In this document: positions 1 to 29,992 of the stretch, one piece after another
Layout: every line of letters starts with the position of its first letter
Position numbering within the stretch: position 1 is the stretch's first letter
Source: a virus
Direction: 5' to 3' (one strand)
Virus record (IMG/VR): IMGVR_UViG_3300030099_000552
Span: 1-29,992 of that record
DNA length: 29,992 bases
Made by a program: the position numbers and the translations under genes
Notes under the pieces: generated by a model
What the model saw: only the letters and a program-made list of their open reading frames with translations
Told to the model about the DNA's origin: nothing
Database searches by the model: none

Positions 1-102
1 AAGAAATAGAAGAAAGAGAATATCAAGCTAAAGAAAGAGAAAACTATCTTGAAATTAGACAAGATGAAGAAAGATATAAAGGTTAAAATTGTTTACCTAA
101 AA
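1..102. repeat. Left copy of terminal direct repeat (circle junction)
   Basis: Bases 1-98 are identical to 29891-29988. Base 99 is A where 29989 is T, and the following three bases agree again. The repeat carries the 3' end of the zinc-ribbon gene and its stop codon, so gene content continues smoothly across the ends. This is either an assembly overlap of a circular or circularly permuted genome, or a short true terminal redundancy; the sequence alone cannot decide. Confidence 0.9.
3..86 (+). CDS. 3' end of zinc-ribbon protein gene (partial; full copy at 29719-29976)
   Basis: This is the last part of the 85-residue zinc-ribbon protein that is complete at the right end of the window. It encodes the acidic, charged C-terminal helix ending in ERYKG and stops with TAA at 84-86. 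It has no start here because the contig is cut inside the gene. It is not a second gene but the same gene seen twice through the terminal repeat. The short gap 87-128 before the next gene is A/T-rich and shows no clear promoter box. Confidence 0.9.
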   Translation, partial: EIEEREYQAKERENYLEIRQDEERYKG

Positions 103-128
103 AAACAATAAATATTAAATATATAAAA

Positions 129-557
129 ATGGCATTATTAAAAACAAGTAAAGTTAAAAGTGTACAAGCAAATGGTACATGGGATAGTAAACGTGGTGAT
201 ACGTTCTACAAATTTGAAGTAGAAATGGAAAATGGAAATGCAGGTGAATATTCATCTAAAACAAAAGATCAAGATAAATTTGTTGTAGGTGAAGAAGTAC
301 AATATGAATTCGAAGATGGTCGATTTCCTAAAATCAAACCATATTACAACAAAGGTAATTATCCTTTTACAAAAGCTGGTGATAATCCTGATAGACAAAA
401 AGCAATAAACAGGTGGGCAGGTTTAGGTAGAGCAATAGATTATTTAGGTGCTTCAGCTAGTGAAGAACAATTATATAAACAAGCAGAAAGATTTATAGAA
501 TGGGTAAATGAAAAACAAAAAGAAACATCTAACAATACAGATGATTTACCATTTTAA
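129..557 (+). CDS. Single-stranded DNA-binding protein (SSB-like)
   Basis: This 142-residue protein is proposed to coat single-stranded DNA during phage replication and recombination. The evidence is its layout: an N-terminal beta-rich, OB-fold-like part (about residues 1-75, with the alternating charged strands KFEVEMENG and VQYEFEDG), then a helical region, then a polar linker (ETSNNT) ending in DDLPF at 138-142. That tip closely resembles the bacterial SSB C-terminal hook (DDDIPF), which recruits host replication and repair proteins. It is the first gene after the wrap-around junction and heads the replication block. A terminator-like hairpin follows directly. The OB fold is inferred, since I see no diagnostic residue motif in it; the tail motif is direct evidence. 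Confidence 0.7.
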   Translation: MALLKTSKVKSVQANGTWDSKRGDTFYKFEVEMENGNAGEYSSKTKDQDKFVVGEEVQYEFEDGRFPKIKPYYNKGNYPFTKAGDNPDRQKAINRWAGLGRAIDYLGASASEEQLYKQAERFIEWVNEKQKETSNNTDDLPF

Positions 558-562
558 TTTAT

Positions 563-648
563 AAGAGGTGTAGATATTGATAAACAACAACAGAAATTAG
601 TATTAACATAAAATTAATTTTACAACTTGGTACTACACCTCTTTTTTT
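563..648 (+). terminator. Long-loop terminator-like hairpin after the SSB-like gene
   Basis: AAGAGGTGTAG at 563-573 pairs perfectly with CTACACCTCTT at 633-643 (11 bp), and a run of seven T at 642-648 follows. The loop is 59 bases, far longer than a classic terminator. The T run argues for termination or attenuation; the long loop may hold further structure (AAAATTAATTTT at 610-621 is a palindrome) or a small RNA. It fills the only sizeable gap (558-660) in the replication block. Confidence 0.6.
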
Positions 649-660
649 AAACACTTAATT

Positions 661-1179
661 ATGAATGAATTACAAAAAATAGATAGAGTATTAAACATTA
701 CAAGCAAAGTTTGTAATGTAGATTATAAATTATTAAAAACAAGAAGCAGAAAATTTGAATTAAATTTAGCTAGACAAATAGCTTGTGTATTATCTATTAA
801 ACATTTAGGAATACATAAGGTTAAGGTTGCAAAACGTATTAAAAGAGATAGAACAAGTATGAACCATTATATAAAAAACCATGAAAACAATTATGATGGT
901 TGGAAAATATACCAAGATAAATACGATCAAGCATTTGCAAAGCTATTGAAAGGTAATAGAAAGCGTAAAATTTTACATAAAAATAAATTTATTAATATTG
1001 TAAGTAAAATTCATGTAACTAATTGTAAAGCACCTGATGTTACAATTACAGTTACTTGTGGTAAATATAAACATGAATTTTATGTAGGTGTATTTAATTT
1101 TGAAAGGGATATAAGCACTATAAAAAAAGCATTTGAAAAATATGATTTTAAAATAGATTATAAAACTTATGAGGGATAA
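661..1179 (+). CDS. DnaA domain IV-like DNA-binding protein, putative replication initiator
   Basis: This is a basic 172-residue protein. Residues 30-72 resemble the DNA-binding domain IV of DnaA: ARQIACVLS at 37-45 corresponds to the DnaA helix ARQIAMYL, and RDRTSMNHYI at 62-71 sits where DnaA has its signature GRDHTTVLHA. The AAA+ ATPase part of DnaA is absent, so it should bind DNA but not melt it alone. It probably marks the phage origin or competes for host DnaA boxes. The C-terminal half (about 100-172), rich in beta strands, is not recognised. It overlaps the next, winged-helix gene by 11 bases, supporting a joint role in initiation. It starts at the ATG right after the terminator-like hairpin. 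Confidence 0.65.
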   Translation: MNELQKIDRVLNITSKVCNVDYKLLKTRSRKFELNLARQIACVLSIKHLGIHKVKVAKRIKRDRTSMNHYIKNHENNYDGWKIYQDKYDQAFAKLLKGNRKRKILHKNKFINIVSKIHVTNCKAPDVTITVTCGKYKHEFYVGVFNFERDISTIKKAFEKYDFKIDYKTYEG

Positions 1180-1768
1180 ACCTAATTATTATGCAATTAT
1201 ACCAGCAAATGTAAGATATTCTAGTTTAAAACCTAATGCTAAGTTATTATATGGTGAAATAACTGCATTAAGTGGTAAACTTGGGTATTGTTATGCAGCT
1301 AATAATTACTTTGCTGATTTGTATGGAGTTAGTAAAAATACAGTAAGTAGATGGATTAGTGATTTAAATAAATTAGGGTTTATAAATATAGAAGTAGAAC
1401 GTAATGAAAAAAAACAAGTGATTAAAAGAAAGATAGGTATAGTACAAAATGATGATAGGTCTATATACAAAATGAGCAAAGAGAATAATACAAGTATTAA
1501 TAATACAAGTAATATAAATATAACTAAAGAAAAATTTATTGCTGAGGTTATGACTTTTGATTATCCAAAAGATATGTTAGAAGATTTTATTAATTATTGG
1601 ACAGAAGGTAAAAAGAAAATGAGATACCAAAAACAAAGTACATTTGAAATAAAATTAAGATTATTGCGCTGGTATAAAAATCAAAAGAAGTGGGATAGAC
1701 CTAAACAAACAGTATCTAAAATAGATAGCCAAATAGATGAATATTTAAAAGGTAAAGATTTATTATGA
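1169..1768 (+). CDS. Winged-helix replication initiator (HTH_36-like)
   Basis: This 199-residue protein has an N-terminal winged helix-turn-helix at about 24-80: AKLLYGEI, then GYCYAANNYFADLYGVSKNTVSRWIS, where YGVSKNTVSRWI is the recognition helix. This layout is typical of HTH_36 and DnaD-like phage replication proteins that bind the origin and help load the host helicase. The C-terminal half (about 125-199, with FINYWTEGKKK and RLLRWYKNQKKW) looks like the helical tail found behind such winged helices. It overlaps its upstream neighbour by 11 bases and its downstream neighbour by 4, so it is part of one translationally coupled replication operon. Binding site and partner are not visible. 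Confidence 0.7.
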   Translation: MRDKPNYYAIIPANVRYSSLKPNAKLLYGEITALSGKLGYCYAANNYFADLYGVSKNTVSRWISDLNKLGFINIEVERNEKKQVIKRKIGIVQNDDRSIYKMSKENNTSINNTSNINITKEKFIAEVMTFDYPKDMLEDFINYWTEGKKKMRYQKQSTFEIKLRLLRWYKNQKKWDRPKQTVSKIDSQIDEYLKGKDLL

Positions 1769-2133
1769 AACAAATAAAAGAATATAATTTAAAAGAACTA
1801 ACATTAAAAATATATGATTTAGTTAGTATTACATCAGTAGAGATAGGACACAAGACAGATGGTAAAACAATGGCAGCATTATCTAAAATATTTGCAAGTG
1901 ATCTTATAAAAGAAAATTTATTTAAAAACCTATACTTATACCAAATAAAAGACGCTTTTAGATTAGGAGTAAGATTTGGTAAAGATGAACCATTTTTAAA
2001 TATTAGAACTTTTTATAAGTGGGTGTATGCACATAAAAAAGTAGTTGATTATGCTGAACATCAAGTACATAAATTAAACGTAAATCCAAAACAAGTACCA
2101 TATTATCATGAACCTAAAAAATTATTAAAATGA
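1765..2133 (+). CDS. Unknown replication-block protein
   Basis: This 122-residue, lysine-rich, mostly helical protein has no motif I can assign. A stretch rich in aromatic residues (NLYLYQIKDAFRLGVRFG, then FLNIRTFYKWVYAHKK) covers residues 54-90. Its position directly behind the winged-helix initiator with a 4-base ATGA overlap, and a methyltransferase following with another ATGA overlap, suggest a role in initiation, for example as a helicase-loader partner. That is inference from context only; no Walker motif is present, so it is not a DnaC-type ATPase. Confidence 0.6.
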   Translation: MKQIKEYNLKELTLKIYDLVSITSVEIGHKTDGKTMAALSKIFASDLIKENLFKNLYLYQIKDAFRLGVRFGKDEPFLNIRTFYKWVYAHKKVVDYAEHQVHKLNVNPKQVPYYHEPKKLLK

Positions 2134-2744
2134 AAATCACTAATGAAGATAATATGCAATTAATGGCTAAATATGAAGATAATTATTTTGATTTAGCTAT
2201 TGTTGATCCACCTTATGGAATAGGAGATAAATTTAAAGGTGGTAAAAGCGGTAAAATGAATTTTAACGAAGTAGTAAAAAAAGGCTGGGATATTTCACCG
2301 CCTAAAAAAAAATATTTTAAAGAATTAAAAAGGGTTAGCAAAAATCAAATAATATGGGGTGGTAATTACTTTCTAGATAATTTGCATAGTAGTAGATGTT
2401 TTATAGTTTGGGATAAAAAAGTTAGTGAGAATTTTAGTTTGGCGATGGCTGAATTTGGGTGGACAAGTTTTGATAAGTTGGCTAAAATATTTAGAATGTC
2501 AGTACCAAAAACAGGTGGTAAGATACACCCAACCCAAAAGCCTGTAAAACTTTATGAATGGCTTTTAATAAACTATGCAAAAGAAGGACATAGAATATTA
2601 GATACACATTTAGGAAGTGGATCAATAGCAATAGCTTGTTATAATTTAGGATATGATTTAACTGCTTGTGAATTAGATAAGGAGTATTATAATGCAGCTA
2701 TGAAAAGAATAGAACAACACAAATTACAAACTAGAATATTTTAA
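2130..2744 (+). CDS. Orphan DNA adenine methyltransferase 1 (beta-class order)
   Basis: This 204-residue S-adenosylmethionine-dependent DNA methyltransferase has catalytic motif IV DPPYG at 26-30. The cofactor-binding motif I lies near the C-terminus as DTHLGSGS at 158-165, preceded by HPTQKPVKLYEWLL. The order IV then I marks a beta-class enzyme, and DPPY indicates N6-adenine methylation. Motif I has Leu where most enzymes have Phe. No restriction endonuclease is nearby, so the likely role is protection of phage DNA from host restriction. It is a paralogue of the enzyme at 5622: the first 30 residues and the last 70 are nearly the same, while the middle (31-130), where target recognition lies, differs. 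The target sequence cannot be read from the protein. Confidence 0.9.
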   Translation: MKITNEDNMQLMAKYEDNYFDLAIVDPPYGIGDKFKGGKSGKMNFNEVVKKGWDISPPKKKYFKELKRVSKNQIIWGGNYFLDNLHSSRCFIVWDKKVSENFSLAMAEFGWTSFDKLAKIFRMSVPKTGGKIHPTQKPVKLYEWLLINYAKEGHRILDTHLGSGSIAIACYNLGYDLTACELDKEYYNAAMKRIEQHKLQTRIF

Positions 2745-2746
2745 TT

Positions 2747-3112
2747 ATGAAAACAAAAGAAATTATAAAAACATTATTAGAACAAAACCCACAATTAAGA
2801 GATAGTGATGCAAAACTTAAATGTAGGTTTTGGACAAACGAATTAGAAAGAAGAGGTATAGATACAAAAAAAATTACTGCACATCAATTTTTAATTATGT
2901 TATCACAAAACAAATTACATAATGCAGAAGGATTAACCAGAATGAGAAGAAAGGTACAAGAAGAAAATGAACATTTAAGAGGTGAATTGTATAAAGAAAG
3001 ACAAACTACACAACAAAATAAAATGAAAACTAAACTAGGATATAATATAAAAATGAGTTGTCAAGTACCAAATAAAAAACCTTATGTAATAGGTAAATAC
3101 GATGAGTATTAA
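2747..3112 (+). CDS. Conserved phage protein of unknown function next to NinG
   Basis: This 121-residue basic, helical protein has an N-terminal segment (NPQLRDSDAKLKCRFWTNEL, then the helix ITAHQFLIMLSQNKL) and a central stretch TRMRRKVQEENEHLRGELYKER that resembles small proteins often found beside HNH/NinG genes in phages. No catalytic motif is visible. It begins 2 bases after the methyltransferase stop and overlaps the NinG-like gene by 11 bases, so the three are co-translated. A DNA-binding or replication accessory role is possible but unproven. Confidence 0.6.
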   Translation: MKTKEIIKTLLEQNPQLRDSDAKLKCRFWTNELERRGIDTKKITAHQFLIMLSQNKLHNAEGLTRMRRKVQEENEHLRGELYKERQTTQQNKMKTKLGYNIKMSCQVPNKKPYVIGKYDEY

Positions 3113-3515
3113 AAAACCAATAAGTAAATTAAAAAAAGAATTAGATAAGTGGTTCAGCTTGTATATTAGATTAAGAGAAAGTACAAGTCAAGGAATAGCA
3201 CAATGTTTTACTTGTGGTAAAATAGATTATTATAAAAAATTACAATGTGGACACTTTCAAAGTAGAAGACATTATGCAACAAGATGGAATGAATGGAATT
3301 GTCAAGTACAATGTGTAAAGTGTAATATGTTTGAACAAGGTGAACAATGGAAATTTGGTTTAAATATAAATGCTAAATATGGTGATGGTACAAGCAAAGA
3401 ATTAGAATTTTTAGCACAAACTTCTATAAAGAAAATGAGGGTTGAATATGAAGAAGATATACGATATTATAAAGCACTTGTTAATAACTTAAAAAAAGAA
3501 AAAGGAATAGAATAA
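3102..3515 (+). CDS. ninG: NinG/Rap-like recombination nuclease
   Basis: This 137-residue protein matches the NinG (Rap) family of lambda-like phages, whose members resolve or cut branched recombination intermediates. Visible features are an N-terminal helix ending in LDKWFSLYIRLR, a CxxC pair at C35/C38 (CFTCGK), the core LQCGHFQSRRHYATRWNE with C49 and H51, and a second cluster NCQVQCVKCN with C67, C71 and C74. Together they make an HNH-like, zinc-stabilised fold. The length is shorter than lambda NinG but usual for flavobacterial phage versions. A NinB-like protein is encoded further down (6242), so this phage carries the lambda-type recombination pair without the rest of the nin region. 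Confidence 0.85.
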   Translation: MSIKKPISKLKKELDKWFSLYIRLRESTSQGIAQCFTCGKIDYYKKLQCGHFQSRRHYATRWNEWNCQVQCVKCNMFEQGEQWKFGLNINAKYGDGTSKELEFLAQTSIKKMRVEYEEDIRYYKALVNNLKKEKGIE

Positions 3516-3524
3516 ATAATTTTT

Positions 3525-3532
3525 TATATTTG
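3525..3532 (+). promoter_or_regulatory. Host-type -7 box TATATTTG just before the 3537 gene
   Basis: TATATTTG matches the Bacteroidota -7 consensus TAnnTTTG exactly and lies in the only gap (3516-3536) between 3.1 and 4.8 kb. The ATG follows 4 bases after the box, so the transcript would have almost no leader. No clear TTTG-type -33 element is found about 20 bases upstream, which lowers confidence in this AT-rich sequence. Confidence 0.4.
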
Positions 3533-3536
3533 AGAT

Positions 3537-3893
3537 ATGAAAAAAATAATATATGCTAATAAAGAACATCAAGTTATAGTTAGCAATTATATTACAATGA
3601 TAAAAGAATTTGTTAAAGATGTATCTAATGATGTAAGATGGAAAAATTATAACCAAGTGTATGATTTGATTGTAGATTATCACAACAACTATGGTAAAAG
3701 CACAAAAGAAAATAATTATTGGGATTGGTTAATGATATTGCCAATTAATTTGTCAGTAATGACAAATGGTTTTTTAGCTGCAATAGAAACAAAAAGAAAT
3801 AAAACATTAGTAAATTCATATAGAGTTTTAATAAATGAAATGCTGCATGATGTAGTAGAAAAAATAGAAAAATTAGAGCCTTACAATGAATGA
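3537..3893 (+). CDS. Unknown early protein
   Basis: This 118-residue protein is not recognised. It looks entirely helical, with aromatic-rich segments (NNYWDWLMILPINLSVMTNGF, about residues 60-80) but no membrane span long enough to be convincing. It has its own candidate promoter box and overlaps the following sigma-like gene by 8 bases, so the two may form a small regulatory unit. No start codon other than the ATG at 3537 is plausible, because the box sits directly upstream. Confidence 0.55.
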   Translation: MKKIIYANKEHQVIVSNYITMIKEFVKDVSNDVRWKNYNQVYDLIVDYHNNYGKSTKENNYWDWLMILPINLSVMTNGFLAAIETKRNKTLVNSYRVLINEMLHDVVEKIEKLEPYNE

Positions 3894-4437
3894 TATATAT
3901 AATTTATTAGCAAAACTATTACCAAAATATAAAGATATTGCTGGTTTATATACAAAAGATAAAAACGAAATAGATGATAGTGTTCAAGAATTAATGTTAT
4001 ATTTTATGCAAATGAACGTACAAATACTTAAAGATATATATGCAAAAGATGGCGAAGAAGGTTTATTAAAATATGGTGCAGTAGCATTAAGAAGAGCATT
4101 AACAAGTAAAAGATCAGCATATTATTACAAGTATAAAAAATATTATGCAAATCTTATAAATTTAAGCTATAAAACAACTACAACACAAAAAAACTATTAT
4201 AAAAGCATATATAATATAAAACAGGAAGAAGAAGAAGATATAAAAGAACAAAAAATACAAAAAATAGAAGCAGAACTAAATAAATTACACTGGTACGATA
4301 AAAAGGTATTTGAACTATATTATGAAGGGCATACATTAGATAGTTTAGCTAAAGAAACAAAAATAAGTAGAAATAGCTTATATACTACAATAGATAAAGT
4401 AAGAACTATATTAAAAAAAGAATTAGTAGGTGAATAG
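3886..4437 (+). CDS. Sigma-70 region 4-like transcription regulator
   Basis: This 183-residue protein has a C-terminal part (about 131-180) shaped like sigma factor region 4: a helix LHWYDKKVFELYYEGHTLDSLA, a turn KETKIS, and a recognition helix RNSLYTTIDKVRTILKK. The N-terminal part (about 10-75, including IDDSVQELMLYFMQM) is helical and resembles an ECF region 2 layout but lacks a convincing core signature. A charged linker (EEEEDIKEQ, 114-122) joins the two. It may be a diverged ECF-type sigma factor or an ArpU/RinA-type late activator. It sits in the early half before a terminator, as expected for a protein that switches on late genes, and the five-copy motif in the late region is a candidate target. 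Confidence 0.6.
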   Translation: MNDIYNLLAKLLPKYKDIAGLYTKDKNEIDDSVQELMLYFMQMNVQILKDIYAKDGEEGLLKYGAVALRRALTSKRSAYYYKYKKYYANLINLSYKTTTTQKNYYKSIYNIKQEEEEDIKEQKIQKIEAELNKLHWYDKKVFELYYEGHTLDSLAKETKISRNSLYTTIDKVRTILKKELVGE

Positions 4438-4831
4438 GTTTTTTACATCTAATGAAGTATATAAAGATAGATTAGATATATGCAGAAGTTGTATATATTA
4501 TTTTAAATTAACAGGACAATGTAAAAGATGTTTATGTTTTATGAAAGTAAAAGCAAGATTAGCACCTATGGCTTGTCCTGAAAAATATTGGAATAAAACA
4601 ACTACAATAGAAACACCTAAAGGATTACCTGAAGAAATAATAGAAGAAGTAAAAAAAGTATATCCTGATATAAAAAATGGTAGAGCAAAAAATATAGAAG
4701 TAAAAAAAAGAATGATAGAACTATACAATACAATATATCAAACTAATTATAGTACAGGAACTAATTGTAGTAGTTGTTTAAGTAGTTGTTTAAATGGAAT
4801 AAAAGATATATATATAAAGTATGGTAAGTAG
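4430..4831 (+). CDS. Cysteine-cluster (putative zinc-binding) protein
   Basis: This 133-residue protein has a probable zinc site at the N-terminus: C18, C21, C31, C34, C36 and C49, in the order CRSC, QCKRCLCF, MACPEKYW. This arrangement recurs in small phage proteins whose function is unknown. A second cysteine cluster, NCSSCLSSC, is near residue 112-120, after a helical middle. The start is GTG at 4430, overlapping the sigma-like gene by 8 bases; no nearby ATG keeps the cysteine cluster. Its last codons form the left arm of a strong hairpin, so translation to the stop would melt the terminator structure and may couple translation with termination. Confidence 0.65.
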   Translation: MNRFFTSNEVYKDRLDICRSCIYYFKLTGQCKRCLCFMKVKARLAPMACPEKYWNKTTTIETPKGLPEEIIEEVKKVYPDIKNGRAKNIEVKKRMIELYNTIYQTNYSTGTNCSSCLSSCLNGIKDIYIKYGK

Positions 4832-4891
4832 TTATTATGTTTTCATTTTTTTTATTGGTTTTGTTATTTCTACTATTTACCATACTTTTTT
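4816..4891 (+). terminator. Strong long-loop terminator at the end of the 3.5-4.8 kb gene group
   Basis: Bases 4816-4832 pair with 4872-4888 over 17 positions with only one G-U wobble (the outer 12, AAAGTATGGTAA with TTACCATACTTT, are perfect). The right arm runs into six T at 4886-4891. The loop is 39 bases (4833-4871). The left arm overlaps the last 16 bases of the preceding gene including its stop. This is by far the most stable stem I see in the window. It should end or strongly reduce transcription from upstream. Confidence 0.75.
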
Positions 4892-4893
4892 AA
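4837..4893 (+). other. Tiny hydrophobic reading frame inside the terminator loop
   Basis: An ATG at 4837 opens a reading frame of 18 codons that is almost purely hydrophobic (Phe, Leu, Val, Ile with one Ser and one Thr) and stops at 4891-4893. It would make a minimal membrane peptide. It lies inside the hairpin loop and right arm, so it may be a chance result of the T-rich right arm. There is no supporting start-site signal. Confidence 0.15.
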
Positions 4894-4903
4894 AATTTAA
4901 GAT

Positions 4904-5029
4904 ATGATAGAATTTTTAAGACATTTTACAGGACTATGTGGTGAACCACACACAAGTTTATTAACTTTAATATTTGGTACACCAATATTAGGATATTTAT
5001 TAATCAAATTTAAAAACAAAAACAAATGA
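4904..5029 (+). CDS. Small membrane protein, 41 residues
   Basis: The reading frame codes for MIEFLRHFTGLCGEPHTSLL followed by one transmembrane segment (TLIFGTPILGYLLIKF) and a lysine-rich cytoplasmic tail. The short N-terminal part with CGEPH looks conserved rather than random. It starts 10 bases after the terminator frame and overlaps the next small gene by ATGA, which supports translation. The function is unknown; host membrane remodelling or superinfection exclusion are guesses. Confidence 0.6.
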   Translation: MIEFLRHFTGLCGEPHTSLLTLIFGTPILGYLLIKFKNKNK

Positions 5030-5178
5030 GTATATTTTTTGGAATAATAGTAGGTTTTTTTGTGTTTGCTTTTATTATTATAAGTTATTTAGAATATAGA
5101 GCTGATTTACATGAAATGCACAAACTAAAAGAAAATTTAAAGAAATATGAAGAACAAAAAAAAATTAAAAATACCTGA
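5026..5178 (+). CDS. Small single-pass membrane protein with charged coiled tail, 50 residues
   Basis: The N-terminus is a long hydrophobic span (about residues 3-21, FFGIIVGFFVFAFIIISYL). It is followed by a charged helix with heptad character (RADLHEMHKLKENLKKYEEQ). The topology resembles small holin or spanin partners, but it sits in the early region, so a membrane-anchored accessory role is more likely. It overlaps the previous gene by 4 bases and the next by 32 bases in another frame. The ATG start at the ATGA junction is well supported by coupling. No function can be assigned. Confidence 0.55.
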   Translation: MSIFFGIIVGFFVFAFIIISYLEYRADLHEMHKLKENLKKYEEQKKIKNT

Positions 5179-5371
5179 TTACTATATAGGTAAAGTTTAT
5201 GGTTATGAAGCAAGAAAGATTATAGAAGATTATAATTTAAGTTATAATGTAGGTAATGCAGTAACATATTTGTTAAGAGCAGAAAACAAACATAAAACAC
5301 CAATAGAATGTATAGAAAAAGCTATAAACCATTTAGAGTTTGAACTAGATAAAATAAACAACAAGAAATGA
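5147..5371 (+). CDS. DUF3310-like protein (SaV-type)
   Basis: This 74-residue protein fits the small DUF3310 family found in many phages: PDYYIG near the N-terminus, a central helix NLSYNVGNAVTYLLRAENKH where the family has FxxGNAxKYxxRAGxK, and a final helix PIECIEKAINHLEFELDK. Family members are often called nucleotide kinase-like, but no kinase motif is visible here and I do not claim that activity. The gene overlaps the membrane protein before it by 32 bases and the zinc-ribbon gene after it by 4 bases. It probably acts in nucleotide or DNA metabolism, as do its neighbours. Confidence 0.75.
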   Translation: MKNKKKLKIPDYYIGKVYGYEARKIIEDYNLSYNVGNAVTYLLRAENKHKTPIECIEKAINHLEFELDKINNKK

Positions 5372-5622
5372 CTCTATATAAATGTGTATATTGTGAAGTA
5401 AAAAAAGAAATAAGTAAATCTACTATTGTATTAAGGGAAGGCAGGTGGGTTGTTAAAGAAGCACTATGTGATTGTGGCAAGTATATGGAAAGTGAAATAG
5501 TAGAAGGTATGCCTGATTTAATAAGAACAGAACCTACATTAAGCAAAAAACGTGATATGCTTTGGGATAGTGCAAAAGAAAAACTAATAGGAGAAAGAGG
5601 TGTAAATGAAGATTTTAAATAA
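5368..5622 (+). CDS. Small zinc-ribbon-like protein
   Basis: This 84-residue protein has a CxxC pair at C6/C9 (KCVYCEVKK) and a CxC pair at C34/C36 (LCDCGKYM). These four cysteines could bind one zinc ion in a ribbon. The C-terminal half (EGMPDLIRTEPTLSKKRDML) looks conserved in sequence style but matches nothing I can name. It is locked between DUF3310 (4-base overlap) and methyltransferase 2 (its TAA shares one base with the ATG). A regulatory or adaptor role in the DNA metabolism operon is possible. Confidence 0.6.
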   Translation: MTLYKCVYCEVKKEISKSTIVLREGRWVVKEALCDCGKYMESEIVEGMPDLIRTEPTLSKKRDMLWDSAKEKLIGERGVNEDFK

Positions 5623-6245
5623 TGGAAATAACTAATGAAGATAATATGCAACTAATGTCAAAATATGAGGATAATTTTTTTGACTTAGCTATTGTGGATC
5701 CGCCTTATGGTGTTTTAAATAAAACTAAAAGAGGTGCGCAAAGAAGTCCAAATAAATATAAAGTAAGAGCTGAAAGTTGGGATATAAAACCTAATAAATG
5801 TTATTGGCAAGAGTTATTTAGAGTTAGTAAAAACCAAATAGTTTGGGGTGGAAATTATTTTACTGATAATTTATACGAAAATAATGCTTGGATATTTTGG
5901 CATAAAAAAAACCCTGTTGATAATTATGCTGATGGCGAGTTAGCTTGGACTTCTTTTAAAAAAAAGCAATTAAAATATTTTGATTATATGTATTATGGTG
6001 CAATCAATTCAGAAAAAAACAGATTTCACCCTACACAAAAACCTGTAAAGTTGTATGAGTGGCTGCTGATAAACTATGCTAAGGAAGGAGATAAAATACT
6101 TGACACACATCTTGGAAGCGGTAGTATTGCTATTGCTTGTCACAATTTAGGTTTTGAATTAACTTCTTGCGAGTTAGATAAAGAGTATTATAATGCAGCA
6201 ATAAAAAGAATAGAACAACACAAAGCACAAAAAAGAATATTTTGA
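5622..6245 (+). CDS. Orphan DNA adenine methyltransferase 2, paralogue of the enzyme at 2130
   Basis: This 207-residue N6-adenine DNA methyltransferase has DPPYG at 26-30 and motif I DTHLGSGS at 161-168, preceded by HPTQKPVKLYEWLL, again with Leu instead of the usual Phe. The first 30 residues differ from the 2130 enzyme at only a few positions (MEITNEDNMQLMSKYEDNFF against MKITNEDNMQLMAKYEDNYF), and the last 70 are also close. Residues 31-130 are largely different: here KTKRGAQRSPNKYKVRAESW, there KFKGGKSGKMNFNEVVKKGW. The pair therefore looks like a duplication whose target-recognition part diverged or was exchanged, giving two methylation specificities. No partner nuclease is encoded. Expected role: evasion of host restriction. 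Confidence 0.9.
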   Translation: MEITNEDNMQLMSKYEDNFFDLAIVDPPYGVLNKTKRGAQRSPNKYKVRAESWDIKPNKCYWQELFRVSKNQIVWGGNYFTDNLYENNAWIFWHKKNPVDNYADGELAWTSFKKKQLKYFDYMYYGAINSEKNRFHPTQKPVKLYEWLLINYAKEGDKILDTHLGSGSIAIACHNLGFELTSCELDKEYYNAAIKRIEQHKAQKRIF

Positions 6246-6625
6246 AATTTGTAATAAAGGATAATAAAGATAAACAAAGTCTGATAAACTATCTTAAACA
6301 ATTAGGTAGTGATTATACAGTTGAGGTTAAAAAACAAAAAAACAATAGATCAATGATGCAGAACAATTATTATTGGAAATGTATAGTACAAGTATTAGCA
6401 GAAGAACTTGGTTACTTTAATGATGAAATGCACAATACACTAAAAGTTAAATTTGCAAGTGAATGGTCAAGTATAGAAGTAAACAATAAAACAATAGGAC
6501 TACAAACAGTTAATAGCACTGCAAGAATGAACACTAAAGCATTTGAGATATATACAGAAAATATACGAATATGGGCATTAAGTGAATTAAACATTAGATT
6601 AATGTTACCAAATGAATATAAATAA
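6242..6625 (+). CDS. ninB: NinB-like recombination protein
   Basis: This 127-residue protein resembles lambda NinB (Orf), a single-strand DNA-binding recombination mediator. Residues 36-44 (NRSMMQNNYYW) correspond to the family signature RSLxQNxxxW. Later, TVNSTARMNTKAFEIYTENI corresponds to the TSxMxxxEFxxxxExI region, and the protein ends in a helix and a short acidic/aromatic tail. The likely start is TTG at 6242, overlapping the methyltransferase stop as TTGA; the first ATG (6352) would cut off the N-terminal strand region. Together with the NinG-like protein at 3102 it suggests recombination-dependent replication or repair. It is coupled to methyltransferase 3 (TAATG). Confidence 0.7.
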   Translation: MKFVIKDNKDKQSLINYLKQLGSDYTVEVKKQKNNRSMMQNNYYWKCIVQVLAEELGYFNDEMHNTLKVKFASEWSSIEVNNKTIGLQTVNSTARMNTKAFEIYTENIRIWALSELNIRLMLPNEYK

Positions 6626-7398
6626 TGAAAAGAAACAAAATATATAATGAAAACTGTTTAGACACTATGAAAAAAATGAATAGTAATTTTATAGATGCTA
6701 TAATTACATCACCACCTTATGATGATTTAAAAAAATATAATGGTTACACTTTTAACTTTGAGAGTATAGCTAATGAATTATATAGAGTATTAAAAGAAGG
6801 TTGTGTTTTAGTATGGATAGTAAATGATAGAATTAAAAATGGTAGTGAAACAGGCACAAGTTTTAAACAAGCACTTTATTTTAAAGAAATAGGTTTTAAT
6901 TTACATAATACTATGATATGGAACAAAACTAATCCAATGCCACAAATACAACATAATAGATATTTAGATGCTTTTGAGTATATGTTTATATTAAGTAAAG
7001 GCAAAGTAAAAAAATTTAATCCTATACGAGTAAATTGTAAAGATGCAGGTAATCAATATAAATACACTACAAAACACCCTTCAGAAAATAAAGATAGAAT
7101 AAAAAAAAATTTTAAAATTAATAAAAATAAAATATTAAATAATGTATGGAATGTTGCGGTATCAAAATTGAAAACAACACACCCTGCAACAAGTCCACAA
7201 AAACTTATAGATAAACATATTATAACATGGACAAATGAAAAAGATTTAGTATATGATTGTTTTAGTGGTAGTGGAACAACTGCTTTAAGTTGCATTAAAT
7301 ATAACAGAAATTTTATTTGTAGTGAAATTAGCAAAAAATATGTAGAACTAAGTAATAAAAGAATAAAAGAAATAAAAGCACAAAACAAATTATTTTAA
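6625..7398 (+). CDS. Orphan DNA methyltransferase 3 (SPPY type)
   Basis: This 257-residue beta-class DNA methyltransferase has motif IV SPPYD at 29-33 and motif I DCFSGSGTT at 211-219. SPPY occurs in N4-cytosine enzymes and in some N6-adenine enzymes, so the modified base is uncertain. The central region (about 95-185, basic and aromatic) should be the target-recognition domain. It is not closely related to the other two methyltransferases and has the classical Phe in motif I. It is the last gene of the early block; the proposed late promoter begins at 7382, inside its 3' end. Three methyltransferases in a 30 kb phage without a nuclease suggests that its hosts carry several restriction systems. 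Confidence 0.85.
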   Translation: MKRNKIYNENCLDTMKKMNSNFIDAIITSPPYDDLKKYNGYTFNFESIANELYRVLKEGCVLVWIVNDRIKNGSETGTSFKQALYFKEIGFNLHNTMIWNKTNPMPQIQHNRYLDAFEYMFILSKGKVKKFNPIRVNCKDAGNQYKYTTKHPSENKDRIKKNFKINKNKILNNVWNVAVSKLKTTHPATSPQKLIDKHIITWTNEKDLVYDCFSGSGTTALSCIKYNRNFICSEISKKYVELSNKRIKEIKAQNKLF

Positions 7399-7416
7399 TT
7401 TCTATTATATAGTATA
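7382..7416 (+). promoter_or_regulatory. Proposed late promoter 1 (before the terminase genes)
   Basis: The upstream box AAAACAAAT (7382-7390, 7 of 9 matches to CAAATAAAT) is followed after 10 bases by TCTAT (7401-7405) and TATAGTAT (7408-7415). The stretch TTCTATTATATAGTAT is the same as in promoter 4 (19792-19807) except for one base. It lies at the early-late border, upstream of the small terminase gene. Confidence 0.55.
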
Positions 7417-7418
7417 GA

Positions 7419-7432
7419 ATTGATTAATCAAT
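7419..7432. promoter_or_regulatory. Perfect 14-base palindrome in the terminase leader
   Basis: ATTGATTAATCAAT reads the same on both strands. It begins exactly 18 bases after the first base of TCTAT in promoter 1, the same distance as the palindrome behind promoter 4. It could be an operator or a short leader hairpin (5-bp stem, TTAA loop). Confidence 0.4.
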
Positions 7433-7443
7433 CTTTTTCAATT

Positions 7444-7716
7444 ATGGATAAACGAATAAACAATGGTGGTGCTAGAAAAGGTGCTGGTCGTAAAAGCAAA
7501 TCAGAAGAACAAAAGTTAATAGAGAATTTAACACCTATGAACAGTATGGCTTTAAATTCTTTAAAACAAGGTTTAGAGAATAAAGAACAATGGGCAGTAA
7601 AGTTATTTTTTGAATACTTTTATGGTAAACCACAACAAAGAGTAGATGTAACTACAAATGATGAAAGTATTAATATGCCTATAATAAACTTTGTAGAAAC
7701 TGAAACTGAACAATAA
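7444..7716 (+). CDS. terS: Terminase small subunit-like protein
   Basis: This 90-residue basic protein starts with a glycine/lysine-rich arm NGGARKGAGRKSKSEEQK, a common N-terminus of small DNA-binding terminase subunits, followed by helical segments and YGKPQQRVDVTT. It should bind phage DNA at the packaging site and recruit the large subunit, which is encoded directly downstream. I chose ATG 7444 (MDKRINNGG); an in-frame TTG at 7420 would add eight unlikely residues and overlap the leader palindrome. The gene is shorter than many TerS proteins. It ends in TAA at 7714-7716, overlapping the beginning of the large subunit frame. Confidence 0.7.
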   Translation: MDKRINNGGARKGAGRKSKSEEQKLIENLTPMNSMALNSLKQGLENKEQWAVKLFFEYFYGKPQQRVDVTTNDESINMPIINFVETETEQ

Positions 7717-8902
7717 ATATAAATTACTATTTAATTCTGATGCTCGTTATTATATAATAACAGGTGGTAGAGGATCAGGTAAATCATTTGCAGTAACAGT
7801 ATTTCTAACATTACTAACAATGAGTAAAAACATTAGGGTATTGTTTACAAGATATACAATGGTATCAGCACATTTATCTATTATACCTGAATTTTTAGAA
7901 AAAATAAAATTACTAGGTTTTGAAAATATATTTAGTATAAACAAAGCAGAAGTATTAAATTTAGGTAATAAATCAGATATACTATTTAGAGGTATTAAAA
8001 CATCAGCAGGTAATCAAACTGCAAGTTTAAAATCATTACAAGGAATATCTTGCTGGGTATTAGATGAAGCAGAAGAATTAATAGATGAAGATATATTTGA
8101 TACAATAGATTTAAGTATTAGAGAAAAAAATGTACAGAATAGAATTATACTAATACTCAATCCTGTTACAAAAGAACACTGGATTTACAATAGATTTTTC
8201 CAAGATAAAGGTGTAGAAGCTGGTTTTAATGGTGTTAAAGACAATGTATGCTATATTCATAGTACATACTTAGACAATAAAGAAAACCTTTCTAAGAGCT
8301 TTTTAGAGCGTATTAGGACTATAAAAGAACGTAATATAAAAAAGTATAAACACCAAATACTTGGTGGTTGGCTTGACAAAGCAGAAGGTGTAGTATTTGA
8401 TAATTGGACAATAGGACAATTTAATCCTGATGGACTACAAACATCTTGTGGTATGGACTTTGGATTTAGTGTTGATCCTGATAGTTTAGTAGAGGTTGCA
8501 ATAGATAAGAAAAAAAAGAAGATGTATGTTAAAGAACATATATACAAGAATGGTTTAAAGTCGCATGAATTAGCTAAGATAGTATTAGATAAAGTAGATA
8601 ATAAACTTATAATAGCTGATAGTGCTGAACCTAGATTAATAGAAGATTTAAAACACTTAGGAGTAAATATAAAACCTGTAAAAAAAGGTACAATAGAAAG
8701 TGGTATAACTAGAATGCAAGATTATGAATTAGTTGTATGTCCTGAATCAACTAATATTGCAAAGGAACTTAACAACTATGTATATGCAGATAAAGGTTCT
8801 AAACTATATGTAGATTCATATAATCACGCTATTGATGCTATAAGATACAACGTAATTTATCATTTAGATAATCCTAATTATGGTAAGTATTTTGTACAGT
8901 AA
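7706..8902 (+). CDS. terL: Terminase large subunit (PBSX/Terminase_3 type)
   Basis: This is the motor and nuclease that packages DNA into the prohead. With the start proposed here it has 398 residues. The ATPase domain shows Walker A GGRGSGKS at 20-27 and Walker B CWVLDEAEE with D120/E121. The nuclease domain shows CGMDFGFSVDP (D251), LIIADSAEP (D305) and YNHAIDAIRY (D377). The first ATG in frame is 7820, but that would delete Walker A. The frame is open back to 7697, yet holds no ATG, GTG or TTG. The best candidate is CTG at 7706, giving MNNKYKLLFNSDARYYIITG, which looks like a normal TerL N-terminus. Alternatives are a +1 frameshift from the small subunit or a sequencing indel. Confidence 0.9.
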   Translation: MNNKYKLLFNSDARYYIITGGRGSGKSFAVTVFLTLLTMSKNIRVLFTRYTMVSAHLSIIPEFLEKIKLLGFENIFSINKAEVLNLGNKSDILFRGIKTSAGNQTASLKSLQGISCWVLDEAEELIDEDIFDTIDLSIREKNVQNRIILILNPVTKEHWIYNRFFQDKGVEAGFNGVKDNVCYIHSTYLDNKENLSKSFLERIRTIKERNIKKYKHQILGGWLDKAEGVVFDNWTIGQFNPDGLQTSCGMDFGFSVDPDSLVEVAIDKKKKKMYVKEHIYKNGLKSHELAKIVLDKVDNKLIIADSAEPRLIEDLKHLGVNIKPVKKGTIESGITRMQDYELVVCPESTNIAKELNNYVYADKGSKLYVDSYNHAIDAIRYNVIYHLDNPNYGKYFVQ

Positions 8903-8932
8903 ACTAAATATTAATTTTTTCTATATATAATT
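8901..8932 (+). promoter_or_regulatory. Proposed late promoter 2 (before the tail chaperone)
   Basis: The box AAACTAAAT (8901-8909, 7 of 9 matches), exactly 10 bases, then TCTAT (8920-8924) and TATAATTAT leading straight into the ATG at 8933. TCTAT begins 13 bases before the ATG, as in promoters 3 and 5, so the transcript should have almost no leader. Confidence 0.5.
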
Positions 8933-9574
8933 ATGAAAATAAATGTAAGGAAAAAAGGTAAGGTAAAAACCTTTAACTTAATAAAAAGCTGGTCAGATGT
9001 TACAGTTGAAAAATGGGTTAAGTTAGTAAATTTACATAAAGGTAGTAGAAGTAAAGAAGCATTAGAAACAATAAGTGCATTATCAGATATACCTAAGAAG
9101 TTAATAAATGAGTTAGGAATACAAGATATTGCATTAATACTTACAAAACTAAGCGAATTACAAAAACTATCTAAAAGCAAGTTAAGAAAAATAATTAAGG
9201 TAGAGGATCAAGAGTTTGGTTTTCATCCTAATTTAGAAGATATAACATTAGGTGAATGGTCAGATATAGAGCATTATATAAAATTAGGTGTAGAAAAATT
9301 TATGCCACAAATTATGGCAGTTTTATATAGACCAATAGTAGAACAAAGAAATGATAAATATAGTATTGAAGCATATAGTGGTAATATTGATGTCAGGGCA
9401 GAATTATTTAAGAAGATGAGAGCAGAAGATGTACAAGGTGCTATGGTTTTTTTTTATCATTTAGGAAACGAATTACTGAAGATTTTGCCATTATATTTAA
9501 CACAAGCTATGACACAAATGGAGAAGGAGATAAAGGACAAAGTTTTGCGGAAAAATGGGGTTACTTTGGCATAA
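8933..9574 (+). CDS. Tail assembly chaperone, first frame (gpG-like)
   Basis: This 213-residue, helical, charged protein follows TerL and precedes the tail completion proteins. Features fitting a gpG-type chaperone are an N-terminal strand region (KINVRKKGKVKTFNLIKSW), LEDITLGEWSDIEHYI in the middle and FFYHLGNELLKILPLYL near the end. Such proteins hold the tape measure during tail assembly. A second frame, shifted by -1, is open from 9412 and continues to 9706, coding for FAEKWGYFGIMYRLCNGDIS, which looks like the conserved continuation made by programmed frameshifting in many siphoviruses. Proposed late promoter 2 ends at its ATG. Confidence 0.6.
   Translation: MKINVRKKGKVKTFNLIKSWSDVTVEKWVKLVNLHKGSRSKEALETISALSDIPKKLINELGIQDIALILTKLSELQKLSKSKLRKIIKVEDQEFGFHPNLEDITLGEWSDIEHYIKLGVEKFMPQIMAVLYRPIVEQRNDKYSIEAYSGNIDVRAELFKKMRAEDVQGAMVFFYHLGNELLKILPLYLTQAMTQMEKEIKDKVLRKNGVTLA
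9447..9455 (+). other. Candidate slippery run (nine T) in the tail chaperone gene
   Basis: Nine consecutive T lie inside the window where both the zero frame and the -1 frame are open (9412-9571). Read as T TTT TTT, it is a perfect -1 slippery heptamer. It is, however, upstream of the segment FYHLGNELLKILPLYL that looks conserved in the zero frame. The GAAAAAT stretch at 9550-9556, preceded by the purine-rich GGAGAAGGAG (9520-9529), is an alternative site. Confidence 0.3.
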
Positions 9575-9708
9575 TGTATAGATTATGTAATGGAGATATA
9601 AGTAAATTAGAAACAATAACTAAACTAAATTTATTAGAAGCATTTACTTGGCTTAGTTATGAAACAGATTTAGAAAGTACAACAAAAGTAAAAATAAATG
9701 GTCAATAA
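9574..9708 (+). CDS. Tail assembly chaperone, -1 frame extension (gpT-like) or coupled small gene
   Basis: From its own ATG it codes for 44 residues beginning MYRLCNGDISKLETITKLNL. The frame extends upstream without a stop to 9412 and reads DTNGEGDKGQSFAEKWGYFG just before the ATG, which looks like real protein. The most likely product is therefore a fusion with the preceding gene made by a -1 frameshift, as in lambda gpGT. As a second possibility, the stop TAA of the first frame and this ATG overlap (TAATG), so reinitiation could make a free 44-residue protein. The role is tape-measure chaperoning. It overlaps the next gene by 11 bases. Confidence 0.55.
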   Translation: MYRLCNGDISKLETITKLNLLEAFTWLSYETDLESTTKVKINGQ

Positions 9709-10189
9709 TAAAACGTATAACAACGTAATAGATACACTAAAAAATTTAGGTACAAATCACTTACAAATAAGCACAACAACAGTAGGTGATATATTTGATA
9801 TAGATTTAGAAAAAAATACACTATATCCATTAATGCACCTAAACCCTGTAAATGTAACAACAAGAAGAACAGAACTTGTATATAACTTTCAAGTGTTTAT
9901 AATGGACTTAGTTGAACCTGATGGTAGTAATGAACAAGAAGTATATAGTGATGTTTTACAAATATGTATAGATATTATTGGTATATTAAGTAATTCTAAA
10001 TGGCAAGCACAATTAGCATTAGATATTAATGCACCTGTATATTTTGCAGAAGGTGATTTTACTTGTGAACCATTTAAAGAACGATTTGACCAATCAGTAA
10101 CAGGTTGGGTTTTTAATATAGGTATAACAGTACAAAATAGCTTTCAAACTTGTGAAGTACCAATGACAGATACATTTATAGGAGAATGA
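9698..10189 (+). CDS. Probable tail completion/terminator protein
   Basis: This 163-residue protein has a beta-rich middle (VTTRRTELVYNFQVFIMDLV) and end (SVTGWVFNIGITVQNSFQTCEVP) flanking a helix with VLQICIDIIGIL. This mix resembles small tail-terminator or tail-completion proteins that cap the tube. Position supports it: behind the chaperone pair and before a gp10-like neck protein. It has no catalytic motif. It overlaps the chaperone extension by 11 bases and ends with an ATGA junction. Assignment is by context and fold style only. Confidence 0.5.
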   Translation: MVNNKTYNNVIDTLKNLGTNHLQISTTTVGDIFDIDLEKNTLYPLMHLNPVNVTTRRTELVYNFQVFIMDLVEPDGSNEQEVYSDVLQICIDIIGILSNSKWQAQLALDINAPVYFAEGDFTCEPFKERFDQSVTGWVFNIGITVQNSFQTCEVPMTDTFIGE

Positions 10190-10254
10190 TAAAATTAAAA
10201 ATAGGCAAATTAACAATACAACTAATACCACCAAAAATAACTTATGGATTATAA
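10186..10254 (+). other. Possible 22-residue coupled peptide
   Basis: An ATG overlapping the preceding stop (ATGA) opens a basic frame, MIKLKIGKLTIQLIPPKITY plus GL, which ends inside the next gene. The ATGA coupling is the only argument for translation; it fills the 54-base gap between the two flanking genes. Confidence 0.25.
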
Positions 10255-10600
10255 CGAATTATTAGAAAAATTAGAAGCAATAAGTATAGAGTTAAAAAGC
10301 TATACAGATTATCCACAAGCAGCAACTAACAATGCTAAACGTGCAAGAAAATGGAAAGAAGAAAATGGTAGTGATTGTGGTACAAGAGTAGGTTGGACAA
10401 GATCAGCACAATTAGCAGATAGAAAACCAATAAGTAGAGATACAATAGCACGTATGGCTTCATTTAAAAGACATCAACAAAATAAAGATGTACCATATAG
10501 TGAAGGTTGCGGTGGTTTAATGTGGGACGCTTGGGGTGGTTCTAGTGGTATAAATTGGGCAATTAGTAAATTAAAACAAATAGATAAAGAAAAAAAATAA
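10244..10600 (+). CDS. Conserved phage morphogenesis-associated small domain
   Basis: This 118-residue protein is made mostly of a domain also seen as an extension in head-maturation and XkdF-like proteins of Bacteroidota phages. Visible marks are YPQAATNNAKRARKWKEENG, CGTRVGWTRSAQLADRKPIS, RDTIARMASFKRHQQNK and GCGGLMWDAWGGSSGINWAI. It is cysteine- and tryptophan-rich and basic in the middle, suggesting nucleic acid or protein binding in the virion or prohead. Here it stands alone in the tail module, not fused to the protease. Function is unknown; the domain itself is recognisable. Confidence 0.6.
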   Translation: MDYNELLEKLEAISIELKSYTDYPQAATNNAKRARKWKEENGSDCGTRVGWTRSAQLADRKPISRDTIARMASFKRHQQNKDVPYSEGCGGLMWDAWGGSSGINWAISKLKQIDKEKK

Positions 10601-10603
10601 ATT

Positions 10604-11053
10604 ATGGCAGACTTAACAACAACAATTACAGAAAGTGTTACCTTAAATGGTGCAGTAAGAGGTTCTACAAACACATTAACAGTTACAGGAATAAATGATG
10701 TTATGCACAGAATAGTTACTTGTCCTCATTCAAATGCAACTACAATAGCAACTTTTTCATCTAATGTATATGATAGTGCAAATGCATTAGATTTAGAAAA
10801 TTGTAAATATATTAGAGTAACAAATATTAGTGCAACAGAAGTATTAGATTTAGCAGTAGTAACAGAAAATACAAATTATCAAGTAGTATTAACTGCTGGA
10901 ACATCTCACATACTATGTCAAGCTGATACTGCTGCTATTGCAGAAGCAGATACAACACCTAATTTTCCTACATTAGAAGATATTACAAGCATACAAATAA
11001 AACCTAGAGGTACAGATGATGCAGAAGTAGAAATATTTGTAGGTTTGTTATAA
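10604..11053 (+). CDS. Probable small virion protein, beta-rich
   Basis: This 149-residue protein has alternating Thr/Val/Ile strands throughout (TITESVTLNGAVRGSTNTLT, IRVTNISATEVLDLAVV, YQVVLTAGTSHILC) and almost no lysine-rich helix, unlike the early proteins. That composition is typical of tail or decoration proteins with beta-sandwich folds. It has no signal peptide or membrane span. It sits 3 bases after its upstream neighbour and shares the TAATG junction with the gp10-like gene. I cannot name a family. Confidence 0.5.
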   Translation: MADLTTTITESVTLNGAVRGSTNTLTVTGINDVMHRIVTCPHSNATTIATFSSNVYDSANALDLENCKYIRVTNISATEVLDLAVVTENTNYQVVLTAGTSHILCQADTAAIAEADTTPNFPTLEDITSIQIKPRGTDDAEVEIFVGLL

Positions 11054-11601
11054 TGGCACAATCTTTTGATAATATAGAAAGATATTTAGAAAGTTTTGGT
11101 AAATATGTAGTAAAACAAGCAAGAACAAATTTAACTAAAGCTAGAAAAAACGTATCTAAAGATTTATACAACTCTATTAAGTTTAAATTAAAACAACAAG
11201 GTAGTAGTTATGATGTAGAGTTTTATATGTTAAATTATGGTACGTTTGTAGATAAAGGTGTAAGTGGTAATAAAAAAATACAAGAATTTACAACTTATGA
11301 TGGTAGGAAAGTAGAAAGTCCTTTTAAGTACACAAATAAAATGCCACCTACAAGTATATTAGCAAAATGGATAAGTGCAAGAAAAATAAAAGGTAGAGAT
11401 AAAAAAACAGGTAGGTTTATTAGTAATAAATCTTTAGCATATTTAATAGCAAGTAAAATAAAAAGAGATGGAATTAAAAGCACTAGTTTTTTTCAAAGAC
11501 CATTAGGGTTAGGTTTAGATAGATTTGGTGTAGGACTTTTAGGTGCAATTAAAGAAGATGTTACAACTGCATTTTCAAATATGTATAAAACAACAGTATA
11601 A
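11053..11601 (+). CDS. HK97 gp10-like tail completion/neck protein
   Basis: This basic 182-residue protein has hallmarks of the HK97 gp10-like group that joins tail and head: an N-terminal helix FGKYVVKQARTNLTKARKN, the strand pair SIKFKLKQQGSSYDVEFYM, the signature NYGTFVDKGVSG, MPPTSILAKWISARKIKGRD in the middle, and SLAYLIASKIKRDGIKSTSFF towards the end. The motif YG(T)FVDKGVSG is characteristic for Bacteroidota versions. It should act at the head-tail interface. Its position before the large tail genes agrees with this. Confidence 0.65.
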   Translation: MAQSFDNIERYLESFGKYVVKQARTNLTKARKNVSKDLYNSIKFKLKQQGSSYDVEFYMLNYGTFVDKGVSGNKKIQEFTTYDGRKVESPFKYTNKMPPTSILAKWISARKIKGRDKKTGRFISNKSLAYLIASKIKRDGIKSTSFFQRPLGLGLDRFGVGLLGAIKEDVTTAFSNMYKTTV

Positions 11602-11603
11602 AT

Positions 11604-13079
11604 ATGGCATTAACAATAGAACAAAAACCATTATATAAATTATTATCAGCAGGACAAAAAATAATATTTACAGTTAGTGATCCTGTTATAGTAGCAGCAG
11701 AAACAAGAGTAAAATATAAAGCAGAAGTAATATTATACAACAATACAGGTACAGTATCACCAATAGTTGCAACATTAAAAACAACACCTAACAATTCAGG
11801 TGTAGGTATATTTGATTTTAGATCTATTGTAGAAAGCTTTGTAAGTTCTGATAATTTATCTACACTACAAATTTTTGGTACATTAGGAACAACATCAACT
11901 TTTAAAGGAAATACATTAGGAGATTTTAATAAATTTCCAATACATATACAAGATAGATATAGTTTAGCTGAAAATACTACAAGATTTTTAGCTATTAATT
12001 TTTATGTTGAATACTTAAACTCAACAACAGGTTTAATAATAGATAGTGGACAACAACTTAGTGAAACAGGATATTTAATTTATAATGGTGTTTTATTTTC
12101 ACATGATGAATTACAAACAGGTGTAAATAATAATAATTTTGGATATGATTTAGATAATTTTAAATATATACCTAATTCTAATACATCTAAATTCTTAACT
12201 GATTGTCCTACAACACTTAATGCAAGAACAGTAGATTATGGTACATTTGCTATGTTTAATCAATTAAATACAAGTAGTTTTAGTTTTGAAACATCACCAA
12301 GTGGTTCAGCACCATCTAACAATGTGGTAAATTTAGTAGAACTAAAAATGTATGATAGCACAAATAGTCAGTTAGGTAGTACACAAAACATTAACAATGC
12401 AGTAGGTAATGAAGGTGGTACAGGTAATTTAGGTATTGAATTATCTAAAACTAAATTAGTATTTTTTGGTGCTTATCCAGCAAATCTTAGAGGTTGGAAT
12501 ACTGCATTTCAAAGTAATTTAGCACAAATATCTTATTATACATTACAAGCATTTGATGATAGTGGTAATGCAGTAACACAACTATATACAATTAATATTA
12601 TATGTGATAGTAGTTTTGGATATGAAACAGTAAGATTAACATGGTTAAACAAACATGGTGCATGGGATTACTTTACTTTTACTATGAAAAACATAAGAAG
12701 TACAACATCAAACAGAAGCACATATACACAAATAGATGGTACTTGGAATGAAACAACATATAAACCATATTCTTATAAAGGTGGTATGAAAAACTTTAAC
12801 ACAAATGCAAAAGAAAAATTACAACTTAATACTGATTTTTTAAGTGATTTAGATAGCATTTGGTTAGAACAATTATTTACAAGTCCTGAAGTATATATAA
12901 TTAAAGATTTTGATGAAAACGATTTAGGTTCAGGTACTACATCAAAAATAAACAAATATGTAGAACCTGTATTAATTACAAGTTCTAGCTATATAAGAAA
13001 AACAAAAGCAAACGATAAGTTAATACAATATACATTAGAAATAGAAAGAAATAAAACTAACAGTTTACAATTAGGATAA
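11604..13079 (+). CDS. Large tail/baseplate structural protein
   Basis: This 491-residue, beta-rich protein is without enzyme motifs. The N-terminal third (LYKLLSAGQKIIFTVSDPVI, then VGIFDFRSIVESFVS) and the C-terminal end (NTDFLSDLDSIWLEQLFTSP, then YTLEIERNKTNSLQ) have the style of distal tail or baseplate proteins in flavobacterial phages. The middle (about 190-330) is low-complexity and rich in Asn, Ser and Thr, as in extended tail parts. It ends at TAATG shared with the 960-residue gene, so both are co-translated and probably interact at the tail tip. Confidence 0.55.
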   Translation: MALTIEQKPLYKLLSAGQKIIFTVSDPVIVAAETRVKYKAEVILYNNTGTVSPIVATLKTTPNNSGVGIFDFRSIVESFVSSDNLSTLQIFGTLGTTSTFKGNTLGDFNKFPIHIQDRYSLAENTTRFLAINFYVEYLNSTTGLIIDSGQQLSETGYLIYNGVLFSHDELQTGVNNNNFGYDLDNFKYIPNSNTSKFLTDCPTTLNARTVDYGTFAMFNQLNTSSFSFETSPSGSAPSNNVVNLVELKMYDSTNSQLGSTQNINNAVGNEGGTGNLGIELSKTKLVFFGAYPANLRGWNTAFQSNLAQISYYTLQAFDDSGNAVTQLYTINIICDSSFGYETVRLTWLNKHGAWDYFTFTMKNIRSTTSNRSTYTQIDGTWNETTYKPYSYKGGMKNFNTNAKEKLQLNTDFLSDLDSIWLEQLFTSPEVYIIKDFDENDLGSGTTSKINKYVEPVLITSSSYIRKTKANDKLIQYTLEIERNKTNSLQLG

Positions 13080-15961
13080 TGAGTACACAATTAATATTAT
13101 ATCCACAAGATCTAAATGGTTATTCATTTACAAATGTACCTGTAATTAATCAGCATGTTAGTAATTATCAATTTTTAAATCAACCTACTGCAAATCAAGA
13201 TGTACAAGGTCCTTTACCTTCTTCTTCTTATTTATACGCTTCAGTAGTAGCAAATGGTGCTTTATTTAATTCAGGTAATTGGATAGGTTTTGCCACAGTT
13301 TCATCAGGTTATAGCAATCAAACTAATTATCCTGTAATTAGTGGTGGACAAATAGAAATATTTTCATCAGCAACACCTAATACTAATAGGAATAGTATTT
13401 GTGGTATAGGACAAATGTTAAGTAATTTAACAATAGGGCAACAATATACATTATTAATAGATCATACAGGTTATACTCCTGTTAATTCGTTTCGTATAGG
13501 TGGTACAGGTCCTGGAACACAAAATTTTGTAGGAAATAATGGTACTACTAATCTTTTTGGTTTATCTCCACATTCAAGCGGTATTGCAACTTATCATTTT
13601 ACCGCAAATGCAACTAATATGCCATTAATAATAGCATATGAAGACAATATAAATTCAAGTTTTAAATTAAGTAGCGTTTCGATAACAGAAAGAGCTGGTT
13701 TTGAACCTACTACACCTACTGATTTATCAGATGGACAAGTAATTTGTGATTTATATGAAGAAGAAGATATACCATTAACTCTAAGTATAGATAATTTTAA
13801 AAATGCAGTAGAACAAACACAAAGTTATTCTAAAGATTTTAATTTACCTGCAACAAAAAGAAACAACAAAATATTTACACATATATTCGATGTACAAAAA
13901 ACAATTGAAAATGTTTTTGACTTTAATCCTTATGTACTTACAAAAGCAGTTTTAAAACAAGATGGATTGTTAATATTTGAAGGTTCTTTAAGATTAATAA
14001 GCATAAAAGATAATGATGGCGAAATAAGTTATAGTGTAAATTTATTTGCAGAAACAGTAGCACTTAAAGATGTTTTAGAAGGCAAAACATTTGCTGAATT
14101 AAATCTTGCTGAACTAGATCATCAATATAACTATAACAATATTGTAAACTCATGGGAAGGAATTTTAGATTTACAAAATCCTTTAGCATCTGATAGTTTC
14201 GCATTAGTACCAGGATTATCTAATACTCAAACTAATGTACTTAAATACCCTTTTTGTGATTGGACAGGAAACATAGATTGTACAGGTGTTGCACCTGAAA
14301 TAGATAGGTTAGAAGATGCTTTTAGACCATGGATAAGTATAAAATATTTATTAGATAATATAGCAAGAAATGCAGGTTATACTTTTGTTTCTGAATTTTT
14401 TGATAGTGATGAATTTAGTAAACTATATATGGACTTCAATTGGGGTTCAGAAAATGGACCTACTGAATTTACACATACAGGAAGTGCTATATATCATGAT
14501 GACCATGGCGATCATTTTGCAGGTACAAGTGCAACAACTTGGGTATGGGTACATGATGGTTCACCTGATGATTTTGATGCTGATACAGGTTGGAGTTTAG
14601 CACAAGATAAATTTATTGCACAACAAACTAATACTTATTATCATCTTGCTTGTCGATGTAGTATTGTAAACGAATCAGGTAGTCCTGCAACAGTAAATTA
14701 TATAAGATTTGTTCGTAGTAATTTAAGTGGAGTTTTTGGTGCAATAGGTACTTTTGATTATTTTGCAGAAGTAACAAATTATACTATTCCAAATGGTCAA
14801 ATATGGGATTATGTTGCAAACACTATAATTCCTATTCCATTAGGTAAATCAGGTTTAGGTGCAGATGAATTTTATATCGAATGGGAATGTAATCAAGCTA
14901 ATGCTTTAAGGCAAAACAATTTACCATCAAGCACTTATGGTTCTAAGGATAGTAGAATAAATGGTGCAGTATATAATAATGCAGAATTTTCAACATCAGA
15001 AATATTTAATACAGAAAGAGGTAAAATAAAACAATGGGATTTTATTAAAGGTATTATGACAATGTTTAATCTTGTAACAATGCCTGATACAACAAATGCT
15101 AATAATATAATATTTGAACCTTATCCTGATATGTTTATAAGTGATACTTCAGGTATAACTTTATCCGAACGTAGTATAAAACATGATTGGACAGATAAAA
15201 TAGATATATCAGATATAGAATTAGAACCTTTGCAATTAAAAAGATTTGTTAAGTTTAAATATGAATTTGATGAAGAAGATTATGCACAAAATCAATACAA
15301 AAATGCAGCACAAGGTTTTGAATATGGTAGTTATGAGTTTGATGGTTCTACTGCGCAACCAGGAACTAATCAAGTAAGTAATTTATTAGGAGAAGAAGAA
15401 ATAGTAGCAAGTCCTTTTAGTTCTACAATTATTAAACCTATACAAGATACATTTCCTGCATTTATAATACCTGTAATATATGGAAGTTCTGATGATGGTT
15501 TAAAATTTAATGCAATAGAAAATTTACCAAGAATATTATATAATAATGGTAGAATAGATAATTATTTAGGTGCATCTATTGATTATGTAGTGCCAGGACA
15601 AAATGGTGTAGATGGTGGTACAAAAACAGAATATTTACAATTTTCACATTTTAATCCTACTTTACCTGCTAATAATACATCTTATGATTATAATTTTGGT
15701 ATTTGTCCTTTATTTCCAGGTGTAACAGGTAGTACATTACCTGTAAACAATTTATACAATATATATCATGCACCTTATTATGATGACCTATATAATAAAA
15801 ATACAAGAATAATGAAAGCAAAAGTTAATCTAAATGCTTCAGATATTAATACATTTGATTTTAGAGATAAAGTTATGATTAAAAATAAAATATATAGAGT
15901 AAATACAATAAATTACAAACCTAATACTTTATCAATAGTCGAATTTATATTATTACCATAA
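13079..15961 (+). CDS. Large tail-tip protein with N-terminal carbohydrate-binding-like module
   Basis: At 960 residues this is the largest product of the genome. Residues about 60-210 resemble a jelly-roll carbohydrate-binding module (IGQMLSNLTIGQQYTLLIDH, TYHFTANATNMPLIIAYED). From about 220 a different conserved part begins with ICDLYEEEDIPLTLSIDNF and SYSKDFNLPATKRNNKIFTH, typical of a tail-tip or baseplate hub protein of Bacteroidota phages. The region 450-640 is another Trp/Asp-rich beta region; the end (NTRIMKAKVNLNASDINTFD) belongs to the hub part. A role in host recognition at the tail tip is inferred. No peptidase motif for wall penetration is seen. Confidence 0.6.
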   Translation: MSTQLILYPQDLNGYSFTNVPVINQHVSNYQFLNQPTANQDVQGPLPSSSYLYASVVANGALFNSGNWIGFATVSSGYSNQTNYPVISGGQIEIFSSATPNTNRNSICGIGQMLSNLTIGQQYTLLIDHTGYTPVNSFRIGGTGPGTQNFVGNNGTTNLFGLSPHSSGIATYHFTANATNMPLIIAYEDNINSSFKLSSVSITERAGFEPTTPTDLSDGQVICDLYEEEDIPLTLSIDNFKNAVEQTQSYSKDFNLPATKRNNKIFTHIFDVQKTIENVFDFNPYVLTKAVLKQDGLLIFEGSLRLISIKDNDGEISYSVNLFAETVALKDVLEGKTFAELNLAELDHQYNYNNIVNSWEGILDLQNPLASDSFALVPGLSNTQTNVLKYPFCDWTGNIDCTGVAPEIDRLEDAFRPWISIKYLLDNIARNAGYTFVSEFFDSDEFSKLYMDFNWGSENGPTEFTHTGSAIYHDDHGDHFAGTSATTWVWVHDGSPDDFDADTGWSLAQDKFIAQQTNTYYHLACRCSIVNESGSPATVNYIRFVRSNLSGVFGAIGTFDYFAEVTNYTIPNGQIWDYVANTIIPIPLGKSGLGADEFYIEWECNQANALRQNNLPSSTYGSKDSRINGAVYNNAEFSTSEIFNTERGKIKQWDFIKGIMTMFNLVTMPDTTNANNIIFEPYPDMFISDTSGITLSERSIKHDWTDKIDISDIELEPLQLKRFVKFKYEFDEEDYAQNQYKNAAQGFEYGSYEFDGSTAQPGTNQVSNLLGEEEIVASPFSSTIIKPIQDTFPAFIIPVIYGSSDDGLKFNAIENLPRILYNNGRIDNYLGASIDYVVPGQNGVDGGTKTEYLQFSHFNPTLPANNTSYDYNFGICPLFPGVTGSTLPVNNLYNIYHAPYYDDLYNKNTRIMKAKVNLNASDINTFDFRDKVMIKNKIYRVNTINYKPNTLSIVEFILLP

Positions 15962-16854
15962 TGTCAAAAAGAACAATACAAATAAAAAAAGGATTAACTT
16001 TAAAACCTAATGCAGTATCAGATTTAGGTACTGTTACATTTACTGATGGTGTTAATGTAGATTTACTTGGAGATCAAATGACTTGTGAAGCGTATGGTTA
16101 TAGATATAATGTTGCAACAGGTACTTGTAGTGCATTTAGTGCTAATCCTAACATAAAAAATTCTTTAGTAGGTAGAGATAAAAAAATATTAGGTGTAAAA
16201 AATGAAATAGAAACATTTTCACAAAATAATTTAATTGTTGGTACGAATAACACAAATAAAAGTTACAACTGTAATACAATGTTGTTAGGTGAAAATCATG
16301 AAACAGTTACAGGTATAAAAAATTCAGCAGTAATAGGTGGTACAAGAGCAAAGCTAACTAGACAAAGTGAAGTAGCAATAGGTGGTGGTGCAAGAGCAAT
16401 ATCAGATAGCACAAATGCAGTAACATTTAATAGTAGAAGAAAAACATCAACATTAGAACTTAGTTGTGTTACAATAGATAATACTGCAACTAATATGACA
16501 ATACAAGGTGATGGTGAAAGTTTTATAAATGTAGAAAACAATTCTATAATAGGTTATGATATTTATATAACAAGATTAGAACTTGGTGGTACATCAGGAA
16601 CTGCTGGTAATTACTCATATAGAAACATTAGAGGTGCAGTAAAAATAAATCAAGTTGGTGTTATGTCTTTTATAGTAGGTTTTAGTAGAAATATAGCTAA
16701 AGTAGGTGTAAATGGAACTTGTATAATGACAGATAGTACAACAGGCGGTGTACCATCTATTAGTGTAAACGTACAAGATAGAAACAACGTACATAATTTA
16801 TGGAGTGCATCAGTAACACTACATGAAGTAATAAGTGAAACAAATATAGTATAA
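15961..16854 (+). CDS. Tail fibre with YadA-head-like repeats
   Basis: This 297-residue protein has a middle region (about 85-160) with repeats in the style of the left-handed beta-roll of trimeric adhesin heads: NNLIVGTNNTN, NTMLLGENHETVTGIKN, SAVIGGTRAKLTRQSEVAIG. Each repeat has a small residue/Ile-Gly core at about 14-residue spacing. The rest is beta-rich. Such trimeric fibres usually bind the host surface, so a receptor-binding role is likely. The N-terminus, with SKRTIQIKKGLTLKPNAVSD, may attach to the tail tip. It starts directly after the 960-residue gene (stop and ATG share a base) and precedes the tape measure. Confidence 0.6.
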   Translation: MSKRTIQIKKGLTLKPNAVSDLGTVTFTDGVNVDLLGDQMTCEAYGYRYNVATGTCSAFSANPNIKNSLVGRDKKILGVKNEIETFSQNNLIVGTNNTNKSYNCNTMLLGENHETVTGIKNSAVIGGTRAKLTRQSEVAIGGGARAISDSTNAVTFNSRRKTSTLELSCVTIDNTATNMTIQGDGESFINVENNSIIGYDIYITRLELGGTSGTAGNYSYRNIRGAVKINQVGVMSFIVGFSRNIAKVGVNGTCIMTDSTTGGVPSISVNVQDRNNVHNLWSASVTLHEVISETNIV

Positions 16855-16855
16855 T

Positions 16856-18310
16856 ATGGCAAAGCAAGAAATAGTAGAAGCAATAGTAAAATCAAATATA
16901 GGTGAAGTAGCTGATGGACTTGATAAAGCTAAAAAAAGCACTAAAGAATTAGCAGATAGTACAAAAGATGCTGATAAAGGTTTTGGTAGAGTAGGTAAAG
17001 CAGTAAAAGGTATAGGTAATGCACTAAAAGCAGCAGGTATAGGTTTAGTAGTAGGTTTATTTGTAAAATTAGCTGATGTATTTAGACAAAACCAAAAAGT
17101 AGTAGATATATTTAATACTGCTATGGAGTTTTTAAGCATTACATTTAATGACTTTTTTAAGTTTTTATCTAACAATATAGATACTGCATCAGGTTTTATA
17201 GACAAAATATTTGGTAATGAAACTGTACAAAATGTTTTAGAGTTTGGTAAAATGTTAGGTCTTGAAGTAATAACAAGAGTTAAAAATCTTATACAAGGTA
17301 TAGGTGGTTTAGGTAAAGCAGTATCATTAGTATTTAAAGGTAAATTTGAAGAAGCAGGAAATGTAGCAACAGATGCAGTTAAAAATTTAGGTGATGCAGT
17401 AGTAGGTAATACTGCTGAAACTGCAAAAATGGAACAACAGATAGATAAAGTTACAAAAAAAATAAAAGAATATACCAAATCTACATTTGAAGGTGCAAAA
17501 GCACAAGTACAATTAAGAAAAGATAGTGAATTAGCAGCAGTAAAAGTACAGGGTTTAATAGAAGAATTTGATAGACAAGCAGAAAAATTAAGACAAGTTA
17601 GAGATGATGAAACTAAAACATTTGAAGAAAGAATAGCAGCTAACGAAAAATTAGGTGAAGTTCTTAAAGAGCAAGAACAGGAAATGTTAAAACTTATTGA
17701 TATTCAAATAGAAGCAGCAGAAGCTGATTTAGCCAAAAATAATAATTTAGAAAATCAAATAAGATTACAAGAATTGTTAAATGAACGTAAAGGAGTGGAA
17801 GCACAAATTACAGGTTTTCAATCAGAACAACTAACTAATCAAGTAGCATTAACAAAAGAAAAAGAACAAGCAGATAAAGATGCAGCAGATGTAGCATTTG
17901 AAAATATGCAAACACAATTAGCAGCTTATAGTCAATTATCAGGTGCATTAAGTAGTTTAGCAGGTGAAAACAAAGCATTAGCAGTAGCAAGTGCAATAAT
18001 TGATACATATTCTGGTGCATCTAAAGCATTAGCATCAGCACCACCACCTGTTAATTTTATATCAGCAGCAGCAGTTGTAGCAGCAGGTTTAGCTAATGTT
18101 AGAAAAATATTACAAACAGATGTAGGTAGTGGATCAGGTGGTTCAGTACCTAGTGCATCAGCACAAGCACCTGCACCTCAAATGTTAAGTGGTGCATTTG
18201 ATTTAGGTGGAGTACAAGCACCAGAACCTGTACAAGCGTTTGTAGTAACTGATGATATGACTAATAGTCAAGATAAGTTAGCAAACATTAGAAGAAGAGC
18301 AACAATTTAA
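16856..18310 (+). CDS. Tape measure protein
   Basis: This 484-residue helical protein is proposed to set tail length. Evidence: a Lys/Ala/Asp-rich coiled N-terminus (about 1-50); a hydrophobic segment AAGIGLVVGLFVKLADVF near 59-76; a second hydrophobic/glycine region around residues 135-180; a long coiled coil (about 195-350, with QQIDKVTKKIKEYTKS and EKLRQVRDDETKTFEERIAA); and an end with the typical tape measure pattern LAVASAIIDTYSGASKALAS and AAAVVAAGLANVRKIL. It is short for a tape measure; at about 0.15 nm per residue the tail would be roughly 70 nm. This is inference from the family rule. Confidence 0.8.
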   Translation: MAKQEIVEAIVKSNIGEVADGLDKAKKSTKELADSTKDADKGFGRVGKAVKGIGNALKAAGIGLVVGLFVKLADVFRQNQKVVDIFNTAMEFLSITFNDFFKFLSNNIDTASGFIDKIFGNETVQNVLEFGKMLGLEVITRVKNLIQGIGGLGKAVSLVFKGKFEEAGNVATDAVKNLGDAVVGNTAETAKMEQQIDKVTKKIKEYTKSTFEGAKAQVQLRKDSELAAVKVQGLIEEFDRQAEKLRQVRDDETKTFEERIAANEKLGEVLKEQEQEMLKLIDIQIEAAEADLAKNNNLENQIRLQELLNERKGVEAQITGFQSEQLTNQVALTKEKEQADKDAADVAFENMQTQLAAYSQLSGALSSLAGENKALAVASAIIDTYSGASKALASAPPPVNFISAAAVVAAGLANVRKILQTDVGSGSGGSVPSASAQAPAPQMLSGAFDLGGVQAPEPVQAFVVTDDMTNSQDKLANIRRRATI

Positions 18311-18314
18311 AAAA

Positions 18315-18346
18315 CAAATAAATATTAAAAATGTCTATATATAAAT
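18315..18346 (+). promoter_or_regulatory. Proposed late promoter 3 (before the head module)
   Basis: Perfect CAAATAAAT box (18315-18323), 10 bases, TCTAT (18334-18338) and TATAAATA running into the ATG at 18347. TCTAT begins 13 bases before the ATG. It fills the gap between tape measure and first head gene, where a new transcription unit is plausible. Confidence 0.55.
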
Positions 18347-18841
18347 ATGCCGTGTAAAAAATGTCCAGATGGAAAATATAAGTATGGTAATACAGGAGAA
18401 TGTAAATACGATACAAAAGAAGAATGTGATAAAGCTAATCCTAATAAATATAATAAAATGAAAGAATATCCTACACCTTTAGGTAAAAAGACCTATGAAG
18501 AATACGAAAAAGAACTGAAAGAGTTTAATTTAAGTGCAGAACCTAAATTAGAAAAAATCGAATTAACTGCAATAACAGAATTAGAAGAATATGAATATGA
18601 GTTAGATAAAGGTAGAGAAGATTTAATGAAATTTGCAACTGATGCTAGGGAAGCAATAGCAAAAGGAGTTAGAGAACTTAACAGATTAGATGCGGTAAAT
18701 AAAGTAGCAAACAGAATATTAGGTGATGTAGAAAAAGCAGCAAAAGATTTAGGAGTTGATGTGCCACAAATAAAAGCATTAAAAAGTGCTATAAGTGCAT
18801 ACGAACAACAAAGAAAATCACTAACTAAAGTTCTAAAGTAA
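18347..18841 (+). CDS. Cys-rich N-terminus plus coiled-coil protein, head module
   Basis: This 164-residue protein begins MPCKKCPDGKYKYGNTGECK and continues DTKEECDKANP, placing four cysteines (C3, C6, C19, C27) in a small knot or zinc site; this start is often seen in Bacteroidota phage head genes. The rest (about 50-164) is a charged coiled coil (ELEEYEYELDKGREDLMKFA, EKAAKDLG). The C-terminal part resembles the C-terminal extension of the following protease, which suggests that they interact or derive from each other. It lies 1 base upstream of the protease gene. Role is unknown; a prohead core or scaffold helper is likely. Confidence 0.55.
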   Translation: MPCKKCPDGKYKYGNTGECKYDTKEECDKANPNKYNKMKEYPTPLGKKTYEEYEKELKEFNLSAEPKLEKIELTAITELEEYEYELDKGREDLMKFATDAREAIAKGVRELNRLDAVNKVANRILGDVEKAAKDLGVDVPQIKALKSAISAYEQQRKSLTKVLK

Positions 18842-18842
18842 T

Positions 18843-19769
18843 ATGAAAAAGAAACCTACAAAAATAGTTGAATTAGTTATAGAAGAAAACAACGAAATGT
18901 TAGCAATAGATGCTATTAGTTTAGTATCAGCACCTGCAATAGAAGAAAACTTTGTATATTTTGGAAAAGAAAAACACAATCTAACATTTGCAAAAGTAGA
19001 TGAAGATAAGCGTATGTTAGTTAGTCCTGCATTAATACCTAATAAACAAATATTTAGATACAATCCACAAACTGATAGTGAGTATTATGTGTATTTTAGT
19101 AAAGATACTGTTAGACAAGCAGCAGAACTATATCTAAAGCATAATAACCACCACAAAGCAACGTATGAACATCAAGATAGAGTATCAGGTGTATTGACTA
19201 CTGAAAGCTGGATTAAAGAAGGTGATATGGACAAATCAAAAATGTATGGTTTTGATTTACCTAATGGCACTTGGTTCGTAAAAATGAGAATTGATAATGA
19301 TGATTTATGGAACAAGATAAAAGAAGGTGAACTAAAAGGACTTAGTATAGAAGGGTACTTTGTAGATAAAATGCAAAAGATGTCAGATAATAAACCTACT
19401 GATCATGAAATATTAAGTGCTTTAAATGAGATTATAAGAGAAACTAATAAACCACAAAAAGTAGAGTTAGCATTAGTTGATGATTTAGTTAAAGATGCTA
19501 AAAGACTTAGTTCTAAATATGAAAAAGCAGTAAAAAATCACATGGCTATAGCTAAACTTGTTAATGAAAATTTTAAAGAAATGGCTAGTTTAGTTAAAGC
19601 TGCTAAAAAAGGATATGGTTTTGTTTCTACTATTGATAAGCAATTTAAAAAGTTAGGGGTAAAGCCATCAAAACAATATAAAAAAGCAAGTCAAGAAATT
19701 TTTGATATAGCTGAAGGAAGTGGTGAACAAATGCTAAAAGATTTAGCAAAATTCAAAGGATTACTTTAA
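18843..19769 (+). CDS. XkdF-like prohead protease (S78-type) with helical tail
   Basis: This 308-residue protein is proposed to cleave scaffold and capsid during head maturation. Residues 50-175 follow the XkdF/Peptidase_S78_2 pattern: RMLVSPALIPNKQIFRYNP, YYVYFSKDTVRQAAELYL, HKATYEHQDRVSGVLTTESW with the candidate catalytic H110, and GELKGLSIEGYF with the candidate nucleophile S168. From about 205 onward a lysine-rich helical region follows (DDLVKDAKRLSSKYEKAVKN), which is an extension to the protease core. Its place before scaffold and major capsid agrees with the function. The assignment of the third catalytic residue is not possible by eye. Confidence 0.8.
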   Translation: MKKKPTKIVELVIEENNEMLAIDAISLVSAPAIEENFVYFGKEKHNLTFAKVDEDKRMLVSPALIPNKQIFRYNPQTDSEYYVYFSKDTVRQAAELYLKHNNHHKATYEHQDRVSGVLTTESWIKEGDMDKSKMYGFDLPNGTWFVKMRIDNDDLWNKIKEGELKGLSIEGYFVDKMQKMSDNKPTDHEILSALNEIIRETNKPQKVELALVDDLVKDAKRLSSKYEKAVKNHMAIAKLVNENFKEMASLVKAAKKGYGFVSTIDKQFKKLGVKPSKQYKKASQEIFDIAEGSGEQMLKDLAKFKGLL

Positions 19770-19773
19770 AAAT

Positions 19774-19809
19774 CAAATAAATATATAATTATTCTATCAT
19801 ATAGTATAA
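19774..19809 (+). promoter_or_regulatory. Proposed late promoter 4 (before scaffold and capsid)
   Basis: Perfect CAAATAAAT (19774-19782), 10 bases, TCTAT (19793-19797), then TATAGTAT (19800-19807). It differs from promoter 1 by one base over TTCTAT to TAGTAT. The ATG lies 40 bases beyond the start of TCTAT, so there is a real leader here. Confidence 0.6.
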
Positions 19810-19810
19810 A

Positions 19811-19822
19811 CTTTAATTAAAG
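19811..19822. promoter_or_regulatory. Perfect 12-base palindrome in the scaffold/capsid leader
   Basis: CTTTAATTAAAG is self-complementary and begins exactly 18 bases after the first base of TCTAT in promoter 4, as the terminase-leader palindrome does behind promoter 1. It is followed by a purine-rich AGAGAACACATT before the ATG, the closest thing to a ribosome-binding site in the late region. Confidence 0.4.
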
Positions 19823-19832
19823 AGAACACATT

Positions 19833-20555
19833 ATGGATTTAAAAAAGCAAATTAAAATAGCATTAGGTCTTGAAACTGAAGAAGAAGTAAAATTAGGTTT
19901 TCAGGCTAAAACAGAAGATGGTACAATTATTGTATCAGAATCAGATACATTAGAAGTAGGTGTAGATATTTCAGTATTAACTGAAGATGGAACTACAATA
20001 CCATTACCTGTTGGTTTATACGTAATGGAAGATGGTACTAAGGTTAAAGTAGAAGAAGAAGGTAAAGTAGCTGAAATTATGGAAGGTGAAGCTGAAGAAA
20101 CAGAAGAAGAAGTTAAAGAAGTAGAAGCATCAGAAGAAGAAGAATTAGCATATAAAAAGAAGAAAAAGAAAAAAATGGCTGAATACGATTTCGAAGAAAT
20201 AGAAAAAAGGATGTCAAAATTAGAAAAAGAAGTAGAAGAAATGCAATTAGTTTTAGGTAAGGGTAAAGAAGAAGAAATGTCAGAAGAAACTATTGAAGAT
20301 GAAATAGTAGAACCTAAAAGTGATAGTCCTAAGACAGTTACAACTAAAACAACTGAAGTAGTTGAATTTTCTAGTGATGAAGTTATAGAAGAACTAAAAT
20401 CAGAAAATGAAAAACTAAGAAAACAATTAGCAGAAAGTCCAGCAGATGCACCTGTTAATACAAATAAATTTAGTGCAGATAGACCTGTACTTACAACTCA
20501 ACAATATAACAAACTTTCTAAAAAAGAAAGGTTTTTATACAACTTAAATAAATAA
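19833..20555 (+). CDS. Scaffold-like acidic coiled-coil protein
   Basis: This 240-residue, very acidic protein lies directly before the major capsid gene. N-terminal residues 1-80 are beta-rich (VKLGFQAKTEDGTIIVSESD, LPVGLYVMEDGTKVKVEEEG). A run of glutamates (about 85-108) leads to KKKKKKK near 110-117 and then a coiled coil (IEKRMSKLEKEVEEMQLVLG), a linker and a second coil (VIEELKSENEKLRKQLAES). The C-terminus is basic (KLSKKERFLYNLNK), suitable to touch the capsid protein. This layout fits internal scaffolding proteins removed by the upstream protease. It has its own proposed promoter and leader palindrome. Confidence 0.7.
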   Translation: MDLKKQIKIALGLETEEEVKLGFQAKTEDGTIIVSESDTLEVGVDISVLTEDGTTIPLPVGLYVMEDGTKVKVEEEGKVAEIMEGEAEETEEEVKEVEASEEEELAYKKKKKKKMAEYDFEEIEKRMSKLEKEVEEMQLVLGKGKEEEMSEETIEDEIVEPKSDSPKTVTTKTTEVVEFSSDEVIEELKSENEKLRKQLAESPADAPVNTNKFSADRPVLTTQQYNKLSKKERFLYNLNK

Positions 20556-20573
20556 TAATAAAAAAATTTAAAA

Positions 20574-21494
20574 ATGGCATTATCAACAACAAGTAATTTT
20601 AGTGGTAAAGCAGCTGGTTTTTACATTAGCGCAGCACTAAAAGAAGCAAAATCGTTAGAATTTCTAACAAAAATTGAAAACATCAAATTTAAAAGCAACA
20701 TTCAAAGAATGGATAATTCTGGTACAGTTATACAAAATGCTGATTGTAATTTTCAAGAAAGTGGTTCACTAGATTTGACAGAAAAAATATTAGAACCTAA
20801 AAATTTAATGATTAATATAGATTTATGTAAAAAAGAATTACTAGATTCATGGGAAGCTCTACAAATGAGAGCAGGTGCAGGCGCACCACCACCACCAGCA
20901 TTTGAAGATTATGTAATATCTTATCTTGGTGAAATTATTGCAAATGGAGTAGAGAATGATATTTGGGCTGGAGATAATGGTGCTGGTAGATTTCTAGGTT
21001 TTATGACTGCAACGACAGGTTTATTATTACCAGCAGTTGATGCAACAGTTGTACAATCATCAGCATCAGGTGCATTTGATGTAAACAATATTATTGCTAA
21101 CTTACAAACTGCAACTTCTGATTTAGCTGATAATATTTCAACTATATTAAGAAAAGATGATTTACATATCTATATGTCTCCAAAAACTTATAGCTTATAT
21201 ATTTCAGCAGTATCTACATTAGGATATGTAAACGCTTATAATATGAACGCTGATTATCAGCCTGTTTTTGAAGGATATAAAATTGCAGTATGTCCAGGTA
21301 TGAGGGATAATGGTTTAGTTATTGCACAAAGTTCTAACTTATTCTTTGGTACTGATTTATTATCAGATCATACAAGAATACAATTGATGGATATGGCTAA
21401 TCTTGATGGTTCAGATAACATTAGATGTGTAGCTAGATATTCAGCAGGTGTACAATCAGGAATAGGTGCTGATATTTTAAGAATGCAACATTAA
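20574..21494 (+). CDS. Major capsid protein (HK97-fold expected)
   Basis: This 306-residue protein is proposed to build the icosahedral shell. It follows protease and scaffold and has the composition of a capsid protein: few lysines, many Ala/Gly/Ser, and an extended N-arm (ALSTTSNFSGKAAGFYISAA). Then follow the strand region LMINIDLCKKELLDSWEALQ, the helix AFEDYVISYLGEIIANGVEN (spine-helix-like), DIWAGDNGAGRFLGFM, and DLHIYMSPKTYSLYISAVST in the A-domain. It ends IRCVARYSAGVQSGIGADIL. The proline run APPPPPA near 105-110 lies in a loop. The HK97 fold is inferred from context and pattern. Confidence 0.8.
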   Translation: MALSTTSNFSGKAAGFYISAALKEAKSLEFLTKIENIKFKSNIQRMDNSGTVIQNADCNFQESGSLDLTEKILEPKNLMINIDLCKKELLDSWEALQMRAGAGAPPPPAFEDYVISYLGEIIANGVENDIWAGDNGAGRFLGFMTATTGLLLPAVDATVVQSSASGAFDVNNIIANLQTATSDLADNISTILRKDDLHIYMSPKTYSLYISAVSTLGYVNAYNMNADYQPVFEGYKIAVCPGMRDNGLVIAQSSNLFFGTDLLSDHTRIQLMDMANLDGSDNIRCVARYSAGVQSGIGADILRMQH

Positions 21495-21507
21495 TAAACA
21501 ATAATAT

Positions 21508-21531
21508 GGTAGAGGTGTCAAAACCTCTACC
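21508..21531 (+). terminator. Hairpin between capsid and tail tube genes
   Basis: GGTAGAGGT (21508-21516) pairs perfectly with ACCTCTACC (21523-21531) around a 6-base loop. Only a weak T-rich tail follows (TTAACTTT), so partial termination, or stabilisation of the capsid mRNA 3' end, is more likely than a full stop. Confidence 0.55.
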
Positions 21532-21553
21532 TTAACTTTAAAAATAAATAAAT

Positions 21554-22150
21554 ATGGCTTGTACAAGTTTAACAAAAGGAAGGGAACTACAATGTGATAG
21601 AATTGCAGGTGGTATAAAGAATGTTTATTTTGGGGTTTATGATGATTTTAATGCAAATGCAACAACAGGTGAAATATTAGGTACAGGTATAGTTATATCG
21701 GCTGGTTCTGTTACAGATATTGAAATGGGTAGTAATGATTTATATAGATATACATTACCAAGAGGTGAAAGTAGTTTAACAGAAACTATTGTAGGTTCTA
21801 CTGAAAATGGTACTATTCATTATACACCACAAATAACAATTAAACTAAATCATTTATCTACTGCTGACCAAAATCAAGTTAGATTATTAGCATTAAGTAA
21901 ATTAGTTATATTTGCAGAATTAAACGAATTAAATTCAGCAGGTAAAAATGTAATAGTTTGTATGGGTGTAAGAAATGGTATGAGATTAAATTCAGGTACT
22001 AATTTAAGTGGTGCAGCATTTGGTGATCATAATGGTTATTCATGGACTTTTGATGGTATGGAAGAAGAACCAATGGCAGTAGTTGCAGATTACACTACAA
22101 CACCATTTGATAATACTGCATTTACAATTAACAGTATAGTAATATCATAA
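21554..22150 (+). CDS. Probable major tail tube protein
   Basis: This 198-residue protein begins MACTSLTKGRELQCDRIAGG, a start typical for Bacteroidota phage tube proteins (GREL-C, then GGI). It continues with strands NVYFGVYDDFN and YRYTLPRGESSLTETIVGST ENG, then NGMRLNSGTNLSGAAFGDHN and SWTFDGMEEEP. The order of strands and the GTxxGDxxGY turn support a tube fold. It would form the hexameric tube through which DNA passes. It lies behind the capsid, separated by a hairpin, and is followed by a strong terminator, so both highly expressed structural genes share a well-delimited unit. Confidence 0.65.
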   Translation: MACTSLTKGRELQCDRIAGGIKNVYFGVYDDFNANATTGEILGTGIVISAGSVTDIEMGSNDLYRYTLPRGESSLTETIVGSTENGTIHYTPQITIKLNHLSTADQNQVRLLALSKLVIFAELNELNSAGKNVIVCMGVRNGMRLNSGTNLSGAAFGDHNGYSWTFDGMEEEPMAVVADYTTTPFDNTAFTINSIVIS

Positions 22151-22186
22151 ACTCTAACATTAGTGTTTTTATATATTTTCTTAATT

Positions 22187-22214
22187 AAGGTGGTTTTATA
22201 CCACCTTTTTTTTT
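22187..22214 (+). terminator. Rho-independent terminator after the capsid/tail tube unit
   Basis: AAGGTGGT (22187-22194) pairs with ACCACCTT (22200-22207) around TTTAT, followed by nine T (22206-22214). This is a classic compact terminator and the clearest one in the window. Proposed promoter 5 begins 7 bases further on. Confidence 0.85.
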
Positions 22215-22220
22215 AGAATA

Positions 22221-22252
22221 CAAATAAATTCTACAATTTTCTATATTATAAT
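22221..22252 (+). promoter_or_regulatory. Proposed late promoter 5 (after the terminator)
   Basis: Perfect CAAATAAAT (22221-22229), 10 bases, TCTAT (22240-22244), then TATAATAT running into the ATG at 22253; TCTAT begins 13 bases before the ATG. A promoter is needed here, since a strong terminator lies directly upstream; this is the best single argument for the motif's function. Confidence 0.65.
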
Positions 22253-23371
22253 ATGATACAACTAACTTACAATACAGTTGCAAAACCTGAATTTATTTAT
22301 TTAGTAACAGAAGATGAACGTATAGATACAACTGTTGCTAAAGATCAGTTAGATTTTTTGTTTAAATTAACTAATGATATGACAGGTAACATTATATATG
22401 TTTATAGTGCAAGCGTTAGTGTATTTAATAGATATACAAAATTAAATTTAGCAGCAACAGATATTACAAATCAAAATTTGTTTAATGGTTTTTTTCATGG
22501 CTTACCTGTTGGATATTATGGATATGAACTATATGAATTAACAAAAGAAAGTTCAGCAACAATAGCTAAAACTTGTTCTACTGCACCAAAAGAAAATTCA
22601 GGTATTATTGGAGTAGTAAATTTTAGTTTTAGTGGTACAATATTATTTACACAAAATTTAACAGGTTTAAATGATGTGTATAATCAAAAAGTAACAGATT
22701 TAGATGCTGGTATATATGCTTTTAACATAGATAATCAATGCGGTGATAATATACATACAGGCGGTACAGAACTTTTTTCTATAAACTCACAAAGCGATAA
22801 TACAAGATTTTTAGAAATTACAAGTGTAACACAAACTTCAACAGGTATAAATGTAACAATACTTTCTAAAATGCCTATTGGACATTCTTATAGTTTTGTA
22901 CAAGGTAGTACTAATCCTGAAACACAAATAACAAACATTACTACTAACCCGCAAACTACTACACATAGTTTCGATCAAGTAGGTGACCCTACTTTAAGTG
23001 CTAATTTAGTTGAGTGTGAACAATATGCAGATACAGGTGGTGCAGCAGGTGGTGGTTTAGTTGTTGGTTCAAAACTAAATATAAGACCATTAAGCAACCC
23101 TAGTAGTTATTTTGGTATTACAATAGTTTTAGCTATTAATGATGTATTATTAGAACATGGTACAAGTACAGTAAAAGAGAAAGGTAATGTTTTTATAAGT
23201 GCAATTTATGGTGCAACATCTACAAGTACAACAAAAGGTTATTATACATTACAAGGTAAAGTTACAGAAGGCAAAATGTACATTACTCAAGGTGAAGAAA
23301 CACTTAAAGAAGTAACATATAAAGAGCATGAAGAACCAGCAGGAACGAATTATATATATTATGGACAATAA
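22253..23371 (+). CDS. Virion surface or connector protein with inserted domain
   Basis: In this 372-residue protein the N-terminus (YNTVAKPEFIYLVTEDERID, DQLDFLFKLTNDMTGNIIYV, LPVGYYGYELYEL) and the C-terminus (GKVTEGKMYITQGEETLKEV, then KEHEEPAGTNYIYYGQ) read as the two halves of a compact protein of about 180 residues common near capsid genes in Bacteroidota phages. Between them, about residues 115-300, lies a Ser/Thr/Asn-rich region with the style of a tail-fibre or immunoglobulin-like domain (QCGDNIHTGGTELFSINSQS, GLVVGSKLNIRPLSNPSSYF). The insertion may add a surface-exposed adhesion domain. The promoter just upstream makes it the first gene of the next unit. Confidence 0.55.
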   Translation: MIQLTYNTVAKPEFIYLVTEDERIDTTVAKDQLDFLFKLTNDMTGNIIYVYSASVSVFNRYTKLNLAATDITNQNLFNGFFHGLPVGYYGYELYELTKESSATIAKTCSTAPKENSGIIGVVNFSFSGTILFTQNLTGLNDVYNQKVTDLDAGIYAFNIDNQCGDNIHTGGTELFSINSQSDNTRFLEITSVTQTSTGINVTILSKMPIGHSYSFVQGSTNPETQITNITTNPQTTTHSFDQVGDPTLSANLVECEQYADTGGAAGGGLVVGSKLNIRPLSNPSSYFGITIVLAINDVLLEHGTSTVKEKGNVFISAIYGATSTSTTKGYYTLQGKVTEGKMYITQGEETLKEVTYKEHEEPAGTNYIYYGQ

Positions 23372-23382
23372 AAATTAAAAAA

Positions 23383-23655
23383 ATGATAGAAAACGTACAA
23401 CAACTTTTAAAAGAACAATTAGGTAAAAATGGTAGTACAGAAATATTTACTACTGCTGCACAAACAGGTAAAGATTTTTATGCAGTATATTTTCCTGTAA
23501 CATCAGTAGTTAGTGCTATAACAGTTGCAGATGCAACAGGTGAAAGTGCATTAGTAACAACTTTACCAGCAGGTACTACTTTATTTATGAATATAACCGC
23601 AATTACTTTAACATCAGGTATTGGTATAGGTTATCATGAAGGAGTTACTACATAA
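23383..23655 (+). CDS. Small structural protein, beta-rich
   Basis: This 90-residue protein has a short N-terminal helix (ENVQQLLKEQLGKNG) followed by strands (DFYAVYFPVTSVVSAITVAD, TTLPAGTTLFMNITAITLTS), ending GIGYHEGVTT. It has few charged residues. It resembles head decoration or spike-stem proteins in size and composition but no family is evident. It lies 11 bases behind the preceding gene and 3 bases before the lectin-like gene, so it may link the lectin to the virion. Confidence 0.5.
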   Translation: MIENVQQLLKEQLGKNGSTEIFTTAAQTGKDFYAVYFPVTSVVSAITVADATGESALVTTLPAGTTLFMNITAITLTSGIGIGYHEGVTT

Positions 23656-23658
23656 GAT

Positions 23659-24363
23659 ATGTTAGGATTAAAATTAGGTAATAGCATTAATAATACTAAA
23701 ACAGGATATAATATATATTCTGTTGATTTAGATGGTGTTGATGCTTATATTGATATTGGTGAAAGTAAAACACTAATAAGCGGTTTAAGAGGTTCATGTA
23801 GTGCTTGGTTTAAAATAGATACTACAAGTACAAGTTCGACAATATGGCAAGCAAGAGTAGATAGTAACAACTATGTAAATGTGTTTTATCATAATGGCAC
23901 AACACAACTTAGGATAGCATATCGTATTGGTGGATCAACAAAATTAGCATCACATACAGTAGATTTTGAAGATGATGGTAAATATCACCATGTATTAGCA
24001 ACTTGGACTACAACAAGAATAGAATTGTTTATAGATGGTATATCACAAGCAGTTAATACTTTTAGTGGTACATTTACAGGAACTTTTGCAAATAACATGA
24101 TAGGTCAAAACACATTAGGTGGTAATTTTTTACATGGTAAAGTAGCACAATTAGGTTTATTTAATGCGGTTGTTGGAATATCAGATGTATATGTTGCTAA
24201 TAGTGAACCAATAGATTTAACAAGTAATAGATTTTTAGTTGCATATTATAAGTTAGATGAAGGTAGCGGTACTGTTGCAATAGATAGTAGCGGTAACGAT
24301 AAAAATGGTATTTTAAATAATAATGCAACTTATAGTACAGATGTACCTTTTAAAGCAGGATAA
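23659..24363 (+). CDS. LamG/concanavalin A-like lectin protein, virion surface
   Basis: This 234-residue protein is a single concanavalin A-like/LamG-type jelly roll. Marks are SVDLDGVDAYIDIGES (first strand), GSCSAWFKID, WQARVDSNNYVNVFYH, the GKYHHVLATWTTTRIELFIDG core (the most typical LamG line: YHHVxxTxxxxxxxLYxDG), NMIGQNTLGGNFLHGKVAQL, and the end FLVAYYKLDEGSGTVAIDSSGND. Known members bind polysaccharides. It is placed among head surface proteins, so it probably decorates the capsid and lets the particle stick to glycans of the host or of particles in its environment. A few bases separate it from its neighbours on both sides. Confidence 0.75.
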   Translation: MLGLKLGNSINNTKTGYNIYSVDLDGVDAYIDIGESKTLISGLRGSCSAWFKIDTTSTSSTIWQARVDSNNYVNVFYHNGTTQLRIAYRIGGSTKLASHTVDFEDDGKYHHVLATWTTTRIELFIDGISQAVNTFSGTFTGTFANNMIGQNTLGGNFLHGKVAQLGLFNAVVGISDVYVANSEPIDLTSNRFLVAYYKLDEGSGTVAIDSSGNDKNGILNNNATYSTDVPFKAG

Positions 24364-24582
24364 ATGAAATATACAATACTAAATACAGAAGAATTAAATA
24401 GTGTAAATTTTGATGAAGTTTTAGAAACATCACAAAATACTTTGCGATATAATAATCAAAAAACTAAATTTGTGTTAAAATTTGAAGGTAATACACCAAG
24501 TTTTTTAGTTGATAAACAACTATATGATTATGATGGTATAATGGAAATACTAAACAGTCCTGATTGGACACAAGAAGATTAA
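24364..24582 (+). CDS. Small conserved protein before portal
   Basis: This 72-residue acidic protein runs MKYTILNTEELNSVNFDEVL, KFVLKFEGNTPSFLVDKQLY, and ends in the helix GIMEILNSPDWTQED. The beta-then-helix layout and the position directly before the portal recur in Bacteroidota phages, but a function is not known to me. The ATG follows immediately on the lectin stop; its stop lies 2 bases before the portal ATG. It may be a portal or connector assembly factor. Confidence 0.55.
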   Translation: MKYTILNTEELNSVNFDEVLETSQNTLRYNNQKTKFVLKFEGNTPSFLVDKQLYDYDGIMEILNSPDWTQED

Positions 24583-24584
24583 TT

Positions 24585-26792
24585 ATGAAAGAAATTATTA
24601 ATATTGATTTATCAGCACAAACTGCACCACAAGTACAAGAAGTACGTGGTAAAGATTATATAGAATATGGTACTGAAAATTGGAGGAATTTATATCCACA
24701 ATTTTTAATTGATTTATATTATAACAGTTCTACTAATGCAGCTATAATAAATGCCACAAGCGAACTAATTGCAGGTGAAGAAATAGTAATAGATGATGAA
24801 GATGAACGTAATTTAGATGCTATGGTTAAGCTAAAGCAATTCATGGCTAATCCTAATTCTAATGAAACTTTACATGAGTTAATTAAAAAAGTATCTTTTG
24901 ACTTTAAATTACAAGGTGCATTTGCTTTAAATATTATATGGAGTAAAGACAGAACACAAATAGCTGAAATATATCATATACCTGTTGAAAAAATTAGAGC
25001 AGAAAAACCTGATGCTATGGGTAAAGTATGTGCATATTATGTAAGTGCAGATTGGAGTAATACAAGAATAAATAAACCTTATAGAGTACCAGCATTTAAC
25101 GTAAATGATAGAACATCAGCAAACCAAATACTTTATACAGGTCTTTATTCACCTAATATGAATAGTTATTATACACCTGATTATTTAGCTGGAAATAATT
25201 GGAGTTTAATAGATCAAAAAGTATCAGAATATCATCTTAATAATATATCTAATGGGTTTAGTGGTTCTTATTTTATATCTTTTGCGAATGGTGTACCTAC
25301 ACAAGAGGAACGTTTCCAAATAGAGAATAGTTTAAAAGAAAAATTTACAGGTAGTGAAAGTTCAGGTAGATTTGTACTTACCTTTAGTGAAGATAGAAAT
25401 AGAGTACCTGAAATAACACCTATTGCAGTAAGTAATGCAGATAAACAGTATTTAGCTTTACAAGAGTTATTAGTGCAAAATATACTAACTGCACATAGAG
25501 TAACATCACCAATGCTGATGGGTATTAAGAACGAAACAGGTTTAGGTAGTAATGTAGATGAACTTAATAGTGCTGCTAACTACTATTTGAATACAGTATG
25601 TAAACCATATCAAAATCACATAATAAAAATATTAAGAAAACTGTTTAGAGTTAATAATATGGATATGCCTATTAGTTTTGTACAACTTAAACCTATTACA
25701 GTACAATTTACATCAGAAGATTTAAAAGGTGTTTTAACAGAAGATGAACTAAGAGAAGAAATGGGTTTGCCACCATTAAATGAAGAAGTAAATGTTAGAG
25801 AAGATTTTGCTAAAGTAGGTAGTATGGTAACAGAAGGTAAAGATGGTGAAATAGATTTACCTTTATTTGACACAATAGAAGAAGCAGAAGCAGAAGCTGA
25901 AAGATTAGGTTGCAAAGGTTATCATGAACATACATTAGATGGTGAAACAGTTTATATGCCATGTGAAGATCATGAGCAAATAAAAGAAATAACAAGTTTA
26001 AAAGATTGTAATTGTAAAGAAGAATTTATTACACCTAATCCATGTCAACCAGGATATGAAGCAATAGGTACTAAAATAAAAGATGGTAGAGAAGTACCTA
26101 ATTGTGTACCTATAAAAGCAGAAAAAGAAAATTTAAATTTATCTAAATTTATAGAAGAATTTGGTGAAGATATACCTGAAGATTGTGAACTAATACATGA
26201 AGAAAAAGTAGGTGATGAACATATTGAATTTGATTTTGAATATATGCTAAATGATTTAGTAGATGAAAAAATACAATTAGCAAGTACAGGTAGAGCATTA
26301 CCAAGTAGAAAGTCAGAACAAGATGGTATATCTAAAAAAACATACGATTATTATAGAGTACGTTATGTATATGCAGAAGATCAATTTTTAACTAGAAAAT
26401 CAGGAAAACAAAGACCTTTCTGCAGACAAATGATGGGTGCAAATAAATTATATCGTAAAGAGGATATAGTTAGATTAGATAAAATAGCAGTCAATCCAGG
26501 TTGGGGTAAAGGTGGTGCAGATACTTATTCAATATGGTTAGCAGATCAAGTTGAATGTTGTGATGCAAAAAAACACAAATTTTACAAAGGCGGTGGTAAT
26601 TGCCATCATTTTTGGCTAAGACAAATATACAAAACTACATTAGGTGTATCTAAAACAACTAAAATAGAAGATGCAGATATAATAGGTTATACTAAAGCAA
26701 GAAGTGAAGGTTTTACTGCAAAGAAGAATAATGTAAAAGTAGCAAAGCCACCAAAAAGAATGAAAAATAAAGGTTTTATTAAAAAGAGATAA
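24585..26792 (+). CDS. Portal protein fused to Cys/His-rich C-terminal domains
   Basis: The gene encodes 735 residues from ATG 24585; an in-frame TTG at 24564 lies inside the previous gene and is less likely. Residues 1-410 look like a portal of the PBSX/HK97 kind: YPQFLIDLYYNSSTNAAIIN, IYHIPVEKIR, AHRVTSPMLMGIKNETGLGS, YYLNTVCKPYQNHIIKILRK, ELREEMGLPPL. Behind it are three extras: a motif block LGCKGYHEH to YMPCEDHEQ (about 441-465), a block PCQPGYEAIGTKIKDGREVP NC (about 486-507), and a C-terminal domain (about 600-735) with FCRQMMGANKLYRKEDI, KGGGNCHHFWLRQIYK, reminiscent of the end of Mu F-type minor head proteins. The portal is usually 400-500 residues, so this is a fusion. Confidence 0.75.
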   Translation: MKEIINIDLSAQTAPQVQEVRGKDYIEYGTENWRNLYPQFLIDLYYNSSTNAAIINATSELIAGEEIVIDDEDERNLDAMVKLKQFMANPNSNETLHELIKKVSFDFKLQGAFALNIIWSKDRTQIAEIYHIPVEKIRAEKPDAMGKVCAYYVSADWSNTRINKPYRVPAFNVNDRTSANQILYTGLYSPNMNSYYTPDYLAGNNWSLIDQKVSEYHLNNISNGFSGSYFISFANGVPTQEERFQIENSLKEKFTGSESSGRFVLTFSEDRNRVPEITPIAVSNADKQYLALQELLVQNILTAHRVTSPMLMGIKNETGLGSNVDELNSAANYYLNTVCKPYQNHIIKILRKLFRVNNMDMPISFVQLKPITVQFTSEDLKGVLTEDELREEMGLPPLNEEVNVREDFAKVGSMVTEGKDGEIDLPLFDTIEEAEAEAERLGCKGYHEHTLDGETVYMPCEDHEQIKEITSLKDCNCKEEFITPNPCQPGYEAIGTKIKDGREVPNCVPIKAEKENLNLSKFIEEFGEDIPEDCELIHEEKVGDEHIEFDFEYMLNDLVDEKIQLASTGRALPSRKSEQDGISKKTYDYYRVRYVYAEDQFLTRKSGKQRPFCRQMMGANKLYRKEDIVRLDKIAVNPGWGKGGADTYSIWLADQVECCDAKKHKFYKGGGNCHHFWLRQIYKTTLGVSKTTKIEDADIIGYTKARSEGFTAKKNNVKVAKPPKRMKNKGFIKKR

Positions 26793-26794
26793 TT

Positions 26795-27361
26795 ATGGCA
26801 TACGTTTTATTTATATCAGAAAATAAGCTAAAAGAAAGTACTGCAATTAATATGAATGTAGATGTAGATTTACTTTTACCTTACGTTAGACAAGCACAAA
26901 AGTTATATGTAGAACCAAAACTTGGTACTGATCTATATAAGAAACTAGAAGCAGATATTACTGCTGGTACACTAACAGGTGTATATAAAACTTTAGTAGA
27001 TGAATATATAGGTGATATGTTACCTAATTGGGCGTTTTATATGTGCATACCGTTTTTACGTTTTAAGGTCGAAAATGGTAACATTTATAGTAAGACATCA
27101 GAAACAGGTACATCGTTAAGTACAGAAGAATCGCAACACCTTAGAGAGGAAGTTAGAAATACTGCTGAATACTATACAGAAAGGTTAATAGAACATCTTA
27201 AAAACAATATATCTAGCTTTCCTGAATACTCGACAAATTCTGGCGAGGATATTTCTCCTGATAAAAATGCTTATTATGCAGGAATGAATTTAGAAAGACC
27301 ATCACAACAAGATACTAAATTAAGATTAAGGAATTTCTTAACACCTGATATTAGTTACTAA
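26795..27361 (+). CDS. Head-tail connector (adaptor) protein
   Basis: This 188-residue helical protein follows the portal: LLLPYVRQAQKLYVEPKLGT, DLYKKLEADITAGTLTGVYK, LPNWAFYMCIPFLRFKVENG, then the helix STEESQHLREEVRNTAEYYT. It matches the pattern of DUF6712-type gp6-like adaptors in Bacteroidota phages, which form a ring under the portal. It has no enzymatic motif. It starts 2 bases after the portal stop and its TAA shares a base with the next ATG. Confidence 0.6.
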   Translation: MAYVLFISENKLKESTAINMNVDVDLLLPYVRQAQKLYVEPKLGTDLYKKLEADITAGTLTGVYKTLVDEYIGDMLPNWAFYMCIPFLRFKVENGNIYSKTSETGTSLSTEESQHLREEVRNTAEYYTERLIEHLKNNISSFPEYSTNSGEDISPDKNAYYAGMNLERPSQQDTKLRLRNFLTPDISY

Positions 27362-27483
27362 TGAAAAAGTATTACAAAGTAAAAGAAGTTAATAAAATAA
27401 AATTAAAAACTTACATTAAGAGTAAGGATAATAAAAGGAAGAATGAAAGAAATACAAGACACCGCACAAGTAACGCTAGCTAA
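27361..27483 (+). CDS. Small, very basic protein, 40 residues
   Basis: The frame starts at TAATG with the connector stop. It codes for MKKYYKVKEVNKIKLKTYIK followed by a Lys/Arg/Asn-rich tail. No family is recognised. The 3' third overlaps the next gene in another frame (41 bases), so only the TAATG coupling and the absence of another gene here support it. It could be a spacer that carries the ribosome to the next start. Confidence 0.35.
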   Translation: MKKYYKVKEVNKIKLKTYIKSKDNKRKNERNTRHRTSNAS

Positions 27484-27610
27484 TGGTACTGCAATAGGTA
27501 TTAGTTTAGTTGAGGTAAACGAAATATTAACACTTATATCTTTGACTTTAGCAATAGCATTTAGTATATATAAATTTGTAAAGTATGGCGAAAAAAAACA
27601 AGCTAAATAG
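27443..27610 (+). CDS. Small membrane protein, candidate holin or lysis partner
   Basis: This 55-residue protein has a polar N-terminus (MKEIQDTAQVTLANGTAIGI), one clear transmembrane segment around 24-46 (VNEILTLISLTLAIAFSIYK), and a short basic tail KYGEKKQAK. Located two genes ahead of the lysis enzyme, it could be a class III-like or pinholin-type holin, or a membrane anchor. The ATG is preceded by GGAAGA, one of few purine-rich signals. It overlaps the neighbours on both sides in other frames. Confidence 0.55.
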   Translation: MKEIQDTAQVTLANGTAIGISLVEVNEILTLISLTLAIAFSIYKFVKYGEKKQAK

Positions 27611-27716
27611 CAAGAACCCTAAATACAAAAAACAAGATGAACAAGTTGTTAAAATTCGTAAAGAATTTGTACATGAGGTTAAAGGTGTTAAAGTGTCAAA
27701 AATTTATTACATATAA
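27585..27716 (+). CDS. Small basic protein, 43 residues, lysis region
   Basis: The ATG lies inside the preceding membrane protein gene (26-base overlap). The product is MAKKNKLNSKNPKYKKQDEQ followed by VVKIRKEFVHEVKGVKVSKI. The regular alternation at the C-terminal half suggests a real strand/helix fold. It ends 1 base before the TTG proposed for the lysis enzyme, which argues that this frame, not the long N-terminal extension of the enzyme, is the translated one. Function is unknown. Confidence 0.4.
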   Translation: MAKKNKLNSKNPKYKKQDEQVVKIRKEFVHEVKGVKVSKIYYI

Positions 27717-27717
27717 T

Positions 27718-28128
27718 TTGGATAGTATAAATCTTTTAATAATAAGAGATACATTTACAGAAAATTCTACTATTGGTAAACTGTATCTAAATGGTGAACA
27801 AATGTGCGATACATTAGAAAACCCTTATTTAGATAATCAAAAAAATATATCTTGCATACCTGCTGGAGAATATAAAGTAAGAATAAGAGTAGCAAGAGAA
27901 AGTGCAACAAGAGATTATGTGCATTTATTAGTACAAGATGTGCCTAATAGAAGCTATATACTATTTCATAGAGGTAATACTGCTAAAGATACAAGTGGTT
28001 GTATTCTAGTAGGATTAAAACGTAAACAGGACTTTGTTAGTAACTCTACTTTAGCTATGAATTTACTAATGAAAGAAATTATAAATTTAGGCGGTGAAAA
28101 TATTAATTTAATAATTAAAAACAAATAA
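27718..28128 (+). CDS. DUF5675 lysis enzyme (L,D-transpeptidase-like motif)
   Basis: This 136-residue protein of the DUF5675 type reads LLIIRDTFTENSTIGKLYLN, CDTLENPYLDNQKN, SCIPAGEYKVRIRV, then SYILFHRGNTAKDTSGCILV. The H-R-G-N to S-G-C pattern mirrors the His and Cys of L,D-transpeptidases, suggesting activity on peptidoglycan cross-links; in phages it would act as the endolysin. No signal peptide is visible, so export needs a holin. I chose TTG 27718, since the family begins right before RDTFT; in-frame ATGs at 27637 and 27673 would give a longer, basic N-terminus overlapping the previous gene. Confidence 0.7.
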   Translation: MDSINLLIIRDTFTENSTIGKLYLNGEQMCDTLENPYLDNQKNISCIPAGEYKVRIRVARESATRDYVHLLVQDVPNRSYILFHRGNTAKDTSGCILVGLKRKQDFVSNSTLAMNLLMKEIINLGGENINLIIKNK

Positions 28129-28129
28129 T

Positions 28130-28327
28130 ATGAACAATTTACTAAAAAACTTTTTACTAGGTAAAATTTTAAAATCAAAAAAAGCATGGTACACAATAGC
28201 AGGTATTATTGTACAACTATTGCATGAATCATTTGGACTTGATCCACAAGAAACACAATCAATATTGTATTCTATAATAGCACTTGTAATTGGTCAAGGT
28301 ATAGCTGATTCTAGTGCTAAAAAATAA
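28130..28327 (+). CDS. Holin-like small membrane protein
   Basis: This 65-residue protein has an N-terminal helix (NNLLKNFLLGKILKSKKAWY), a hydrophobic segment TIAGIIVQLLHESFGL, a polar turn with DPQETQ, and a second hydrophobic segment SILYSIIALVIGQGIADSSAKK. Two spans with both ends on the same side fit a class II holin or the small holin-like proteins that flank endolysin genes in Bacteroidota phages. It follows the lysis enzyme by 1 base. It overlaps the phosphoesterase GTG start by 14 bases. Confidence 0.6.
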   Translation: MNNLLKNFLLGKILKSKKAWYTIAGIIVQLLHESFGLDPQETQSILYSIIALVIGQGIADSSAKK

Positions 28328-29036
28328 TAGATACAGATTAAAGCCACATGAAATAGTGGCACTAAAAAAAATGAGGGAATCCGAAACTAGAAATGTTCTA
28401 GTTATCGGAGACCTTCATATTCCATTTGAATTAGATGGATATTTTGATTTTTGTTTAGAACAATACAAAACTTATAACTGTAACCATGTAATTTTTATAG
28501 GAGATATTTTAGACAATCACGCATTTAGTTATCATGAACCTGATCCTGATGGAATGAGTGCAGGTAATGAATTAGAATTATCTATAAAAAAAGTAAAAAA
28601 ATGGCATGATGCTTTCCCTAATGCAGATGTATGTATAGGTAACCATGACAGGTTAGCAGCTAGAAAAAGTTTTACAGGTGGAATACCTAAAGCATGGATA
28701 AAAACATATAATGAAGTATTAGGAACACCTACTTGGAATTGGGTAGAAAGTATAGTATATGATGATGTACTTTTTGAGCATGGAGAAGGTGGACAAGCTA
28801 AAACAAAAGCAAAGAATAATCTCATGTCAAGTGTATGTGGGCATACACATACTGAAGCATATACAATATGGTTTGTTGGAAAACGATATAGAGTTTTTGC
28901 ATTACAAACAGGTTGTGGTGTAGATAGTTCTAGTTATGCAGCAAATTATGCTAAAAACTTTAAAAAACAAGCAATAGGTTGTGCAGTAATATTAAACAAT
29001 GGTACACTACCTATAAACCTTTTAATGCCTTTATAA
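28314..29036 (+). CDS. Calcineurin-like metallophosphoesterase
   Basis: This 240-residue enzyme has the full set of metal-binding motifs: GDLHIPF (D33, H35), GDILDNH (63-69), GNHD (109-112), FEHGEGG with H156, and GHTH (176-179). Such enzymes hydrolyse phosphodiesters or phosphomonoesters; the substrate cannot be read, though nucleic acid or nucleotide substrates are likely in phages. I use GTG 28314, which keeps the basic N-terminal RYRLKPHEIVALKK; an ATG at 28371 is a possible shorter start just before the core. It lies between lysis genes and the early promoter, coupled upstream by a 14-base overlap and downstream by TAATG. Confidence 0.8.
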   Translation: MLKNNRYRLKPHEIVALKKMRESETRNVLVIGDLHIPFELDGYFDFCLEQYKTYNCNHVIFIGDILDNHAFSYHEPDPDGMSAGNELELSIKKVKKWHDAFPNADVCIGNHDRLAARKSFTGGIPKAWIKTYNEVLGTPTWNWVESIVYDDVLFEHGEGGQAKTKAKNNLMSSVCGHTHTEAYTIWFVGKRYRVFALQTGCGVDSSSYAANYAKNFKKQAIGCAVILNNGTLPINLLMPL

Positions 29037-29110
29037 TGAAACCTAAGCACCAATTACCTATTATTATAGTTTGGGCATTTGTTCTTATTATATTAGCAAC
29101 CTTTATATAA
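29036..29110 (+). CDS. Tiny single-pass membrane peptide, 24 residues
   Basis: The frame starts at TAATG behind the phosphoesterase and codes for MKPKHQLPIIIVWAFVLIIL plus ATFI. A short basic start and one full membrane span make a plausible minimal membrane protein, and the coupling supports translation. It could aid lysis or alter the membrane; the sequence gives no more. Confidence 0.4.
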   Translation: MKPKHQLPIIIVWAFVLIILATFI

Positions 29111-29115
29111 CTTTC

Positions 29116-29134
29116 TTAACATTATAATTGTTAA
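29116..29134. promoter_or_regulatory. Dyad upstream of the early promoter
   Basis: TTAACA and TGTTAA flank TTATAAT, giving an interrupted inverted repeat about 40 bases upstream of the TATATTTG box. It could be an operator for a host or phage regulator, or a weak 3' hairpin for the late transcript. AT-rich sequence gives such dyads by chance, so confidence is low. The rest of the gap 29135-29210 holds the promoter described next. Confidence 0.3.
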
Positions 29135-29174
29135 TAACTTTTTAACTAAATTATGTTAGTAATTAATTTTATTG

Positions 29175-29182
29175 TATATTTG
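29175..29182 (+). promoter_or_regulatory. Putative early promoter, host-type -7 box TATATTTG
   Basis: An exact match to the Bacteroidota consensus TAnnTTTG in the longest non-coding gap before the early genes. Transcription would begin around 29187-29190. A good TTG-type -33 element is not present at the usual distance. The box makes the TTG at 29172 impossible as a start and supports the ATG at 29211. Confidence 0.55.
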
Positions 29183-29210
29183 TACCATGTTTAACAATAA
29201 AAATAAGAAA

Positions 29211-29411
29211 ATGACAAGAGAAATTAAAATAGGTACATTAGTAAAGTCAAAAAAAGATGACAACCTTACTATTTGGGAAGTAAAAGAAATAAATATAGGA
29301 TATAGTGGTAAAAAATGGTACACTTGCGAAGCAAGACACGATACTAAACTAAACTATGGTTTTGATAATATTACTAGAGATTTTAATGAAAAAGAAATAG
29401 AATTATATTAA
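29211..29411 (+). CDS. Small early protein, 66 residues
   Basis: The product begins MTREIKIGTLVKSKKDDNLT and continues with strands YSGKKWYTCEARHDTKLNYG, ending in the acidic helix NEKEIELY. It looks like a small beta-barrel, SH3-like protein (KIGTLVKSKKDDNLTIWEVK), but no family can be named. I place the start at ATG 29211, since transcription from TATATTTG starts about here; ATG 29187 is so close to the expected transcript start that it would be leaderless. As the first early gene it may act on host functions. Confidence 0.55.
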   Translation: MTREIKIGTLVKSKKDDNLTIWEVKEINIGYSGKKWYTCEARHDTKLNYGFDNITRDFNEKEIELY

Positions 29412-29435
29412 TAAATAAAATAAAATAATAAGAAA

Positions 29436-29726
29436 ATGTATAAAGTAATAAACAAGAAAACAAAAGCAGTTCATTTATTAAATAATGAACAATACAAAAA
29501 GTTCTTTGAACTAAAAAAAGCAACTAAGCAAAGAAAAGTATCATACGAACATATAGGAGATAAATATTATAGTTATGATGTATCATGGTTTGCTAATAAC
29601 TATGAAGATTATGATATAATAAACCTTAAAGATGAAATGTATAATGATATAGTAAATATTGCATTAGCAGTAGCAACTGTTACTGTTGTTGTAGCTATAA
29701 CAAAAATAGTAATGTATTATGTGTAG
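29436..29726 (+). CDS. Early membrane-anchored protein, 96 residues
   Basis: The soluble N-terminal part (1-72) is basic then acidic (MYKVINKKTKAVHLLNNEQY, KKATKQRKVSYEHIGDKYYS). The C-terminus is a transmembrane segment (IVNIALAVATVTVVVAITKI), so the protein is tail-anchored with its domain in the cytoplasm. An early tail-anchored protein could block superinfection or tie a host factor to the membrane; this is a guess. It overlaps the zinc-ribbon gene by 8 bases. Confidence 0.55.
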   Translation: MYKVINKKTKAVHLLNNEQYKKFFELKKATKQRKVSYEHIGDKYYSYDVSWFANNYEDYDIINLKDEMYNDIVNIALAVATVTVVVAITKIVMYYV

Positions 29727-29976
29727 TTATTATGTAAGTAATTGTTGTGGTGCTGAAATAGAACAATTAGATGAAGAAGTAAGTAATTGTTGTTCAGCTA
29801 GATATTTTGATGAAACACATTTTTGTAGTGATTGCAAAGATAGTGCAGTAGCAATAGATAGAGTATGTTCTGAATGTGGTTATGAATGTGAAGAAATAGA
29901 AGAAAGAGAATATCAAGCTAAAGAAAGAGAAAACTATCTTGAAATTAGACAAGATGAAGAAAGATATAAAGGTTAA
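29719..29976 (+). CDS. Double zinc-ribbon protein, early (crosses circle junction)
   Basis: This 85-residue protein has four cysteine pairs: NCCGAEI, NCCSARY, FCSDCKDS and VCSECGYECEE. The last two are clear CxxC knuckles and the first two CC pairs can complete them, giving one or two zinc sites. The C-terminal third is a charged helix rich in Glu, Arg and Lys. Small proteins of this kind occur in the early regions of many phages, but their function is unknown. The last 86 bases of the gene are repeated at the left end of the window, which shows that the genome continues into the SSB-like gene at 129. Confidence 0.7.
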   Translation: MCSYYVSNCCGAEIEQLDEEVSNCCSARYFDETHFCSDCKDSAVAIDRVCSECGYECEEIEEREYQAKERENYLEIRQDEERYKG

Positions 29977-29992
29977 AATTGTTTACCTTAAA
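29891..29992. repeat. Right copy of terminal direct repeat
   Basis: Identical to bases 1-98 over 29891-29988, then T instead of A at 29989, then three matching A. It contains the end of the zinc-ribbon gene and 16 bases beyond its stop. Confidence 0.9.

Follow-up and report, generated by a model that had tools for sequence, protein, structure and literature searches.

A two-part motif at five gene junctions and a covarying sigma factor gene point to a dedicated late promoter set in a marine phage, probably of a flavobacterium

Introduction

What is the role of a two-part sequence motif that recurs, always with the same internal spacing, at five gene junctions of an environmental virus genome? 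The window, i.e. the whole stretch of DNA analysed here, comprises 29,992 nucleotides of IMG/VR record IMGVR_UViG_3300030099_000552, which probably derives from a marine phage with a flavobacterial host. A first-pass annotation, made from the letters alone, had proposed the motif as a phage-specific late promoter, and this is still the best reading, given the same five junctions across relatives, an accompanying sigma-like gene and a covariation between residues of its product and bases of the motif. The five copies are very probably late promoters read by the phage's own ECF-like sigma factor in combination with the host RNA polymerase core. The sigma gene, its base code and a sister promoter set in a cultured phage are additions of the present work.

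Results

The five copies have the coordinates and the exact 10-base spacing first reported for them (Table 1). The pattern MAAMYAAAT-N10-TCTAT matches the window exactly five times versus 0.06 expected, with no dinucleotide shuffle reaching five, and the stricter AAATAAAT-N10-TCTAT occurs three times against 0.05 expected from such shuffles; no paired motif was found on the minus strand of the window. The genes downstream of the copies include those for terminase, protease, a tape-measure-like protein and portal. The first copy overlaps the 3' end of a methyltransferase ORF and is predicted to drive a small-terminase-like gene (ATG 7444) together with TerL (7820-8902). Two boxes had been described as matching only seven of nine positions, and they are indeed present as such, but they are not mere decayed versions, as the copy before gene 8933 represents a subtype specific to its site, AAACTAAAT, with an AAAC that is retained by 66/66 nonredundant relatives. 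The TATA-like run noticed after TCTAT is likewise real and can be refined to a part of the motif itself, an AT-rich tail (approximately WWTATANTATR) whose register with the ATG is fixed. One copy had been placed behind a terminator, and promoter 5 does follow a terminator-like hairpin, with a hairpin and T-run also occupying this place in several relatives.

Table 1. Predicted regulatory features of the window and the putative sigma factor gene
Feature	Position	Strand	Description	Basis
Phage sigma factor	3886..4437	+	ECF-like protein of 183 aa with predicted regions 2 and 4; R76 and S77 predicted to read the -10 element	
Putative late promoter 1	7382..7414	+	box AAAACAAAT 7382-7390, N10, -10 TCTAT 7401-7405, predicted +1 near 7414	PWM 24.7; orthologous site in relatives
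Putative late promoter 2	8901..8933	+	box AAACTAAAT 8901-8909, N10, TCTAT 8920-8924, predicted +1 = A of ATG 8933	PWM 26.3; site in 104/104 contigs that have the sigma and g8933 genes
Putative late promoter 3	18315..18347	+	box CAAATAAAT 18315-18323, N10, TCTAT 18334-18338, predicted +1 = A of ATG 18347	PWM 23.3
Putative late promoter 4	19774..19806	+	box CAAATAAAT 19774-19782, N10, TCTAT 19793-19797, predicted +1 near 19806	PWM 28.7; predicted leader ~27 nt before ATG 19833
Terminator-like hairpin	21508..21531	+	between the 20574 and 21554 genes	
Intrinsic terminator	22187..22215	+	hairpin 22187-22207, 8 bp stem and T-run, just upstream of promoter 5	
Putative late promoter 5	22221..22253	+	box CAAATAAAT 22221-22229, N10, TCTAT 22240-22244, predicted +1 = A of ATG 22253	PWM 29.8; downstream of terminator

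As the annotation had it, TCTAT in three copies starts 13 bases upstream of the ATG, and this fixed distance would also suit a translation signal, namely an AT-rich stretch before start codons that aids initiation in the Bacteroidetes, where Shine-Dalgarno sites are lacking; initiation in F. johnsoniae is dependent on bases close to the start codon, e.g., an A at -3 (PMC6847099). Such a role is most improbable, given that the ATG lies 59-62 bases downstream of promoters 1 and 4 with the motif intact, that only five of the approximately 40 window genes have a copy upstream, and that the motif covaries with the sigma factor (see below). A host-type promoter was rejected in turn: the host consensus TAnnTTTG is found throughout the window (32 per strand), yet at none of the five sites, in agreement with the initial observation. 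A sigma-70 consensus scan of the window gave no more matches than shuffled sequence, and a tRNA scan of the window found none.

Extending the search to related phages, a course recommended at the outset, singled out the same gap: across 52 related loci, the coding strand holds 39 matches to AAATAAAT-N10-TCTAT at gap 10 and 0-3 at every other gap. The gap-10 motif is absent from the opposite strand of these loci. Since the genes all share one strand, orientation adds no independent evidence. In most of 20 related records the motif stands at the same five places, ahead of the TerS-like gene and of g8933, g18347, g19833 and g22253, with PWM scores of 13-36 at these junctions (at score 12, 0.03 matches are expected per 29 kb strand). 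Several conserved copies precede structural and packaging operons, as is characteristic of a late promoter set. No copy was found before the sigma gene. In IMG/VR, at least 511 sigma-bearing stretches are confirmed, and scans covered at most the best 80 each. Of 80 IMG/VR loci listed with the extended pattern CAAATAAAT-N10-TCTATTATAT, 78 encode proteins of this phage group, whereas the short CAAATAAAT-N10-TCTAT is unspecific when used by itself, with window-phage proteins in only 6/60 loci that do not have the extension. In the phage collection, neither 8 kb compared by megablast nor the window sigma compared by tblastn had a match. As a clue to the host, two contigs from metagenome-assembled genomes (L526 and L527) were discarded, since they appear to be phage contigs binned with unrelated organisms and are uninformative in this respect.

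The candidate reader of the motif is the product of ORF 3886-4437, which sequence comparison and structure prediction identify as an ECF-like sigma factor. The gene is present in 23/27 related records, the remaining four being fragments of 14-25 kb, and the family members (178-204 aa) fit the size of two-region (2 and 4) ECF-like factors, about 160-200 aa. The predicted structure of the window protein (mean pLDDT 74.5) consists of two helical domains separated by a low-confidence linker (90-118), and its structural matches in VIA-align span residues 1-183. Sigma factors fill the top ranks in both Foldseek and VIA-align, with a best Foldseek E-value of only 0.003, and residues 116-182 superimpose on region 4 of sigma-E at 2.8 A over 67 residues. 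Among 19 members, the Pfam region 4 models Sigma70_r4 and r4_2 are matched by eight and six, respectively (best E 3.7e-7), and Sigma70_r2 by just one, weakly (E 0.006); the window protein itself reaches a Sigma70 Pfam score of 24.1, just below the curated cutoff of 25.7. Family members are also matched by PHROG 1740. An hhalign comparison of the family with RpoE of E. coli yielded nothing usable (probability 0.3%).

That this protein would recognise a -35/-10 promoter together with the RNA polymerase core is suggested by its covariation with the motif, for which we used 104 contigs in which the sigma and g8933 genes are both present, 66 of them nonredundant, and a site-finder that ignored -10 bases 2-4 when placing sites. 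At the g8933 site of the 66 contigs, residue 76 predicts -10 base 2 without error (R/K with C; N/T/Y/H with A), the next best sigma column making five errors and the best column of a control protein six, and residue 77 predicts base 3, also without error (S with T; N with C; normalised mutual information 1.0). All four combinations are found: RS/KS with TCTAT, NS/TS/YS/HS with TATAT, KN with CCCTT, and NN with TAC[AT]T. The tree shows six switches each for residue 76 and base 2 and three each for residue 77 and base 3, and the switches coincide; well-supported branches hold only three switches per residue, a number with which the sign test (p 0.25) cannot by itself reach significance. The code is exact only at the g8933 site, with exceptions at the sites of the TerS gene (TACAT in L514, which has RS, and in L523, which has YS) and of g18347 (TATAT in several R76 genomes). 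Residues 76 and 77 may lie at the end of region 2.4, according to a tentative alignment read by hand, with the VQE motif as its anchor.

Activators, too, give rise to motifs of fixed spacing ahead of late operons, and a box located upstream of the -10 region could be the operator of another phage-encoded protein that aids the host holoenzyme (sigma-ABfr) at late promoters. We consider this unlikely, as the error-free tracking of the -10 bases by residues 76 and 77 (at one site, in 66 contigs), the two-element layout with ECF-like spacing and the lack of the host -7 element TAnnTTTG at all five copies argue instead for direct reading by the phage sigma factor.

The cultured Nonlabens phage P12024S appears to carry a sister promoter set. 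The strict window motif is absent from its genome, and reading the upstream regions gene by gene disclosed AAACAA-N15-CGTTA, of which there are five copies at gap 15; the -10 is the ECF-type CGTT, and the ATG stands 12 bases after its C in 6/7 sites. Its gp33 matches Sigma70_r2 above the cutoff (25.2 vs 24), and aligns only weakly with the sigma family of the window in hhalign. CGTT is a common ECF -10 and host Bacteroidetes encode many ECF sigmas, one of which, rather than the phage protein, might read these promoters; this is very improbable considering that the phage has a sigma factor of its own, conserved with the motif and with residue changes that match the motif changes. Region 2 of Mycobacterium tuberculosis sigma-H reads G-11 T-10 T-9 (PMC6411747), and setting the CGTT of P12024S in this register puts +1 on the ATG.

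Discussion

We propose that the host RNA polymerase core, associated with the phage sigma factor, uses the five promoters of the window. Region 4 would be expected to bind the box (AAAC/CAAAT) as a -35 element and region 2 to read the -10 element TCTAT, with R76 setting C at base 2 and S77 setting T at base 3. The predicted start of transcription, 12 bases past base 2 of the -10 element, would coincide with the A of the ATG in genes 8933, 18347 and 22253 and would precede the ATG by 27-30 nt at the remaining two promoters. By sigma-H numbering this distance, at which the ATG is usually found, corresponds to +1, so that three of the five late transcripts are expected to be leaderless; their predicted 5' end, 13 bases after the start of TCTAT, agrees with the limit of 15 bases downstream of TCTAT put forward in the first-pass annotation.

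We also lean, with less confidence, towards a broader interpretation, in which residues 76 and 77 choose -10 bases 2 and 3 in a natural two-residue/two-base code and the late promoters change along with them. At least four specificities (TCTAT, TATAT, TACAT and CCCTT) would then exist and may separate co-infecting phages, and late mRNAs would be leaderless in a phylum where such transcripts are rare. For the late genes of an abundant group of marine phages, most of which are known through metagenomes, the present work provides a putative promoter sequence and its candidate reader, and the cultured pair of P12024S and Nonlabens (Persicivirga) IMCC12024 makes the prediction directly testable. 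The code would show how promoters and the phage sigma factor that reads them can change in concert, a matter usually studied with designed mutants, and sigma/promoter pairs that differ in specificity could find use in Bacteroidetes as separate expression switches.

Among known systems, the late promoters of T4 are similar in that a phage sigma-like protein, gp55, reads an AT-rich -10 signal before late genes. T4 late promoters have only this -10 element and need the sliding clamp, whereas here a second, upstream box is conserved. In phages phiEco32 and 7-11, a phage sigma factor also directs middle and late structural-gene promoters, which are few, well conserved and were found by intergenic comparison (PMC4331800). 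These phages belong to another phage group and host phylum, and their consensus sequences differ (TAATGTATA for phiEco32 and a TGATGT-based one for 7-11); the passages concerned describe no residue-to-base code (PMC4331800). With M. tuberculosis sigma-H and E. coli sigma-E, the proposed system shares a two-domain sigma factor, a rigid -35/-10 spacing and a short -10 element read by region 2 (PMC6411747; PMC8103513), and the G-T-T element of sigma-H resembles the -10 CGTT of the cultured relative. Unlike those cellular ECFs, the sigma factor here is phage-borne, with a putative late regulon and an AT-rich -10 TCTAT, and its sequence matches are too weak for placement in a named ECF group. The closest parallel to the code is the computed ECF-promoter specificity code of Todor et al. 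(2020), which, as cited in PMC8103513, also links sigma residues to promoter bases position by position; that code, according to the same citation, draws on many cellular ECFs with autoregulated promoters, whereas here a single phage sigma lineage seems to change along with its late promoters.

The two-part motif in the window and in related phages

The first-pass annotation had proposed, from the sequence alone, that a nine-base box followed after exactly 10 bases by TCTAT forms a five-copy candidate late promoter. Direct inspection of the window, a viral record of 29,992 bases and 28% G+C whose large genes all lie on the same strand, bore out the five copies, their positions and the fixed gap. 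A scan of both strands with MAAMYAAAT-N10-TCTAT returned exactly these five, against 0.06 in shuffles of the window.

Coordinates of the features discussed in the text
Feature	Position	Strand	Remark
Two-part motif copies	box starts 7382, 8901, 18315, 19774, 22221	+	box-to-TCTAT gap 10 in each
Sigma factor ORF	3886-4437
DNA methyltransferase ORFs	2130-2744, 5622-6245, 6625-7398		paralogous; each best to PHROG 67
DnaA domain IV-like ORF	661-1179
RepO-like initiation protein	1169-1768
Terminator-like element	gap 557-661		before gene at 661
gp33 of phage P12024S	L238 (NC_018271) 20595-21074		annotated hypothetical protein with Sigma-70 region 2 note

Among 52 related IMG/VR loci, found through the portal protein, AAATAAAT-N10-TCTAT matched 39 times on the coding strand and never on the non-coding strand at gap 10, with 0-3 matches at every other gap within 0-30; because the loci are mutually related, the 39 are not independent events. 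In a set of 23 copies differing pairwise at more than eight positions, the motif was retained while the N10 and flanks had diverged. A position weight matrix (PWM) derived from the diverged copies was run on the window and 20 related records, and in most near-complete records it placed one site in front of each of five genes: the TerS-like gene, g8933, g18347, g19833 and g22253. Most strict matches were absent from the related record G026, yet a shifted motif stood at four of those five places. At least 80 IMG/VR loci carried CAAATAAAT-N10-TCTATTATAT, and among the matches listed 78 of 80 encode two or more non-methyltransferase proteins of this phage.

Of the five promoters, that of g18347 (window 18315-18347 and orthologues) is the weakest when relatives are compared, with PWM scores down to 11, and is possibly kept weak. 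Two MAG contigs labelled Pseudooceanicola (PAPR01000004.1) and Euryarchaeota (PBGL02000003.1) carry the group's sigma gene and motif, and look like phage contigs put in the wrong organism's bin.

The sigma factor and a putative two-residue code

The sigma ORF matched PHROG 1740 'RNA polymerase sigma factor' (E 1.5e-5) and, slightly below cutoff, Pfam Sigma70_r4_2 (E 2.9e-5). Of 27 related records, 23 encode homologues of 48-92% identity; the remaining four are each 14-25 kb long. An AlphaFold2 model with 19 family members as input comprised two helical domains and a disordered linker (mean pLDDT 74.5); the hits from Foldseek and VIA-align were sigma factors, and sigma-E, SigL and fragments of region 4 ranked high among them. 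Predicted region 4 alone fitted sigma-E region 4 at 2.8 A, and the big whole-chain rmsd is probably an effect of domain orientation. The position of residues 76 and 77, the predicted -10 readers, on known ECF structures is tentative.

In G026 and L049 (the G025 record), TATAT replaces the TCTAT of the others, and sigma residue 76 is N instead of R. Three further scans enlarged the contig set, adding contigs in which residue 76 is H, T, Y, N or K, and some in which residue 77 is N; site scoring ignored -10 bases 2-4. At the g8933 site, residue 76 predicted base 2 (R/K with C, N/T/Y/H with A) and residue 77 predicted base 3 (S with T, N with C), both with no exception in 66 nonredundant contigs. 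For base 2, the second-best sigma column made five errors and the control g8933 protein at least six; for base 3, another sigma column was also error-free but held six residue types (normalised MI 0.26 vs 1.0 for residue 77). On a tree built without these residue and base columns, residue 76 and base 2 each required six changes, residue 77 and base 3 three each, and all three supported independent pairs, too few for a small p, agreed. Contacts of Arg or Lys with the G of a C:G pair are frequent in protein-DNA complexes.

Exceptions occur at two other sites. The TerS-gene site reads TACAT in contigs L514 (R76 S77) and L523 (Y76 S77) despite S77, and the g18347 site reads TATAT in five R76 records (G009, G010, G017, G021 and G027); the code is therefore exact at one promoter, g8933, and valid for most copies elsewhere. 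At weaker sites, A may be acceptable as base 2. The L514/L523 clade adjoins L446, whose residues are NN.

The methyltransferase ORFs span 5.3 kb and flank the sigma gene on both sides. The ORF at 661 has a match to the DnaA C-terminal helix-turn-helix (32.2 vs a Pfam cutoff of 31.5 bits) and adjoins the RepO-like gene. The gap before it holds, by eye, GAGGTGTAG ... CTACACCTC and then a T-run, which looks like a long-loop terminator, absent from the terminator scan.

The cultured relative P12024S and the start-codon register

The portal of Nonlabens phage P12024S is 33% identical to that of the window, and we infer the host of the window phage from this kinship and base composition. In P12024S, AAACAAA, CGTTAATATA and ATG follow in order upstream of gp05, gp08, gp35, gp41, gp44 and gp45, and gp01 is preceded by a partial copy; gap 15 gives five matches to AAACAA-N15-CGTTA, and no other gap tested gives more than one. 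Its gp33, encoded near the terminase, matches Sigma70_r2 and is likely the sigma factor for the CGTT promoters. The CCCTT clade (L449, L453, L463, L465) has an intermediate -10 sequence.

For PWM sites with a downstream ORF, the commonest distance from box start to start codon was exactly 32 bases; only one was closer (31), and the rest lay at 33-34, 42-46, 50 or 57-62. For the g8933 site, 12 bases was the commonest distance from -10 base 2 to the start of the first downstream ATG (33/66 contigs), and in P12024S the ATG stands 12 bases downstream of the C of CGTT in 6/7 sites. Mycobacterium tuberculosis sigma-H promoters have a -10 of G-11 T-10 T-9 (PMC6411747); with the CGTT of P12024S placed in this register, +1 falls on the A of ATG. 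Late mRNAs whose ATG stands in this register probably start leaderless. Most F. johnsoniae mRNAs have leaders, 87% above 10 nt (PMC6847099), so this would be unusual for the phylum.

Comparison with known systems

Phage T4 has its own sigma factor for late promoters. Phages phiEco32 and 7-11 do too (PMC4331800). For cellular factors, ECF region 2 specificity was already known (PMC6411747; PMC8103513), as were residue-to-base links (PMC8103513, citing Todor 2020). A literature search, with subscription journals mostly outside its reach, found no paper on promoters of this phage group. Judged from sequence comparison and structure prediction, on which all findings rest, what is new relative to those systems would be the phage lineage, the promoter sequence, the natural two-residue code and, probably, the leaderless starts.

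Follow-up and report, generated by a model that had tools for sequence, protein, structure and literature searches.

The large terminase (TerL) of the phage in virus record IMGVR_UViG_3300030099_000552 is very probably translated from a CTG codon at position 7700, as a separate protein of 400 residues whose start lies within the tail of the preceding gene and is used through weak or coupled initiation. The window analyzed here is the whole stretch of 29,992 bases. From comparison of sequences, the arrangement appears to be common to this marine phage and about a hundred related phages.

TerL (7700 to 8902, plus strand; MKLNNKYKLLFNSDARYYIITGGRGSGKS...) matches both domains of the Terminase_3, or PBSX-type, large terminases: the ATPase domain (Pfam Terminase_3, PF04466; E 1.4e-34, residues 17-223) and the RNase H-like nuclease domain (Pfam Terminase_3C, PF17288; E 6.1e-15). 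The protein also matches phrog_2 (4.1e-46), and its closest solved structure by sequence is the Sf6 gene 2 protein (2e-13). Its frame comprises 401 stop-free codons from 7697 to 8899 (KLKLNNKYKLLFNSDARYYIITGGRGSGKS...). Immediately before it stands an in-frame TAG (7694 to 7696, plus strand), which closes the frame two codons 5' of CTG 7700. Codons for the Walker A motif GGRGSGKS occupy 7763 to 7786 on the plus strand, and no in-frame ATG occurs before 7820. The motif belongs to the protein provided that translation starts upstream of it, and would be lost if translation began at that ATG.

Between the TAG and the Walker A codons there is no ATG, GTG, or TTG, and the only CTG codons are those at 7700 and 7706. 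Re-reading the frame thus confirmed what a first-pass annotation had noticed: a terminase with no conventional start ahead of its ATPase motif. The same annotation expected automatic gene calling to truncate the protein; indeed, an ORF finder restricted to ATG, GTG, and TTG starts returns just 7820 to 8902, a 360-residue product from which Walker A is missing. Two ATA codons (7754 and 7757), minor starts in translation table 11, also lie 5' of Walker A, positioned within the conserved strand preceding the P-loop. A run of 22 AT-rich codons devoid of ATG, GTG, and TTG is easily expected by chance. The element that is not chance is the conservation of the arrangement, because none of the 80 closest relatives has ATG, GTG, or TTG at codon 7700.

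These 80 relatives are viral contigs from many separate metagenomes, with TerL identities of 87-100%. The frame is open across the same stretch in every one of them, and in 67 the whole segment ahead of Walker A contains no ATG, GTG, or TTG. The other 13 appear to be incidental cases, judging from their sequences: ten have an in-frame TTG a few codons 5' of 7700, derived from a TerS valine codon (GTT); two have TTG at codon 10; and in one, codon 20, adjoining the P-loop, is ATG. A single contig could by itself contain a sequencing or assembly error that deleted an ATG or a fused frame, as the first-pass annotation had allowed. However, the arrangement is shared by all 80 contigs, and TerL differences between them are largely synonymous, which marks them as real, diverged genomes. 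Such independent relatives exclude a sequence error, to which we give practically no weight.

The choice of start codon was examined in 97 unique relatives (at least 75% identity, retrieved independently of the start codon). Codon changes were counted along a tree whose input was the DNA 3' of Walker A. Codon 7700 (7700 to 7702, plus strand) is CTG in 96 of these and CCG in one, contig L303, which carries TTG TTG just upstream; its third base undergoes no change on the tree. Codon 7706 (7706 to 7708, plus strand) serves as a control that shares its phase with respect to TerS, albeit an imperfect one, as TerS has already ended there in some relatives. It is CTG in 64, CTT in 23, CTA in 8, and CTC in 2, through 14 tree changes that are all synonymous, and it encodes leucine in all 97 and in most outgroups.

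The first-pass annotation had proposed CTG initiation near the TerS stop, at codon 7706. Initiation of that kind is upheld, whereas the codon is not. A start at 7706 would give a plausible amino terminus (MNNKYKLLF) and a shorter overlap with TerS. Nevertheless, the codon is CTT, CTA, or CTC in 33 of the 97 relatives and always specifies leucine, as an internal residue would. This synonymous variation rules out 7706 as the start, leaving it barely any probability, and codon 7700 fits instead (reading MKLNNKYKLLF...). Codon 7697, on the other side, varies among K, I, T, A, V, and N across 96 relatives; residues so unlike one another are as expected 5' of a start, and this codon probably lies outside TerL. 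A stop is present at the codon equivalent to 7694 in 76 of 96 relatives.

The overlapping frames provide a further comparison. At codon 7700, base 2 occupies the third, four-fold degenerate position of a TerS threonine or serine codon; it has changed once (in L303), versus a mean of about eleven changes per site in that phase upstream. In the twelve codons that precede the overlap, changes at TerL-phase bases 1, 2, and 3 number 27, 131, and 69; in the sixteen that follow it, they number 99, 34, and 226. This periodicity appears TerS-like before the overlap, where TerL base 2 coincides with the third codon position of TerS, and TerL-like after it. Taken together, the substitution patterns show codon 7700 conserved as a whole triplet and evolving as a start codon would. 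Leaving aside L303, the clade shows no canonical start where this gene begins, and only start-like codons take the place of CTG.

The nature of those replacements is informative. A pattern scan for ATG, GTG, or TTG at codon 7700 retrieved 20 contigs, and the same pattern with CTG retrieved at least 120; scans conditioned on NTG reveal which substitutes exist rather than how frequent they are, so frequencies are taken from the unconditioned set. Substitutes on the tree are TTG in L174, TTG in a group of 15 members, and GTG in L184, on a deep branch of the clade. CTA, CTT, and CTC were not found at codon 7700 within the clade members examined. The 15-member group, a TerL subclade made up of L177 and its relatives (15 unique contigs), starts with TTG and has extra sequence inserted into the tail of TerS. 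Most members still have older in-frame CTG codons 5' of the TTG; in L165 these are removed by a stop. More distantly, L156 (71% identity) has ATG at the equivalent codon, and L224 and L271 (70-71% identity) have CTG. The L224 sequence (70% identity) reads TAA-AGT-CTG, in which the CTG, two codons after the stop, is the sole NTG before the conserved leucine.

The preceding gene (7444 to 7716, plus strand) encodes a putative small terminase, TerS, of 90 residues. It directly precedes TerL and is conserved in relatives. Its match to an unnamed PHROG is weak, and nothing stronger was found, so its identity rests on gene order. The TerS stop occupies 7714 to 7716. The overlap with TerL is therefore 17 nt counted from the first base of CTG 7700, that base included, or 11 nt from CTG 7706, the latter as reported in the first-pass annotation; in nearly all relatives it is 11, 14, or 17 nt. 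The downstream start thus lies close to the upstream stop, as in translationally coupled gene pairs, for which overlaps of 11-17 nt are typical. In nearly all members with CTG, the TerS residue over codon 7700 is threonine or serine (xCT), and the G that follows completes the CTG. In contig L174, the stretch of TerS immediately 5' of the overlap is strongly unlike that of its close TerL relatives, which suggests recombination close to the TerS-TerL junction.

These features suggest a model for TerL initiation. Ribosomes finishing TerS would pass over CTG 7700 and terminate 17 nt further on, a distance of 11 to 17 nt in almost every relative. Initiation at CTG 7700, by reinitiation or weakly de novo, would rely on initiator Met-tRNA, in surroundings that are rich in A and lack a Shine-Dalgarno sequence, and TerL output would be low and tied to that of TerS. 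The coupling, the low yield, and a regulatory purpose, if there is one, are our inferences. A packaging motor needs few copies of TerL, which low output would fit. A search of the 29,992-nt window for a phage-encoded initiator tRNA or one with a CAG anticodon yielded no tRNA. No other CTG-started gene is evident in the window from start codons and spacing, with few or no relatives found for many of the genes.

Position -3 relative to the CTG is A in 91 of 96 relatives, and position -13 is A in all 96. Both match the initiation determinants of Flavobacterium johnsoniae, in which A at -3 and at -12/-13 favors initiation on mRNAs without Shine-Dalgarno sequences (PMC6847099). There are counterpoints. 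The upstream A-rich context is TerS coding sequence as well, and may not be there for initiation. A minority of relatives have TTG two or three codons upstream, which could be used as the start instead. Moreover, CTG initiates inefficiently and is very seldom a start codon in bacteria, so that over time one would expect an essential gene to exchange it for a stronger start.

The first-pass annotation had also raised a +1 frameshift that would fuse TerS to TerL. By that account a programmed +1 (or -2) shift carries ribosomes from TerS into a TerL frame that has no start of its own. The geometry is suitable: TerL is read in the +1 frame with respect to TerS, over whose final codons it extends, and most members encode leucine at 7700. 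However, the room for a shift amounts to only about five codons, in which the TerS codons vary; tails include GAA ACT GAA ACT GAA CAA TAA, AAA ACT GAA TCT TAA, GAC TCT GGA ACT GAA CAA TAA, and AAG TCT GGA TCT TAA. No conserved slippery codon pair was found in the TerS/TerL overlap of relatives, where only xCTG is constant. Likewise, no conserved RNA structure was found at the junction in 48 relatives (alifold energy 0; mean MFE z 0.39), although some known frameshift sites work without a stimulatory structure. Codon 7700 changes to GTG, TTG, or ATG in relatives and never to CTA, CTT, or CTC, and L174 retains NTG there even though its adjacent upstream TerS sequence differs. With neither slippery sequence nor RNA structure in evidence, and with ordinary starts at the same codon in related lineages, we reject the frameshift as very improbable.

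If CTG 7700 is indeed the start, why has it persisted? It may be kept only because the TerS codon needs threonine or serine (xCT), and not for any benefit of weak TerL initiation; we put this at somewhat below an even chance. Threonine or serine is present there in nearly all CTG members, L184 with its GTG retains serine through AGT, and ATG would force asparagine or tyrosine into TerS. Against this, TerS tolerates isoleucine, phenylalanine, and asparagine in lineages with TTG or ATG, and GTG, a single conservative step away (ACT to AGT), is found only once. The weak start of another gene in this genome (6242 to 6625) also drifts to ATG: this gene begins with TTG in the window, and its relatives use ATG (92), TTG (7), and GTG (5), switching freely, unlike TerL. 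The other possibility, which we consider rather unlikely, is that selection actively favors CTG 7700 for its weakness as a start, keeping TerL scarce in comparison with TerS via termination-reinitiation together with IF3-type discrimination. If true, common marine phages would have, throughout this clade, a translational throttle on their packaging motor. As the reason for CTG, we lean slightly toward the passive TerS constraint.

Among named phages, the closest TerL comes from Nonlabens phage P12024S (Inhavirus), with 62% identity in an alignment that covers 96% of the protein, and a flavobacterial host is suggested on that basis. Like the window TerL, the P12024S large terminase overlaps a small upstream gene; in contrast to the CTG here, it is annotated from TTG at the codon equivalent to 7697.

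Rare start codons are already known. The sigR gene starts with GTC in 32 of 34 Streptomyces species, where it is repressed by IF3 and its output is low (PMC5472188). It resembles the TerL CTG in being a rare start that a whole clade has kept, against what gene prediction assumes (PMC5472188). It differs in having been demonstrated experimentally, and in belonging to a bacterial sigma factor rather than to a phage gene that starts inside the preceding one. The IF3 gene infC starts with ATT in Escherichia coli (PMC5472188); it too is an essential gene with a non-canonical start, but is autoregulated through IF3, a loop not evident for TerL. Among phages, ORF10 of the Bacteroides phage phiB124-14 is the single ORF annotated there with a CTG start (PMC3338817); that start is predicted by one annotation call, whereas the TerL CTG has an evolutionary test. 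A survey of 36 bacterial and archaeal genome groups counted 61,358 ancestral AUG starts, of which only 2 had become CUG (PMC5622118); reconstructed switches of this kind are very rare. A literature search for a terminase started with CTG found none described in the papers it covered. For an essential phage gene, a CTG shared by an entire clade is unusual, and this one is unusually well conserved.

There are practical consequences. TerL is a diagnostic gene, and gene finders that allow only ATG, GTG, and TTG truncate it throughout the clade. The loss of Walker A along with about 40 residues affects marker-gene trees and the prediction of packaging type. The system also offers a case of natural CTG initiation kept over long evolution, in phages with probable hosts that do without Shine-Dalgarno sequences.

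Several other features were noted. A prophage scan of genomes returned two matches only, L302 and L303, in metagenome-assembled genomes labeled Euryarchaeota and Pseudooceanicola; both are phage contigs of the clade that were probably misbinned, and prophages therefore provided no host assignment. Within the window, the portal gene (24564 to 26792; Phage_portal, 7e-13, plus DUF3721) does not adjoin TerL but lies about 16 kb away; it has a TTG start and a 19-nt overlap with the previous gene. A 44-residue ORF (9574 to 9708) directly follows a gene for a 213-residue protein (8933 to 9574), sharing one base with its stop, and overlaps the next gene. Finally, three separate genes with matches to the N6/N4 DNA methylase family (2130 to 2744, 5622 to 6245, and 6625 to 7398) fall within 5.3 kb.
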